Shown here: piece after piece, positions 1 to 64,000 of the stretch
Layout: every line of letters starts with the position of its first letter
How positions within the stretch are numbered: the first letter of the stretch is position 1
DNA from: Pseudomonas xantholysinigenes
Lineage (GTDB): Bacteria; Pseudomonadota; Gammaproteobacteria; Pseudomonadales; Pseudomonadaceae
Assembly: GCF_014268885.2 (NCBI RefSeq)
Contig: NZ_CP077095.1
Span: 4,371,001 to 4,435,000, forward strand
Length of the DNA: 64,000 nucleotides
Direction of reading: 5' to 3'
Notes under the pieces: generated by a model
Seen by the model: the letters and a program-made list of their open reading frames with translations, nothing else
The model's database searches: none
Told to the model about the DNA's origin: nothing
Program-made: the position numbers and the translations under genes

Positions 1-597
1 TGTATTCGCCGCTTCGACCTGAAGACACCGGGGCGTGAGGAGCAGCCCGCCACGCAGAACGAGAGTGATATCAATAGCTCTCGCGCCCGACGCTTCATCG
101 ACGCCCTCGGCGGCGCCGTCAATCTGAGTGGCGTGGATGCCTGCACCACCCGTTTGCGCCTGGTCGTGGTCGATCGCAATCTGGCAGACGACCAGGCGCT
201 GAAAGCGCTTGGCGCCATGGCGGTGGTCCGCCCCGGTAGCGGCGGCAGCCTGCAAGTGGTGGTGGGGCCGATGGCCGACGCATTGGCGGACGAGATTCGC
301 AGCGAGCTGCCTCATGCCCTGGCGCCGATCAGCACCACCGAGCGCACCTGTGCCGACGCTCTTCCAACGTTGCCCAAGGAAGCCTGGTTGCAAGCATTGG
401 GAGGGCACGACAACCTGAGCAAGGTAGAGTGCGTGGCGCACAGCCGGGTAAGGTTGCAGGTCAAGGACGATACCCGGGTACAACGTGAACAGCTCGTCGC
501 ACTAGGCTGCCAAGGCATCAGCCCACAGGCAGGTGGCGTCTGGCACCTGCTGATGGGGTCACAGGCTCGGGCCCTGAGCCTGGCCCTGCAGCGCTGA
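1..597 (+). CDS. nagE: PTS N-acetylglucosamine EIIBC permease, C-terminal part (5' end outside window)
   Basis: The reading frame is open from base 1 and enters from outside the window, so only the last 198 codons are present. The visible part is the cytoplasmic EIIB region. The segment reading DACTTRLRL carries the cysteine that is phosphorylated in glucose-family EIIB domains (PTS, GlcNAc import with phosphorylation). A second EIIB-like repeat follows near the C-terminus (LSKVECVAHSRVRL); it keeps a cysteine but not the usual CxTRLR context, so it may be degenerate. The membrane EIIC part must lie upstream. Assignment to GlcNAc rather than another glucose-family sugar rests on family resemblance and on the usual Pseudomonas location near purL. 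Family call is secure; substrate less so. Confidence 0.8.
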   Translation, partial: CIRRFDLKTPGREEQPATQNESDINSSRARRFIDALGGAVNLSGVDACTTRLRLVVVDRNLADDQALKALGAMAVVRPGSGGSLQVVVGPMADALADEIRSELPHALAPISTTERTCADALPTLPKEAWLQALGGHDNLSKVECVAHSRVRLQVKDDTRVQREQLVALGCQGISPQAGGVWHLLMGSQARALSLALQR

Positions 598-811
598 CCT
601 ATCCTGAAGGATGGCCGAAGATTCGTCAGGTGCTCGACCTGCCGGCCTCGGCCCCTCTACACTGTAGGCAAATTCAACATTGTGCGTGCGCAATGCAAGA
701 GGTAGCCCGTAGCTTCAGTCCTGCATAGCCGTAGGGCAGTGGTTCCATATTTTTCTACCACCGCCAACAGCTCAACCTGAGCGTCCCCATTTATTGATAA
801 GGGATGCTCCC

Positions 812-2797
812 ATGAACGACCTGCAAACCTCCCCCGTGCTGGAAAGCACATTCGCCCTGGACCAGCTCACCCACATTGCCAACGATATGGACGAACATCA
901 GTTCGCACTCCTGTTCAAACCCATCTTTGGTAGCGACATATCCGAATCGATCTACCTGGACATCTGGCAGGCACTGCGTGACGGCACGTTCCAGGGGCCT
1001 GCATACACCGTGGCCGAGCAAAGCGAAGCGTTTCGCAGCGCTCGCTATGACCACGAGAATGACACGCTGCTTGTCACCCGCGATGTCATCGAGCTGGCCC
1101 TGAACCAGCCAAATACTTCTCCTGGCCTGCTGCTGGCGTTGATCGGTGGGTTCGGCCAATACCTGGCGGACTACATCCACACCAAGCGCTTCGCCAAAGA
1201 TGAAACCGACTTACCCGAGCTGGAGGTCGAGGATACCAAGGAGGCAGGATCGAAATATGCGAGCCTGATGGCATTCCTGGACAGCTCTCCCACAGACGGT
1301 ACAGAGTTTGCCCATTACACCCAGAACGATCTGCCGGCGCCGTTGGTCTTGGACCTGAGTGATGCACCAGATCTTAAAGAAATTCTTCCCAAGCCCCCTC
1401 TACAATTTAGCGTAGGCGACGGCGGTCACGAGACGATCGAGCACGTGCTCAAGGAAGTCGGCTTTGATGACCAGGAAATCAAGTCCATCTATTTTGGCAA
1501 CTGGCTGCGCGATCACTCGCAACTGGTAGATCCCAAGTTGGTCAGGCGCGAAGATGAGCCAAGGAATTTCCCCAACCAGTTTTCCCGGAAAGCACTCACT
1601 GAAATCGTCGATATCCTGGCGGCCAAGGCATTCCGTAGCCAACTGAATGACGATGAAAAGCAAGATGATTTCCGAGTATCACCTGAAATCCTGGGGGTCT
1701 ATAAGGCCTCCGAGCACATCGATAACCCCACCAACCACGATGAGTCACCTGTCGACCCGACAGAAATCGATCCTGACTTCGAGGAACCGGTGCTTCCGGG
1801 CACCGAAAGGACAGGGGTGTATTACACAAGCTCGATGAAGGTGTACATCGAAAAGCCGATTGTACAAATGCGCGCCAAGATCTGGGAGGCTGCCAGGGAG
1901 GGCAAGACCGCCGCCGGCATGCGTGCCTTCGGTGAGGCGCTGCATATATTGGAAGACTACTTCGCGCATTCCAACTTCGTGGAATTGAGCCTGCACAAAC
2001 AAGGGCGTACCCAAGTACTGCCCTGGACGACTAAAGCCAAATGCGAACATGGCCTGCCGGTGGTCACCGGCCTGTTCTCCGGTACAGATATTCTCGGCAG
2101 CCTGGCCGAGCCATTGGGCAAGGCACTGTTCCCCGATAAATATCCGGACTTCAAGGAGATCGCCCCTGGCTACCGCAGCCCCTCCGAGAAAATCCTGCTG
2201 ATTCTGCTCGGTGAGCTGGAAAGCCCGATGTGGCTGGATGCTTTCAACAAGCTACTGGCATTGCGCGACCGATTTGCCGACAATCCACTGTTCAGGTTCG
2301 TCCGACGCGTGGCCTGGACCTTGCTGTTGCCGCTGAATCTGATTCGCTACTACGGTCGCGACCTTTTCCAGAAATTGTTCCAGTGGCTGGGAGACCGCGT
2401 AGGTAAGGAACAGGCGCGGTGGGATCGCAATCCCAACATCGACGCCGATGTCGACGCCACCCACTCACAATTGTCCAAAGATCATGATTCGCATCCGCTC
2501 TTCGAACTGGCGACCGATATGGCGCGCCATGCGGTCAAGCAGGTTGGTAAAGAAATGTTCAAATTCTGGAATGGTGAAATCGAATACCCGCCGGTGCAGC
2601 TGGCCCATGACTTCATCTGCCACCCCTTTGACTCATGCTGGCAGGACAAACTTGTAGTCGAGTGGTTGAAAGAACATGAAAAAGAACTTGAGTCAGTCAG
2701 TGCCTTCGACAGCCTGAAGAAGATCTCCGCAACACAAATCGATGTCTTCTTGAAAAGGCTTAAGGCATTGGATATAAATTCGACGCACAGGGCCTGA
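812..2797 (+). CDS. HET-C-related protein
   Basis: A 661-residue protein. The start at 812 is preferred over the in-frame ATG at 794 because AAGGGA lies just upstream of 812. Around residue 375 it carries the segment HILEDYFAHSNFVEL, the best conserved block of the HET-C family first known from fungal heterokaryon incompatibility. Homologues occur in Pseudomonas, where their role is unclear. A moderately hydrophobic stretch (about residues 500-520, WTLLLPLNLI) could contact membranes. The N-terminal half is acidic and has no motif that I recognise. It stands alone between nagE and the convergent purL-side operon, with no visible partner gene. Codon use is more A+T-rich than in the neighbours, which fits acquired DNA. 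Family call is good; function unknown. Confidence 0.75.
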   Translation: MNDLQTSPVLESTFALDQLTHIANDMDEHQFALLFKPIFGSDISESIYLDIWQALRDGTFQGPAYTVAEQSEAFRSARYDHENDTLLVTRDVIELALNQPNTSPGLLLALIGGFGQYLADYIHTKRFAKDETDLPELEVEDTKEAGSKYASLMAFLDSSPTDGTEFAHYTQNDLPAPLVLDLSDAPDLKEILPKPPLQFSVGDGGHETIEHVLKEVGFDDQEIKSIYFGNWLRDHSQLVDPKLVRREDEPRNFPNQFSRKALTEIVDILAAKAFRSQLNDDEKQDDFRVSPEILGVYKASEHIDNPTNHDESPVDPTEIDPDFEEPVLPGTERTGVYYTSSMKVYIEKPIVQMRAKIWEAAREGKTAAGMRAFGEALHILEDYFAHSNFVELSLHKQGRTQVLPWTTKAKCEHGLPVVTGLFSGTDILGSLAEPLGKALFPDKYPDFKEIAPGYRSPSEKILLILLGELESPMWLDAFNKLLALRDRFADNPLFRFVRRVAWTLLLPLNLIRYYGRDLFQKLFQWLGDRVGKEQARWDRNPNIDADVDATHSQLSKDHDSHPLFELATDMARHAVKQVGKEMFKFWNGEIEYPPVQLAHDFICHPFDSCWQDKLVVEWLKEHEKELESVSAFDSLKKISATQIDVFLKRLKALDINSTHRA

Positions 2798-2810
2798 CGG
2801 CAAGTGCTGA

Positions 2811-2842
2811 AAAACAACAGGGTGGACTTTCGTCCACCCTGT
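2811..2842 (-). terminator. Intrinsic terminator between convergent genes
   Basis: A perfect stem (ACAGGGTGGAC / GTCCACCCTGT, 2817-2842, loop TTTC). Read on the minus strand it is followed by TGTTTTTC, so it should end transcripts from the purL side. The hairpin may also protect the end of the HET-C transcript. Confidence 0.8.
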
Positions 2843-2872
2843 CGATCTACTCACCCAGCAACTAATACACGC

Positions 2873-3184
2873 TCAGAAATCCAGCAAACGCCAGACCTCG
2901 TAAGCCGGTGTCTCGTACGGATGGCTCTGCTTGAGCGCGGCGACAACCTGAGCGATCAGCTCATCAGCCACAACCAGCTCCACCTTCCACTCCTCGACCA
3001 CCTCGACCTGGCCGCTCTGTCCAATGTACGGCTGGCTGCCGTCCAATGGGCGGAACTGGCCCTGGCCGAGGGTCTGCCAGGCGCAGTGGTCATAGTCGCC
3101 GATACGTCCGCCGCCAGCGGCGAACACAGCGGCCTTGACCACCTCGACATGGCTGTCGGGGACGAAGAAGGCGAGCTTGTACAC
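2873..3184 (-). CDS. YqfO/NIF3-like small domain protein
   Basis: A 103-residue protein beginning MYKLAFFVPDSHVEVVK and ending with QSHPYETPAYEVWRL. This is the alpha/beta fold inserted in NIF3/YqfO proteins and distantly like CutA; here it stands as a free domain. The HPYETPAYE segment is the most conserved block of this group. It lies 3 bases after the stop of purL on the same strand, so it is probably co-transcribed with it. Biochemical role unknown; metal binding is only an inference from relatives. Confidence 0.75.
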   Translation of the reverse strand: MYKLAFFVPDSHVEVVKAAVFAAGGGRIGDYDHCAWQTLGQGQFRPLDGSQPYIGQSGQVEVVEEWKVELVVADELIAQVVAALKQSHPYETPAYEVWRLLDF

Positions 3185-3187
3185 GCC

Positions 3188-7087
<3,900 letters not shown>

Positions 7088-7210
7088 CGTCGGGACAGCC
7101 TCAGGAAGGGGTGTGCTTAGAGGCCGTGCATTCTAGCCTAATTCGCAGGCTTTCGGCACCCGCTCAAAGCCAATGCTGCCGGGCGGTGGAACCGGACTTG
7201 CGGGTCAAAA

Positions 7211-7305
7211 AAGCAGCTACAAGCTGCAAGCTCCAAGCCACAAGAAAAAAGCGGGTATGCATGCCCTGCTTTTGCTTGCAGCTTGCAGCTTGTCACTTGC
7301 AGCTC
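7211..7305. repeat. Heptad AAGCTGC-type inverted repeat with internal terminator-like hairpin
   Basis: Part of the 289-bp gap between divergent purL and mltF. The left arm is a run of CAAGCTG-like heptads (7212-7243) and the right arm the complementary GCTTGCA heptads (7274-7305). They flank an inner hairpin AAAAGCGGG / CCTGCTTTT. Two related elements flank the gua genes (31259-31347 and 32893-32985). The rest of the gap is promoter space with no other gene seen. Confidence 0.75.
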
Positions 7306-7316
7306 AGGTCAGCTAG

Positions 7317-8834
<1,518 letters not shown>

Positions 8835-8860
8835 GCAGGGCATGTCCTGGCGCCTGCCGT

Positions 8861-8944
8861 GGCCCTTTCGCGGGTAAACCCGCTGCCACAGGGCGCGCAC
8901 CCGAGCATGGAACCTGTGGGAGCGGGTTTACCCGCGAAAGGGCC
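8861..8944. repeat. REP-type inverted pair
   Basis: Two inverted copies of the P. putida-type REP unit (arms with TTCGCGGGTAAACCCGC and GCGGGTTTACCCGCGAA) separated by about 19 bases, filling the gap between convergent mltF and tadA. The second unit reads CTCCCACAGG-type in reverse complement; the first has one change (CTGCCACAGG). Confidence 0.9.
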
Positions 8945-8961
8945 AGCAGGCTGCCTGAGCG

Positions 8962-9441
8962 CTAGGCCTTCGCCCGCCGGGCCTTGAAGAACTCACTCAG
9001 GATCGCCCCGCATTCCTCGGCCAGCACCCCGCCCTCGACCATCACCCGATGATTGAGAAAGCCCTGGGCAAAGAACTGTCCCTGGCTCTGCACGATCCCC
9101 GCCTTGGGCTCCAGCGCCCCGTAGACCACCCGCGCCACCCGCGAATGGACGATCAGCCCCGCGCACATGCTGCACGGCTCCAGCGTCACGTACAGGGTGC
9201 TGCCCGGTAGCCGGTAGTTGCTGGCGGCTTTGGCCGCGGCGCGAATCGCTACCATTTCAGCATGGGCGCTGGGGTCGCTGTCGACGATCGGCCGATTGAA
9301 ACCCTGGCCAATCACCTGGCCATGCTGCACCAGCACCGCCCCCACCGGCACTTCGCCCATGGCCGCGCCTTGGGCGGCCAGGTCCAGGGCCAGGCGCATG
9401 AATTCCTGGTCGCGGCTGCGATTGATGATCTGCGGGCGCAT
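8962..9441 (-). CDS. tadA: tRNA adenosine(34) deaminase
   Basis: A 159-residue zinc deaminase that makes inosine at the wobble position of tRNA-Arg(ACG). It shows the zinc and catalytic motif HAEM (SAHAEMVAIRAA) and the second zinc motif PCSMCAG, in the correct order and spacing, and has the usual length. The gene ends opposite the REP pair. Its start touches the end of the multicopper oxidase gene (shared base 9441), so the two may be co-transcribed. Confidence 0.95.
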   Translation of the reverse strand: MRPQIINRSRDQEFMRLALDLAAQGAAMGEVPVGAVLVQHGQVIGQGFNRPIVDSDPSAHAEMVAIRAAAKAASNYRLPGSTLYVTLEPCSMCAGLIVHSRVARVVYGALEPKAGIVQSQGQFFAQGFLNHRVMVEGGVLAEECGAILSEFFKARRAKA

Positions 9442-10823
9442 CAGACCACCGCGATCGCGGCCATCAGGCCGGTTTCCATATGGTCGATGACGTGGCAGTG
9501 GAACATCCAGGTCCCCGGGTTATCGGCCACCAGCGCCACCTGGGCACGCTCGTTCTTGCCCAGCAGGTAGGTATCGGTGAACCAAGGCTCGACGATCTTG
9601 CGGCGATTGGAGGCGATCACCTTGAAACTCATGCCATGCAGATGGATCGGGTGCTGGTACTGGGTCATGTTCTTCAGTTCGAAGATGTAGCTCTTGCCCT
9701 TGTGCAGCGTGGCGATGGGGCGGTCGGCGCAGGTCTTGTCGGTGATGTCCCAGGCCTGGCCGTTGATCTGCCACAGGCTCGGTGGCTTGCCGTTGTCGGT
9801 GTTCACCGAAACCTTGCCGGCCCACTCGAAATTGAAGTTGAGCTTCTCGGCATTCTCCAGATCCGGCTCGGCGATGGGGTTGGCCGGTAACGCCTTGGGC
9901 CAATTGCCCGGCGTCTCGCTGCTGGCCACCGAACGCAGGGTGCCCAGGCGCACGAAGCCATCGCGCAGGGAGATTTCCTCGCCGGCCTCGGGAATCCGGA
10001 TCGCCAGGCAAATGCGCATGCCCGGGCCAAGCCAGTAGTCTTCGTCCAGCGGACGCGGGGTGATCGGGTTGCCATCGAGGGCGTAGATCATCGCCTCGCA
10101 GTTGCCCTTGAGGTTGAGGCGGTAGGTCCAGGTGTTGTCCAGGTTCAACAGGCGCACCCGCACCACCTGCCCGGCAGGCAGTTCGGTGACGGCGTCGGCC
10201 TGGCCGTTGATGGTGATCAGGCGCCCGGCGGTGCCGTTGCGCGCGGCCTCGCGCGGTACGCTGAAGGGCATCCAGGCGCCCTGCTCGTCGACATGCCAGG
10301 TCTTCAGGCTGAGCGTGCGCTCGTGGACGAAGCCGGTGGGCTCGCGCTCCTCGACGATCAGCGGGCCGACCAGGCCGCGCCCCAGTTCCTCGGAACTGCT
10401 GACATGCGGGTGGTACCAGTAGCTGCCGGCATCCGGCACACGGAACTTGTAGTCGAAGAATTCGCCCGGCTTGACCGGCAACTGCGAGACATAGGGCACG
10501 CCGTCCATCTCCAGCGGCAGACGGATGCCATGCCAATGGATGGTGGTTTCCACCGGCAAGTGGTTGATGAAGCGCACACGCAACCAGGTGCCCTGGCGCA
10601 CCCGCAATTCGGTGCCCGGCGCCGAGGGGCCGAAGGCCCAGGCCTCGGTCTTGTAGCCGGGCACCAGTTCGACGTCCAGCGGCGCGGCGATCAACTCATA
10701 ATCGTGCCCGGCGTTGTCATCCTCGACCTTGCCCAGCCAGTAGCGCGCCGCGCCGCCGGCGCCCAGGCCTACCACCACGAGGCCGGTAAGGCCCTTGAGC
10801 ATTTGTCGACGGGTAAAGGACAT
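9441..10823 (-). CDS. Multicopper oxidase, Tat-exported
   Basis: A 460-residue periplasmic oxidase. The N-terminus MSFTRRQMLKGLTG is a twin-arginine signal. All four copper-ligand blocks are present in order: HWHGIRLP, YWYHPHV, HPIHLHG and HCHVIDHMETGLM. This supports an active type 1/2/3 copper centre of the laccase/CueO kind. The length is near CueO, but the methionine-rich insert of CueO is not seen, so a cuprous-oxidase role is only possible. There is no copper regulator or pump beside it, and the divergent side holds a TetR/MFS pair. Confidence 0.85.
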   Translation of the reverse strand: MSFTRRQMLKGLTGLVVVGLGAGGAARYWLGKVEDDNAGHDYELIAAPLDVELVPGYKTEAWAFGPSAPGTELRVRQGTWLRVRFINHLPVETTIHWHGIRLPLEMDGVPYVSQLPVKPGEFFDYKFRVPDAGSYWYHPHVSSSEELGRGLVGPLIVEEREPTGFVHERTLSLKTWHVDEQGAWMPFSVPREAARNGTAGRLITINGQADAVTELPAGQVVRVRLLNLDNTWTYRLNLKGNCEAMIYALDGNPITPRPLDEDYWLGPGMRICLAIRIPEAGEEISLRDGFVRLGTLRSVASSETPGNWPKALPANPIAEPDLENAEKLNFNFEWAGKVSVNTDNGKPPSLWQINGQAWDITDKTCADRPIATLHKGKSYIFELKNMTQYQHPIHLHGMSFKVIASNRRKIVEPWFTDTYLLGKNERAQVALVADNPGTWMFHCHVIDHMETGLMAAIAVV

Positions 10824-10946
10824 CGGTGCGGGTACCTCATTTTGGCGCGGTCAGTCTGCCAGCAGGCCTGGCAATGAAGGGCGAATACGATACACCTGCA
10901 TTTGCGAAAGATTAAGTGAACAATCGTATCGAGGCAGCAGGTCGAC

Positions 10947-11534
10947 TCATTTGCTGGCCAGCAAGCCGCGCAACAGCAGGTCCAGTGCCTCCAGGCTCTG
11001 CGCCAGGCGCGCATCCCCAACCTCCCCTTGGGCAATCCACACCGCTGCTTCGGCCAGGCTGCCGTAGATCAGCGCCGCCAGGGCCCGCGGCTCGGCCTGG
11101 ACCATCACGCCCTCCTCGACCAGGCGCTGGACCAGTCGCTGCATGGTCCCCAGGCAGTGTTGGTGCGACGCTTGGGACGCGCCGCCGAGCACCGCGCGGG
11201 CATCGCGCAGCACGATGCGTTGGATATCCGGCTCCAGTGCCATCTCCAGGTAGGCCCGGCAACGACGGCGGAAACCGTCCCAGGCATCGCTCGCGGTGTC
11301 GGTGATGCTGTTCAGGCGCACGTCCACTTCGCCATCGATCTGCTCCACCACGGCGGCCAGCAAGCCTTGCTTGTCGCCGAAATGGTGATACAGCGCGCCG
11401 CGGGTCAACCCCGCGCGGGCGGTCAGGTCGTCCATCGAAGTGCCGACATAGCCATGCTCACTGAATACCTGGCGCGCCGTGGACAGCAGCGTGGCACGGG
11501 TTTCTTCCATCTCGGCGCGGGTGCGTCGGACCAT
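10947..11534 (-). CDS. TetR/AcrR-family repressor
   Basis: A 195-residue regulator with an N-terminal helix-turn-helix (residues about 25-50, GTSMDDLTARAGLTRGALYHHFGDK) and a variable ligand-binding C-terminal domain. It is divergent from an MFS efflux gene, and a 27-bp palindrome lies between the two starts. The usual logic is self-repression and repression of the pump until a ligand binds; this is inferred from layout. Ligand unknown. Confidence 0.9.
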   Translation of the reverse strand: MVRRTRAEMEETRATLLSTARQVFSEHGYVGTSMDDLTARAGLTRGALYHHFGDKQGLLAAVVEQIDGEVDVRLNSITDTASDAWDGFRRRCRAYLEMALEPDIQRIVLRDARAVLGGASQASHQHCLGTMQRLVQRLVEEGVMVQAEPRALAALIYGSLAEAAVWIAQGEVGDARLAQSLEALDLLLRGLLASK

Positions 11535-11580
11535 CCTGCCTCTCCTTTACCTACGGATTGCATGATTGCTTACATTCAAA

Positions 11581-11607
11581 GCGTATGTATATGATCTATT
11601 CATACGC
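11581..11607. promoter_or_regulatory. Probable TetR operator
   Basis: An imperfect palindrome with arms GCGTATGTATA and TATTCATACGC around TGATC; the arms agree at 10 of 11 positions. It lies between the divergent TetR gene (start 11534) and the MFS gene (start 11657). Confidence 0.7.
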
Positions 11608-11656
11608 GCTGCACGTATTCTCCCCAAGCCCCCTCACCGTGACAAGGGACTGAATC

Positions 11657-12856
11657 ATGAGCACCTCCACGCTTGCCCCAATCGCCACCCCACGCCACCC
11701 CTGGCTCGCGGTCGGCGCGACCGGCCTGGCCACCTTCTCGGTAGTGACCACGGAAATGCTGCCCGTGGGGCTGCTGACCCCGATCGCCAACGCCTTGGGC
11801 ACCAGCACCGGTTCCGTCGGCCTGACCCTGACCTTGCCCTCGCTGCTGGCGGCCCTGTTCGCGCCAGTGGTGGTGGTGGCCGCCGGTGGCATGGACCGAC
11901 GGCGGATCCTGTGCGGCCTGCTGGTTCTGCTGGTGCTCGCCAACCTCGCCTCGGCGCTGGCGCCGGGCATCAGCTGGCTGTTGGCGGCGCGGGTGTTGGT
12001 CGGCTTCTGCATCGGCGGCATCTGGGCGATAGCCGGCGGCCTGGCCACGCGCCTGGCCCCCGAGCACGCCATCGGCCTGGCCACGGCAATCATTTTCGGC
12101 GGCGTGGCCGCCGCCTCGGTGCTGGGCGTCCCGCTCGGCGCGCTGATCGGCGAACTGGCCGGCTGGCGCTGGGCGTTCGCGGCCATGGCGGTGCTCGGCC
12201 TATTGGCGTTGATGCTGCTGATTGCCTTGTTGCCCCCACTGCCCGTCACCAGCGCCATCACACCCGGCGATTTTTTCGCGCAATCCGGCAACCGCGCCCT
12301 GCAAGCGGGGCTGTTGTTGACCCTGCTACTGGTGGCCGGGCATTTCATGGCATTCACCTTCGTGCGTCCGCTCTTGCTGTCGCTGTCCGGCTTCGACGGG
12401 CCATGGATCGGCGCCTTGCTGTTCGCCTACGGGATCGCCGGCCTGCTCGGCAACTTTCTGGTCGGCCTGATGGCGGCCAAACGGCTGGGCATGACCCTGG
12501 CGCTGATCGCGCTGGGGTTGCTGCTGGTACCCCTGGTCTTCCTCGGCATTGGCAACGCGCCTGTCGGTGGCGGTATCGCCTTGCTGGCCTGGGGCCTGGC
12601 CTATGGCGGGGTATCGGTGGGCCTGATGACCTGGATGATCAAGGCAGCGCCGGCCGCCGTGGAAGTGGCCACGGCCCTGTTCATTGCCCTGTTCAATGTC
12701 GGCATTGCCCTGGGCTCATGGGCCGGGGGCCAGATCGTCGACCACTATGCGCTGCAGCACTTGCTGTGGCTCACGGCGACGGTCTTCGCCGCGGCGCTGC
12801 TGCTGACCCTGACCCAGGGGGCACGTCAGGCCAGCAGGGTCGGCGACTGCTGCTGA
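11657..12856 (+). CDS. MFS transporter (DHA1 type)
   Basis: A 399-residue membrane protein with twelve hydrophobic segments by eye. The loop GMDRRRILCGLLV after the second segment matches the MFS signature between TM2 and TM3. It resembles the arabinose/drug efflux (AraJ/YdhP) branch. The start at 11657 leaves a plausible first TM helix (LAVGATGLATFSVVTTEMLPVGLL). It is divergent from the TetR repressor, which suggests an inducible efflux pump for an unknown compound. A bidirectional terminator follows at 12863. Confidence 0.88.
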   Translation: MSTSTLAPIATPRHPWLAVGATGLATFSVVTTEMLPVGLLTPIANALGTSTGSVGLTLTLPSLLAALFAPVVVVAAGGMDRRRILCGLLVLLVLANLASALAPGISWLLAARVLVGFCIGGIWAIAGGLATRLAPEHAIGLATAIIFGGVAAASVLGVPLGALIGELAGWRWAFAAMAVLGLLALMLLIALLPPLPVTSAITPGDFFAQSGNRALQAGLLLTLLLVAGHFMAFTFVRPLLLSLSGFDGPWIGALLFAYGIAGLLGNFLVGLMAAKRLGMTLALIALGLLLVPLVFLGIGNAPVGGGIALLAWGLAYGGVSVGLMTWMIKAAPAAVEVATALFIALFNVGIALGSWAGGQIVDHYALQHLLWLTATVFAAALLLTLTQGARQASRVGDCC

Positions 12857-12862
12857 CAAAAA

Positions 12863-12892
12863 GCAAAAGCCCGCCAATAGGCGGGCTTTTGC
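12863..12892. terminator. Bidirectional intrinsic terminator
   Basis: A perfect stem GCAAAAGCCCGCC / GGCGGGCTTTTGC with loop AATA. It ends the MFS transcript. Before the island inserted it would have lain just downstream of guaA and served that gene from the other side. Confidence 0.88.
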
Positions 12893-12924
12893 GGTTATCG
12901 AGTGCCGACCGTGGCCGACTGCTC

Positions 12925-12938
12925 GATCATTCCCACTC
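12925..12938. other. attL, 14-bp direct repeat copy
   Basis: GATCATTCCCACTC, identical to the guaA stop-codon region at 29659-29672. Bases beyond it diverge (TATTATC here, GATAGTG at the right end), which marks the left edge of the island. The 126 bases from here to the end of the HerA gene hold no gene. Confidence 0.88.
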
Positions 12939-13064
12939 TATTATCAACTGACGACGTAAACACCTTTAAACAAGATCTTTAAAGCCACCACCATTGGTCA
13001 ATACCATTATAAGTGCCATGCTTCGCACTCCATTGATCTGGCGGTGCGTGGGTAGGGTATAGCT

Positions 13065-14813
13065 CTAGCTACCCGCCCGCGACTGGCTGCGCAGAGACTC
13101 GACTGCGGCCTCAAGCAGCTTCTCATCGGGCATGAGGGTGCCCCACTCCCTCCAGAAGTCTCGTGTCGCGCTATCAGGCTTCACTCGAGGTTTGTCCAGT
13201 TTGATTCGCGTGGGGAGAAGTACAGCATCACCCAGTAGGAGAGCTTCGCCCGTGTCGAGCAGAGGAAGCATAGCCGTCAAGCCAACTAGAGAATCTGGCA
13301 TTAGCCTCTTGATGACATTCTGATCGCTGTCGTTCGTCAGTCTGAGGGCTAGGAAATTATTGCATTGAGAGAGGATCGTTCGGCTGACATCCGATGGCCT
13401 CTGGCTCACCACAAGTAAGGAGAACCCATACTTTCGCCCTTCCTTTGCTATGCGCTCAAATGACCATAGGGCCTGTCGTTGGACGGCGTCAGCGTCATCC
13501 TTAACTGGCAGATAGAGGTGAGCCTCATCGCAAAGCAATGTGATCGGCGTGCGAGCATCCGAGGTCATCCAAAACTGGACGTCGTAAAGCAAACGGGCCA
13601 GTGTCCCAGTGACGACAGGAAGCACATCAGCCGGTACCTCGGAGAAATCAATGATCTTAATCCCATTATTTGAATCAGCGCGAAGAAGCTTTACGATCTG
13701 CTTTGCTAGCCATCCGTAATCCAACGACTCTCGTGGTGGCGAGAACATAAAGCCATATCGACGATCCTCTAGCTTTGCCTCCAGTCGGGAAATGAAACGC
13801 GTGAGCTTATCTTCCCATTCACCTTTAACGGCGTTACCCGTTGCCCCAATCCCTTTCTTGGTATTGTCGACCTTCAATCGAGCAACCAAGTCGGATACTG
13901 CGTAAGGGATTGGGGAGTCGACTGTGAATGTCTCTTTAACTTTCGCCTTGCCCGAAGCATCCAGGGTCATTCCCTTCAGTTCACGCACGTGCCGGGTAAA
14001 GCGAGAGGCTTGGTTGGGAGCGTTCTGATCACTGCGGTCCAAGACCATCGACAGCATCTCGTCACGGTTAAGCAGCCAGTATGGAAGAAACAACGCATCA
14101 TCCGTAGGCGCAGCTAAGTCGCTAGGTCCCGCGATCCGAAACCGTTGCGCAAACCCGCCTTTGCTTTCGTCCGCGAGCGGTTGGTATTCGCCATGCATGT
14201 CGAAAACCACTATGTTGGGAAACTTGAGTTTGGCTGCCCTCTCAAGGATGAGCGCAACTGCCCAACTCTTGCCGGACCCGGTACTGCCGAGGATCGCAGC
14301 ATGTCGTTGAAAAAATTTGTCACCGCTAGCGATCGCTTCAGCGCTTCGGTCGGCGACGAAAGTACCTAGCTTTAAGCGCTCGTCGTCCGAGAGGTCTGCA
14401 CCCAAAATGCCCATGAAGCGTTGTAAGTTAGCTCCTTCGATGACGAAGCACTCCCGATCAATCTGAGGGAAGCTATCTGCTCCGCGCTTAAAAGTGTTTG
14501 ATTTGTCACCATCAATCGTCCGATACGTACCGATAACAAAAGCCTGCATGTGATCAGCAGGCGAGACCGTCAGCGTTCCAAAATCACCATCTGCTGGGTC
14601 GGGAAGCTCCTCACGGAGTGAACGTGTAACCCGATCAGCCATCGCGATCAGGAACTCAGCCTGTGTCACCCCCCTAATCGCAATGAGCTGCCCAATACCA
14701 ACACGTGTCAGCATTTCGGAGTTGTTGACGTCAATGGCTACACGGCTGGTGTCAACACCGGCGACGCGTCCAATTTGATCATTATCTGTAAAGTCAAGCG
14801 CTGCACCAGTCAT
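13065..14813 (-). CDS. HerA-type ATPase of a SIR2-HerA defence pair
   Basis: A 582-residue HerA/DUF87 translocase-like ATPase. An N-terminal HAS-barrel-like part is followed by Walker A GSTGSGKS (residues 176-183), a conserved FDMHGEY (204-210) and Walker B ITLLCDEAH (about 424-432), with a C-terminal SQRPSDVSRT sensor-like block. The start at 14813 overlaps the SIR2 stop by four bases (ATGA); the in-frame upstream ATG at 14852 lies inside SIR2. Known SIR2-HerA (Nezha) systems form a large complex that depletes NAD or attacks nucleic acid on phage infection. Here the pair is the outermost cargo, next to attL. Confidence 0.9.
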   Translation of the reverse strand: MTGAALDFTDNDQIGRVAGVDTSRVAIDVNNSEMLTRVGIGQLIAIRGVTQAEFLIAMADRVTRSLREELPDPADGDFGTLTVSPADHMQAFVIGTYRTIDGDKSNTFKRGADSFPQIDRECFVIEGANLQRFMGILGADLSDDERLKLGTFVADRSAEAIASGDKFFQRHAAILGSTGSGKSWAVALILERAAKLKFPNIVVFDMHGEYQPLADESKGGFAQRFRIAGPSDLAAPTDDALFLPYWLLNRDEMLSMVLDRSDQNAPNQASRFTRHVRELKGMTLDASGKAKVKETFTVDSPIPYAVSDLVARLKVDNTKKGIGATGNAVKGEWEDKLTRFISRLEAKLEDRRYGFMFSPPRESLDYGWLAKQIVKLLRADSNNGIKIIDFSEVPADVLPVVTGTLARLLYDVQFWMTSDARTPITLLCDEAHLYLPVKDDADAVQRQALWSFERIAKEGRKYGFSLLVVSQRPSDVSRTILSQCNNFLALRLTNDSDQNVIKRLMPDSLVGLTAMLPLLDTGEALLLGDAVLLPTRIKLDKPRVKPDSATRDFWREWGTLMPDEKLLEAAVESLRSQSRAGS

Positions 14814-15847
14814 GCGGATAGAACTCCTTTCACGAATCCGTCTAGGTCCCAATAATCGACATCGGGATAAAAATTTTCTGCGCCGTCGATGATGAAACGG
14901 GTGCCAAGAATGCCACCCTCCTGGTGAAACTCTGCCGCGATCACGTTTTTGTGCCCGATGGCCAACTCCCGCGCCTTAGGAGAAAGCCAATAGGTCAAGA
15001 TTACGGTCTTCACACCTGACTTGATCCGCGGGGTCAGATGCGTTTCTAAATGATCGTCATTGAAGCCGTAACCGAGAATCAGAAAATAGCGAGCCTTGTC
15101 GATAGCATCGTTGGCTTTTTCACGGTGCTTATCGAACGGGCTCTCGTAACCGCTCCTGAATTTGTTTAGCCCCGGCGTGATGATGAGTCGAGGAAGCGGC
15201 AGTGATCCTGCGTAGCGTACCGGATTGCCTTCACGGTGATACCAGTCAAGACTACCGTGCGGTTTGTAGACGTTTGCCTTTGGCGCGAATTTGTACCGTA
15301 CATTCTTACCGACTAGTTTGACGCTACGGCAGAAGCCCCAGTAGCTATCTTGAGGATCAAGCCGCGCAGCAAAATGGCCAGAGAACATCGTGTCAACACC
15401 TAGCCCAGCCTCTTCGCAGGCAAGCTCAACAAGACGGTCATAGTTCGTCGTCACGATTGATATCCCTGTATCCGGTTTCAACAGATGGGGGATAAGCCTG
15501 GTTAGACGAAGGGTCTTTGCGTTGCAGAACACCTCGGAAATAATCCCCGTTTCGGCAGAAGCAATAAAATCGCCCGTGCTTTGCACGATAGCCGCCTCAA
15601 GGGATGGCGTTGGAGCATGTTTTAGCAACGCAGCTTCCAGCCCCTCAGTTTCAATGAGCGGATAGATCTCTTGCCAAAGGTTGTTATCGTCCGCGGAGAG
15701 GCTCGCTGGAATATGCGTGACAAGATGCCGTCCAAGCGGCCCCATCCCCGGCACACCCTCCGCGCATGACAGTCCGGAACCAACGACCAGAACGAGACCA
15801 TCACCAAGCTGTTTCTGCAGCTGCTTCTTTAACGCACTCAGTTCCAT
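14810..15847 (-). CDS. SIR2-domain NADase of a SIR2-HerA defence pair
   Basis: A 345-residue protein of the SIR2_2 family. It has a Rossmann glycine motif VVGSGLS (residues 21-27), the TTNYD signature (133-137; N135 and D137 are expected to act in NAD cleavage) and KPHGSLDW (195-202; H197 as candidate catalytic base). Such domains in defence systems hydrolyse NAD+ and stop phage growth. It overlaps the HerA gene by ATGA, so translation is coupled. The 268 bases upstream (15848-16115) hold its promoter region and no gene that I can support. Confidence 0.9.
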   Translation of the reverse strand: MELSALKKQLQKQLGDGLVLVVGSGLSCAEGVPGMGPLGRHLVTHIPASLSADDNNLWQEIYPLIETEGLEAALLKHAPTPSLEAAIVQSTGDFIASAETGIISEVFCNAKTLRLTRLIPHLLKPDTGISIVTTNYDRLVELACEEAGLGVDTMFSGHFAARLDPQDSYWGFCRSVKLVGKNVRYKFAPKANVYKPHGSLDWYHREGNPVRYAGSLPLPRLIITPGLNKFRSGYESPFDKHREKANDAIDKARYFLILGYGFNDDHLETHLTPRIKSGVKTVILTYWLSPKARELAIGHKNVIAAEFHQEGGILGTRFIIDGAENFYPDVDYWDLDGFVKGVLSA

Positions 15848-16115
15848 GTGCCCCTACCAATGTGAACGCGCCGAGTCTCCACGAAAGGTAGCATGGCCCG
15901 CGTCCACTCGACAGATTATTACTCTGACACCGAGGAAGCGCCCTGGCACGCAAGCCTCAAAGCATGACTCTGGGAATGGTGAAGCTACTCAGGCACGGTA
16001 CTCATAGAAAAAATTCGCCAGACGTGTAGTCAGGGGAGTCACTACATACCGTCCAGTCCAAGAAACTCATCCAAATTTCAGCGGCCGCTTCCCGCAGGTC
16101 TGGCCTTGCACTCTC

Positions 16116-16688
16116 CTATGTGACTTGAGCGATCCAGTCCTTTGGGGGATTCAGCTTCGATATTTCGATGTTGTAAATCTCGTGTCCCCTCCGAATTTGG
16201 TAGTTAGGATGTACCCATTCACCAGCCGAGTAGTAGCGTGACTCCTCCAAAAAACGCTCGCGGCCTATGCCTCCCAGCAACCACATGCGGCGCTCGGCAA
16301 TTTCGTATGTCATGAAGAAGTAATGGTCGATTGGCTCTTCCGCATGACGGGCGGTGATTTGAGCGGTGTAGTCGTTGCGGGGCGGGACCTTACGCTTCAC
16401 GGTTTTGACGCCGACTCGGATATTCAGACCCGTTACAAAGTCAGGTTGACCAGCGGCATCGTCCAATATCCACCTAAAGCTTTGGATGCCCTCGTGCTTG
16501 AACCAAGAGTTGAAAACCATCTCGCCCAAGTCACCCACCCAACGCTCATCAGTGGCGACTTCGGTGTAGATGTTCCCATACTGGCGATCACGCTCTGCCC
16601 GCATCTGCTTGGCCCGCACTTCATGCTCTGGCGCTATTAAGACAGAAATCCACCCTTGCGGGTGGACTTGGCTATTCGTCATCCCCAT
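16116..16688 (-). CDS. PD-(D/E)XK nuclease-like protein of unknown role
   Basis: A 190-residue protein. The start at 16688 is chosen because its ATG overlaps the stop of the preceding gene as TAATG; the frame is open further upstream, but that would lie inside that gene. It shows a possible PD-(D/E)XK core: GDLGEMVF (E56) on a first helix, QPDF (D83), then RVGVKTVKR (K95, K98) on a beta strand. This order fits a restriction-endonuclease-like fold, although the middle acid of (D/E)XK is replaced (GVK). It is the last gene of a coupled operon with a restriction-modification pair. Function is unproven; nuclease is inference from motif spacing. Confidence 0.55.
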   Translation of the reverse strand: MGMTNSQVHPQGWISVLIAPEHEVRAKQMRAERDRQYGNIYTEVATDERWVGDLGEMVFNSWFKHEGIQSFRWILDDAAGQPDFVTGLNIRVGVKTVKRKVPPRNDYTAQITARHAEEPIDHYFFMTYEIAERRMWLLGGIGRERFLEESRYYSAGEWVHPNYQIRRGHEIYNIEISKLNPPKDWIAQVT

Positions 16689-16906
16689 TATTTCCCGCAG
16701 TACGGGCATTCGCCACCGAGAGGTCCGAAGTTCATTGTTGTTGACTTCGCAAACCAGTGGGATTCATTAAGAGACTCAAGACTAATCTCTTTCTTCTTCC
16801 TTTCATCTGCATTTTGATATTCATTTATAAGCTTGACTGCCTCTTCTCGTTCCTCTGGCGTCAACGACACCCAGACAGACAAAACCCGTTTTGCTTTCTC
16901 ACTCAT
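16688..16906 (-). CDS. Small zinc-ribbon-like protein
   Basis: A 72-residue protein with a helical N-terminal two thirds (LTPEEREEAVKLINEYQNADERK is charged and helix-prone, split here only for description) and a C-terminal tail GGECPYCGK. A single CxxC knuckle is not a full zinc site, so it may dimerise or share a site with a partner. Its stop overlaps the start of the PD-(D/E)XK-like gene as TAATG, and the upstream two-TM gene ends 14 bases before it. Its conserved place in the operon suggests that it is an adaptor; function unknown. Confidence 0.6.
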   Translation of the reverse strand: MSEKAKRVLSVWVSLTPEEREEAVKLINEYQNADERKKKEISLESLNESHWFAKSTTMNFGPLGGECPYCGK

Positions 16907-16920
16907 CTACCTTCCCCTTT

Positions 16921-17481
16921 TTAAAAATCGCCACAAGTGGCACAAGAACTTCCCTTAACGGACATCGAAATAGGCTGAACGCCACAAGTCGCACACTTGC
17001 GGCGATACTGAATGAGGCTTGCCCTCATCATCCGCCTTTTTTCTTTTGCAGTGACATCCTGCTTCTTGTCGATTTCCTCTTGAACTCGGTCACGTTCAAG
17101 AAGAGCACTGAATTTTTCTTCCGCATCAGCACCCTTGTACCGCGCCAAATCCTCCCAGCCGTTTTTAAGTTCGCTATTAGCTTTGCAGGCATTCTCTGAA
17201 GCGGCAAGGCGTTCTTCCCACCGAAAAACCAGTGACCACAAAGTTATAACAAACAGCGGAATACTCAATAGTCCGCTGATAGTCACAATGACAGGCAGCA
17301 GCTTTGCATTTGCCGCAGCCATTGCTATCCCCCCAACACTCACGGGAACCGCCAACGATAGGAAACTAAGTATCCGAAGCCCGAACCGCAGTGACCGTGA
17401 ACGCGACTCGAAGATATATGCTGTTCCATAGGCATATATCTCCTTCTCAGCGCATCGCTTGATGAACTCAGAATCCCCCAT
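16921..17481 (-). CDS. Two-TM protein with C-terminal double CxxC motif
   Basis: A 186-residue membrane protein. Two hydrophobic helices (about residues 35-57 and 63-87) are followed by a long charged coiled-coil-like region and a C-terminal zinc site CATC-x13-CATC. The layout recalls SLATT-type two-TM effectors and small mobilome proteins with paired CxxC motifs. Such membrane proteins often act as pore-forming effectors in phage defence. Its start codon overlaps the stop of the restriction endonuclease gene (TAATG), so it is made with it. Effector function is inference. Confidence 0.6.
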   Translation of the reverse strand: MGDSEFIKRCAEKEIYAYGTAYIFESRSRSLRFGLRILSFLSLAVPVSVGGIAMAAANAKLLPVIVTISGLLSIPLFVITLWSLVFRWEERLAASENACKANSELKNGWEDLARYKGADAEEKFSALLERDRVQEEIDKKQDVTAKEKRRMMRASLIQYRRKCATCGVQPISMSVKGSSCATCGDF

Positions 17482-18443
17482 TATTTGCCCTCTTCCTCAT
17501 ACGGGCCAAGGAAGCGCACACCGTTGAAGTGGATCAAGTGTGACGGCGCATCGGCTACCCAAACCTCCGTCTCCCATGCGATTTCTCCAAGGTAGCGGCC
17601 CATAATAGTGCGGTTCGGGAAGGCGGTCACATAGACCAACCCGGCATTGGAGCCGGCGAAGAGCTTGGCTAGTTCGGAGTGGCGCTTGCCATCGACCGGC
17701 CCATGACTAGTGACGGACTCGACCAGCAGCAGCCAATTCTTCTCCACGAAGTGCAAGACCACATCGGGCATCTTGCCGTGCGAGTCCACGGCCACGCCCA
17801 GTTCGGCGAGCAGTGCGGCGTCGAAGTAGCCCCACTTGTCGCCGGTATCGCCGGCGTAGACGAGCAAGCTACCCGGCGCAAAGCGGGGTGCAAAGTCCTC
17901 GACGATGGCTCGGATCAGTTCGCTGTGTTCGCCTGGGCTGAGAGTGATTTCCTTCCCCGGCGCGATCTCAACCGGGATGCGGTTATGCTCGCGCTCCATA
18001 GCGTATTTAGCAATTAGTGTTTCACGCTCGGCCAGGTAGGCAGTGAGATTATCGTGCCACTGTTCGCTACCGAAGCTGCGCAGCAGCTTGAGAGCTGAGG
18101 GCTCGACCTGATAGACCGCCCTCGGGCTGTTCACCGGGCGGTCTGGCTTGTCCGGGTTGTATAGAGCCACACCAGCGTCGCAGAACTGATGCATAGTCTG
18201 TCGACGGAAAGCCTCGCGAGAGTTAGGAGCGTACTCCTTGCCGTAATGCTCTCGCGCCCAATCCATGATAGGGGTGATGCCTACCAGCGGATTCTCTGCC
18301 TCCGCCCACGACCTACCGGGTGTGAGGTTCAGCAGGGCTAGCAGTGACAGGGCGGAGCGCTCGCTCTGCTGCGCTCGCGGCAGCCCCAGAGAAATGATGA
18401 TCTGGTGTGCGGCCTCGATGTATTCGTGCTTTTTGTCCGTCAT
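17481..18443 (-). CDS. Type II restriction endonuclease, BsuBI/PstI family
   Basis: A 320-residue enzyme. Its C-terminal half carries the BsuBI/PstI family blocks YAGDTGDKWGYFD (residues 196-208), KMPDVVLHF (224-232; PD 226-227) and WLLLVESVTSHGPVDGKRH (237-255). The family cleaves CTGCAG. The start at 18443 overlaps the methylase stop by ATGA; a longer in-frame ATG at 18509 falls inside the methylase. The N-terminal half looks like a winged-helix region. Family call is strong; the exact recognition site is inferred. Confidence 0.9.
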   Translation of the reverse strand: MTDKKHEYIEAAHQIIISLGLPRAQQSERSALSLLALLNLTPGRSWAEAENPLVGITPIMDWAREHYGKEYAPNSREAFRRQTMHQFCDAGVALYNPDKPDRPVNSPRAVYQVEPSALKLLRSFGSEQWHDNLTAYLAERETLIAKYAMEREHNRIPVEIAPGKEITLSPGEHSELIRAIVEDFAPRFAPGSLLVYAGDTGDKWGYFDAALLAELGVAVDSHGKMPDVVLHFVEKNWLLLVESVTSHGPVDGKRHSELAKLFAGSNAGLVYVTAFPNRTIMGRYLGEIAWETEVWVADAPSHLIHFNGVRFLGPYEEEGK

Positions 18444-19909
18444 GCGGTCAGCTTCCCTAGCTGTTCGTCCATCATTTCCTGCGTAATTTCGTTGTGCTGC
18501 TTCGCCCACTGCCCAAGCTTGATTAGCGCCTCACGGCTGGGGTACTTCATCAGTTTGAGGTCGGTTGCGTTGACCTGCGTATGTCCATTGAAGCGGCGGA
18601 AGCTCTCATCCACGGCGGTGGTGTTCAAAAACACGGCCAGCCCTCGGGTCAGCAGCTCCGGCAAGCCGCGTTTGTTCTCGTGGAAGAGATTCATGTGGTT
18701 TTCAAACCCCAGCACGGTGTGGTCGCCAAAGGCCGCAGGATCAACCACGCTGGCCACCACCCGGCGCTTCTCTTCCTTCGATGAGAACCGTCGTACCACG
18801 CAGTAAAAACCGTTCGGATAAAGCCACTTTTCCGTCTCGGCGTTGCGCAAGATCGCGTTCGGCTTCTTCAAGCCCGGCACCGGCCAAACCGTCCCAGTAA
18901 TGCTCAGGTGTCCAGGGTAGATCAGCGGCACAGCGCCTTCTTCGGGCATCTCGCGCAGTTGCTCTTTCAAGCGGAAGTCCACCACAGGCCCGGTCGATAC
19001 CTTGATGCCAAGATCGGCAAGGGAGTAGCGCACCCCGCGCAGTAGCTCAATGGTGCTTTTTTCGGTGGTAGTGGGCACATGGATGAACCGCTCTGGGTCA
19101 TCCGGGAACACGATACGGTCGAACGGGTGTTCATTCGTGGCAAGGTCGGTGAAGCCGTCATCGGTCGATGTGGTGACCGTCACTGGTCCCTGCTGCCCGC
19201 CTCGTTCAAGGCGGATGATGACATTCTCTTGAAGCACTTCATCGTCTTTGAACGCCTTGTTGCGCGACTCGAAGAGGTGCATGTGGCGGATGGCCGCACG
19301 CTCAAGAATGAAGTCACGGAACGGGCGGTAGTACGGCCCATTGCAAAAGCTGCGCGGGATGATCGCGACGATCTGGCCGCCCGGTGCGGCCTGTGCTACA
19401 GCGAGCGCAACGAAGGCCGAATACAGGTTCACCGTCTCAATACCGACAGAGCGCAGGGCCAGGCGGTGGGCTGAATTGCTGTTGATCTTCTTGTAGGGCG
19501 GATTGAGGATTGCGTGGGTATAGCCTTGGGCCTGCGGATCCTCTGCGGTTGCTAGTTCGATGTAGTCCCCAGCGATGACTTCGGCCTTGACCTTGCTGTA
19601 AGCCGTCAAATGCTGTTTGAGGTGCCCCCGCAACTTGTCGTCCACCTCGTAGGCCGTCGCCTCTACCTCCGTGAAGTCGAAGCCACCGGCCACCCAGCGG
19701 TCAAGGAAGGCGCAAGAAAGTGCACCTACGCCCGCGCCCGCATCCAGCAAGCGGCAGGTCTGCATGGTGCTAGGGGGGAACATGCCCGCCATGAAGCGGG
19801 CTACGCTCGAGGGCGTCATGAACTGGCCCAGCTCAGACTTATGCTTCTGGGCGGTGCGGGGGGCAACCTCACGGCGCACGCTGTCTGCCGTGTCAAGTTG
19901 TTGGAGCAT
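18440..19909 (-). CDS. Type II DNA adenine-N6 methyltransferase, PstI/BsuBI type
   Basis: A 489-residue gamma-class methylase with the SAM-binding motif LLDAGAGVGALSCAF (about 54-68) and the catalytic NPPY (136-139). The C-terminal part is the target-recognition region. It protects the site cut by the next gene. The start at 19909 is taken because the region upstream in the same frame lies inside the serine recombinase gene. It begins 13 bases after that gene and overlaps the endonuclease by ATGA, so methylase is made before nuclease. Confidence 0.92.
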   Translation of the reverse strand: MLQQLDTADSVRREVAPRTAQKHKSELGQFMTPSSVARFMAGMFPPSTMQTCRLLDAGAGVGALSCAFLDRWVAGGFDFTEVEATAYEVDDKLRGHLKQHLTAYSKVKAEVIAGDYIELATAEDPQAQGYTHAILNPPYKKINSNSAHRLALRSVGIETVNLYSAFVALAVAQAAPGGQIVAIIPRSFCNGPYYRPFRDFILERAAIRHMHLFESRNKAFKDDEVLQENVIIRLERGGQQGPVTVTTSTDDGFTDLATNEHPFDRIVFPDDPERFIHVPTTTEKSTIELLRGVRYSLADLGIKVSTGPVVDFRLKEQLREMPEEGAVPLIYPGHLSITGTVWPVPGLKKPNAILRNAETEKWLYPNGFYCVVRRFSSKEEKRRVVASVVDPAAFGDHTVLGFENHMNLFHENKRGLPELLTRGLAVFLNTTAVDESFRRFNGHTQVNATDLKLMKYPSREALIKLGQWAKQHNEITQEMMDEQLGKLTA

Positions 19910-19922
19910 TCCGTCTCGACCT

Positions 19923-20492
19923 CTATTGGCGCGGCGCGATGACGCCGACGTGTTTGTAAAGTGTGGTGCGGGACACGCCATAACGGCGGGCCACGTCAGC
20001 CACTTGAATGTCTGGGTCGCGCAAAAGCGCCTTGATTTCCCGCACCTGCTGTTCGTCCAGCTTCGGCTTACGGCCACCAGCCCGGCCACGTGCGCGAGCG
20101 GCAGCCAGACCGGCCTGTGTGCGCTCGCGGATCAAATTCCGCTCGAACTCGGACAGGGCGGCGAACACATGTAAAACCAGTCTACCCGCTGCGTTGTCCG
20201 TCTCGATCTTCTCGGTCAAGCTCTCGAAGCCAACGCCGTGCTGTTCCAGCTCGGCCACGATTCGCACCAAGTCCGGCAGACTGCGCCCGAGCCGGTCCAG
20301 TCGCCAAACCACAAGCGTGTCGCCCTCTCGCAGCGCCTTGCGGCACTGCTCAAGCTCCGGTCGAGCCGTCGATTTCCCGCTGGCCGCTTCCTCATAGATG
20401 ACGCTGCAACCCGCTTTCGTTAGTGCGTCCCGTTGCAAGTCAAGGTGCTGGTCATCTGTCGAAACGCGGGCGTACCCTATGCGTTGTTTCAT
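19923..20492 (-). CDS. Serine recombinase, resolvase/invertase family
   Basis: A 189-residue enzyme with the catalytic serine in YARVSTDDQ (S near residue 11), the arginine block VVWRLDRLGRS and the E helix ALSEFERNLIRERT, followed by a C-terminal helix-turn-helix (VADVARRYGVSRTTLYKHVG). This is the complete Tn3-resolvase/Hin layout. It lies immediately upstream of the methylase on the same strand. It may be a resolvase left from a transposon that carried the restriction-modification genes, or a DNA invertase. A palindrome at 20581-20606 could be part of its target. Confidence 0.9.
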   Translation of the reverse strand: MKQRIGYARVSTDDQHLDLQRDALTKAGCSVIYEEAASGKSTARPELEQCRKALREGDTLVVWRLDRLGRSLPDLVRIVAELEQHGVGFESLTEKIETDNAAGRLVLHVFAALSEFERNLIRERTQAGLAAARARGRAGGRKPKLDEQQVREIKALLRDPDIQVADVARRYGVSRTTLYKHVGVIAPRQ

Positions 20493-20580
20493 TGACAGTA
20501 CCCAAACATAGAAAAAATGACGGCAATCTTAACAGCTTGGGAAGAGTTGGGGGTAGGACAAACCGGCGATCCTGCGGACC

Positions 20581-20606
20581 GTTCAGAAAACGACCGTTTT
20601 GTGAAC
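20581..20606. repeat. Palindrome upstream of serine recombinase
   Basis: Arms GTTCAGAAAACG and CGTTTTGTGAAC around AC; 11 of 12 positions pair. It lies 89 bases upstream of the recombinase start. It may be a resolvase binding site or a former transposon end. The rest of 20493-21057 holds only the antitoxin remnant listed next. Confidence 0.5.
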
Positions 20607-20723
20607 ACCCAGCCCCCCTCTAGGCTCACGCTACGAACTGCAAGCGCACCGAGGCCGCTCGAGGAAGCAGCAAAAAGTTTGGAATGAGCGTCTGTAAAAA
20701 AATAAGGGGATGGTGCACAGCCA

Positions 20724-20927
20724 CTATTCGTGCCTGCTCTGGTCGTGCGCTCCAACCGCGAGGGCTAGCTGTCGCAACAAAATATCCAGCTCTGCTGGGT
20801 CGCCCTCGCGTATTACATCAGCGAGCAATTCAGCTGCATATGAAGGGTCTGCTCTTAGCTGCTCGGACATCGCCTCGTCGTGCAATCGATCCCTCATTCG
20901 GTCCTGCCCTCTCGCGTCAAAACACAT
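20724..20927 (-). pseudogene. N-terminal remnant of a HigA/HI1420-like antitoxin
   Basis: A 67-codon frame containing MRDRLHDEAMSEQLRADP and ELLADVIREGDPAELDILLRQLALAVG. This matches the N-terminal part of addiction-module antidote proteins of the HI1420/HigA-like group. The helix-turn-helix that should follow is missing: the frame runs into unrelated residues (AHDQSRHE) and stops. No toxin gene is present nearby. The likely cause is truncation by the insertion that brought the serine recombinase unit. Confidence 0.45.
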
Positions 20928-21057
20928 GGACTAAAGCAACCCAGCACACATTGAGCAAGGCAGGATGGCATCGAGCCTAGGAGTCAAACGGAAGGCAGCA
21001 AATTGGCCATCAATTTTTATAGGCTCCATATCCCAAGAACCGATCAGAACTGAGAGT

Positions 21058-21429
21058 TCATTTGTGAGTCTTGACAATATCTCCCATCTTCATTCCGATG
21101 GCCACCTGTAACCTCCTAAACTCCATCATCACACCTTCTACGTCAATCGCGCTCGCGCCTTCTCCACGCTTCTCGGCAAGCCAGAGTTTTAGCAAACCAG
21201 CAACCCGCCCGAGGTCGCCACTCACCTTAGCCAAGTCACCCACGGCGGTCAGGTCAACGACCGACCGAATAGGCGTGTTCATGCCTATGGCGCGAAGGTA
21301 GCCCGAACGAGACATGCCGGCTTCTTTGGCCTTATCAGTAATCGCCGCCTTTTCCTCGTCAGTAACCCAAACTTCAATTGGCTTGCCGCGTCGGCGAATC
21401 GTCGTTTTCTCTTTAGCGCTGCTTGTCAT
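21058..21429 (-). CDS. traJ: TraJ-like oriT-binding relaxosome accessory protein
   Basis: A 123-residue protein of the IncP TraJ/MobC type. The N-terminal RRGKPIEVWVTDEEKAAI and AGMSRSGYLRAIG form a ribbon-helix-helix, followed by the conserved SGDLGRVAGLLKLWL block seen in RP4 TraJ. The start at 21429 is taken where this homology begins; the frame is open upstream through oriT. TraJ binds an inverted repeat beside nic and lets the TraI relaxase load. The gene points away from the oriT, as expected. No relaxase gene accompanies it. Confidence 0.85.
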   Translation of the reverse strand: MTSSAKEKTTIRRRGKPIEVWVTDEEKAAITDKAKEAGMSRSGYLRAIGMNTPIRSVVDLTAVGDLAKVSGDLGRVAGLLKLWLAEKRGEGASAIDVEGVMMEFRRLQVAIGMKMGDIVKTHK

Positions 21430-21516
21430 AGGCGCTCCATTTCTAGCGGTATTTTTGCCTTTAGACGCGGCAGCGACTGTACGCCTCGCAGAGCACGATG
21501 CCGTTGAGCCGCAGGC

Positions 21517-21590
21517 GAATAAGGGGCGGTGTTGGATGGGTTCGGGCTTTGCCCGTACCCGTACAACACACATCTTGCCGTCCAGCCAAG
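21517..21590. other. oriT, RP4/IncP-like
   Basis: It begins with GAATAAGGGGCGGTG, nearly the start of the RP4 oriT (GAATAAGGGACAGTG). An imperfect 19-base inverted repeat follows (21530-21570: GTGTTG...GGGTTCGGGC, TTT, GCCCGTACCC...CAACAC). Directly after it comes CATCTTGC (21571-21578), which fits the IncP-type nic core YATCYTGY with cleavage expected between G21577 and C21578. traJ lies alongside. The comparison with RP4 is from memory. Confidence 0.82.
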
Positions 21591-21611
21591 TGCAATTCAA
21601 GGCTACTTCAC

Positions 21612-21780
21612 ACTTTAGCTACGCAACCTTCCTAAACAATTTCCTTAAATTTATCTGATTATCCTAAAGTTGCCTTGAGCTGCATTAACCTCCTCCAGAG
21701 TTGCCTTAAATTTCCTTAAATTGCGCTCAAGTGCTTTCGATTTCCTTCAATTGCACTGATTTTATTATCTGAGGGCTCCA
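21612..21780. repeat. A+T-rich block with repeated TTCCTTAAATT motifs
   Basis: The stretch between oriT and the TraC-like gene is A+T-rich and holds several near copies of TTTCCTTAAATT and TTGCCTTRA (for example near 21640, 21668, 21700, 21710 and 21745). It could be a promoter region, an accessory-protein binding array or a DNA-unwinding element. No open frame is supported here. Confidence 0.5.
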
Positions 21781-21816
21781 TAGCGCACGCGTTGCCCTGC
21801 GAAAGGAGAATCCCAT

Positions 21817-22020
21817 ATGATCATCATTCAGGCACCGCTAGAATTTTATGTACCGCGTCAAAATCAGAGCATTAGACCGACACCAAAAGGAGAGTCCAAT
21901 TGGCAAGAAAGACCCTTTCAGAACGTAGGAGCGATGCGCTTTCCGAATTGGAAACAGCTAAAGCTCGTCTTGCAAAACTCGACAACGAGACTGCTGACAG
22001 AATCGGAAGAATTGCAATAA
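21817..22020 (+). CDS. Possible small leader ORF before the TraC-like gene
   Basis: A 67-codon frame starting at ATG 21817 behind an excellent ribosome site (AAAGGAG, 8 bases upstream). It overlaps the TraC-like gene in another frame from 21900 onward. The protein has no recognisable motif. It may be a real small protein or a leader whose translation opens the downstream gene. The strong ribosome site is the only positive evidence. Confidence 0.3.
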   Translation: MIIIQAPLEFYVPRQNQSIRPTPKGESNWQERPFQNVGAMRFPNWKQLKLVLQNSTTRLLTESEELQ

Positions 22021-22145
22021 AATCAGGATTGGTTAATCTTGAACTTACGGATGATCAAGTCCGAAAGGAATTTGACAGAATCGTCGAAAAGATTAGTAAG
22101 GGAATTGACCATGAAGACAGCTCATCGCATCAACGAATTAGCTAA
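21900..22145 (+). CDS. TraC-like conjugal transfer accessory protein
   Basis: An 81-residue protein starting at TTG 21900, seven bases after AAGGAG. The region from ARLAKLDNETADRIGRIAIKSG to the acidic helix (split as ADRIGRIAIKSGL and LTDDQVRKEFDRI) matches the TraC-like family of Ti-plasmid transfer regions. These are small proteins beside oriT that help relaxosome assembly. It is divergent from traJ, with oriT between them. The next gene overlaps its end by 35 bases. Confidence 0.65.
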   Translation: MARKTLSERRSDALSELETAKARLAKLDNETADRIGRIAIKSGLVNLELTDDQVRKEFDRIVEKISKGIDHEDSSSHQRIS

Positions 22146-22335
22146 TCAACTCAACGAGCTGCAAGCTTGTCTAGGCCGGCCCAGCAGGCGCACTAGAGAA
22201 AAGATTGTGGCAGCTCAACGCCTTGCGGCCGAGCTGGCTTTTCTAGTTGAAGAATGGCAGCTCGAAACACTGCGTATTCCTGAAGCAGAGCGTGGCATGT
22301 ATCGCACACCAAACCCCTACTGTGCACTCCACTGA
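22111..22335 (+). CDS. Small helical protein of unknown function
   Basis: A 74-residue protein starting at 22111 behind AAGGGA. It is largely helical and charged, with no motif that I recognise. It overlaps the end of the TraC-like gene by 35 bases and is followed by a strong terminator at 22351, so the pair forms a short operon next to oriT. A role in mobilization is inferred from position only. Confidence 0.55.
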   Translation: MKTAHRINELANQLNELQACLGRPSRRTREKIVAAQRLAAELAFLVEEWQLETLRIPEAERGMYRTPNPYCALH

Positions 22336-22350
22336 CGGCTTGGTTATCAC

Positions 22351-22380
22351 CAAAAAGCCCACTTCGGTGGGCTTTTTTTC
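22351..22380 (+). terminator. Intrinsic terminator of the traC-like operon
   Basis: AAAAAGCCCAC / GTGGGCTTTTTTT around TTCG: a GC-rich stem with a T run. It separates the oriT-side operon from trbJ. Confidence 0.92.
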
Positions 22381-22456
22381 CTAAACTTCACACTAAGTCA
22401 GACGGCCACATGAACGCCCCACCCGACTGAAATCCTCAATAAAATCAATTTTCTGC

Positions 22457-22483
22457 GCCCGAAAACCGTTTTGATTTCGGGAC
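22457..22483. promoter_or_regulatory. Putative operator of the trbJ operon (island palindrome, copy 1)
   Basis: Inverted repeat GCCCGAAAACC...ATTTCGGGAC. The same element occurs twice upstream of alpA (27949-27974 and 28041-28065). It lies 117 bases upstream of trbJ. Confidence 0.6.
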
Positions 22484-22510
22484 ACTTCCGGGACTCAATC
22501 CATTGATTTG

Positions 22511-22536
22511 TATGCGGATAGAAACTTATCCGCATA
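22511..22536. promoter_or_regulatory. Perfect 10-bp inverted repeat upstream of trbJ
   Basis: TATGCGGATA - 6 bases - TATCCGCATA. There is no T run, so it looks like a protein-binding site rather than a terminator. It lies 64 bases before the trbJ start. Confidence 0.55.
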
Positions 22537-22600
22537 TTCATAAACTGACCATATAGGTGAATAATTGAGCGTCGGATGATGGCAAAACGAGGAATTCAAG

Positions 22601-23389
22601 ATGAAACCAGAACCGGGGAAATTATCGGCGTACACCGCCAGAGATCTTAGGCGAAGCGTGAGGCTTATCGTAGCGAGCTTATGCATTGGTTCGAGTCTCT
22701 ACATAGCACCAAGCCCGGCTTATGCCATCTACTGCTCAAACTGCTCAACGTTTTACCAGCAAATGTTCGAATACGCCGAACAGGTAAATACTGCTTTGAA
22801 CACTGCTGAGCAACTCCAAACCCAAATCCAGCAGTACCAAAATATGCTCACTCAGGGCTCGGGCTTACCCAACTCTATGTTTGGTAGCATCGCCGCCGAC
22901 CTGAGAAGCGTGCTGAACATCTATCAGCGTTCACAAGCACTCGGCCGTCTTATTCAGAACATGGACGCGCAGTTCAACACAGCCTATCCCGCTTTCGAAG
23001 ACTATCTAGCTCAAGCTGCTATCTCTGGAGAGGCGCAGACGCGGGATCGTTATGAAAGGTGGTCTGAACAAGGTCGAGACAACGTTAGAAGCGCTTTGGG
23101 TGCAGCAAATATAAACACCAGCACTTTTGAATCGGAAGATGCCCAACTCGAACGCATGATGGCTCGTTCACATAATGCCGCTGGAAGGATGCAGGCGATT
23201 CAGGCGGGCAACGAAATCGCATCGCAGAACGTGCAGCAACTGCAAAAGCTACGCGATCTCGTTGCCACGCAAATCAACATGCAGGGCAACTACCTGGCTC
23301 AGGAAGGGGACCGGAAGGCAGCTAGCGAAGCTGCCGAACAGCAGTTTGAAGCGCGCAAAAGCACACGCGGCGGCGTGAAGGGATACTGA
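22601..23389 (+). CDS. trbJ: P-type conjugative transfer protein TrbJ (VirB5-like)
   Basis: A 262-residue secreted protein. The start at 22601 follows GAGG by 8 bases. A long signal peptide (hydrophobic LIVASLCIGSSLYIA, cleavage after YAIY-preceding AYA) leads into the conserved TrbJ opening YCSNCSTFYQQM and long helical regions (EQLQTQIQQYQNMLTQ). TrbJ is the VirB5-type component, exposed at the pilus or channel tip. It is followed directly by a trbK-like gene and trbL. The other Trb genes (trbB-I) are absent from the island. Confidence 0.88.
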   Translation: MKPEPGKLSAYTARDLRRSVRLIVASLCIGSSLYIAPSPAYAIYCSNCSTFYQQMFEYAEQVNTALNTAEQLQTQIQQYQNMLTQGSGLPNSMFGSIAADLRSVLNIYQRSQALGRLIQNMDAQFNTAYPAFEDYLAQAAISGEAQTRDRYERWSEQGRDNVRSALGAANINTSTFESEDAQLERMMARSHNAAGRMQAIQAGNEIASQNVQQLQKLRDLVATQINMQGNYLAQEGDRKAASEAAEQQFEARKSTRGGVKGY

Positions 23390-23390
23390 A

Positions 23391-23579
23391 ATGACTATTT
23401 CAAGATGGCTCATCGTATTGATGTGCGCCGGGTCCGCAATGGCCGGTGCCATTTTCACCGTAGTCGTTCATAGCGACAGCGCATGTACTGCGATGACCGA
23501 GCAACAACGGCAACAGCATGACGCTGATGCCTCATTTGATGCGCGCCCGAACACTCGCGGCGGCGTCAAAGGGTACTAG
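23391..23579 (+). CDS. TrbK-like small secreted protein
   Basis: A 62-residue protein one base after trbJ. The N-terminal hydrophobic segment WLIVLMCAGSAMAGAIFTVVV is a signal or membrane anchor; a short hydrophilic tail follows. Position (between trbJ and trbL) and size match TrbK, the entry-exclusion protein of IncP plasmids. A clear lipobox is not obvious. Its last eight residues, TRGGVKGY, are identical to the end of TrbJ, which is unusual. The trbK assignment rests mainly on synteny. Confidence 0.6.
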   Translation: MTISRWLIVLMCAGSAMAGAIFTVVVHSDSACTAMTEQQRQQHDADASFDARPNTRGGVKGY

Positions 23580-23581
23580 CT

Positions 23582-25189
23582 ATGGATCGTCGCCTATTTT
23601 TGTTACTCGCTATGGCGAGCGTGTTTGTTAGTGCGGATGCTATGGCCTCGACTGACCTTGCCCAGGCAGATACATCCGTCCAGGGCCTACTCGACCTCGT
23701 TTTGCAACAGTCGCACCAGTGGTCAGGAAAGCTGTATGACTATGCGATCAGACTGTTTTGGCTGCTGGCCTCGATCCAGTTCATTTGGACTTTCATGCCC
23801 TTAGTTATGAAGCAGGCTGATTTCGGCGAGATTGTCGGCGAGCTGCTGCGCTTTGTACTGGTAATCGGTTTTTTCCTCGCAGTCATGAAGTACTCGGTGG
23901 AATGGTCGACTGCCATTGTCGACAGCTTCCGAGATGCGGCGGCATCAGCGAGCGGTCTCGGGCGGGCATTAGAACCCGGCGATATGCTGGCAGTTGCGCT
24001 GGATTTTGGCCGGACTATGGTAAAGGGCATTTCGGTGTTCTCTCCGGCCAAGGGACTTCTGATCGCCGTGTGCGCGATCCTTGTACTGGCATGTTTCGCC
24101 TTCATCGCTGCGTTCATGTTTGTGACGCTCGTGGAGTCTTACGTCATCATCAATGCTTCGGTGCTCTTCCTCGGCTTCGGCGCTTCGCAATGGACGCGAG
24201 ATTTTGCGATTGCACCTATGCGCTTCACCGTTGCGATTGGTACCAAGCTATTTGTACTAACTCTGATTGTTGGCCTGATCGTACAGTCGGCAAAACAGTG
24301 GTTGGCCGCTTACACCAATGACGAAGCGTCATTAATGACTATGGTCGGTTTGGCCTTGGTTTGCTGTTACCTCACTAAAACTATTCCTGACGTAATCGGC
24401 GGCATGATTAGCGGCACCTCAATGGGCGGCGGCTCGGCCATAGGCGGGATGGCAGTGGCCGGTGCTGCTGGTGCAGCTGCGGCAATGGCCACGATCGCAA
24501 CAGCCGGTGCAGCGGCTCCAGCGGCGGCCAGCACGCTCGGTGCAGCCGGGGCGGGTACAGGTGTGGCCGGGGCAAGTGGCAGTCTGGCCAGTGCAATCAA
24601 CTCCAGCTTTGCCGGCGCCAGCTCGGCCGGGGAAGTGGCGTCTTCCGCAGGGGGCATGGCCTCATCCGCGAGCGTTGGCACCAGTACAGGCGGCAGCGCT
24701 GCCGCCAAAGGGGCTAGCACCGCCGGTTCGCGGGTCGGCGGCGGCACCGCCAATACGGCCCCATCACCATCGCTCTCTCAACCTAGCAGCAGCGTACAGC
24801 AGGCCGTCAAACATGCCGGAAAGTCAGCGCAGGGAAATGATGGCAAGGAACAGCCTACGACACCAAAAGGTGGAGCCACCGGCTCCAATAACACGCTTTC
24901 GCAAGCGGCTAGTGGTGCAGCAAAAATGCTCGGCGTAATGGCATCAATGTCAGTGCCGGGTATGGAGAACGCGCATGCCTTGCATCCTGGCTCAGGATCT
25001 CCAGCACCTCTTCCAGAGGGTAACGGTTCGGTGAGTCCGACTAATGAAGTGGAGTTAGCTGCTAAATCCACACAAGAGGAATCCAATGTCATCCGTCCCG
25101 CCTCCGACACCAGCCCTACCCCCGGCCGCCTCGCAACGCTCCAGTTGCCCGGCATGACCTCGAACAACCAATCGGAAAACCAACCATGA
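23582..25189 (+). CDS. trbL: P-type conjugative transfer protein TrbL (VirB6-like)
   Basis: A 535-residue polytopic inner-membrane protein. After a signal-like start come five or so TM helices in residues 45-290 (for example LFWLLASIQFIWTFMPLVM and LIAVCAILVLACFAFIAAFM), then a long Ala/Gly/Ser-rich low-complexity tail, as is typical for TrbL. TrbL/VirB6 forms part of the translocation channel. It starts two bases after the trbK-like gene and overlaps the next gene by four bases (ATGA). Confidence 0.9.
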   Translation: MDRRLFLLLAMASVFVSADAMASTDLAQADTSVQGLLDLVLQQSHQWSGKLYDYAIRLFWLLASIQFIWTFMPLVMKQADFGEIVGELLRFVLVIGFFLAVMKYSVEWSTAIVDSFRDAAASASGLGRALEPGDMLAVALDFGRTMVKGISVFSPAKGLLIAVCAILVLACFAFIAAFMFVTLVESYVIINASVLFLGFGASQWTRDFAIAPMRFTVAIGTKLFVLTLIVGLIVQSAKQWLAAYTNDEASLMTMVGLALVCCYLTKTIPDVIGGMISGTSMGGGSAIGGMAVAGAAGAAAAMATIATAGAAAPAAASTLGAAGAGTGVAGASGSLASAINSSFAGASSAGEVASSAGGMASSASVGTSTGGSAAAKGASTAGSRVGGGTANTAPSPSLSQPSSSVQQAVKHAGKSAQGNDGKEQPTTPKGGATGSNNTLSQAASGAAKMLGVMASMSVPGMENAHALHPGSGSPAPLPEGNGSVSPTNEVELAAKSTQEESNVIRPASDTSPTPGRLATLQLPGMTSNNQSENQP

Positions 25190-25506
25190 GAGAAGTCCTT
25201 ATGTTTGCTGGATTCATAGTACTCGCCTCAACGTTAGCCATAGGCATGTGGGCACTCGGTCGGTGGCTGCGCTGCAAAGGCTATGGGCCGCAGCTCGATA
25301 AGCTGCATCGCCAATACACAGCCTTGCAGCTTCGGGTAAGCCCGCTCGCTTTATCGGCTTCCCATCGTATGTTTGCCGGGGCACAGATCATCAATCGTTT
25401 ACCAATGCTGGGAAGCAAGAGTAGCGCCTGCCTAAACCAGCAAGTATTAGCGGCCATCCAAGCTGCGAAGGAAGCGGCGAAACATGAGAACCGCGAAAAA
25501 CTGTGA
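25186..25506 (+). CDS. Small membrane protein at end of trbJKL operon
   Basis: A 106-residue protein with one N-terminal TM helix (VLMFAGFIVLASTLAIGMWALG) and a basic, helical cytoplasmic or periplasmic domain. It overlaps trbL by ATGA, so it is co-translated. I do not recognise the family. It is probably a partner of the TrbJ-TrbL module. Confidence 0.65.
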   Translation: MREVLMFAGFIVLASTLAIGMWALGRWLRCKGYGPQLDKLHRQYTALQLRVSPLALSASHRMFAGAQIINRLPMLGSKSSACLNQQVLAAIQAAKEAAKHENREKL

Positions 25507-25602
25507 CCGATGACCAGTCCCACGCTCCCCGCCCCAGGGCGGGGCTTGCCTTCCAAACGGCGCGCAACTTACTCGTGAAATTTCATCACGGGAGCTTCGC
25601 CG

Positions 25603-25664
25603 TTAGTAATACGCACGGCCTTCATACACCTACCCCGAGGCTGCAAGATTAGTAATACGCACGG
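25603..25664. repeat. Two direct copies of TTAGTAATACGCACGG
   Basis: Exact 16-bp copies at 25603-25618 and 25649-25664, 46 bases apart. They lie in the 396-bp gap between the convergent trb operon and repC. Together with the tandem repeats at 25909 they may be part of a replication origin. No gene is supported in this gap. Confidence 0.7.
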
Positions 25665-25882
25665 ACTTGTCTCAGCCCCCATTGACCAAACATTGCTGCT
25701 TGGCCATACGCCGCGGTCTGATCAACTTCTAGCCGTTCAGCAACACTGACCATCACGTAAGCGTCTAGGCACTCCTGTGGCGCCTCGACGGATAACCGCC
25801 CTTTCCTTTTGGTGCTAAAACGGCCGTAGGCCGACTGTGCAAGGCCTGACCGCGCCTAAGCGCGGGCTGTGCCGCGCAGGAC

Positions 25883-25992
25883 TGAATATCCTGAATATCC
25901 TGTTAACTCCGGGCGGGTGTGGCACGCACCGGGCGGGTGTGAAACGCTTCCGGGCGGATGTGACACGCCATCGGGCGAGTGTGAAACGCTTC
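25883..25992. repeat. Iteron-like tandem repeats, candidate oriV
   Basis: Four imperfect 20-22-bp direct repeats (core CGGGCGGGTGTGAAACGC; 25909-25928, 25929-25949, 25950-25971, 25972-25992), preceded by two copies of TGAATATCC. They cover the last codons of repC and are read there as repeated FHTRP-like units. Direct repeats of this size beside an initiator gene are typical of iteron-controlled origins such as IncQ oriV. Confidence 0.65.
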
Positions 25993-26748
25993 AGGAGTTG
26001 CGAGCACCGCCTTTGTAATACGATCACCATTGAGCACAAGCCCAATTCGTCGTAGATCTTCAGCATCCTCCCTAAGCCTCTTTCGCGCATTGCGCATGTC
26101 TTGACTTGAGGCTTGTCCGGCAACCGCCACGATAACGGTGTCTAGATACCAACCGCCCGCTGGAACTACTTTGTGGCTTAAAAGGTGCCGAGCTATCGCT
26201 TGACTGATGCCGTGCCGGAGGCGAGCTATTGGGGCCGGGTCGTAATACAGGCTCAGATCATGTTCAAGGAGCATCATCAACGCAATTCCGAGCCGCACCC
26301 GCCATAGGTTCCGCTCTCCTCCTGTCAGAGGATCGGGACGTGTCATGGGGGAAGGGATAACGTGATCAATCAACCCGCCGATGATGGGAAAATCAAATTG
26401 CGTCGTTTCAATTGTGATCGTTGCAGCGCGAAGCTCGGCCAGCAGCTTTTCGAGCTGTGAGAAGCTGTAGCGGCTATCGGAAAGTGTCTTTCTCACTCGC
26501 GCGGGATCTACTAGAAGTTCTACGCCACCATCGGAGACAGGCCGCCGACGTTCTGCGCAGTACAGAACCGCTTCCAATACATCCGCGTGTCTCTGCCCCA
26601 GTCGACCTGCTACACGGCAGCGCCCAAATGATGTCTCAGCCCAATCACCTTCGCGCAGACGCGGGCGCTGGCTAGGCTGATAAAGCATCACTCTGGCCTG
26701 TGCGATAGTACTGGTGGGGACCACGGAGTTACCACCGCTCATCATCAC
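25903..26748 (-). CDS. repC: RepC-like replication initiator
   Basis: A 281-residue basic protein with a winged-helix type layout, including a C-terminal block SQDMRNARKRLREDAEDLRRIG (split: SQDMRNARKRLRED, AEDLRRIGLVL) that parallels the end of IncQ RepC. It is encoded directly after an IncQ-type RepA helicase and overlaps it by 20 bases, the RSF1010 gene order repA-repC. Its last 30 or so residues are a repeat (EAFHTRP, ACHIRP, EAFHTRP) produced by the iteron-like DNA. Sequence similarity to RSF1010 RepC is weak by eye; context carries the call. Confidence 0.65.
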   Translation of the reverse strand: MMMSGGNSVVPTSTIAQARVMLYQPSQRPRLREGDWAETSFGRCRVAGRLGQRHADVLEAVLYCAERRRPVSDGGVELLVDPARVRKTLSDSRYSFSQLEKLLAELRAATITIETTQFDFPIIGGLIDHVIPSPMTRPDPLTGGERNLWRVRLGIALMMLLEHDLSLYYDPAPIARLRHGISQAIARHLLSHKVVPAGGWYLDTVIVAVAGQASSQDMRNARKRLREDAEDLRRIGLVLNGDRITKAVLATPEAFHTRPMACHIRPEAFHTRPVRATPARS

Positions 26749-27607
26749 TTCCGTTTGCGAATTGCAGCGGGCTCCCCTTCCTCACTTCCGCCAGTTCAAC
26801 CGGCACAAGAACGCCTCCTTCCTGGCGTTGGTACCACTGGTCGAGCGGGGTGGCATCGTAGTTCTGCTTGCTTACACCAAAACGGACAAAAAAACTGCGC
26901 CTGTCGTTGCCAATAGGCTGTCGCTCATAGGTGCGGTCACTCAGTCGCTTTGCTTCGTCCTCGGTCATCTTGGCCACGAAGCCGCACCAACGGGCATTGT
27001 CGATTAGAGCTGATGCACCACGCGCTGCCTGCTGCTGATCGGTTTGCCCCTCGCGGGCGCTACCCTTACTGACATGATGAAGGTACAACACCGATGCTCC
27101 GGTGTTGGCAGCAACGTGCTCAAGCGTAGCGACAAGCCGCGACATGTCACCGTTGCTATTCTCGTCACGGTCGTGAATCCGGCTGAGTGTGTCCAGTACG
27201 ATCAACCGGGCACCGTCGCAAAACTCGTTGACCCGGGCAAGATGCCGATCATCCATTACGTTCAGCCGCTTACCCATTATTGGCTCAAGGGTAAGGTTCC
27301 TCGCGATGGATTCACGTGCCTGCTGATTCAGGTGCCGACCGATGGCATGAATCCGGCGCACGAGTGCGGCTTCTGGGTCTTCTCCTGCGAAGTAGACGAC
27401 GCGGCCAGTACATGCTGGGGCGAGCCCTACAAGATCCCCGCCTGCAACGCTGCATGCGATGGCCATTGCAGCTTCCAAAGCCCAAAAGCTTTTGCCTGTA
27501 GCTCCGGGAGCTACCAAAGCTCCTACTGTACCAGCGAGGAATCCCGGCCAAATAAAGTCTAGAGTGGGAGGCTCACTCTCGAACGCTTCCCGTAAGTCAA
27601 TTGCCAC
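26729..27607 (-). CDS. repA: IncQ-type RepA helicase
   Basis: A 292-residue RecA-fold hexameric helicase. The N-terminal FLAGTVGALVAPGATGKSFW carries Walker A (residues 34-41). Further blocks are VVYFAGEDPEAA, LIVLDTLSRIH (Walker B), VLYLHHVSKG and QQQAARGASALIDNARW, all in the order of RSF1010 RepA, and the length is similar (about 280). The start is GTG 27607, three bases after alpA. In IncQ plasmids RepA unwinds oriV opened by RepC. Presence in an integrated island suggests replication of the excised form. Confidence 0.88.
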   Translation of the reverse strand: MAIDLREAFESEPPTLDFIWPGFLAGTVGALVAPGATGKSFWALEAAMAIACSVAGGDLVGLAPACTGRVVYFAGEDPEAALVRRIHAIGRHLNQQARESIARNLTLEPIMGKRLNVMDDRHLARVNEFCDGARLIVLDTLSRIHDRDENSNGDMSRLVATLEHVAANTGASVLYLHHVSKGSAREGQTDQQQAARGASALIDNARWCGFVAKMTEDEAKRLSDRTYERQPIGNDRRSFFVRFGVSKQNYDATPLDQWYQRQEGGVLVPVELAEVRKGSPLQFANGSDDERW

Positions 27608-27610
27608 AAT

Positions 27611-27841
27611 TCAGGCTCCCATTCCTGGCCGCGGAGCCGGGCCACTGCCCTTGCATGCATCAATCCATTCTTCGACCTCGCACAGATCCCACACGACCTT
27701 GCGGCTACTGAGCGCAATCCGGCGAGGGAATTTTCCCTGCTTTTCAAAGTTGTAGATCGTGCGCTCGCATAGCGGAATCATTGCCAGCAACTGTTTCTTA
27801 CTGATCAATACTTTGCGCTCTTTTCTCGATTCTTTTTCCAC
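27611..27841 (-). CDS. AlpA-family regulator / excisionase
   Basis: A 76-residue protein from GTG 27841 with GAGG 8 bases upstream. The MerR-like helix-turn-helix ISKKQLLAMIPLCERTIYNF and KQGKFPRRIALSSRKVVWD are the AlpA signature. AlpA proteins activate integrase or act as directionality factors for excision. It heads the alpA-repA-repC operon, so excision and replication may be induced together. Confidence 0.85.
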   Translation of the reverse strand: MEKESRKERKVLISKKQLLAMIPLCERTIYNFEKQGKFPRRIALSSRKVVWDLCEVEEWIDACKGSGPAPRPGMGA

Positions 27842-27948
27842 ACCGAATACCTCGTTCCGTCATCACTCGAGGTTCGATTATTGCCCCACATTTCCGGTAA
27901 TTTCCAGCATGCATTCTATTTTTTCCTTTACAAATCAATAACTTAACT

Positions 27949-27974
27949 GTCCGAAAAACGTCTAGTTTCGGGAC
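27949..27974. promoter_or_regulatory. Putative operator (island palindrome, copy 2)
   Basis: GTCCGAAAAACG...GTTTCGGGAC, 108 bases upstream of alpA. It is the same element as copy 1 at trbJ. The 305-bp gap 27842-28146 holds this site, copy 3 and the integrase terminator, and no gene that I can support. Confidence 0.6.
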
Positions 27975-28040
27975 AGGGACAGTCACGCAATGCCTTGTTT
28001 TATCTGCAGTTTTATTAAGGAAATTCGATAGAAAAAAAGT

Positions 28041-28065
28041 GTCCCTAAAACGCCTATTTCGGGAC
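28041..28065. promoter_or_regulatory. Putative operator (island palindrome, copy 3)
   Basis: GTCCCTAAAACG...ATTTCGGGAC, abutting the integrase terminator and upstream of copy 2 and alpA. Confidence 0.6.
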
Positions 28066-28066
28066 G

Positions 28067-28089
28067 AAAAAAAACCCACCGAAGTGGGT
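28067..28089 (-). terminator. Intrinsic terminator of integrase gene
   Basis: On the minus strand: ACCCAC-TTCG-GTGGGT followed by eight T. It lies 58 bases past the integrase stop and insulates the alpA operon. The hairpin core equals that at 22351. Confidence 0.9.
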
Positions 28090-28146
28090 ATGTCGCCACA
28101 AACACATGCGAAGTCGTGTGCTCTGTTTGGCCAGTGAGGCTCAGAA

Positions 28147-29355
28147 TCAATCCGCTACACGAGGTTTCCTAAGCGTCCACTCGTCAATCATGTCCGCCCA
28201 ATCCTGCAACATCGCACGGCGCTGATCCCGATACTCGGCCTTGTTGTAAACGGCTCGCACACCTTTCTGTTCGTGCGCGAGGCACTTCTCGATCCAGTCG
28301 GAGTTGTAGCCCGCCTCATGCAACAGCGTGCTAGCCGTGCGGCGCAGGTCGTGGGGGCCGAATTTACCTAGCGGCACCCCCTCCTTTTGGGCAAGGCGAT
28401 AGGTGAGCGTCAGTACCTGGTTGATTGTGGCGGCACTCATTGGCAAATCGGAGTCGTAGCGTGACGGCAGGATGTAATCAGAGCCTCCGGCCAAAGTTTT
28501 CAACGCAATGAAGAAATCCAATGCCTGCCGGGACAGAAACACCAAATGAGGGTTTCGGCGCTTCATCCGCTCTTTGGGGATCGTCCATAGCGCCTCGCTG
28601 AAATTGATTTCACTCCACGTAGCATTGGTCAGCTCGCTTTTGCGCACCATCGTCAGCAGCAGGAGTTTGGCTGCGGCACGAACCGACGTCGCTGTTCCGA
28701 TCCGATCCATGTACTGGTACATCAGCGCAATTTCATCAGGCGTCAGCGCCCGATCGCGTGGCTCAAATTTGGCGATGCTGGCAGACCTCACTAGGTCCGC
28801 TGGGTTTTCAACCTTCTGGCCACGCTCAATGGCCCAGCGATAGACCTGTAGCACGATCTCACGGGAGTGGACAGCAGTTGCAGGCGCCCCCCGCTCCACT
28901 ATCGCATCAGTCAGCGCCCGCAGATCCTCATGAGTGATTTCAGCCAGCTTCTGATTGCCAAACTTCGGCTTCAATTCTCGCTCGTAGACTGATCGGCGCA
29001 TGTCGCGTGTCGAATCCGCCATCTGATAGCCGCGCAGCCATTTTTCAGCCCAATCATCAAATGTCTCAGCCCCCTTCGTGCGCGCCTTCGCACGCGCCTT
29101 CTCCTTAGCTGGCGACTTACCTCCGGCGATCATCTTCTTCGCCTCCCCTAGCTTCTCACGCGCCTCCGCCAGGGTGATCCCGCCCAAGCCATAACGACCG
29201 AAGGTGACGGTCTCCTGCCGGCCATTGATGGAGTAGTTGTAGCGAAAGGAGATTGAGCCGGCCGGTGTAACCGCCACGTACAAACCATCGCGGTCAATCA
29301 CCTTGTAGAGCTTGTCTTGCGGTTTGAGGTTTCGAAGCTTGGTATCAGTGAGCAT
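28147..29355 (-). CDS. int: Tyrosine integrase, P4/DUF4102 type
   Basis: A 402-residue phage-type integrase. The N-terminal DUF4102 arm-binding domain (LTDTKLRNLKPQDK, RYGLGGITLAEAREK) is followed by the core-binding and catalytic domain with R in LLLTMVRKSEL, HDLRRTAST (H-x-x-R) and the nucleophile Y in VYNKAEY. The start at 29355 has GGAAG just upstream; two longer in-frame ATGs (29373, 29385) lack one. It lies 304 bases from attR, the usual place. It should cut in the guaA 3' end. Confidence 0.95.
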   Translation of the reverse strand: MLTDTKLRNLKPQDKLYKVIDRDGLYVAVTPAGSISFRYNYSINGRQETVTFGRYGLGGITLAEAREKLGEAKKMIAGGKSPAKEKARAKARTKGAETFDDWAEKWLRGYQMADSTRDMRRSVYERELKPKFGNQKLAEITHEDLRALTDAIVERGAPATAVHSREIVLQVYRWAIERGQKVENPADLVRSASIAKFEPRDRALTPDEIALMYQYMDRIGTATSVRAAAKLLLLTMVRKSELTNATWSEINFSEALWTIPKERMKRRNPHLVFLSRQALDFFIALKTLAGGSDYILPSRYDSDLPMSAATINQVLTLTYRLAQKEGVPLGKFGPHDLRRTASTLLHEAGYNSDWIEKCLAHEQKGVRAVYNKAEYRDQRRAMLQDWADMIDEWTLRKPRVAD

Positions 29356-29378
29356 GGCTTCCACTTTTCCCATGAAAA

Positions 29379-29529
29379 ATACCATGCTCTAAAAAGCGCG
29401 GAAGAATGGGGTTTCCCCCAGTAAAACCGGGCCTGTTGGCTATCTCGATACCATGCCCGTCCTGATAAGACGAGCATGGTATCAAGCCTCATGCATGGCA
29501 TCGGATGCAGTTAGTACCCCGTACCATGC
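29379..29529. repeat. ATACCATGC motif array, candidate integrase arm sites
   Basis: Copies of ATACCATGC or close variants at 29379-29387, 29448-29456, 29474-29482 (inverted; with the previous it forms a perfect 10-bp palindrome GATACCATGC/GCATGGTATC), 29493-29501 (inverted, one change) and 29522-29529. They lie between int and attR, where arm-type sites for integrase or AlpA are expected. The first copy overlaps the region just upstream of the int start, so autoregulation is possible. Confidence 0.65.
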
Positions 29530-29590
29530 CATAAAAAATAGATGCTTGGCGATGCAAAACCCTGCCTGAACTTGCCAGACCCAAAAAGCC

Positions 29591-29614
29591 AAAAGCCCGC
29601 AATTACGCGGGCTT
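29591..29614 (-). terminator. Island-borne terminator behind guaA
   Basis: A stem AAGCCCGC / GCGGGCTT; on the minus strand it is followed by TTTTGGCTTTTT. It lies inside the island, 45 bases from attR, and replaces the original guaA terminator now at 12863. Confidence 0.82.
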
Positions 29615-29658
29615 CAGGGCATTTTTTGCTAGATCGTGCCGGGCAGTGCCGGACGTGG

Positions 29659-29672
29659 GATCATTCCCACTC
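29659..29672. other. attR, guaA 3' end copy of the 14-bp repeat
   Basis: GATCATTCCCACTC. In reverse complement it reads the last codons GAG TGG GAA and the TGA stop of guaA, so insertion leaves the gene intact. Confidence 0.9.
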
Positions 29673-31238
29673 GATAGTGGCCGGCGGCTTGCTCGACACG
29701 TCGTAGGTAACGCGGGAGATGCCGTCGATTTCGTTGATGATACGGCCGCTGACGGTTTCCAGCAGCTCGTACGGCAGGTGTGCCCAACGCGCGGTCATGA
29801 AGTCCACGGTCTCGACCGCACGCAGGGCCACGACCCAAGCGTAGCGACGGCCATCACCGACAACACCGACCGACTTGACCGGCTGGAACACCACGAACGC
29901 CTGGCTGGTCTTGTGGTACCAGTCGGCCTTGCGCAGTTCTTCGATGAAGATGTGGTCGGCGCGACGCAGGATGTCGGCGTACTCCTTCTTCACTTCACCG
30001 AGGATGCGCACGCCCAGGCCCGGGCCCGGGAACGGGTGACGGTAGACCATGTCGTACGGCAGGCCCAGCTCCAGGCCGATCTTGCGCACTTCGTCCTTGA
30101 ACAGTTCACGCAGCGGCTCGACCAGCTTGAGGTTCATTTCCTCCGGCAGGCCACCGACGTTGTGGTGCGACTTGATCACGTGGGCCTTGCCGCTCTTGGC
30201 GCCGGCCGACTCGATCACGTCGGGGTAGATGGTGCCCTGGGCGAGGAACTGGATGTTTTCCAGCTTGCTGGCCTCGGCATCGAACACGTCGATGAAGGTG
30301 CGGCCGATGATCTTGCGCTTCTTCTCTGGGTCGGCTTCGCCGGCCAGGTTGTCGAGGAACTGCTTCTCGGCATCGGCACGGATCACCTTGACGCCCATGT
30401 TCTCCTTGAACATGGCCATCACCTGGTCGCCTTCGTGCAGGCGCAGCAGGCCGTTGTCGACGAACACGCAGGTCAGCTGGTCGCCGATGGCGCGGTGCAG
30501 CAGCGCGGCAACCACCGAGCTGTCGACGCCGCCGGACAGGCCCAGCAGGACGTTGGCCGAACCCACCTGGGCGCGTACCTGGGCGATGGCGTCTTCGACG
30601 ATGTTCGAAGCGGTCCACAGGGCTTCACAGCCACAGATGTCCTGGACGAAGCGCGACAGGATGCGACCACCCTGCTTGGTGTGGGTCACTTCCGGGTGGA
30701 ACTGCACGCCGTAGTAGCCCAGGGCGTCGTCGTACATGCCAGCGATCGGGCAGCTCGGGGTGCTGGCCAGCACGCTGAAGTTGCCCGGCATCTGGGTGAC
30801 CTTGTCGCCGTGGCTCATCCACACGTCCAGGCCCAGTACGCCGTCGTCGTCGACGTGGTCTTCGATGCCGTCGAGCAGGCGGCTCTTGCCGACCACGTCA
30901 ACGCGGGCGTAGCCGAACTCGCGCAGGTCGGAACCTTCGACCTTGCCGCCCATCTGCTCGGCCATGGTCTGCATGCCGTAGCAGATGCCCAGTACCGGGA
31001 CCTTCAGGTCGAACACGGCCTGCGGAGCGCGTGGGCTGTTGGCTTCGTGGACCGACTCGGGGCCACCGGCCAGGATGATGCCGCGCGGGTTGAATTCGCG
31101 GATCGCTTCATCGTCCATGTCGAACGGGTGCAGTTCGCAGTACACGCCGATTTCGCGCACGCGGCGGGCGATCAGCTGGGTGTACTGGGAACCGAAATCG
31201 AGGATCAGGATGCGGTGAGCGTGAATGTCGAGGGCCAT
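29661..31238 (-). CDS. guaA: GMP synthase (glutamine-hydrolysing)
   Basis: A 525-residue enzyme making GMP from XMP, ATP and glutamine. An N-terminal class I amidotransferase domain ([14 protein letters not shown], nucleophile in GICYGMQ) is followed by the PP-loop ATPase ([16 protein letters not shown]) and the dimerisation domain ending ATIEWE. It lies downstream of guaB on the same strand. The 3' end is the island attachment site, and the last residues are unchanged from the family. Confidence 0.98.
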
Positions 31239-31258
31239 GACTCAATCTCTGATGCAGT

Positions 31259-31347
31259 TGCAAGCTTCAAGCCGCAAGCTGCAAGTTGATCGGGGAAAAC
31301 GCGGTAGTTGCTGCAGCGCAACTACCGCTTGTAGCTTGTAGCTTGAG
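31259..31347. repeat. Heptad AAGCTTC-type inverted repeat with inner palindrome, guaB-guaA gap
   Basis: Heptads related to CAAGCTG (31260-31286) and the complementary CTTGTAG repeats (31328-31345) flank a near-perfect hairpin GCGGTAGTTGC / GCAACTACCGC. It occupies most of the 112-bp guaB-guaA spacer and may form a large stem in the mRNA. Confidence 0.72.
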
Positions 31348-31350
31348 GCG

Positions 31351-32892
<1,542 letters not shown>

Positions 32893-32985
32893 TCAAGCTT
32901 CAAGTTACAAGCGGCAAGCTACAAGAATCAGCGTCCGAGCAAAGCGCGCATGCTTGAAGCTTGCGGCTTAAAGCTTGCAACTGAC
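32893..32985. repeat. Heptad AAGCTTC-type repeat overlapping a gene end
   Basis: Left arm 32893-32925 (CAAGCTTCAAGTTACAAG type) and right arm 32951-32985 (GCTTGAAGCTTGCGGCTT type). The right arm runs into the 3' end of the zinc-ribbon gene ending at 32968 and supplies its last codons. Confidence 0.7.
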
Positions 32986-33522
32986 TTGCACCACCGCCAC
33001 CGGCTGGTCCAGCCAGTCGGCGAAGCTGTCGAGAAAGGCCTGGGTAAACCCGGCCTCGCCCCAGTTGTTGAAGATGAACCCCAGGTTGGAAAAGGCACAT
33101 GGCTGCAGGTACAAGAAGCCATTGATGTCGTCTTCGAAGCCGCACAGCGGGCAGGTGAAGTTGTCGCTGACCCCGGGCATCCACTCTTCCAGGCTCTCGA
33201 ACAGCGGCTCGCCGACTTCGCGCCGGCATTCCGGGCACCCGGCCTCTTCGAGAAAACCCTCGGTAGGGGTATAGATGCAGCGCTTGAGCATCACCTCAAG
33301 GCCATTGACCTGCTGGCCAAGCGGCAGCTTCTCGGGGTGCAGCGCGACCTTGCGCGCGCCTGCGGCCAGGGCATGGCCCATGCGGTTGCCGGTACGGCCA
33401 CAGGTGGTCAGTGCCTCCTCGACGATCTTCTCGCGTACCAGCCAACGCAGGATGGCGCGGGCACGGGCTTCGTGAACCGGCACGGTGGACAGCTTGGGGA
33501 CGATGATGCTCTGGGTGTTCAT
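32968..33522 (-). CDS. Conserved zinc-ribbon protein of unknown function
   Basis: A 184-residue soluble protein. Four cysteines in CPEC (96-99) and CPLC (124-127) form a plausible zinc ribbon. The N-terminal part is helical (EARARAILRWLVREKIVEEAL). Pseudomonas homologues are often labelled as sugar ABC transporter ATPases, but no Walker motif is present. It is transcribed towards guaB from the opposite side of a heptad repeat. Function unknown. Confidence 0.7.
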   Translation of the reverse strand: MNTQSIIVPKLSTVPVHEARARAILRWLVREKIVEEALTTCGRTGNRMGHALAAGARKVALHPEKLPLGQQVNGLEVMLKRCIYTPTEGFLEEAGCPECRREVGEPLFESLEEWMPGVSDNFTCPLCGFEDDINGFLYLQPCAFSNLGFIFNNWGEAGFTQAFLDSFADWLDQPVAVVQVSCKL

Positions 33523-33572
33523 GCGTGAGACGGGCCTGGGGACTGCGGTAATCGCGTAATTCTACCGCCTGC

Positions 33573-34331
33573 TCAGGCACTCAGGTAGCGACCGATCAAC
33601 GCCAGGCCGCTGGCCAGCACCAGCCAGGTGACCAAGCGAATGAAGGCTTCGCGGGATAGCCTCAGGGTCAGGCAACGGCCAATCCACGAGCCGATGAACA
33701 TCACCGGCAGCAAGCAGGCCGCGAGCAGCAGCAAGCTGCTGTCGGCGTACACCCCGGCAATCAGGAACAACGATAGCCGCACCACAGTGCTGCAACTGAT
33801 CAGTGCAACCTGGGTCGCCCGCGCCTGATCCTTGGCCTCCAGCCGTGCACTCAGATAGATCGCATACAGGAAGCCGCCGCTGCCGAACAAGGCGCCGAAC
33901 AGCCCGCCCAGCGTGCCCATTGGCAGTGCCCACCAGCCCGACAGGTGCGCCGGCCGCACCTTGACCGCCAATCCATAAAGGGCATAGCCGGTGACGAACA
34001 GCCCCATCAGCAACAGCAGCAGGTCGGACTTCAGGTGCAACAGGAACACCACGCCCAAGGTACAGCCGACAAACATGCACGGCAACAGCCGCAACAACTC
34101 GCCGCGCACTACATCCCGGCGCGACGGCAGCAGGTTGCCAAAGGCAGCGACGAAATCCAGCAGCACCAGCAGCGGGATGATCCGAGACAGCGGCATGAAA
34201 TGGATCAATACCGGACCGGCCACCAGCGCGGTGCCAAAGCCGGCAATGCCAAAGACGATGTAGGCCAGTGCAACACCGAGCAGGATGGGCAGCCAGTCGA
34301 GGGCCGAGAACGACAGTTGAGCGAGCATCAT
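33573..34331 (-). CDS. TSUP-family (TauE/SafE) permease
   Basis: A 252-residue integral membrane protein with about seven to eight TM helices (LPILLGVALAYIVFGIAGFG; LRLLPCMFVGCTLGVVFLLH). The N-terminal half carries the GxxxxG-rich TSUP fold. The family exports sulfite, sulfonates or other organic anions. It is divergent from a LysR regulator across a 94-bp gap, so it is likely that regulator's target. Substrate unknown. Confidence 0.85.
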   Translation of the reverse strand: MMLAQLSFSALDWLPILLGVALAYIVFGIAGFGTALVAGPVLIHFMPLSRIIPLLVLLDFVAAFGNLLPSRRDVVRGELLRLLPCMFVGCTLGVVFLLHLKSDLLLLLMGLFVTGYALYGLAVKVRPAHLSGWWALPMGTLGGLFGALFGSGGFLYAIYLSARLEAKDQARATQVALISCSTVVRLSLFLIAGVYADSSLLLLAACLLPVMFIGSWIGRCLTLRLSREAFIRLVTWLVLASGLALIGRYLSA

Positions 34332-34387
34332 GGCGATTCCTGGGAGAACAATCGAAGGTTAGCCAGGCGCGACCCATGCCGACTAAT

Positions 34388-34422
34388 ATGCCTTTTCGCC
34401 ATGAGTCATCTGAAAAAGGCAT
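34388..34422. promoter_or_regulatory. Probable LysR binding site
   Basis: Inverted arms ATGCCTTTT (34388-34396) and AAAAGGCAT (34414-34422), perfect over nine bases, in the gap between TSUP and LysR genes. The right arm overlaps the LysR ribosome site. Confidence 0.65.
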
Positions 34423-34425
34423 GAC

Positions 34426-35304
34426 ATGACTTCGATCCGCCAGTTGCGTTACTTCGTCGAAATTGCCGAGAGCGGCAGCTTCAGCGCGGCGGCTGAACGG
34501 CTGTACATCGCCCAGTCGGCCCTGAGCCGACAGATCAAGGAGCTGGAGCTGCAGCTCGAAACGCCCTTGTTCGAGCGTACCGCGCGCCAGCCCCGATTGA
34601 CTGCCGCCGGGCTGGCCTTCCTTGACCGCGCCCGGCGCCTGCTGGCCGACCTGGACAAGGCCGAGCGCCTGACCCGCGAGGTCGGCCAGGGCCTGCGCGG
34701 CAGCCTGCGGCTGAACCACTCCAGTACCGTGCCCTTGACCGGTCGCCTGCTCGAACACCTCGGCGGCTACCTGACCGCCAATCCCGGCGTATCGCTGGAA
34801 ATCGCCCAGCAATCGTCGGAAGCGCAACTGCAGGACATCGCCGAAGGCCGCCTGGAGATCGGCCTGCTGCGCCTGCCGGTGCTGCGCCAGCATGAGGGCG
34901 TGGAACTGCATGCGCTGTTCGACGAGCCGCTGCTGCTGGCGGTGGCGACCGACCATCCGCTGGGCATGGCGAGCAGCGTTCGACTGGGGCAGTTGCGCGA
35001 AGAGCGCTTCATTTCCATCCCTCATCGCGAACGCGGCGGCTTGAGCTACCTGTCGGCATCGCTGTGCATGAACGAAGGCTTCTTCCCCCGAGCCGCTCAG
35101 GTGGTGTCGCGCAAGACGACACAACTGCAACTGATCCAGGCCGGATTCGGGGTGGCCTTGCTGCCGGCGAGCATGCGTGAGATTGCGCCGCCTGCGGTGC
35201 GTTTCGTACCGCTGGCCGAGGCCTGCCAGAGCACCGTGGCGCTGGCTTGTCGGCGCGATGCCGGGGAGCTGGTGCGGCAGTTTGTGGCGGCGATGAAAAA
35301 CTGA
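34426..35304 (+). CDS. LysR-family transcriptional regulator
   Basis: A 292-residue regulator with an N-terminal winged helix (QLRYFVEIAESGSFSAAAERLYIAQSALSRQIKELE) and a LysR substrate-binding domain (SLRLNHSSTVPL onward). It is divergent from the TSUP permease, which it probably controls. It is close to, but not overlapping, xseA. Confidence 0.93.
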   Translation: MTSIRQLRYFVEIAESGSFSAAAERLYIAQSALSRQIKELELQLETPLFERTARQPRLTAAGLAFLDRARRLLADLDKAERLTREVGQGLRGSLRLNHSSTVPLTGRLLEHLGGYLTANPGVSLEIAQQSSEAQLQDIAEGRLEIGLLRLPVLRQHEGVELHALFDEPLLLAVATDHPLGMASSVRLGQLREERFISIPHRERGGLSYLSASLCMNEGFFPRAAQVVSRKTTQLQLIQAGFGVALLPASMREIAPPAVRFVPLAEACQSTVALACRRDAGELVRQFVAAMKN

Positions 35305-35393
35305 GGTTTCGACGCAAACACCCTGAGCGGCCATGCCGCGACGACCGGGCCAGGAACAGACAACCGGGACCGATGTCCTTTATGATGCCCGCC

Positions 35394-36773
35394 ATGATCA
35401 GAGACCCTTTCGAACGACTCGGCCTGGACCGCGAGGTCCTCACCGTCAGCCAGCTCAACGGCCGCGCCCGTGTGCTGCTCGAGGATGTGTTCCGCAGCGT
35501 CTGGGTGGAAGGCGAAATTTCCAACCTCGCCCGCCCAGCCTCCGGCCACATGTACTTCACCCTCAAGGACAGCGGCGCACAGATCCGCTGCGCGCTGTTC
35601 CGGCAGAATGCCGCGCGGGTACGCCAGGCGCTGCGCGACGGCCTGGCGGTGAAGGTGCGCGGCAAGGTCTCGCTGTTCGAAGGCCGCGGTGACTACCAGT
35701 TGATCCTCGACACCGTCGAGCCGGCCGGCGACGGCGCCCTGCGCCTGGCCTTCGAGGCGCTGAAGGAAAAACTCGGCGCCGAAGGCCTGTTCAGTACCGA
35801 ACGCAAACAGCCCTTGCCCGCGCATCCGCAGCGCATCGGCATCATCACCTCGCCCACCGGCGCGGTGATCCGCGACATCATCAGTGTGTTCCGGCGCCGC
35901 GCGCCGCAGGTCGAGCTGAACCTGATCCCCACCGCCGTGCAAGGTCGCGAAGCCATCGCGCAGATCGTCCGCGCGCTGCAGATGGCCGATCGCCAAGGCT
36001 TCGACGCGCTGATCCTGGCCCGTGGTGGCGGTTCGCTGGAAGACCTCTGGTGCTTCAACGAAGAGGCCGTGGCCCGAGCCGTGGCTGACTGCGTGACGCC
36101 GATCGTCAGCGCCGTCGGCCATGAAACCGATGTGTCGATCAGCGACTTCGTCGCCGATGTGCGCGCCCCCACGCCGTCTGCCGCCGCCGAACTGCTCGCC
36201 CCCGACAGCAGCGGCCTGCAACAGCGCCTTGATGGCCTGCAACGGCGCCTGCTGCTGCGCATGCAGAACCGCCTGGCCCACGACCGCCTGCGCGTGGATG
36301 GCCTAGCCCGACGCCTGCGCCACCCGGGCGAACGCCTGCGCCAGCAGGCCCAGCGCCTGGACGACCTGGACATGCGCCTGCGCCGCGCCTTCACCCTGGC
36401 CATGCGTCAACGCCACGAACGCCTCGGCCGCCTCGACACGCGCCTGGCCGCGCAGCATCCGGGACGCAACCTGAAGCTCCTCAAGCAGCGCCTGGACAGC
36501 CTTGCCAAGCGCCTGCCACGGGCCATGCGCGAGGTGCTCAAGGACCGCCGCCAACGCTTCCAGGCGCAACTGCAGACGCTGCAGGTGGTCAGCCCCCTGG
36601 CCACCCTCGCCCGCGGCTACAGCATCCTCCTGGATGAACGCGGCCAGGCCATCCGCAGCGCCGCGCAGACCCACAACGGCCAACGCCTGACCGCCCGCCT
36701 CAACGAAGGCGAGCTCAAGGTGCGGGTCGAGGACAACCACCAGACCCCGGTCACCCTCTCGCTACTGGACTGA
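35394..36773 (+). CDS. xseA: Exodeoxyribonuclease VII large subunit
   Basis: A 459-residue subunit of ExoVII. The start at 35394 (MIRDPFERLGLDREV) matches the family N-terminus; an upstream ATG at 35373 has a somewhat better ribosome site and adds seven residues. An OB-fold (VEGEISNLARPASGHMYFTLKDSG) is followed by the catalytic domain with IGIITSPTGAVIRDI and RGGGSLEDLWCFNEE, then a long coiled-coil C-terminus. Confidence 0.96.
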   Translation: MIRDPFERLGLDREVLTVSQLNGRARVLLEDVFRSVWVEGEISNLARPASGHMYFTLKDSGAQIRCALFRQNAARVRQALRDGLAVKVRGKVSLFEGRGDYQLILDTVEPAGDGALRLAFEALKEKLGAEGLFSTERKQPLPAHPQRIGIITSPTGAVIRDIISVFRRRAPQVELNLIPTAVQGREAIAQIVRALQMADRQGFDALILARGGGSLEDLWCFNEEAVARAVADCVTPIVSAVGHETDVSISDFVADVRAPTPSAAAELLAPDSSGLQQRLDGLQRRLLLRMQNRLAHDRLRVDGLARRLRHPGERLRQQAQRLDDLDMRLRRAFTLAMRQRHERLGRLDTRLAAQHPGRNLKLLKQRLDSLAKRLPRAMREVLKDRRQRFQAQLQTLQVVSPLATLARGYSILLDERGQAIRSAAQTHNGQRLTARLNEGELKVRVEDNHQTPVTLSLLD

Positions 36774-36776
36774 CAC

Positions 36777-37604
36777 ATGCCCCGCCTGTTCGCGCTCTTG
36801 CTTACCCTCGCCCTGCTGCTGCCGGTCACCGCTGCCCAGGCCAGCTACATCACCCGCACCCTGAACAAACCGGTGCCCGGCGGCGTCGCGGTGGTCGACC
36901 TGGGGCCAGCCGCCAGCGCCCCGTCGGCGCGCTTCGACGGCAAGCCGGTGCTGGTGGTCAATGAGCAGGGCAACTGGCTGGCGATCGTCGGCATCCCGCT
37001 GACGCAAAAGCCCGGCAATGCCGTGCTGACCCAAGGCGGACGCAGCATTGCCTTCAGTGTCGGCAACAAGAAATACCCCGAGCAGCACATCACCTTGAAG
37101 AACAAGCGCCAGGTCAATCCCGAGCCCGATGACCTCAAACGCATCGACCGCGAGCTGGCCGAGCAGGTCAAGGCCTACCGCAGCTTCAGCCCGGCCCTGC
37201 CGAGCAACCTGATCCTCGACAAGCCGGTCAATGGTCCGCTGTCGAGCAAGTTCGGCGTGCGCCGCTTCTTCAACGGCGAGGAACGCAACCCTCACGCCGG
37301 CCTGGACTTCGCCGTGCCGGCCGGCACGCCGATCAAGACCCCGGCCAACGGCAAGGTGATCCTGGTGGGGGATTACTTCTTCAATGGCCGCACGGTGTTC
37401 GTCGACCATGGCCAGGGCTTCATCAGCATGTTCTGCCACATGTCGAAAATCGACGTGAAACCGGGGCAAACGCTGCGCCGGGGCGAGGTGGTGGGCCGCG
37501 TGGGCTCGACCGGCCGGGCCACCGGGCCGCACATGCACTGGAATGTCAGCCTCAACGATGCGCGGGTCGACCCGGCGATCTTCATCGGCGCGTTCCAGCC
37601 CTGA
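36777..37604 (+). CDS. M23-family peptidase, LytM type
   Basis: A 275-residue exported protein. The signal peptide is LFALLLTLALLLPVTAAQA. The C-terminal LytM domain has zinc ligands in NPHAGLDF (H-x3-D) and in HMHWNV (HxH), so it looks catalytically complete. It should cut cell-wall peptide cross-links. It starts four bases after xseA and is probably co-transcribed. Exact role unknown. Confidence 0.9.
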   Translation: MPRLFALLLTLALLLPVTAAQASYITRTLNKPVPGGVAVVDLGPAASAPSARFDGKPVLVVNEQGNWLAIVGIPLTQKPGNAVLTQGGRSIAFSVGNKKYPEQHITLKNKRQVNPEPDDLKRIDRELAEQVKAYRSFSPALPSNLILDKPVNGPLSSKFGVRRFFNGEERNPHAGLDFAVPAGTPIKTPANGKVILVGDYFFNGRTVFVDHGQGFISMFCHMSKIDVKPGQTLRRGEVVGRVGSTGRATGPHMHWNVSLNDARVDPAIFIGAFQP

Positions 37605-37620
37605 GTCCTGTGCCATCTGA

Positions 37621-37702
37621 GCCGGCCTCTTCGCGGGTAAACCCGCTCCCACAGGTACGGCGCAATTCCTGTGGGAGCGGGTTTACCCGCGAAGAGGCCG
37701 GC
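37621..37702. repeat. REP-type inverted pair
   Basis: Two inverted units (GCCGGCCTCTTCGCGGGTAA and its complement) 15 bases apart, after the M23 gene. Confidence 0.9.
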
Positions 37703-37874
37703 ACCGCCAACATCAATCCCTTTTAGTTGCGCCTTCGAAAAATACTGCGCAAAAACAAATAATCACGCCGTAAATATCGGCAATAAAATCTCGCCTAAAA
37801 GCATTTTTTGAGCATTTATCTCAATTTCCCCGCAGTGCTTGCCATCCCCCAACCCACTGGTTAGGGTTGAGCCT

Positions 37875-37946
37875 ATGAACATCTTCAGCACCCTGCTCCG
37901 ACAACATCGCAGCCTTTGCCTGGTCAGCGCCCGACTACCAGGCTGA
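37875..37946 (+). CDS. Putative leader peptide of leuA
   Basis: A 23-codon frame ([23 protein letters not shown]; written here only in part in other fields) upstream of leuA. Five of 23 codons are leucine and several are arginine. A T-rich stretch (37961-37976) follows. Such a frame could attenuate leuA in response to charged tRNA-Leu. Between 37605 and 38023 the only other elements are the REP pair and A+T-rich promoter-like DNA (37730-37830). Confidence 0.5.
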
Positions 37947-38023
37947 ATCGCGTCGCCTCGCCTTTTTTCTCTTGTTTTCGCTTGGCAGGCCCGATCACGG
38001 CCGCACATAAAAGGATTGCTTCC

Positions 38024-39697
38024 ATGACCATGCTCAAAGACCCATCGAAGAAGTACCGCGCGTTCCCGACCATCGACCTGCCCGACCGTACCTGGCCGTC
38101 GAAGGCCATCACCCAGGCGCCGATCTGGTGCAGCTCCGACCTGCGTGATGGCAACCAGTCGCTGATCGAGCCGATGGACTCAGAGAAGAAGCTGCGCTTC
38201 TGGAAGACCTTGGTGCAGGTGGGTGTGAAGGAAATCGAAGCCGCCTTCCCATCGGCCTCGCAGACCGACTTCGACTTCGTGCGCAGCCTCATCGAGGATG
38301 GCCACATCCCCGACGACACCACCATCCAGGTGCTCACCCAGGCCCGTGAAGACCTGATCGCCCGTACCTTCGAGTCCCTGCGCGGGGCGAAGAAGGCCAT
38401 CGTCCACCTGTACAACGCCACCTGCCCGTCGTTCCGCCGCATCGTCTTCAACCAGGACAAGCAGGGCGTGAAGGACATCGCGGTGAACGCCGCCAAGCTG
38501 TTCGTCAAATACGCCGCGCAGCAGCCGCAAACCCAATGGACCTTCCAGTACTCGCCGGAAACCTTCAGCGCCACCGAGCTGGAGTTCGCCAAAGAGGTGT
38601 GTGACGCGGTGATCGAGGTGTGGAACCCGACCCCCGAACACAAGATCATCCTCAATCTGCCGGCCACCGTCGAAGTCGCCACGCCGAACGTCTACGCCGA
38701 TCAGATCGAGTGGTTCTGCCGCAACATCAACCGTCGCGACAGCGTGATCATCAGCCTGCACACCCACAACGACCGTGGCACCGGCATCGCCGCCACCGAG
38801 CTGGGCTTGATGGCCGGTGCCGACCGTGCCGAAGGCTGCCTGTTCGGCAATGGCGAGCGTACCGGCAACGTCGACCTGGTGACCCTGGCGCTGAACCTCT
38901 ACACCCAGGGCATCGACCCGCAGCTGGACTTCTCCGACATCGACGGCGTGCGCAAGGTCGTCGAGGAGTGCAACCAACTGCCGGTACACCCGCGTCACCC
39001 GTATGTCGGCGACCTGGTCCACACCGCGTTCTCCGGCTCGCACCAGGACGCCATCCGCAAGGGCTTCGCCCAGCAGAAGGATGGCGAACTGTGGGAAGTG
39101 CCATACCTGCCGATCGACCCGGCCGACATCGGCCGCAGCTACGAGGCGGTGATCCGCGTCAACAGCCAGTCGGGCAAGGGCGGCATCACTTACCTGCTCG
39201 AGCAGGAGTACGGCATCAGCCTGCCACGGCGCATGCAGATCGAGTTCAGCCAGGTGGTGCAGGGCGAGACCGACCGTCTTGGCCTGGAAATGACCGCCGA
39301 GCAGATCTACAAGCTGTTGCAGAAGGAGTATCTGCAGGCCAACGCGCCGTATGCACTGGTCAGCCACCGCCTGCAGGAAGAGAACGGCAGCAGCCATGTA
39401 CAGGTGGAAGTCTCCGGTGAAGGCGAAACCACCCTGCACTGGCACGGCAAGGGCAACGGCGCCCTGGAAGCGCTGGTCGCCGGCTTGCCGGTCAACGTCG
39501 AGATCATGGACTACAACGAGCACGCCATCGGTGCCGGCACCAACGCCAAGGCGGCGGCCTACATCGAACTGCGCGTGGCCGGTGGGCGTCCGGTGCACGG
39601 CGTGGGCATCGACGAGAACATCACCACCGCCAGCTTCAAGGCGCTGTTCAGCGCGCTGAACCGCTCGCTGAGCCAGCAGCAGGCCAAGGCGGCGTAA
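38024..39697 (+). CDS. leuA: 2-isopropylmalate synthase
   Basis: A 557-residue enzyme for the first step of leucine synthesis. The start at 38024 follows AAAAGGA and gives [15 protein letters not shown], the family N-terminus of the long LeuA class. The HMGL-type barrel shows [16 protein letters not shown] and HTHNDRGTG (metal ligands H-x-H). The C-terminal region is the LeuA allosteric domain (feedback by leucine). Confidence 0.97.
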
Positions 39698-39714
39698 GCC
39701 ATCGCAGAAAAACA

Positions 39715-39743
39715 AAGCCCGCATCCTTGATGCGGGTTTTTTT
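39715..39743 (+). terminator. Intrinsic terminator of leuA
   Basis: AAAGCCCGCATC / GATGCGGGTTTTTTTT, a strong stem with an eight-T run. Confidence 0.94.
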
Positions 39744-39751
39744 TGCCTGTC

Positions 39752-39833
39752 CCGGCCCTTTCGCGGGTAAACCCGCTCCCACAGGCACCAGGCGCCCCCT
39801 GTGGGAGCGGGTTTACCCGCGAAGAGGCCGGCA
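39752..39833. repeat. REP-type inverted pair
   Basis: CCGGCCCTTTCGCGGGTAAA unit and its inverted partner, between convergent leuA and eda. Confidence 0.9.
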
Positions 39834-39912
39834 CAAGCGCTACAAACATTTCAGGCAAAAAAAGGGGCGCCGACCAAGCGCCCCATAACCGTGTAGCACA
39901 CAACGAAATCGG

Positions 39913-40587
39913 TCAGTCCAGCAACGCCATCGCCTCAGCGCTGCACGCCTCGATCCGCGCCCAGTCGCCGTTCTTGATCCAGCTGCTGTCGAGCATCCAG
40001 GTGCCGCCCACGCACATCACATTGGGCAAGGCCATGTAGTTGCGCACGTTGGCCGGGCTCACCCCACCGGTGGGGCAGAAACGAATGTCGCCGAACGGGC
40101 CGGCAAAGGCCTTGATCGCCGCCACGCCACCGCTGATCTCCGCCGGGAACAGCTTGAAGCGGCGGTAGCCCAGGGCATAGCCCAGCATGATTTCCGACGG
40201 CGTACTGATGCCGGGCAGCAGCGGAATGTCGCTTTCCACGCCGGCCTGGAGAACGTCCGGGGTGATGCCCGGGGTCACCACGAACTGCGCGCCTGCTGCC
40301 TCCACGGCAGCGAACATGCCGCGGTCGAGCACGGTTCCGGCACCGACGCACAGCTCCGGGCGCTGCTCGCGCAGCACCTGGATGGCCTTCAGGCCATGCT
40401 GCGAGCGCAGGGTCACTTCCAGGGTGCGGATGCCGCCAGCGGCCAGGGCGTCGGCCAGGGGCAGGATGTCTTCCTCACGGGCGATGGTGATCACCGGCAG
40501 GATGCGCGCCTTGTCGCAGATCGCATCGATGCGGTCGGCTTTCTCGGCCATCGAGAGCAAAGGCTGGGGGCGTTCGAGGGTGGTCAT
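39913..40587 (-). CDS. eda: KDPG aldolase
   Basis: A 224-residue class I aldolase cleaving 2-keto-3-deoxy-6-phosphogluconate to pyruvate and glyceraldehyde-3-phosphate. The start at 40587 has AAGGA upstream. Conserved blocks are ILPVITI, GIRTLEVTLRS, FVVTPGI and the Schiff-base lysine in RFKLFPAE. It is the last gene of zwf-pgl-eda and starts 17 bases after pgl. Confidence 0.97.
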   Translation of the reverse strand: MTTLERPQPLLSMAEKADRIDAICDKARILPVITIAREEDILPLADALAAGGIRTLEVTLRSQHGLKAIQVLREQRPELCVGAGTVLDRGMFAAVEAAGAQFVVTPGITPDVLQAGVESDIPLLPGISTPSEIMLGYALGYRRFKLFPAEISGGVAAIKAFAGPFGDIRFCPTGGVSPANVRNYMALPNVMCVGGTWMLDSSWIKNGDWARIEACSAEAMALLD

Positions 40588-40604
40588 GACAATGGGTCCT
40601 TGGC

Positions 40605-41318
40605 TCATGGGCACCAGTAGATGTGCAGAGGGTCGTGAAGAAAGGCGCGAATCGGCATTTCGGTAGGGTCTTCGGCCGCCAGCGCGGTGCGCAGGGTGGC
40701 GAGCTTGCCCGCGCCTTGCACCGACAGCAGGGTAAGGCCGGCAGTGGCCAGCAACGCACGGGTCATGCTCAGGCGCTGGTGCGGCACGCTCGGCGCCAGC
40801 ATCGCCAGGCAGCGGCGCTCACCGACCTTGGCCAGGCCCTGGCGCAGGTTGGGGCTGGCCGGGAACAGCGAGGCGGTATGGCCATCGTCGCCCATGCCCA
40901 GCACCAGCACGTCGATCGGCGGCAGGTCGGCCAAGACCTGGTCGGCTTGCTCGGCAGCGGCCTCAAGCGTGGCGGCAGGCTGGTAGAGCCCGATGAACCG
41001 CGCCTTGGCCGCCGCGCCCTTGAACAGGTGGCGGGCCAGCAGGCCGGCGTTGCTGTCGTCGTGCGCCACCGGTACCCAGCGTTCGTCGGCCAGGCTGACG
41101 GTCACCTTGGACCAGTCCAACACTTCGGCGGCCAGTTTCTCGAGGAACGGCACCGGGCTGCGTCCACCCGACAGCACCAGGCAGGCCTGGCCCTTGCTGG
41201 CGATGGCCTGGCGCAAGCGCTCGGCCACATCATGGGCTTGCGTGGTCGCCAGGGTTTTCGAATCGGCCAGCGCGTGAACCTTCACGGTCGCCGGCAGTTG
41301 CAGTTCAGATATCGCCAT
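40605..41318 (-). CDS. pgl: 6-phosphogluconolactonase
   Basis: A 237-residue DevB-type lactonase. It has [15 protein letters not shown] and [19 protein letters not shown] and ends with the LRTAL...ILWC-like tail ([16 protein letters not shown]). The start at 41318 ([10 protein letters not shown]) overlaps the end of zwf by 14 bases; a longer in-frame ATG at 41336 is less likely. Confidence 0.95.
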
Positions 41319-42774
41319 ACCAGGCCCTCCCATCACGGGTGATCAGTGCAATCGAGCTCATCGGCCCCCAGGAACCTGCCGCGTAGGGCTTGGGCGCGTC
41401 GCCGGTGTGCTTCCAGCCGGCGATCAGCTGGTCGCACCATTTCCAGGCGTACTCGATCTCGTCCTTGCGCACGAACAGGTTCTGGTTGCCACGCATCACT
41501 TCCAGCAGCAGACGTTCATAGGCGTCCGGGATCCGCGCGCTGCGCCAGGTGTCGGAGAAATTCAGCTGCAGCGGACCGCTGCGCAACTGCATGCCTTTGT
41601 CCAGGCCCTGCTCCTTGGTCATCACCCGCAGTGAAATGCCTTCGTCCGGCTGCAGGCGAATGATCAGCTTGTTGCCGATCTGCAAGCGCTGTTCCGGGGC
41701 GAAGATGTAGTGCGGGGTTTCCTTGAAATGGATGACGATCTGCGACAGTTTCTGTGGCATGCGCTTGCCGGTGCGCAGATAGAACGGCACGCCCGACCAG
41801 CGCCAGTTGCGGATGTCGGCGCGCAGGGCGACGAAGGTCTCGGTGTCGCTCTGGGCGTTGGCGTTGTCCTCTTCCAGATAGCCCGGCACCGGCTTGCCAT
41901 CACTGAAGCCAGCGATGTACTGGCCGCGCACCACATGGGTGCTCAGGCCTTCGCCGGTGATCGGTGCCAGGGCCTTGAGCACCTTGACCTTCTCGTCGCG
42001 GATGCTGTCGGCCGACAGGTCGCTGGGCGGGTCCATGGCGATCAGGCAGAGCAGCTGCAGCAGGTGGTTCTGGATCATGTCGCGCAGCTGGCCAGCCTTG
42101 TCGAAGTAGCCCCAGCGGCCCTCGATACCGACCTTCTCGGCGACGGTGATCTCCACATGGGAAATGGAGTTCTGGTTCCACTGGGTCTCGAACAGGCTAT
42201 TGGCGAAACGCAGGGCGATCAGGTTCTGCACCGTCTCCTTGCCCAGGTAATGGTCGATGCGGTAGACCCGGCTTTCGGGGAAGAACCGCGCCACCGCGTC
42301 GTTGACCCGACGCGACGACTCCAGGTCATGGCCGATGGGCTTCTCCAGCACCACCCGGGTGCGCGACGCCAGGCCGGCCTTGTCGAGGTTCTCGCAGATC
42401 GCGCCATAGACCGCCGCCGCCGTGGCGAAATAGGCAATCAGCGGCTGTTCGCCCGGCGCCTGTTCGGCCAGGGCCTGGTAACCCTCGGGCTCGACGAAGT
42501 CCAGGTGCAGGTAGCTCAGGCGACCGAGGAAACGGCCCAGGGAGGCGGCATCGATCTCCGCCTCCGGCACGTGGCGGCGCAAGTGGGCTTCGATGCTGTT
42601 CAGGTGTTCCTGCGCGCTGCCCGACTCGCGTGCCAGGGCCAGCAGTCGGGTATCTGGGTGCAGGAGGTCGGCGCGGTCGAGCTGGTAGAGCGCGGGGAAC
42701 AGCTTGCGCAATGCCAGGTCGCCGAGGGCGCCAAAGAGGGCGAAGGTGCAGGGTTCGACACTGATCGCAGCCAT
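41305..42774 (-). CDS. zwf: Glucose-6-phosphate 1-dehydrogenase
   Basis: A 489-residue NADP-dependent enzyme. The N-terminal [22 protein letters not shown] is the Rossmann motif; RIDHYLGKE carries the catalytic lysine and aspartate-histidine region. First gene of zwf-pgl-eda. A HexR-like site lies between it and divergent hexR. Confidence 0.97.
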
Positions 42775-42840
42775 GATGTTGGTTCTTTTATAAATGTTGG
42801 ACTAGAAATACCGGTTTCAACCCTGCTTTTCAAGGGCTAA

Positions 42841-42857
42841 TGTAGTAAAAACCACAA
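42841..42857. promoter_or_regulatory. Candidate HexR operator at zwf/hexR
   Basis: TGTAGTAAAAACCACAA; on the minus strand it begins TTGT and ends ACTACA, near the HexR palindrome TTGT-N7/8-ACAA. It is placed between the divergent zwf and hexR starts (67 bases from zwf). Confidence 0.65.
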
Positions 42858-42956
42858 CATCCAATACAGCCATTACAGACAAGTGGTGTGACAATCTTAC
42901 CGACAGTACGATACACGCCATCGCAAAAAGCCTGCTTCCCGACCCAAGGACACACC

Positions 42957-43829
42957 ATGGACCGCGTGCGCAACCTCCTGGAACAGATCCAGGGCCGCCT
43001 CGACGAGCTGAACAAGGCCGAACGCAAAGTCGCCGAAGTCATCCTGCTCAACCCGCAACAGGCCACCCGCTTCAGCATCGCCGCCCTGGCCCAGGCGGCC
43101 AAGGTCAGTGAGCCGACCGTCAACCGTTTCTGCCGCTCGTTCGGCGTCAGCGGCTACCCCGAGCTCAAGCTGCAGTTGGCCCAGAGCCTGGCCAGCGGCG
43201 CCGCCTACGTCAGCCGCGCGGTGGAGGCCGACGATGATCCGGCCGCCTACACCCAGAAGATCTTCGGCAGCGCCATCGCCTCGCTGGACAGCGCCTGCCA
43301 GGCGCTCGACCCGCAACAGGTCAGCCGCGCCGTGGACATGATGATCCAGGCCCGGCAGATTCATTTCTTCGGCCTCGGCGCCTCGGCCCCGGTGGCCCTC
43401 GACGCCCAGCACAAGTTCTTCCGCTTCAACCTGGCCGTGTCGGCCCATGCCGACGTGCTGATGCAGCGCATGCTGGCCTCGGTGGCCCATACCGGCGACT
43501 TGTTCGTGATCATCTCCTACACCGGGCGCACCCGCGAACTGGTCGAGGTGGCGCGCCTGGCGCGGGAAAATGGCGCCTCGGTGCTCGGCCTTACCGCCGC
43601 CGGTTCGCCGCTGTCCCAGGCCTGCAGCATGAGCCTGCATATCCCGCTGCCGGAAGACACCGACATCTACATGCCGATGACCTCGCGAATCATCCAACTC
43701 ACCGTGCTCGATGTACTGGCCACCGGCATGACCCTGCGCCGCGGCGTGGACTTCCAGCCGCACCTGCGCAAGATCAAGGAAAGCCTCAACGCCAGCCGCT
43801 ATCCGGTCGTCGACGACGACCTCAACTGA
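42957..43829 (+). CDS. hexR: HexR, RpiR-family repressor of hexose catabolism
   Basis: A 290-residue regulator with an N-terminal RpiR helix-turn-helix ([21 protein letters not shown]) and a C-terminal SIS sugar-phosphate domain ([24 protein letters not shown]). The start at 42957 is the family start. In P. putida HexR senses KDPG and represses zwf, edd and gap. It is divergent from zwf. Confidence 0.95.
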
Positions 43830-44676
43830 GCCGGTGCGCCTGCAAGCGCAGGTGCGCCCGCTCGCCCGGGGCCAGGCTCAAGCCTTCGTCGCTGCCGCTG
43901 GCGGCTTCCACGCAGACGAACCCCTGGCACTCACGCCCGCTCACGCCCATCAGTGGGCGATTGCCCGGGTGCCAGACCACGGTGTCGTCGCTGTCGCCGG
44001 TATCAATGCACAGCGCGCGTTGCCAGGCCGGGTCCTGCAGTTGCACCCGGGGCGTGCCCGGGTAGACCTTCTGGCATCCGCCCTTGAGCGTCAGCGCGCC
44101 ATCTTCGCGGCAGGCCTGGCGATTGAGGCGGTCATAGCCTTGGATATCCTCGAGCCCAGACAGCGCTATCTTCGACACGTCGCTGATGCGCCAGTAGGCC
44201 AGCAACGCGTGGCTCAGCTGGCAGGGTTGGCTGTCCTGGTGCTCGGTGCTCAAGCGCAGTTCCATGCTTGCGCCCAGCCGGGCGTGCAGGTCGACCTGCC
44301 AGTCGCACAGGTCCAGGCGCCACTGCAAGGACACGCCCTGCTCGTCCTCGCTGCTGTCGATCAACTTCCAGTCCAGCAACCGCGCCCAGCCATGGGCCGG
44401 CCACAGGTCTTCACTGGGATGGCGGCCATACCAAGGCCAGCACACCGGCACGCCACCGCGGATGGCACCGACTTGCGGCCATTGCTCGGCGCACCATAGC
44501 CAGGGCTTTTCGCCGGCCGGCTGAAAGTGCAGCAACTGGCCGCCCTGGCGGCTGAACACCGCCTGGCAGCGCGGATGGTCGATGATCAGGACATCGCGCT
44601 GCTGGTAACGCTCCCACTCGAAGGTCGGCCTGGGCCGTTGCGAGGTGAAGAAGCGATGTAGCGGATGTTCAGGCAT
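43822..44676 (-). CDS. D-hexose-6-phosphate mutarotase (YeaD type)
   Basis: A 284-residue aldose-1-epimerase-fold protein with [32 protein letters not shown] and ARLLDWK, as in YeaD. It interconverts anomers of glucose-6-phosphate. The start at 44676 gives [10 protein letters not shown]. It overlaps the end of hexR on the other strand by eight bases. It may be the last gene of the gts-oprB transcript. Confidence 0.88.
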
Positions 44677-44793
44677 GGTTCCAAGCTCTTTTGTTGTTCG
44701 AGATAGCGCTGTCTTGACCTGTGCTCGCTCACCACTGCGAACCAGTGGTGAGCGGGAGGCCAAATGGATGGCGTAAATTTACAACAATTTTTC

Positions 44794-46137
44794 TCAGAAT
44801 GACGACTGAATCTTCAGGCCGGCGACCAGCGCGTTATCCACCTGATCCACGCCGCCCGGGCTCTTGATGTACTGCAAGTTGGGCCGCACGGTCAGCCAGT
44901 TGGTGACGTGGAAGCCGTAGTAGAGCTCGGCGTTGTATTCAGTGCGCTGCAGCGGCACGAAGCCCGGGTTGTCGTAGTCGTCGATGCCGCTCTGGGCATT
45001 GAGCAGTTCGGCGCGCTTCTTCACGTCGTCGTTGACGTGGATACGGGCGATACCAAAGCCAATGTCATCCTTGGGCCGGGCATCGAAGGCACCTTTGTAG
45101 ACCAGGCCAACCTGCTGGTAGTTGTCGACCACGTTGGTGGCTTTGTCGTGCACGGTGAAGTTGGCGAACAGGCTCAGGCCGCGGTTGACGTCACCGGCCT
45201 GGGCGGTGACCTGCTGCTGCGCCACCACCCACCAGCCGTGCTTGCTGGAGTGCGACTTGAACGCCGCGCCCGTCAGTGCCTGCGGGTTGCCGTTGATGTC
45301 GTCGTACACATCGTCGGCCTTGGCGGTGCTGTAGTAGTAGCCCAGGCGGTACTCGCCGGGCAGGCCATTGACCTTGGGCGACCACACCGCCTCCACCGGC
45401 AGGATGGCGCCCTTGGTGCCGCTGCCGCTGAGCTTGAAGCCGTTGCCGGTCTCCAGGTTCGACGGGTTCTGCTCGAAGGCGCCGACCTGGACGAAGAATT
45501 CCGGGGTGATGTTGTACTTGACCCGCAGCGCCCACTGGCTGACCGGCCAGTTGTACCAGATGCCGCCCACCCAGTTGCCCACCTGCGAGCCGCAGAACGC
45601 CAGGTTCTGGAAATCGCAGGGGAAGCTGTTGAAGTCCTCGCCCTCGCCGAAGCGGCCGAATTTCACATCCAGCGCGCCGTCGAAGTACTTCTGCTTGATC
45701 CACATCTGGGTCAGGCGCCAGGTCTGGCCCCGGCCCCACACCTCCTGCACCGAGCTGAACTGCCCGGCGCGCGGGTCGCTGATGCGGTCGTTGGACAGGT
45801 TGCGACCGCTACGCTCGGTGATCGCCAATTTGAACTCGGTGTCCTTCCAGCCGAAGATCTTCTCCAGGTCCAGGTGCGCGCCCAGGGCGAACTGGTCGCT
45901 GTAGCGCGCGGTCTTGTCGTTGTTGTAGCCCCCGTGCAGGTTGCCGGCCACCTCACCGACGTAGTCGAGGGTGAAGTCGTAGCCCTTCTCCAGCAGCTCG
46001 GTGCGGGTGCCGCCCCAGTCGCCGGTCATCCATTTCGATTCCGACGAGAAAGCCTCGGCGGCCTGGGCTCCGCTGCTGCCGACCACGGCCAGCAGTGCCA
46101 GCGAGCCCAACGTCCTGATGCGATTGCGCTGTTCCAT
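44794..46137 (-). CDS. oprB: Carbohydrate-selective porin
   Basis: A 447-residue OprB-type barrel. The start at 46137 has AGAGGAC 10 bases upstream and gives a signal peptide (LGSLALLAVVGSSGAQA). Conserved features are KWMTGDWGGTRTELLEKG and the terminal aromatic residue (QSSF). It admits glucose and related sugars to the periplasm, where GtsA binds them. Confidence 0.95.
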   Translation of the reverse strand: MEQRNRIRTLGSLALLAVVGSSGAQAAEAFSSESKWMTGDWGGTRTELLEKGYDFTLDYVGEVAGNLHGGYNNDKTARYSDQFALGAHLDLEKIFGWKDTEFKLAITERSGRNLSNDRISDPRAGQFSSVQEVWGRGQTWRLTQMWIKQKYFDGALDVKFGRFGEGEDFNSFPCDFQNLAFCGSQVGNWVGGIWYNWPVSQWALRVKYNITPEFFVQVGAFEQNPSNLETGNGFKLSGSGTKGAILPVEAVWSPKVNGLPGEYRLGYYYSTAKADDVYDDINGNPQALTGAAFKSHSSKHGWWVVAQQQVTAQAGDVNRGLSLFANFTVHDKATNVVDNYQQVGLVYKGAFDARPKDDIGFGIARIHVNDDVKKRAELLNAQSGIDDYDNPGFVPLQRTEYNAELYYGFHVTNWLTVRPNLQYIKSPGGVDQVDNALVAGLKIQSSF

Positions 46138-46193
46138 CCCTTTGCGTCCTCTTTTCTTGTTATTAACAGAACGAATCAACGGCCAGGTCTTTT

Positions 46194-46310
46194 CTGTAGG
46201 AGCGGCCTTGTGTCGCGAAAGGGCTGCAGAGCAGCCCCTGCGATTGTGGGCGTTGCTCAGATCCTGGGGCCGTTACGCAGCCCTTTCGCGACACAAGGCC
46301 GCTCCTACAG
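46194..46310. repeat. Large imperfect inverted repeat (GTAGGAGCGGCCTTG family)
   Basis: Arms CTGTAGGAGCGGCCTTGTGTC and the complement near 46290-46310, with inner partly paired GAAAGGGCTGC / GCAGCCCTTTC. It lies between gtsD and oprB. A related class is found at 52094-52222 and 58541-58585. Confidence 0.85.
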
Positions 46311-46324
46311 GGACCGTGTCCGGT

Positions 46325-47473
46325 TTAACGGCCTTTGAAGCGTGTCACGTTGTCCTTTACGGCAGTAGTGACCAGGTCCAGGCGTTCGCCGCTGCTGGCG
46401 TCGAACAGCAGCACCCGTGCCGGGTCGAACTGCAGGTTGAGGCTGTCGCCGACCCGGCACGCCACATCCGGCGCCAGGCGGCAACAGACCTTGGTCTGGT
46501 TGAGGGTGACGAACACCAGCAGGTCCGGGCCGGTGGGCTCGGTGACCTGGATTTCGGCGCGAATACCGGGCAGGCCATTGCCCTGCTCCGCCCCCAGCGC
46601 GATCTGCTCGGGGCGCACGCCGAGAATGATCTCGCGGCCTTCCAGCTCATCCGCCGCCACGCCCAACGGCAGCTCGCAGCGCGCCTGGCCGCTGTCGAGC
46701 AGCGCCAGCACGCGCCCGTCCTGCTTGGTCAGGCGCACGGGGATGAAATTCATCGGCGGCGAGCCGATGAAGCTGGCGACGAACAGGTTGGCCGGATCGT
46801 TGTAGATCTGCTGCGGGGTGCCGAACTGCTGGATGATGCCGTCCTTCATCACCGCCACTTTGTCACCGAGCGTCATCGCCTCGATCTGGTCGTGGGTGAC
46901 GTACACCGTGGTGGTCTTCAGGCGCTGGTGCATCAGCTTGATCTCGGTGCGCATCTCCACCCGCAGCTTGGCGTCGAGGTTCGACAGCGGCTCGTCGAAC
47001 AGGTAGATCTTCGGCCGCCTAGCCAGCGCCCGGCCCATGGCCACCCGCTGCTGCTGGCCACCGGAAAGCTGGCCAGGCTTGCGTGCGAGCAGGTGCTCGA
47101 TCTGCAGCAGCTTGGCCACCCGCGCCACTTCCTCGTCGATGGCCGCCTGGGGCAGCTTGCGGATCTTCAGGCCGAAAGCGATGTTGTCGCGCACATTCAT
47201 GGTCGGGTACAGCGCATAGGACTGGAACACCATGGCGATGTCGCGGTCCTTGGGGCTCATGCCGCTGACATCCTCTTCATCGATGAGGATCGCCCCGCCG
47301 CTGATGTTCTCTAGCCCGGCGATGCAGTTCATCAGCGTCGACTTGCCACAGCCCGAGGGGCCGACCAGGATCAGGAACTCGCCGTCCTTGATCGCCAGCT
47401 GGATATCCTTGAGCGTGTCGGGCAAGCCCGCGCCGTAGGTCTTGTGCACATTGCGAAGTTCAAGTGTTGCCAT
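46325..47473 (-). CDS. gtsD: Glucose/mannose ABC transporter ATP-binding protein
   Basis: A 382-residue MalK/UgpC-type ATPase with Walker [10 protein letters not shown], signature [15 protein letters not shown], Walker [13 protein letters not shown] and a C-terminal TOBE domain. Three bases separate it from gtsC. It energises glucose uptake. Confidence 0.95.
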
Positions 47474-47476
47474 GAC

Positions 47477-48322
47477 TTACCCCTTGACCGCGCCGGCAGT
47501 CAGCCCGCGCACGAAATACTTGCCCGCGACCACGTAGACCAGCAGCGTCGGCAGCCCGGCGATCATCGCCGCGGCCATGTCGACGTTGTATTCCTTGGCC
47601 CCGGTGCTGGTGTTGACCAGGTTGTTCAGGGCCACGGTGATCGGTTGCGAATCGCCACTGGAGAACACCACGCCAAACAGGAAATCGTTCCAGATCTGGG
47701 TGAACTGCCAGATCAGGCAGACCATGATGATCGGCGTCGACATCGGCAGGATGATCCGCCCGAAGATGGTGAAGAACCCGGCACCGTCCAAGCGCGCGGC
47801 CTTGACCAGCGCCTCGGGAATGCTCACGTAGTAGTTGCGGAAGAACAGTGTGGTGAAGGCCAGGCCGTACACCACGTGCACCAGCACCAGGCCGCCGGTG
47901 GTGCTGGCCAGGCCCAGTTTGCCGAGGGTGAACGAGGCCGGCAGCAGCACGGTCTGGAACGGCAGGAAACAACCGAACAGCAGCAGCCCGAAGAACAGCT
48001 GCGAACCACGGAAGCGCCACATCGACAGCACGTAGCCGTTGAGCGCGCCAATGGCGGTGGAGATCAGCACCGCCGGCACGGTGATCAGGATCGAGTTGAC
48101 GAAGTAGCCGCTGACCGTGGCCCAGGCCTTGCTCCAGCCAATGGCGGTGAATTCGGTGGGCCAGCTCAGCAGGTTGCCGCTGCCGATGTCCTCGGGGGTC
48201 TTGAAGCTGGTCAGCAGCATCACCACCAGCGGCACCAGGTACAGCAGCACGGCCAGCAGCAGCACGCCGTGGATGGCAATGCGGCTCAGGTTCAGCGCTG
48301 GTTTGTCGGCCAGGCTAGTCAT
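47477..48322 (-). CDS. gtsC: Glucose ABC transporter permease
   Basis: A 281-residue CUT1 permease of the MalG type with six TM helices and the EAA loop EALVKAARLDGAGFFTIFGRI. It overlaps gtsB by eight bases. Confidence 0.95.
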   Translation of the reverse strand: MTSLADKPALNLSRIAIHGVLLLAVLLYLVPLVVMLLTSFKTPEDIGSGNLLSWPTEFTAIGWSKAWATVSGYFVNSILITVPAVLISTAIGALNGYVLSMWRFRGSQLFFGLLLFGCFLPFQTVLLPASFTLGKLGLASTTGGLVLVHVVYGLAFTTLFFRNYYVSIPEALVKAARLDGAGFFTIFGRIILPMSTPIIMVCLIWQFTQIWNDFLFGVVFSSGDSQPITVALNNLVNTSTGAKEYNVDMAAAMIAGLPTLLVYVVAGKYFVRGLTAGAVKG

Positions 48323-49223
48323 GGCGTTTACCCCGCAGTTCGGAATACAGGTACGGCACCAGGATGGCCAGGATCGCCCCCAGCATCAGGATCGCGCTGG
48401 CCGAGCCCATGCCCATCTGCCCGCGACTGAAGGTGAACGAGTACATGAACATCGCCGGAAGGTCCGAGGAATAGCCCGGGCCGCCGGCGGTCATTGCCGC
48501 CACCAGGTCGAAGCTCTTGATGGCGATGTGCGCGAGGATCATCAGCGAGCTGAAGAACACCGGGCGCAGGCTGGGCAGCACCACGGTCCAGTAGATGCGC
48601 GGCAGGCTGGCGCCATCGAGCTGGGCGGCGCGGATGATCGACGGATCGACGCCCCTGAGCCCGGCCAGGAACATCGCCATGATGAAGCCCGAGGCCTGCC
48701 ACACCGCGGCGATCACCAGGCAATAGACCACGCGGTCCGGATCGATCAGCCAGTCCAGGCGAAAGCCTTCCCAGCCCCAGTCACGCAGCAGCTTGTCCAG
48801 GCCCATGCCGGGGTTGAGCAGCCACTTCCAGGCGGTGCCGGTGACGATCATCGACAAGGCCATGGGGTACAGGTAGATGGTGCGGATAAAGCCTTCGCGG
48901 CGGATGCGTTGGTCGAGCAGCACGGCGAGGAACACGCCGATGGCCAGGGTGATGCCGATGAACAGCCCGCCGAACAGCAGCAGGTTCTTGCTCGCCACCC
49001 ACCAGCGGTCGTTGTCGAACAAGCGGGCGTACTGTGCCAGGCCCGCCCACTTGTAGGTGGGCAGGAAGGTCGAGGTGGTGAACGAGAGGACGAAGGTCCA
49101 CAGGATGTAGCCGTAGAAGCCCACCAGCACGATGAACATGCTTGGCGCCAGCACCAGCTTCGGTAGCCAGCGCTGCAGCGCATCCAGGGGGGAGGCCCGC
49201 AGGCGGGCGGTTGCTGTGGTCAT
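48315..49223 (-). CDS. gtsB: Glucose ABC transporter permease
   Basis: A 302-residue CUT1 permease of the MalF type. It has an N-terminal TM (LAPSMFIVLVGFYGYILWTF) and the EAA-type loop IIRAAQLDGASLPRIYWTVV. Overlaps gtsC and follows gtsA after a REP pair. Confidence 0.95.
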   Translation of the reverse strand: MTTATARLRASPLDALQRWLPKLVLAPSMFIVLVGFYGYILWTFVLSFTTSTFLPTYKWAGLAQYARLFDNDRWWVASKNLLLFGGLFIGITLAIGVFLAVLLDQRIRREGFIRTIYLYPMALSMIVTGTAWKWLLNPGMGLDKLLRDWGWEGFRLDWLIDPDRVVYCLVIAAVWQASGFIMAMFLAGLRGVDPSIIRAAQLDGASLPRIYWTVVLPSLRPVFFSSLMILAHIAIKSFDLVAAMTAGGPGYSSDLPAMFMYSFTFSRGQMGMGSASAILMLGAILAILVPYLYSELRGKRHD

Positions 49224-49256
49224 GGTCAGATACCGGAAAAGAGGGCCAACACATCA

Positions 49257-49344
49257 CCTGTGGGAGCGGGTTTACCCGCGAAGCAGACACCGCGGTGCCT
49301 GGCACCGGCCATGCCGGTGTTCGCGGGTAAACCCGCTCCCACAA
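49257..49344. repeat. REP-type inverted pair between gtsA and gtsB
   Basis: CCTGTGGGAGCGGGTTTACC unit and inverted partner 22 or so bases apart. Its place inside the operon may lower the amount of permease mRNA relative to the binding protein. Confidence 0.9.
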
Positions 49345-49368
49345 GGATTTCGCCAGCCTCGGCGTTGG

Positions 49369-50655
49369 CTATTGGGCGGCTTTGACTGCGGCGTAGAGTT
49401 TCTTCGCCGCATCCGCCGGATCAGCCTTCGGGTCGTTGATGTAGTTAGTCACCACATCGAAGAACGCGCCCTGCACCGCCAGCGTGGTGGCCATGTTGTG
49501 CGCCATGCTCGGTTGCAGGCCGCCAGTCTTGGCGTCGGCCAGGAAGTCCTTGGCCGCAGTCTGGGCGCAGCTGTCGAAGCCGTACTTGCCCATGTCGGCG
49601 AGCATGTCGTTGCGTACCGGGATCGAGCCCTTGTTGATGCTGAAGACCTTCTGGAAATCCTCGCCCAGCACCTTGCGTGCGATATCCTGCTGGCCCGCCG
49701 CGGTGCCCTTGTCCTTCTGCTTGAACACCACCAGCGAGTCGATGTTGTAGAGGAAGGCCTGGTCGGTGCCGGGGAAGGCTACACATTGGTAGTCCTTGCC
49801 GGCAGTCTTCCTGGCCAGGGTCCATTCGCTTTTGGCCCAGTCGCCCATGATCTGCATGCCGGCCTTGCCGTTGATCACCTTGGCCGCCTCCAGGTTCCAG
49901 TCCTGGCCCTTGCCGTCGGGGTCCATGTAGGTGGCGACTTTCTTCAGCTCGGTGAGCGCCTTGACCATCTCAGGGCCGGTCAGGGCCTTTTCGTCCAGCT
50001 CGACCAGCGCCTTCTTGTAGCCGTCGACGCCCATCACCGAGAGCACCACGCTCTCGAACACGGTGCTGTCCTGCCACGGCTGGCCACCGTGGGCGAGCGG
50101 GATGAAGCCAGCGGCCTTGAGCTTGTCACCGGCGGCATAGAATTCCGCGAGGGTGGTCGGCGCCTTGTCGATGCCGGCCTTCTTGAACACCTCGGGGTTG
50201 ATCCACAGCCAGTTGATGCGGTGGATGTTCACCGGCACCGCCACGTAGTCACCGTCGTACTTCACGGTATCGGCCACTTTCTTGTCGAGCAGGCTGTCCC
50301 ACTTTTCGTCCTTGGCCACATCCTTGAGCACATCGGGATCAAGCAGTCCGGTGGCGGCCCAGTCCTGGATATCCGGGCCCTTGATCTGCGCCACCCCCGG
50401 TGGGTTGCCGGCCACTGCGCGGCTCTTGAGCACGGTCATGGCGGTGGCGCCACCGCCACCGGCCACGGCGCCGTCCTTCCAGGTGAAGCCGTCCTTCTCG
50501 ACCTGGGCCTTGAGCACATCGACCGCGGCTTTTTCGCCACCGGAGGTCCACCAATGGACGACCTCCACGCTGCCTTTGGAGTCGGCGGCCTGGGCGCTGA
50601 GGGAGAACAGGGAAGCGAGGGAAATCGCAGCGGCGAGACGAAGCGTCGGATACAT
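49369..50655 (-). CDS. gtsA: Glucose-binding periplasmic protein
   Basis: A 428-residue cluster B substrate-binding protein. The signal peptide is [19 protein letters not shown]. It has the [15 protein letters not shown] opening of glucose/mannose binding proteins of Pseudomonas and Thermus. Start 50655 follows AAAGGTAT. First gene of gtsABCD. Confidence 0.95.
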
Positions 50656-50770
50656 GGGAATACCTTTCTTGTTGTTATGCGAGGCAAGACTGTCGCTTGC
50701 ATGGCATGCAGTGTAGGGAGCGCGCGCCCGGCGCCAGGTAACGAACGGATGCGCGATTGTCATCGTCTGG

Positions 50771-51988
50771 TTACATAGCCAGGGCACTGGCCAGGCTCGG
50801 CGCCAACGGCAGGCGTGGCAGCAGAAGGGCCTGGTAGGCGTGATAGAGATCGGGCTTGCCGCCCCAGATCCGCGCGCTGGGCTGGTTAGTTGGGTCGAGC
50901 TCGTGGTGCCAGCTGCCCTGGGCACGATCGATGAAATGCTCGCCAATGAAATCCCAGAAGCAGCGATACCAGCCCTCGTAGCGCGCCTCGCCCGTGCGCT
51001 GGAGCAAGGCGGCGGCGCAAGCGCTGGCCTCGGCATGCACCCAGTGCAGCCGCTCGCGCACCACCGGGCGGTCGTGCCAGTCGAGGGTGTAGACCAGCCC
51101 CGGCGCGCCGTCGACCTGCCAGGCATGGCGGCAGGCACTGTCGAACAGCCCCCTGGCGGCGGGCAGCAAGGACTCCGGAGCAGGCTGTTGCGCCCGTTGC
51201 AGCGCCGCCTCCAGGTGCAGCACCAGGCGCGCCCACTCGAAGGCATGGCCCGGCGTGGTGCCGTAGGGGCGGAAGCCGTCGGCGGGGTTGTCTCGGTTGT
51301 AGTCGGGCAATGCCTGCCAATGCTCGTCAAAATGCTCGCTGACCCGGAAACCGTCGGCGGCGGCCTGGTTGAGGATCAAACGCTCGACCATCCGCAGGGC
51401 GCGGGCCAGCCAGCGGCTGTCGCCGGTCACATCGGCCAGGGCGAGAAACGCCTCGACGCCGTGCATGTTGCTGTTGGCGCCACGGTAGGCTTCGGCCTGT
51501 TGCCAGTCACGGGAGAACGACTCGCGCAAGCCCCCTTCCTGCTCGCACCAGAAGCGCTGTTCGATCACCCGGATCACCGCGTCCAGCAGCGCCTGGGCCT
51601 GGCCGACGCCCACTACCACCGCCGAGCTGGCGGCCAGGGCGACGAAGGCGTGCAGGTAGGCGGCCTTGCCACTGTCGCCGTGGCCTTCGGGCCGCGCGTA
51701 CCAGCCGTCGTGTTCCTGATCGCGCAGCGGCCCTAGCAGGGCGCCGACGCCATGCTCGACCAGCTCGCGACACCCCGGAACGCCCTGGAGATGGGCCAGG
51801 GCAAAGCTGTGGGTCATGCGCGCGGTGTTCATGGTCTCGGCCAGGGCGCAGCGGGGCAGCCGACCTTCATCGTCGAGGTTGCCGAAGCCTTGGGGCAGAC
51901 GGGATGCCCGGGCGAACGCCAGCAGGCGCAGGGCCTCGGCGTCGAGCCAGGCATGGTGTGTCGGGGAATCGAGCCAGTGGTGGGCCAT
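50771..51988 (-). CDS. AGE-family sugar epimerase/isomerase
   Basis: A 405-residue alpha/alpha-barrel protein of the N-acylglucosamine 2-epimerase type. Typical blocks are [35 protein letters not shown] and the histidine-rich C-terminal HELDP. Members act on free mannose, glucose/mannose or N-acyl sugars. The site beside gts suggests mannose/fructose or glucose isomerisation. Substrate not fixed by sequence. Confidence 0.85.
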
Positions 51989-52093
51989 GGGCTTGGTCTT
52001 CCTTGTTGTTGTCAGCCGATTCTAGTCAGCCGTCCTGGCTGGCATGTCACGAAGACTGGCTCGATTGTCACCATTTAGTGACATCAGTCCCGT

Positions 52094-52222
52094 GTAGGAG
52101 CGGCCTTGCCGAGGCGTCGGACCGGCCGGAAAGGGCTGCAAAGCAGCCCCGGCAATTTCAGCTCTGCGCCGAGATCCCTGGGGCCGCTCTGCGGCCCTTT
52201 CGCGGCGCAAGGCCGCTCCTAC
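52094..52222. repeat. Large imperfect inverted repeat (GTAGGAGCGGCCTTG family)
   Basis: Outer arms GTAGGAGCGGCCTTGCCG and GCGCAAGGCCGCTCCTAC, inner GAAAGGGCTGC / GCGGCCCTTTC. A 30-base piece of its left arm recurs in inverse at 58554-58583. Confidence 0.85.
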
Positions 52223-52233
52223 AGGGGATCGCG

Positions 52234-53688
52234 TCATTCGGCTGTACGGGGTAGGTACAAGGTCACCCGCAACCCACCCTCGCGCAGGTTCAACAGGCTC
52301 ACCTCCCCCCCATGACTGTGGGCGATGTTGCGCGCGATCCCCAGCCCCAACCCATAACCCTGCTGCTGCCCGGCCAGTCGGAAGTGCGGCTCGAACACCT
52401 GCTCCAGACGCTGCTCCGGCACCCCCGGCCCCTGGTCGTCCACCTGCAGGACGAAGCTGTCGGCACTGTCGAGGATCCGCAAGTGCGCCCGCTCGCCGTA
52501 CTTGATGGCATTGTCGATCAGGTTGCCGATGCAGCGGCGCAACGCCAGCGACTTGCCCGGATAAGGCGCCAAGGCGCGCCCCTCCAGGGTGATGCGGCCA
52601 TCGCCCAGGTAAGGCTCGGCCAACATCTCCAGCACCTGGTTGAGGTCGATAGGCTCGATGTTCTCGTGGATGTCGGTGTCCTTCACGCACTGCAAGGCGC
52701 CCTTGACCAGCAGCTCCAGCTCGTCGAGGTCACGGCTGAACTTCGCTTGCAGCTGCTCGTCCTCGAGCAGTTCGACCCGCAGGCGCAGGCGTGTGATCGG
52801 CGTGCGCAGGTCGTGGGACACCGCGCTGAACAACTGCGCACGTTCGGTCAGGTAGCGGCTGATGCGCTCGCGCATGCTGTTGAACGCCCGCCCGACCTCG
52901 ACCACCTCGCTGCCGCCGCCCTCGGCCACCGGCGCCACATCGGCACCCAGCGACAACTCCCGCGCCGCCCGCGCCAGGCGCTTGAGCGGCCGGCTCTGCC
53001 AATGCACCAGCAGGCCGATGAACACCAGCAGCATTACCGTGGTCATGGCCATGAAGCCGATCTGCTGGCGCGGCAGGCGCTCGGCCTCGAGGCTGGTGTA
53101 GGGCTCGGGCAGCAACGAGGCGATGTACAGCCACTCGCCTTCGTCCAGGCGGATCTGGGTCACCAGCACCGGCGGATTGAGCGGCTCCAGGGTCAACGAG
53201 TAATGCGCCCAGGAGCGCGGCAGTTCGTCGAGCTTCAGGCCACTGTTGAAGATACGCAGGTCGTCCGGGCGGACGAATTCGACGGAAATGTCCATCTGTT
53301 GCCCAAGGCGTTCGTGCAGCACTTGCTGGAACACCTCGATCACCGCCTGCTTGCGCGGCGTGACCGGTAAAACCGGCATATCCAGGGGCTTGACGTTGAG
53401 CGAGACGAAAAAGCGCGTGCCACCCATGCTGCGCAATTGGTCAAGGACCATGGGCCGGTAGGCCACCGGTAGCGAGCGGAAGTAACTGACGCTGGCGCTC
53501 ATCGAGTGGGCCAGGCTGCCGGCGCTGGCGCGCAGGCCTTGCAGCTGGCTGGCGCGCAGCTGGGCCACCCAGATCAGGCTGGACAGCCCCTGTGCCAGCA
53601 ACACCACCAGCAGGGTCAGCAGCAGCATGCGCCCCAGCAGCGAGCGCGGCAGCAGGCGCCAGCGGCGCTCGCTAGGCCGGGCAGACAT
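52234..53688 (-). CDS. gtrS: Sensor histidine kinase for glucose uptake
   Basis: A 484-residue inner-membrane kinase. TM1 is MLLLTLLVVLLAQGLSSLIWV; a periplasmic domain follows, then TM2 near MAMTTVMLLVFIGLLVH, a HAMP linker, the H-box SAVSHDLRTPITRL and the N/G boxes (IGNLIDNAIKYG, DQGPGVPE, GYGLGLGIARN). The start at 53688 lies inside the end of gtrR (17-base overlap). It controls OprB and Gts with GtrR. Confidence 0.92.
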   Translation of the reverse strand: MSARPSERRWRLLPRSLLGRMLLLTLLVVLLAQGLSSLIWVAQLRASQLQGLRASAGSLAHSMSASVSYFRSLPVAYRPMVLDQLRSMGGTRFFVSLNVKPLDMPVLPVTPRKQAVIEVFQQVLHERLGQQMDISVEFVRPDDLRIFNSGLKLDELPRSWAHYSLTLEPLNPPVLVTQIRLDEGEWLYIASLLPEPYTSLEAERLPRQQIGFMAMTTVMLLVFIGLLVHWQSRPLKRLARAARELSLGADVAPVAEGGGSEVVEVGRAFNSMRERISRYLTERAQLFSAVSHDLRTPITRLRLRVELLEDEQLQAKFSRDLDELELLVKGALQCVKDTDIHENIEPIDLNQVLEMLAEPYLGDGRITLEGRALAPYPGKSLALRRCIGNLIDNAIKYGERAHLRILDSADSFVLQVDDQGPGVPEQRLEQVFEPHFRLAGQQQGYGLGLGIARNIAHSHGGEVSLLNLREGGLRVTLYLPRTAE

Positions 53689-54394
53689 TGGCCGCCAGCA
53701 GGTAGCCGCTGCCACGCACGGTGCGTATCAGCCGAGGGGGCTTTTCGGTGTCGCGCAGGCGCTGGCGCAAACGGCTGACCGCCATGTCGACGATCCGGTC
53801 CAGCGGCATCGGTTCGCGGCCACGGGTGGCGTTGCCGATGGTGTCGCGGTCGAGAATCTGCTGCGGGTGGTCGAGGAACAGCTTGAGCAAGGCGAAATCG
53901 GCGCCGGAGAGAATCACCTCCTCGCCATCGCGGTGGAACAGGCGATGGCTGACCGTGTCCAGGCGCCAGTCGTCGAAGGCCAGCACCGCGCTGGCCGGCA
54001 CTGCCTGGCCGAAATCGGCGCGGCGCAGCAGCGCCTTGATGCGTGCCTGCAATTCGCGCGGGCTGAAGGGTTTGCCCAGATAGTCGTCGGCGCCCAGTTC
54101 CAGGCCAATGACCCGATCGGCCTCATCGGAGCTGGCGGTGAGCATAATGATCGGCACCCGCGCCTGGCGTGGGTGCTCGCGCACCCAGCGGCACAGGCTG
54201 AAACCGTCCTCGTCGGGCAGCATCACGTCGAGGATCACCAGGTCGTAGGGGCTGGCGTCCAGGGCGCGGCGAAAGCCCTGGCCATCGGGTTCGGCATGGA
54301 CCTGCAGGCCGCAGCGGGCCAGGTAGCTCTGCAGTAATTCGCGGATGTCCTGATCGTCATCGACCATCAGAATCGATTTGCCGGCAGTGCTCAC
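53672..54394 (-). CDS. gtrR: OmpR-type response regulator
   Basis: A 240-residue regulator (also called gltR). The receiver domain has DDD near the start (MVDDDQDIRE), the phosphorylated aspartate in VILDVMLPDEDG, and lysine in LGKPFSPRELQ. The C-terminal winged helix includes IVDMAVSRLRQRL and IRTVRGSGYLL. Start is GTG 54394, with GAGGAC upstream. Confidence 0.93.
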   Translation of the reverse strand: MSTAGKSILMVDDDQDIRELLQSYLARCGLQVHAEPDGQGFRRALDASPYDLVILDVMLPDEDGFSLCRWVREHPRQARVPIIMLTASSDEADRVIGLELGADDYLGKPFSPRELQARIKALLRRADFGQAVPASAVLAFDDWRLDTVSHRLFHRDGEEVILSGADFALLKLFLDHPQQILDRDTIGNATRGREPMPLDRIVDMAVSRLRQRLRDTEKPPRLIRTVRGSGYLLAANVCPA

Positions 54395-54478
54395 AATGGT
54401 CAGTCCTCTTGTAAACGCAGGTCTTCATGCCTGCTGTACGGGCTGCTGTGGGAGCCGGTTTACCTGCTCCCGCAGGGC

Positions 54479-55435
54479 TCAGTGTTGCATTGACTGCTGC
54501 AGTGCCACCCCGGCGCCCAGCAACCCGGAAAACTCCGCCGTCACCAGCCATACCGGCACCCCGGCGAAATAGCCGCTCATGCAGCCCTTGTCGGCGAAAC
54601 TCGCGGCGAACCCACTGCGCAGGAACAGCTCGGCAAAACGCGGGATCACCCCGCCGACGATGTACACCCCGCCTCGAGCGCCCAGGGTGAGCACATTGTT
54701 GCCCGCCACCCGCCCAAGAAACCGGCAGAACTGCTCGATCACCGCCAACGCCCGAGGCTCGCCGGCCAGGGCCGCGTCAGTGAGCTGCGCCGGGCTCTTG
54801 TGCGTCGGCGTGGCGCCATCGAGCGTGCAGATAGCCTGGTACAAGCGCACCAGCCCGCCACCACTGAGCACGGTCTCGGCGCTGACATGGCCGATCTGCC
54901 GATGGATCTCCTGGTGGATCGCCGCCTCGCGGGCATTGCCCACCGGCAGGTCGACATGCCCGCCCTCCCCCGGCAGCGCCAGCCACTGCTCGCCCAGGCG
55001 CAGCAGGCTGCCCACGCCCAGGCCGGTGCCGGGGCCGATCACCAGCGCCGGGCGCGACGAGTCGGCCTTACCGGCGCAGACCTCGCGGCACTCAGCGTCA
55101 CGCAGGCGGGTCATGCCCAGGGCCATGGCGGAGAAATCGTTGATCAGCAACAGCCGCTCGACCTGCAGCGCCTGGCAGAAGGCGCTGCGGCTGAGCCGCC
55201 AGTGGTTGTTGGTAAAGCGGAACTCATCGCCATCCACCGGCCCGGCCACCGCCAGGCATACCGCCGCCAGGCCGCCACGGGCGATGCCCTGATCGGCCAG
55301 GTAGGCCTCGATGGCCTGCTCGGGGCTGGTGAAGTCGGCGGTGGCCAACACTTGCACCGCATGCAGATCATTGTCCCGCCACAAGGCGAAACGTGCGTTG
55401 GTACCCCCGATATCACCAACCAGCAGGGCATTCAT
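54479..55435 (-). CDS. glk: Glucokinase
   Basis: A 318-residue ROK-distinct, E. coli Glk-type kinase with [15 protein letters not shown] (phosphate loop), [12 protein letters not shown] and [11 protein letters not shown]. It overlaps the end of edd by four bases (ATGA), so it is translated with it. Confidence 0.96.
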
Positions 55436-57258
55436 TCAAGGTGCTCCAGAGCCGAGGTAAAGGCGCTCGCGCCCTTTTCGGCGGAACTGAACGCCACGCG
55501 CATGAAGCCGAACAGCTCGCGCCCGCATCCCAGGTCGTTACCCTTGGGTGGCTCGGGCAGCTCACGGCTGGCCAGTTCCTCGGCCGAAACCATGATCCGC
55601 AGCGTGCCTTCGGCACCATCGACACGCACGATATCACCATCGCGCACCCGCGCCAGCGGGCCGCCGTCGAAGGCTTCCGGGCACACGTGGATGGCCGCCG
55701 GGATCTTGCCCGAGGCGCCAGACATGCGCCCGTCGGTAACCAGCGCCACCTTGAAGCCACGGTCCTGCAGCACGCCGAGGAACGGTGTGAGCTTGTGCAA
55801 CTCAGGCATGCCATTGCAACGCGGGCCCTGGAAACGCACCACGGCGACGAAGTCGCGCTCAAGCTCGCCGGCCTTGAATGCATCGGCCAGGGCCTGCTGG
55901 TCATGGAACACCCGGGCCGGCGCCTCGACCACCCGATGCTCGGGCGCCACGGCAGAAACTTTCATCACCCCGCGCCCGAGGTTGCCATCCATCACCCGCA
56001 GGCCACCCTCGGCGGAGAATGGCCGCGCCACCGGGCGCAGGATGCTTTCGTCGAGGCTGTCCTTAGGCCCTTCGCGCCAGACCAGTTGGCCATCCTCGAG
56101 GAACGGCTCCTGGGTGTAGTGGCGCAGGCCATGCCCGGCCACGGTGTTGACGTCCTCGTGCAGCAACCCGGCGTCGAGCAGTTCGCGAATGAGGAAGGCC
56201 ATGCCGCCGGAGGCCTGGAAGTGGTTGATGTCGGCCTTGCCGTTCGGATAGACGTGGGACAGCGTCGGCACCACCTCGGACAGGTCGGCCATGTCTTGCC
56301 AGGTCAGCTGGATGCCGGCGGCCTGGGCGATGGCTGGAATGTGCAGGGTGTGGTTGGTCGAGCCGCCAGTGGCGTGCAGGGCAACGATCGAGTTGACCAG
56401 CGCCTTCTCATCGACGATCTCGCCGATGGGCATGAAGTTGCCGCTGGCCTTGGTCATGCGCGTGACCTGACGCGCGGCCTCGGCGGTGAGGGCGTCGCGC
56501 AGCGGCGTGTAGGGATTGACGAACGAAGCGCCCGGCAGGTGCAGGCCCATCACTTCCATCACCAGCTGGTTGGTGTTGGCGGTACCGTAGAAGGTACAGG
56601 TGCCCGGGCCGTGGTAGCTCTTCATTTCCGATTCGAGCAGTTCCTCGCGGCTCGCCTTGCCCTCGGCGTAGCGCTGGCGCACATCGGCCTTCTCCTTGTT
56701 GGAGATGCCCGACACCATCGGCCCGCCCGGCACGAAAACGGTGGGCAGGTGGCCGAAACGCAGCGCGCCCATCATCAGCCCAGGCACGATCTTGTCGCAG
56801 ATGCCCAGCATCAGGGCAGCGTCGAACATGTTGTGCGACAGGGCGATGGCGGTAGACATGGCGATCACTTCGCGGCTGGCGATGGCCAGTTCCATGCCCG
56901 GCTCGCCCTGGGTCACGCCGTCGCACATGGCTGGCACGCCACCGGCGAACTGGCCGACCGAGCCGATCTCGCGCAGCGCCTGTTTGATTTGTTCGGGGAA
57001 GTGCTGGTACGGCTGGTGGGCCGAGAGCATGTCGTTGTAGGCCGAGACGATGGCCACGTTGGCGGCGTTCATCAACCGCAGGGTCTGCTTGTCGTCCCCG
57101 CCGCAACCCGCCACGCCATGGGCGAAGTTGGCGCACTGCAGGTGGGCGCGCATGGGTCCGTCACTGGCCGCGCCGCGGATCAGCTCAAGGTAGCGTTCAC
57201 GGGTACGGCGGCTGCGGGCGATGAGCCGTTCGGTGACCTCAAGGATGCGCGGGTGCAT
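55432..57258 (-). CDS. edd: 6-phosphogluconate dehydratase
   Basis: A 608-residue IlvD/Edd-family [4Fe-4S] dehydratase making KDPG. Cluster-binding cysteines lie in [13 protein letters not shown], in ICDKIVPG and in [24 protein letters not shown] is the family C-terminal motif. First gene of edd-glk(-gtrR-gtrS), divergent from gap; HexR sites between them. Confidence 0.97.
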
Positions 57259-57380
57259 GTACTGGACTCCAGGCTAACGGTAAGGGTGGTTTTACCAGGG
57301 ACTGTCCCTCCAAACGATTGCGACCTAGGCTCTGGATAGAGGCTTCTGGTCCGTTTGCGACGGTGTAATCCGACCACTCG

Positions 57381-57396
57381 TTGTATGTTTAAACAA
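57381..57396. promoter_or_regulatory. HexR site, edd side
   Basis: TTGT-ATGTTTAA-ACAA fits TTGT-N8-ACAA exactly; 123 bases upstream of edd. Confidence 0.75.
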
Positions 57397-57443
57397 AATA
57401 CTGCCAGCAAAAAGGCTTGTTTTCTATCTCTCGGTGAATAATC

Positions 57444-57458
57444 TTGTTATTCCAACAA
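57444..57458. promoter_or_regulatory. HexR site, gap side
   Basis: TTGT-TATTCCA-ACAA fits TTGT-N7-ACAA exactly; 66 bases upstream of gap. Confidence 0.78.
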
Positions 57459-57523
57459 CAAAACCGTTTCAGTGAAGCTGTCCTTTGTGCCACAGCCTTC
57501 ACCCGACTGCCAGAGGTAACGTC

Positions 57524-58525
57524 ATGACCCTACGCATCGCCATCAACGGATTCGGCCGCATCGGACGCAACGTTCTGCGCGCACTCTACACCCACGGCTA
57601 CCGCCAGGACCTGCAGGTCGTCGCCATCAACGACCTGGGCGACAGCGCGATGAACGCCCACCTGCTCAAGTTCGACAGCGTCCACGGCATCTTCGACGCC
57701 AGTGTCGAGGCCGACCACGAAAGCCTCACCGTCAACGGCGACCGCATCGCCGTCAGCGCCATCCGCAATCCCGCCGAACTGCCATGGAAAGCCCTGGGCA
57801 TCGATGTGGTGTTCGAGTGCACCGGGCTGTTCACCGAACGCGCCAAGGCGGCCGCGCACCTGGCCGCTGGCGCCGGCAAGGTGATCGTCAGCGCCCCGGC
57901 CAAGGGCGCCGACGCCACCGTGGTCTACGGCGTCAACCACGACGTGCTGCGGGCCTCGCACCAGGTCATTTCCAACGCCTCGTGCACCACCAACTGCCTG
58001 GCGCCGATCGCCCAGGTGCTGCACCGCGAGTTCGGTATCGAGCAGGGCCTGATGACCACCATCCATGCCTACACCAACGACCAGGTGCTCACCGACGTCT
58101 ACCACAGCGACCCCTACCGCGCGCGTTCGGCCACCCAGTCGATGATCCCGAGCAAGACCGGCGCCGCCGAGGCGGTGGGCCTGGTGCTGCCAGAGCTGGC
58201 CGGCAAGCTCACCGGCATGGCGGTGCGGGTGCCGGTGATCAATGTGTCGTTGGTCGACCTCACCGTGAACCTGCAGCGCGAAACCACGGTCGATGAGGTC
58301 AACCAGCTGTTCCTCGAAGCCAGCCGGCATTCGCGGGTGCTGGGCTACAACGCCCTGCCGCTGGTGTCGTGCGACTTCAACCACAACCCGCTGTCGTCGA
58401 TCTTCGACGCCAACCATACCCGCGCCAACGGGCGCATGCTCAAGGTCTTGGCCTGGTACGACAACGAGTGGGGCTTCTCCAACCGCATGCTGGACAACTG
58501 CCTGGCGTTGTTCAACGCCAGGTGA
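57524..58525 (+). CDS. gap: Glyceraldehyde-3-phosphate dehydrogenase, type I
   Basis: A 333-residue enzyme. The start at 57524 has AGAGGTAA upstream and gives the Rossmann start [16 protein letters not shown]. The active-site cysteine is in [13 protein letters not shown]-terminal [12 protein letters not shown] is typical. It uses the triose made by Eda; regulated with edd by HexR. Confidence 0.97.
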
Positions 58526-58540
58526 ATACTTGCGCGGCCC

Positions 58541-58585
58541 CTGTGGGAGCGGCCGGTCCGACGCCTCGGCAAGGCCGCTCCTACA
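58541..58585. repeat. Short inverted repeat (GTGGGAGCGGCC/GGCCGCTCCTAC)
   Basis: A hairpin after gap. Its right part is the inverse of the left arm of the 52094 element. Confidence 0.8.
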
Positions 58586-58647
58586 CGGATCGCGTTGACC
58601 GCAATATTTACCTGTTCGTGACATTTCCGCGCTTGACCTTCAGCATG

Positions 58648-58667
58648 GATGATAAGCATTATCATTC
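58648..58667. promoter_or_regulatory. Fur box
   Basis: GATGATAAGCATTATCATTC contains the palindrome GATAA-GCA-TTATC and follows the Fur consensus closely. It lies 27 bases before the ECF sigma start. Confidence 0.78.
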
Positions 58668-58693
58668 ACCCGAAAAGCGCCCCAGGTTTCCCC

Positions 58694-59206
58694 GTGAGTC
58701 AGTCCCGGTTCAACTCGATTTTCCTCGTCCAGCGCCTCAGCCTGCTGCGTACCCTGCAACGCATGGTAGGCAATCCGAGCACGGCCGAGGACCTGCTGCA
58801 GGAAACCTACCTGCGGGTGACCCGCGCCCTGGGTGAACGCCCCATCGAGCACCTTGAGCCGTTCGTCTTCCAGACCGCGCGCAACCTCGCCCTGGACCAC
58901 CTGCGCGCGCGCCGTGTGCAGGCCCGCACCCTGGTCGACGACGTGCCCGAACAGGTGCTGCACAACGTCGCAGCCCCGGCGGGCAGCAGCGAAGATGCCG
59001 CCCACGCCGAACAACTGCTCAAGCACCTGAGCGTGAGCCTGGGCCAACTCAGCGAGCGCCAGCAACGCATCTTCATCCTCAGCCGCCTGCACGGCGCCAG
59101 CTACCTGGAGATCGCCGAACAATTGCAGGTCTCCGCCAGCACGGTGCAGAAGGAGCTGAAACTGATCATGGCCATCTGCATGGGCGTGGCCGATCGTCAC
59201 CAGTGA
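58694..59206 (+). CDS. hxuI: ECF sigma factor, FecI/HxuI type
   Basis: A 170-residue sigma-70 ECF factor. Start GTG 58694 (VSQSRFNSIFLVQRL) matches Pseudomonas homologues. The sigma-2 region is STAEDLLQETYLRV...VFQTARNLALDHLRAR and the sigma-4 region RQQRIFILSRLHGASYLEIAEQL. It is preceded by a Fur box and followed by its FecR-type regulator and a heme receptor, so it should be made in iron limitation and activate heme uptake. The hxu name is by likeness to P. aeruginosa. Confidence 0.88.
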   Translation: MSQSRFNSIFLVQRLSLLRTLQRMVGNPSTAEDLLQETYLRVTRALGERPIEHLEPFVFQTARNLALDHLRARRVQARTLVDDVPEQVLHNVAAPAGSSEDAAHAEQLLKHLSVSLGQLSERQQRIFILSRLHGASYLEIAEQLQVSASTVQKELKLIMAICMGVADRHQ

Positions 59207-59299
59207 CGCGACCGCTCGCCGCTGGCATGCGCAAAGCCCTTGCCATGCGCCGGGCCTGCACCGATCATGCGCAAAAAACGCACCCCGCAAGGATCCCCC

Positions 59300-60262
59300 G
59301 TGACTCAGCCGTCCCCGCCTCGCCCGACAGCCGCCGCGCCTGACGCCCGCGCCCGTGCCCGCGAAGAAGCGCTGGACTGGTTGATCCGCCTGCAATGCGC
59401 CGACGCGCACGACACCCAAGCCTTCGAACACTGGCTCGGCGCCAATGCCGAAAACGCCGAGGCCTATGTCGAGGCCGAGGCATTGTGGAACGGCGCACCG
59501 CTGCGCCAGGCCGCCGGCCAGTTGCACCAGCGGCGCAGACACTCGCTGGGCGGGCGCCTGCGCCGCCACTGGAAACCACTGGCCAGCGCCGCGGTGCTGC
59601 TGGTCGGGCTGTTCACCTTCGGCAACCTGCCGGTGCGCTTGCAGGCCGACCACCTGACCGTGGTCGGCGAGCGCCAGCGCCTGCAGTTGGAGGACGGCGC
59701 CAAGGTGCTGCTCAACACCAATTCGGCCTTTGCCAGCGATGTGCGCGAAGGCCGCCAGGTCGCCCGTCTGCTGCAAGGCGAGGCGTATTTCCAGGTGCCA
59801 GCCAGCAGCCAGTCGGTACTGGAGGTACAAGCCGGGCCGTTGCGCGCCAGCGTGCACGATACCGACTTCGCCGTGCGTTACCTCGACGGCGAGGCCCAGG
59901 TCCGCGTGCAACGCGGCGATGTCGACCTGCAAGGCGCGCGCGACCAGCGCATCCGCCTCAGTGCCGGTGACAGCATCAGCGTCGGCCCCCAGGGCTTCGG
60001 TCAGCGCCAGCGCCCCGACCTGCGCCACGACCTGGCCTGGATCGAAGGCCGCCTGGTGTTCGAGAACTGCCCGCTGAGCCAGGTGCTCGCCGAGGTCCGC
60101 CGCTATTACCCGGGCTGGATCATCAGCCGCAACGCGCAACTGGAGCAGGTCGCGGTCACCGGCAACTACCGCCTCGACCAGCCGCTGGAAACCCTGCGCG
60201 CCCTCGCCCACATCACCTCGGCGCAACTGCACGAGTACCCGGCGCTGGTCATTCTCAACTGA
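59300..60262 (+). CDS. hxuR: FecR-type anti-sigma regulator
   Basis: A 320-residue inner-membrane regulator. GTG 59300 with AAGGA six bases upstream is preferred over ATGs at 59240 and 59267. N-terminal cytoplasmic DUF4880-like part (EEALDWLIRLQ...FEHWLGANAENAEAYVEAE), one TM near LASAAVLLVGLFTFG, then a periplasmic FecR domain ending in an STN-like region. It transmits receptor occupancy to the ECF sigma factor. Confidence 0.88.
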   Translation: MTQPSPPRPTAAAPDARARAREEALDWLIRLQCADAHDTQAFEHWLGANAENAEAYVEAEALWNGAPLRQAAGQLHQRRRHSLGGRLRRHWKPLASAAVLLVGLFTFGNLPVRLQADHLTVVGERQRLQLEDGAKVLLNTNSAFASDVREGRQVARLLQGEAYFQVPASSQSVLEVQAGPLRASVHDTDFAVRYLDGEAQVRVQRGDVDLQGARDQRIRLSAGDSISVGPQGFGQRQRPDLRHDLAWIEGRLVFENCPLSQVLAEVRRYYPGWIISRNAQLEQVAVTGNYRLDQPLETLRALAHITSAQLHEYPALVILN

Positions 60263-60388
60263 CGGCAAAGTTTTTTTACGCGATCACCCTGCCTAGCCCG
60301 TCTCGTTATAGCCAATACGATTGATTCTCGTTCGAAAACGAGAACAGCCACTTGCCTATGACACTTCGCGCGACAGGGAGCGCTCTCG

Positions 60389-62998
60389 ATGCCCACAGGT
60401 CAAACCCGCCCGTCCTCTTCTTCCCGCCGCCGCGGGCAATTGTCCCTGTTGACCCTGGCGCTGCTCGCCAGCGGCGCCTGCAGCCTGCCGGCCCTGGCCG
60501 CGGAACCGGCCCAGGCCAGCAGCCCACGCATGGGTGACTATCGCTTTGCCATTGGCCAGCAGCCGCTGGTCGAAGCAATCAACGCCTTCAGCAAGGTCAC
60601 CGGCTGGCAGGTCGGCTTCAGCGCCGAGCTCGCCGACGGCGTGGCCTCGCCCGGTGTGCAGGGCGCGCTTGCACCGGAAGCGGCGCTGCAGCGCCTGCTG
60701 CGCGGCACCGGCCTGGGCTATCGCAAGATCGGCAACGGCAATGTGGTGCTCGAGCGCCAGTCCGCCGGCAATGCCATCGCCCTGCAACAGATGACCGTCA
60801 GCGCCACCCGCAGCGCCCAGGACGTCAGCCAGGTGCCGAGCACCGTCAGCGTGCAGACCCGTGAGCAACTGGACCACCAGAACGTCAACGACATCAAGCA
60901 GTTGGTGCGCTACGAACCGGGTGTTTCGGTGTCCGGCACCGGCCAGCGCAGCGGCCTGAACGGCTACAACATCCGCGGTATCGACGGCGACCGGGTACTG
61001 ACCCAGGTGGACGGCGTGTCGGTCCCCGACAGTTTCTTCTACGGGCCTTACGCCCAGACCCAGCGCAACTACGTCGACCCCGAGATCGTCAAGCGCGTGG
61101 AGATCCTGCGTGGCCCGGCCTCGGTGCTGTACGGCAGCAACGCCATCGGCGGCGCGGTCAGCTACTTCACCCTCGACCCCGAGGACATCATCAAACCCGG
61201 CAAGGACGTCGGCGCGCGCCTGAAGACCGGCTACAGCTCGGCCGATGAAAGCTGGCTGACCTCCGCCACCATCGCCGGACGCCACGGCGATTTCGATGGC
61301 CTGCTGCACCTGAGCCAACGCAACGGTCATGAAACCGACGCGTACGGCGAGCATGGCGGCACCGGCCTGTCCCGCAGCGAGGCCAACCCCGAAGACGTAC
61401 GTACCACCAACGTGCTGGCCAAGCTGGGTTGGAACTACGCCGACGACGCACGCCTGGGGCTGACCTACGAGCGCTACAAGGACGACCGCGACCAGAACGT
61501 CCTGAGCGCCGTTGGCGGCCCCTTCATTCCTGGCATTCCGGCGATGAACTCCTACCGCGGGCGCCAAGGCAACGATACCGTCACCCGCGAGCGGTTCGGC
61601 ATCAATCATGAGTTCGGCCTCGACAGCCTGCTGGCTGACACCGTGAAATGGAGCCTGAACTACCAGATCGCCAAGACCGACCAGACCACCGACGAGCTCT
61701 ATTTCGCCCGAGGCCGTCAGGTCGCCCGCGACCGCCAGACCACCTACAAGGACCGCCAGTGGGTGTTCGATGCGCAACTGGACAAGGCCTTCAGCATTGC
61801 GGCCACCGACCACCTGCTGACCTACGGCACCACACTCAAGCGCGAGAAGATCACCGGCTCGCGCAGTGGCACCGGCACCTGCCTCAACATCGGCGGAAGC
61901 TGCCGCGCGATCGGCCAGATCAGCACCGATGACACCCAGGCGCGTGTCAGCGATTTCCCGGATCCGACCGTCGACACCTACAGCCTGTTCGCCCAGGACG
62001 AAATCCGTTGGAACCAGTGGACCTTCCTGCCCGGCCTTCGCTACGACTACACCCGGCTCGACCCACGCATGACCGACGAGTACCTGCTGGGTCTGCAAAA
62101 TGGCGGCACCGCCCCGGCACGCCGGGTAGACGACGCAGAAAAGAAATGGCACCGCCTTTCGCCCAAGCTGGGCGTCACCTACGCCTTCAATGACCACTAC
62201 ACCTGGTACGGCCAATACGCCGAGGGCTTCCGTACACCGACCGCCAAGGCGCTGTACGGCCGCTTCGAAAACCTTGCCGGTGGCTACGTGGTCGAGCCCA
62301 ACTCGAGCCTGGAGCCGGAAAAGAGCAAGAGCTACGAGACCGGGCTGCGCGGCAACTTCGACGCCGGCAGCTTCGATGTGGCGGTGTTCTACAACAAGTA
62401 CCGGGACTTCATCAACGAAGACGCCGTACAGTCCAGCAACCTGGGTTCGACGTTCCAGGCCAACAACATCAAGCATGCAACCATCAAGGGCGCGGAAATC
62501 AAGGGACGCTTGAACCTCGATCGCTTCGGCGCGCCTGAAGGCCTGTACTCGATCGCCTCGGTGGCCTATGCCTATGGCCGCAACAATGACACCGGCCAGC
62601 CACTCAACAGCGTCAACCCGCTGACAGGCGTGTTCGGCCTTGGCTACGAGCAGGTGGACTACGGCACCCAGCTCAGCTGGACCGTGGTCAAACGCAAGAA
62701 CCGCGTGGACGACACCCAGTTCTTCGCCCCCGATGGCTCCAGCTCCGAGTTCCGTACTCCAGGCTATGGCGTGCTCGACCTGACCGGGTTCTACCGGATC
62801 ACCGACGACCTGACCATCAACGGCGGCCTGTACAACCTGACCGACAAGAAATACTGGCAGTGGGACGATGTGCGCAAATACGCCAGCGTCGGCAACAACA
62901 CCGGCATCAGTGAAGCGGCCGTTACCCAGCCGGCCAACCTCGACCGCCTGACCGCCCCGGGCCGTAACTTCGCCATCAACCTGGTGTGGGACATCTGA
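60389..62998 (+). CDS. hxuA: TonB-dependent heme receptor with signalling domain
   Basis: An 869-residue outer-membrane protein. After a signal peptide (LLTLALLASGACSLPALA) comes an STN signalling domain (RFAIGQQPLVEAINAFSKVTGW), as needed for ECF signalling, then a plug (IRGIDGDRVLTQVDGV, RVEILRGPASVLYGSNAIGG) and a barrel of the hemoglobin/transferrin/lactoferrin receptor type. The FRAP-like block appears as GFRTP. It ends NLVWDI. The heme oxygenase downstream supports heme as substrate. Confidence 0.9.
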   Translation: MPTGQTRPSSSSRRRGQLSLLTLALLASGACSLPALAAEPAQASSPRMGDYRFAIGQQPLVEAINAFSKVTGWQVGFSAELADGVASPGVQGALAPEAALQRLLRGTGLGYRKIGNGNVVLERQSAGNAIALQQMTVSATRSAQDVSQVPSTVSVQTREQLDHQNVNDIKQLVRYEPGVSVSGTGQRSGLNGYNIRGIDGDRVLTQVDGVSVPDSFFYGPYAQTQRNYVDPEIVKRVEILRGPASVLYGSNAIGGAVSYFTLDPEDIIKPGKDVGARLKTGYSSADESWLTSATIAGRHGDFDGLLHLSQRNGHETDAYGEHGGTGLSRSEANPEDVRTTNVLAKLGWNYADDARLGLTYERYKDDRDQNVLSAVGGPFIPGIPAMNSYRGRQGNDTVTRERFGINHEFGLDSLLADTVKWSLNYQIAKTDQTTDELYFARGRQVARDRQTTYKDRQWVFDAQLDKAFSIAATDHLLTYGTTLKREKITGSRSGTGTCLNIGGSCRAIGQISTDDTQARVSDFPDPTVDTYSLFAQDEIRWNQWTFLPGLRYDYTRLDPRMTDEYLLGLQNGGTAPARRVDDAEKKWHRLSPKLGVTYAFNDHYTWYGQYAEGFRTPTAKALYGRFENLAGGYVVEPNSSLEPEKSKSYETGLRGNFDAGSFDVAVFYNKYRDFINEDAVQSSNLGSTFQANNIKHATIKGAEIKGRLNLDRFGAPEGLYSIASVAYAYGRNNDTGQPLNSVNPLTGVFGLGYEQVDYGTQLSWTVVKRKNRVDDTQFFAPDGSSSEFRTPGYGVLDLTGFYRITDDLTINGGLYNLTDKKYWQWDDVRKYASVGNNTGISEAAVTQPANLDRLTAPGRNFAINLVWDI

Positions 62999-63143
62999 TC
63001 GGCTGAGGCCGCCATCGCGGGCTTGCCCCGCGATGCGCTGCCCCCGTGAGAATGATTTCACTTCGCAGGTGAGGTTTTTTTACTGTTCCGCGTCTTCTCT
63101 TTCGTCTTGTCACTAGACAGCCCCATTTTCCAAGGATGCCCCC

Positions 63144-63749
63144 ATGACCGCCCCTTCCTCCGAACGCGCCGCCCTGCGCTCCCAACGCCTGAACCAGGTC
63201 ACCCACGCCCCGCACACCGAGCTGGACGCCCTGGTCAAGTCGCACAAGCCGTTCGACAGCCGCGAAAGCTTCGCCCGCTTCGTCGTCGCCCAGTACCTGT
63301 TCCAGTCCGAGCTGCAGGCGCTGTACACCGACCCGAATCTGATCGCCATCGTGCCTGACCTGGCCGAACGCTGCCGCGCCGAACAGGCCCGCCTGGACCT
63401 GGCCGATCTGGACACCGAAGTCCCTGCGCCGTTCGGCGGAGCCCTGGGCAACCCGAGCCTGGGTGAAGCCCTGGGCTGGATCTTCGTCTCCGAAGGCTCC
63501 AAACTGGGCGCCGCGTTCCTGATCAAGCGTGCCGTGGCCCTGGAACTGTCCGAGACCTTCGGTGCCCGCCACCTGGGCGAGCCGGCCGGTGGCCGTGCCG
63601 AGGGCTGGAAACAGTTCACCCGTATTCTCGACAGCCTGGAACTGTCGCCCGAGGAAGACGCCGCTGCCGAACGTGGCGCGGTTGCCGCCTTCGAGCGCTT
63701 CACCGAGCTGCTCAAGCATGCCTACGCCGCCGACGCGGCACTGGCCTGA
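63144..63749 (+). CDS. hemO: Biliverdin-producing heme oxygenase
   Basis: A 201-residue bacterial heme oxygenase of the PigA/HemO type. The proximal histidine is expected in VTHAPHTELDALV; the distal helix is EALGWIFVSEGSKLGAAFLIKRA. It releases iron from imported heme. It lies downstream of the heme receptor. The 145-bp gap between them has no clear terminator. Confidence 0.92.
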   Translation: MTAPSSERAALRSQRLNQVTHAPHTELDALVKSHKPFDSRESFARFVVAQYLFQSELQALYTDPNLIAIVPDLAERCRAEQARLDLADLDTEVPAPFGGALGNPSLGEALGWIFVSEGSKLGAAFLIKRAVALELSETFGARHLGEPAGGRAEGWKQFTRILDSLELSPEEDAAAERGAVAAFERFTELLKHAYAADAALA

Positions 63750-63798
63750 CACGCTTTACCCGGCCGCCTGCGGGCGGCCGCACCGTTGCAGTGAGACC

Positions 63799-64000
63799 AT
63801 GACCCGAATCGCCCGCTCCAAAGTATCCCGCCTGCTGTATGCGATCCTGGCCTATGTCAGCCTGGGGATAGGTCTGGTCGCCATCGTCATCCCCGGCTTG
63901 CCGACCACCGAGTTCATCCTCCTCGCCGCCTGGGCCGCCACCCGCAGTTCGCCGCGCCTGTCCGCCTGGCTGGAGAACCACCGACTGTTCGGGCCGATCC
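63799..64000 (+). CDS. YbaN/DUF454 membrane protein, N-terminal part
   Basis: The gene starts at 63799 and runs out of the window after 67 codons. The first TM region LLYAILAYVSLGIGLVAIVIP is followed by GLPTTEFILLAAWAA, the DUF454 signature. Such genes often follow heme oxygenase in Pseudomonas. Function unknown. Confidence 0.85.
   Translation, partial: MTRIARSKVSRLLYAILAYVSLGIGLVAIVIPGLPTTEFILLAAWAATRSSPRLSAWLENHRLFGPI

What the first reader, a model, noticed from the sequence alone, without database searches (positions are those of the whole stretch)
12925..29672. Relaxase-less mobilizable element in guaA combining IncP-like oriT, IncQ-type replication and a partial Trb set
Seen: int, alpA, repA, repC, traJ, an RP4-like oriT, a TraC-like gene and trbJ-trbK-trbL, but no TraI-type relaxase, no ATPases and no other channel genes between exact 14-bp repeats. 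Known: IncP TraJ and oriT work with TraI; IncQ RepA and RepC drive rolling-free replication of small plasmids; SGI1-like islands borrow helper channels. Inference: after excision the circle replicates by the IncQ-type module and is mobilised by a helper with a RP4-like relaxase. I do not know a named element with this exact combination.
Basis: partly seen in the sequence, partly recalled or inferred. Interest (0 to 1): 0.9.

Follow-up and report, generated by a model that had tools for sequence, protein, structure and literature searches.

The report
Relaxase-less mobilizable island in guaA
This is a DNA island of the known GIsul2 type that cannot start its own transfer but keeps a transfer origin and three channel genes, and those three genes look like a swappable cassette that may set which recipient cells refuse the transfer.

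Summary
A 16.7-kb island sits at the 3' end of guaA between exact 14-bp repeats. It has int, alpA, an IncQ-type repA, an initiator gene, oriT, traJ and trbJ-trbK-trbL, with no relaxase, VirB4 or coupling protein found.

The anatomy is in print for GIsul2/Tn6591, so this is a new member of a known kind.

What I add. (1) Of 32 islands inspected (window included, not a random sample), 3 carry traI and 31 keep the oriT. A relaxase-bearing E. coli cousin with the same restriction cargo has traI where this island has a spacer. (2) All 22 oriTs compared resemble pMBUI2/pSN1216-29 plasmids more than R751 (IncP-1), which shifts the predicted helper. (3) Relaxase-less islands of an E. coli and a Pseudomonas are about 99% identical in trbJ, half of trbL and int, with guaA at 71.5%, so this form has moved. 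(4) TrbJ and TrbK have closely matching C-terminal tails in the 31 islands that could be read. Tail, TrbK and TrbL types go together; integrase does not follow. This suggests an exclusion-specificity cassette.

Helper use, replication of the circle and exclusion are inferred.

The parts
12925..12938 (.). attL, 14-bp repeat GATCATTCCCACTC (core TCCCACTC)
13065..14852 (-). HerA helicase (cargo, SIR2-HerA defence pair)
   Evidence: PADLOC HerA 6e-236
14810..15847 (-). SIR2 (cargo, defence)
   Evidence: PADLOC SIR2 5e-183
16116..16709 (-). cargo protein of unknown function
   Evidence: no Pfam or PHROG match; 84% homologue in E. coli island L141
17481..18509 (-). BsuBI/PstI type II restriction endonuclease (cargo)
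   Evidence: Pfam 3e-61
18440..20089 (-). Eco57I-type methyltransferase (cargo)
   Evidence: Pfam 6e-9, PADLOC 2e-233
19923..20492 (-). serine resolvase/recombinase
   Evidence: Pfam 1e-47; 82% to L141 resolvase
20493..21057 (.). spacer at the place where E. coli island L141 carries a PIN gene and traI
21058..21429 (-). traJ, relaxosome accessory protein
   Evidence: NikA-like Pfam 1e-19; 70% to pMBUI2 TraJ
21488..21583 (+). oriT with MOBP-type hairpin; nic ACACATCTTG|CC expected after 21577
21900..22145 (+). TraC-like small protein
   Evidence: Pfam PF07820 9e-9
22039..22335 (+). small ORF found after the TraC-like gene in several relatives
22601..23389 (+). trbJ (VirB5-like), tail STRGGVKGY
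   Evidence: TIGR02780 2e-71
23391..23579 (+). trbK (entry exclusion), tail NTRGGVKGY
   Evidence: TIGR04361 7e-4, below cut-off; position and tail
23582..25189 (+). trbL (VirB6-like)
   Evidence: TIGR02783 3e-81
25186..25506 (+). orfN, small protein conserved after trbL in islands and pMBUI2
25907..25995 (.). four 20-21 bp iterons, part of an oriV homologous to that of plasmid pPSKoxy4_4
25903..26748 (-). replication initiator ('repC'), predicted tandem winged-helix type
26729..27607 (-). repA, IncQ-type helicase
   Evidence: RepA structure 1g8y 2e-72; 85% to pGNB2
27611..27841 (-). alpA
   Evidence: Pfam 2e-13
28147..29385 (-). int, tyrosine integrase
   Evidence: Pfam 2e-22
29584..29614 (-). 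terminator-like hairpin carried by the island end, downstream of guaA
29659..29672 (.). attR, second 14-bp repeat, at the 3' end of guaA
29661..31238 (-). guaA, target gene, reading frame intact

Best explanation
This is a GIsul2-type integrative mobilizable element that has no relaxase and works as a satellite of a conjugative plasmid. Int with AlpA excises it from guaA (inferred from published work on GIsul2). The circle is kept by RepA, a tandem winged-helix initiator and an iteron oriV (inferred). Its own TraJ and oriT recruit the TraI-type relaxase of a helper, most likely a pMBUI2/pSN1216-29-type plasmid (inferred from sequence). The relaxase was most likely lost from an ancestor that had the traK-oriT-traJ-traI set.
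For: No relaxase found in the island or host genome. Of 32 islands inspected, window included, 3 have traI (L016, L040, L141) and 31 keep the oriT, L039 being the exception. L026 keeps a 27-residue start of traI after traJ that closely resembles pMBUI2 TraI. L141 shares resolvase, MTase, REase and one more cargo gene (81-84%) and has traI where the window has a spacer. oriT pairs: 52 cells changed on both sides against 17.2 in shuffles, 0 of 500 as high. 22 of 22 oriTs are nearer to pMBUI2 or pSN1216-29 (better of the two 76-92%) than to R751 (60-69%). Relaxase-less islands of E. coli LR-33 and Pseudomonas G010: trbJ 98.9%, trbL 99.3% (854 nt), int 99.5%, against guaA 71.5%. dN/dS of trbL 0.03-0.15, trbJ 0.09-0.29, int 0.02-0.03 in six comparisons. 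oriV 81.5% over 162 nt and initiator 65% to an 8.3-kb plasmid. TrbJ/TrbK tails.
Against: No helper was found in this genome, so current mobility is unproven. The nearest sampled relative, P. guariconensis L023, is 91-98% identical in most backbone proteins (TraJ 52%) with GuaA at 97%, so recent movement of this very copy is not shown. traJ gives no hit in L030 (beyond a 24-residue piece), L034, L039 and L140, and is short or broken in L023, L027, L042 and L050, so some members decay. L039 has lost oriT and traJ. In print, GIflu-1 gave no transconjugants (PMC13418153) and an earlier test of GIsul2 found no circle (cited in PMC9376610). No primase gene was seen, unlike in pGNB2. LR-33 and G010 differ in repA (77%), so the islands are mosaics. 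The oriT structure was predicted from the same alignment, and one of five measures is weak (further pair types, 64 of 500 shuffles as high). GIsul2 itself was compared through papers only.
Confidence: 0.7

Rival explanations
1. A decayed, immobile remnant of a former ICE or relaxase-bearing element.
For: traI was probably lost; traJ is broken or absent in several relatives; no helper in the genome.
Against: oriT with paired changes kept in 31 of 32; purifying selection on trbJ, trbL, rep and int; near-identical relaxase-less islands in two orders; both repeats exact in the window. TrbE, TrbB, TrbI and TraG gave no hit in the 30 island stretches searched; only L041/L053, which looks like a pMBUI2-type plasmid locus, has such hits.
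Confidence: 0.15
2. The helper is an IncP-1 plasmid, as proposed for GIsul2 in print.
For: The layout of oriT and TraJ is IncP-like; R751 oriT is 60-69% identical; the island supplies its own TraJ, which could adapt a foreign TraI.
Against: The best-scoring plasmid records for TraJ, TrbJ, TrbL and oriT are pMBUI2-like. In one search the records that I recall as IncP-1 (not typed in that call) match only 41 nt of the query; 17 of 77 records were not listed.
Confidence: 0.25
3. TrbJ-TrbK-TrbL act in the host cell as an exclusion (defence) module against incoming conjugative elements rather than in the island's own transfer.
For: TrbK is the exclusion protein of IncP; RP4 trbJ or trbK in a recipient protects it from the RP4 channel (PMC11045733 passages); cargo here is defence genes.
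Against: The tails differ from those of the four helper-type loci read, so the proposed helper would not be expected to be excluded; an immunity module would not need TrbL or an oriT (inference).
Confidence: 0.3
4. The shared TrbJ/TrbK tails are a by-product of gene conversion or duplication between neighbouring genes, without function.
For: The genes are adjacent; the two DNA copies in the window are 79% identical over 43 nt; 15 RRFL-type operons show no matching.
Against: Tails match in operons of many plasmid types; the C terminus of TrbK is essential for exclusion in print (PMC8923210); tail, TrbK and TrbL types go together.
Confidence: 0.25

Closest known systems
GIsul2 (Tn6591) and relatives
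   Same: guaA 3' end, GAGTGGGA core, int, alpA, repA/repC, trbJKL, oriT, resG, no relaxase (PMC5704250, PMC9376610, PMC8239412 passages)
   Different: Cargo here is SIR2-HerA and a PstI-type RM system, not ars and CR2-sul2; sequence identity to GIsul2 itself not tested
IncP island (Brucella suis, Burkholderia glumae) and GIflu-1
   Same: guaA site (IncP island of B. suis; GIflu-1); TraJ; TrbJ; TrbJ-TrbK-TrbL set in the B. glumae IncP island
   Different: The B. glumae IncP island encodes a MobP relaxase and GIflu islands a traI (PMC5704250, PMC13418153 passages); L016, L040 and L141 look like this form
ICERspD18B (Rheinheimera)
   Same: guaA, int, repA, repC, trbJKL; circle and transfer to E. 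coli at 2.76e-7 reported (PMC7775301 passages)
   Different: Its paper calls it conjugative; its 'relaxase' genes lie in repeats with IS91 and floR, so I read them as ISCR genes (inference)
SGI1 and IncC plasmids
   Same: Satellite that replaces a VirB6-type protein and evades helper entry exclusion (PMC11493245 passages); no relaxase (PMC5704250 table)
   Different: F-type channel, trmE site, different genes
pMBUI2 / pSN1216-29 plasmids
   Same: Nearest plasmid TraJ, oriT, TrbJ, TrbL, and an orfN homologue; proposed helpers
   Different: Conjugative plasmids with their own relaxase and channel and another TrbJ/TrbK tail type

Membership tests
GIsul2-type integrative mobilizable element | Integration at the 3' end of guaA with GAGTGGGA core repeats | tested here: met
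GIsul2-type integrative mobilizable element | int, alpA, repA and a second rep gene, trbJ-trbK-trbL | tested here: met
   the second rep gene is not IncQ RepC of the pGNB2 type
GIsul2-type integrative mobilizable element | No relaxase, coupling protein or other MPF genes | tested here: met
GIsul2-type integrative mobilizable element | Sequence similarity to GIsul2 itself | not tested
   pIP40a not held
GIsul2-type integrative mobilizable element | CR2-sul2 unit and arsenic operon (cargo of the type element) | tested here: not met
   Cargo is HerA, SIR2, REase, MTase; backbone kinship only is claimed, not identity with GIsul2
IncP island (relaxase-bearing) | MobP relaxase gene | tested here: not met
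IncQ replicon | RepA helicase | tested here: met
IncQ replicon | RepC initiator homologous to pGNB2 RepC | tested here: not met
   homologous instead to the second gene of pPSKoxy4_4, typed IncQ2 by MOB-suite
IncQ replicon | RepB-type primase | tested here: not met
   no such domain in the 20 ORFs scanned with Pfam
ICE | Complete T4SS with VirB4 and coupling protein | tested here: not met
Helper-dependent transfer | Transfer with a pMBUI2/pSN1216-29 plasmid | not testable with these tools
   needs mating

The most novel reading that the evidence does not exclude
In many P-type conjugation systems the VirB5-like TrbJ and the exclusion protein TrbK carry the same C-terminal tail, and this tail is the exclusion tag. 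Relaxase-less guaA islands carry and exchange [TrbJ tail]-TrbK-TrbL cassettes that re-tag the helper's channel, so that it escapes the helper's own entry exclusion. The exclusion target of IncP, IncW and IncN plasmids was stated to be unknown in 2024 (PMC11493245 passage); this reading points to TrbJ with TrbL.
Probability: 0.42. Interest if true: 0.82.

Novelty: new member of a known kind. Interest (0 to 1): 0.6.

Why it matters
The island type itself is known. The comparison names a more likely helper class and shows that relaxase-less members have moved between bacterial orders. It also yields a sequence rule for entry exclusion in a large part of the P-type systems: matching TrbJ and TrbK tails. 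If right, exclusion groups could be read from sequence, and it would be clear why these satellites keep exactly trbJ, trbK and trbL of a whole channel operon.

Tried and rejected
Rejected: 'novel element without a named relative' (GIsul2, PMC5704250). Rejected: remnant of a full ICE; TrbE, TrbB, TrbI and TraG had no hit in the 30 island stretches searched. Rejected: RepC as an IncQ RepC in the pGNB2 sense.

Led nowhere: cargo ORFs 16116 and 16921 had no family (for 16116 only). The first oriT scan looked at the wrong strand and one pattern was too loose; neither was used. The left-flank DNA did not map next to guaA in the relatives looked at, so sites were read from guaA itself: of 15 loci, 8 (L127, L128, L130, L131, L134-L137) show guaA followed by other sequence and no Int in the stretch; L126, L129 and L133 carry an island-like end; L125 is the window, L132 is G010, and L138 and L139 end differently.

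Against the tail reading. In 15 operons with RRFL-type TrbJ ends (IncHI-like among them) there is no matching: mean 18.7 matched, 18.1 mismatched, 6133 of 20000 permutations as high. IncN R46 is weak (score 21, rank 3 of 21) and the IncHI plasmid fails (rank 13 of 21). Only 16 of the 27 other systems have their own partner as best of row, partly because related systems share tails. In print, the pKPC_UVA01 TrbK also excludes IncP and IncN plasmids (PMC8923210), which is broader than a strict tag would predict. Permutations ignore relatedness. Of 42 loci (L067-L109 without L082, the window's own), 1 gave no hit, 9 were dropped as repeated tails, 8 had no candidate ORF and 24 entered. In L072 the script took a spurious ORF although the other ends NTPSPKRDW; it stayed in the count. 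Plasmids L061 (no gene annotated between trbJ and trbL) and L062 (trbB follows trbJ) were dropped; L021 had no TrbL hit; pMBUI2 is but not.

Counts. The 32 islands are the window, E. coli L015, L016, L140, L141, G010 (L017), L023-L040, L042, and L045, L047-L050, L052, L054. Left out as repeats: L018=L032, L046=L031, L051=L039; left out as plasmid-like: L041=L053. The E. coli ones were picked by hand (two best rows, then two to look at cargo), so 3 of 32 is not a random rate. Among the first 30, guaA was found in the stretch in 27 (not in L028, L037, L052), and a second att core in 9 of these 27; for the rest the far end was not found in the stretch.
Full report
WHAT IS THERE. The island spans 12925-29672 between exact 14-bp repeats, the right one at the 3' end of guaA. 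GC drops inside. From guaA inwards lie int, alpA, repA and an initiator gene whose end overlaps four iterons. Then come, on the other strand, orfN, trbL, trbK, trbJ and two small genes; then oriT, traJ, a resolvase, a PstI-type restriction system and a SIR2-HerA pair. No relaxase domain was found in the 20 ORFs scanned. TraI of E. coli HKUOPY1, pMBUI2 and pSN1216-29 and pieces of TraI gave no hit in the island. The host genome, one contig of 5.6 Mb, has no PF03432 relaxase and no PF03135 VirB4 match. The host is of the same genus as G051, whose contig has the length of Pseudomonas sp. T1-3-2 NZ_CP093280 and shares the fetched island stretch with it; I take it as Pseudomonas.

WHAT IS KNOWN. 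The combination is in print. Passages of PMC5704250 describe GIsul2 at guaA with RepA, RepC, TrbJ, TrbK and TrbL, no relaxase and no other relaxosome protein; they propose IncP helpers and reshaping of the channel. Passages of PMC8239412 list int and oriT in Tn6591 (GIsul2). PMC9376610 (introduction and passages) shows integrase-driven movement with core GAGTGGGA, and says that an earlier test found no circle. Passages of PMC7775301 report a circle and transfer for ICERspD18B. Passages of PMC13418153 describe a GIflu family with traI and traJ at guaA, for which no transconjugant was obtained. I did not see Harmer 2017 and could not compare the GIsul2 sequence itself.

RELATIVES. I used one scan of GTDB contigs with a TrbL alignment (20 loci), four hand-picked E. 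coli islands and Pseudomonas genomes. In the genus, 20 of 398 genomes have a TrbL match at 1e-60; one of these, L053, looks like a plasmid locus. In E. coli, 34 of 5426 genomes have a DNA match to int. After removing repeats this gives 32 islands, window included. traI is present in 3 (L016, L040, L141); the oriT is present in 31, missing in L039. By PF03432, 8 of 21 searched genomes have a match, but only the one of L040 lies inside the island; L015 and L016 were not held. traJ gives no hit in L034, L039 and L140, only a 24-residue piece in L030, and is short or broken in L023, L027, L042 and L050. The oriT remains in all of these but L039. A cis site kept while trans genes erode fits mobilisation in trans.

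LOSS OF THE RELAXASE. In L026 the frame after traJ begins MIAKRVPRDKGTHSPTRLVRYIVATVR and then stops; pMBUI2 TraI begins MIAKRVPRDKGTSSPARLVRYMVAAVG. The E. coli island L141 shares with the window the resolvase (82%), MTase (84%), REase (81%) and the 16116 gene (84%). DNA similarity ends 42 bp beyond the resolvase and resumes within traJ. In between L141 has a PIN gene and traI, while the window has a 565-bp spacer. The relaxase-less island L047 shares 478 nt of that spacer at 83%, so the state is older than this copy. Loss from a traI-bearing ancestor is the simplest reading; gain in L141 is not excluded.

ORIT AND HELPER. The 96-bp oriT has the IncP layout: an AATAAGG box, a hairpin, then the expected nic at ACACATCTTG|CC. 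On 24 sequences (22 islands, 2 plasmids) a 25-pair structure predicted from the same alignment has 52 cells with changes on both sides against 17.2 in shuffles (0 of 500 as high). Sliding the partners by 1-3 columns gives at most 14. Pairs with such changes are 9 against 6.0 (6 of 500 as high), and further pair types 17 against 14.9 (64 of 500 as high), which is weak. All 22 island oriTs are nearer to pMBUI2 or pSN1216-29 than to R751. blastn of the window's oriT against plasmids gives 77 records, 60 listed: the pMBUI2/pSN1216-29 kind over 82-84% of the query at 81-88%. Records that I recall as IncP-1, not typed in that call, match 41 nt. TraJ is 70% identical to pMBUI2 TraJ. The pSN1216-29 paper (passages of PMC6232296) gives its nick site as ATCTTG, the same hexamer. 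A search for papers naming two of GIsul2, pSN1216-29 and pMBUI2 found one, with no mention of GIsul2.

MOBILITY. The relaxase-less islands of E. coli LR-33 and Pseudomonas G010 are 98.9% (trbJ), 99.3% (trbL, 854 nt) and 99.5% (int) identical, with repA at 77.0% and guaA at 71.5%. LR-33 against P. khavaziana gives trbJ 99.4%, trbL 94.6% and int 79.6%, with guaA at 70.8%. Over 210 pairs of islands, 93 have trbJ/trbL more alike than guaA. dN/dS in six comparisons is 0.03-0.15 for trbL, 0.09-0.29 for trbJ and 0.02-0.03 for int, with dS near saturation in several. In 8 of 15 loci fetched by guaA, the gene ends GAGTGGGA(A/G)TGA and is followed by other sequence without Int in the stretch.

REPLICON. 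RepA is an IncQ RepA (RepA structure 1g8y, 2e-72; 85% to pGNB2). The second gene is unrelated to pGNB2 RepC by BLAST. It has 417 homologues; about ten of the 120 listed are named 'ABC transporter ATPase' by a source. Its AlphaFold2 model (pLDDT 82.8) is nearest to RctB domains 2-3 (E 2e-4, TM 0.50), then with a weak score (E 0.12) to a plasmid WH1 domain. The 8.3-kb plasmid pPSKoxy4_4, typed IncQ2, has the same pair (RepA 84%, initiator 65%) and an oriV 81.5% identical over 162 nt. So the module belongs to a real plasmid replicon. No primase domain was seen in the island, so priming must come from elsewhere (inference).

THE TRBJ-TRBK-TRBL CASSETTE. TrbJ and TrbK end in matching tails. In 30 operons (29 islands and the plasmid-like L041; L024 dropped because its trbJ end is not readable) the last 9 residues agree at 8.07 positions on average within an operon and 4.74 between operons (0 of 5000 permutations). 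The lowest values are 6 of 9 in the islands and 4 of 9 in L041. L140 (DTPGPSKGF, DEPGPSKGF) and L141 (both NTRGGVKGY) agree as well. In 42 systems including IncP-1, Ti, Campylobacter and IncN the summed matched score exceeds all 20000 permutations. The 27 that are not of the RRFL type have mean 52.4 matched against 17.6 mismatched; the 15 RRFL-type systems show nothing. Among 29 islands, tail type goes with TrbL (92.5% within, 64.2% between), with TrbK body (68.5, 35.6) and partly with orfN (77.4, 64.2), and not with Int (84.4, 85.1) or TraJ (62.2, 63.0). L016 and L029 show a natural exchange: trbJ is 83-100% identical by 60-nt window up to the last two, which fall to 75% and 42%; TrbK is 43% and TrbL 68% identical. 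The four helper-type loci read (pMBUI2, pSN1216-29, L063, L041) have tails of the kind [TS]GxNKGY, seen in none of the islands. In print, the C terminus of TrbK is needed for exclusion and trbJ and trbL for transfer, but this TrbK also excludes IncP and IncN (PMC8923210, abstract and passages). RP4 trbJ or trbK in a recipient protects it (PMC11045733 passages). The exclusion target of IncP, IncW and IncN is called unknown, and SGI1 escapes IncC exclusion by replacing a VirB6-type protein (PMC11493245 passages). Searches of the open library listed 10, 13 and 2 papers; in the passages I read of five of them (PMC8923210, PMC11045733, PMC11493245, PMC12624023, PMC5704250) the shared tail is not stated. 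Most subscription papers are not held.

VERDICT. Ordinary as an element: a GIsul2-type island. Above ordinary for what its family shows about relaxase loss, helper choice and exclusion. Shown by sequence: anatomy, no relaxase found, conserved oriT, exchange between hosts, tail matching and co-segregation. Inferred: excision here, replication of the circle, the helper, and the role of the tail.

Noticed in passing
29584-29614 and 12858-12888: The island end carries a terminator-like hairpin after the guaA stop; its left arm (AGCCCGC) is seen at this place in 26 of 27 guaA-linked islands printed, including E. coli (the L049 print ended before it), while a similar hairpin of the host stands on the far side of attL. 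It may insulate int from guaA transcription.
   Followed up: partly
23345-23387 and 23535-23577: TrbJ and TrbK share a C-terminal tail; the rule extends to many P-type plasmids but not to RRFL-type (IncHI-like) operons.
   Followed up: yes
21493-21499 and 21572-21578: An inverted copy of the nic heptamer (GCAAGAT against ATCTTGC) lies about 80 nt upstream in the oriT and changes with it in R751 and L140 (GCAGGAT/ATCCTGC), but not in L029; the window has one mismatch.
   Followed up: partly
13065-15847: SIR2-HerA defence pair; another relaxase-less guaA island, E. coli 503025 (L140), also carries a SIR2-HerA pair, 31% and 46% identical.
   Followed up: partly
25903-26748: The initiator family (417 homologues) is named 'ABC transporter ATPase' in several public records, which looks like a naming error.
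   Followed up: partly
L026 8189-8109: 27-residue fossil of the TraI N terminus directly after traJ.
   Followed up: yes
L024, L025, L026, L031, L032 and others: Replication genes vary between islands: several show no RepA/RepC hit, and RepC comes in two types without BLAST similarity.
   Followed up: no
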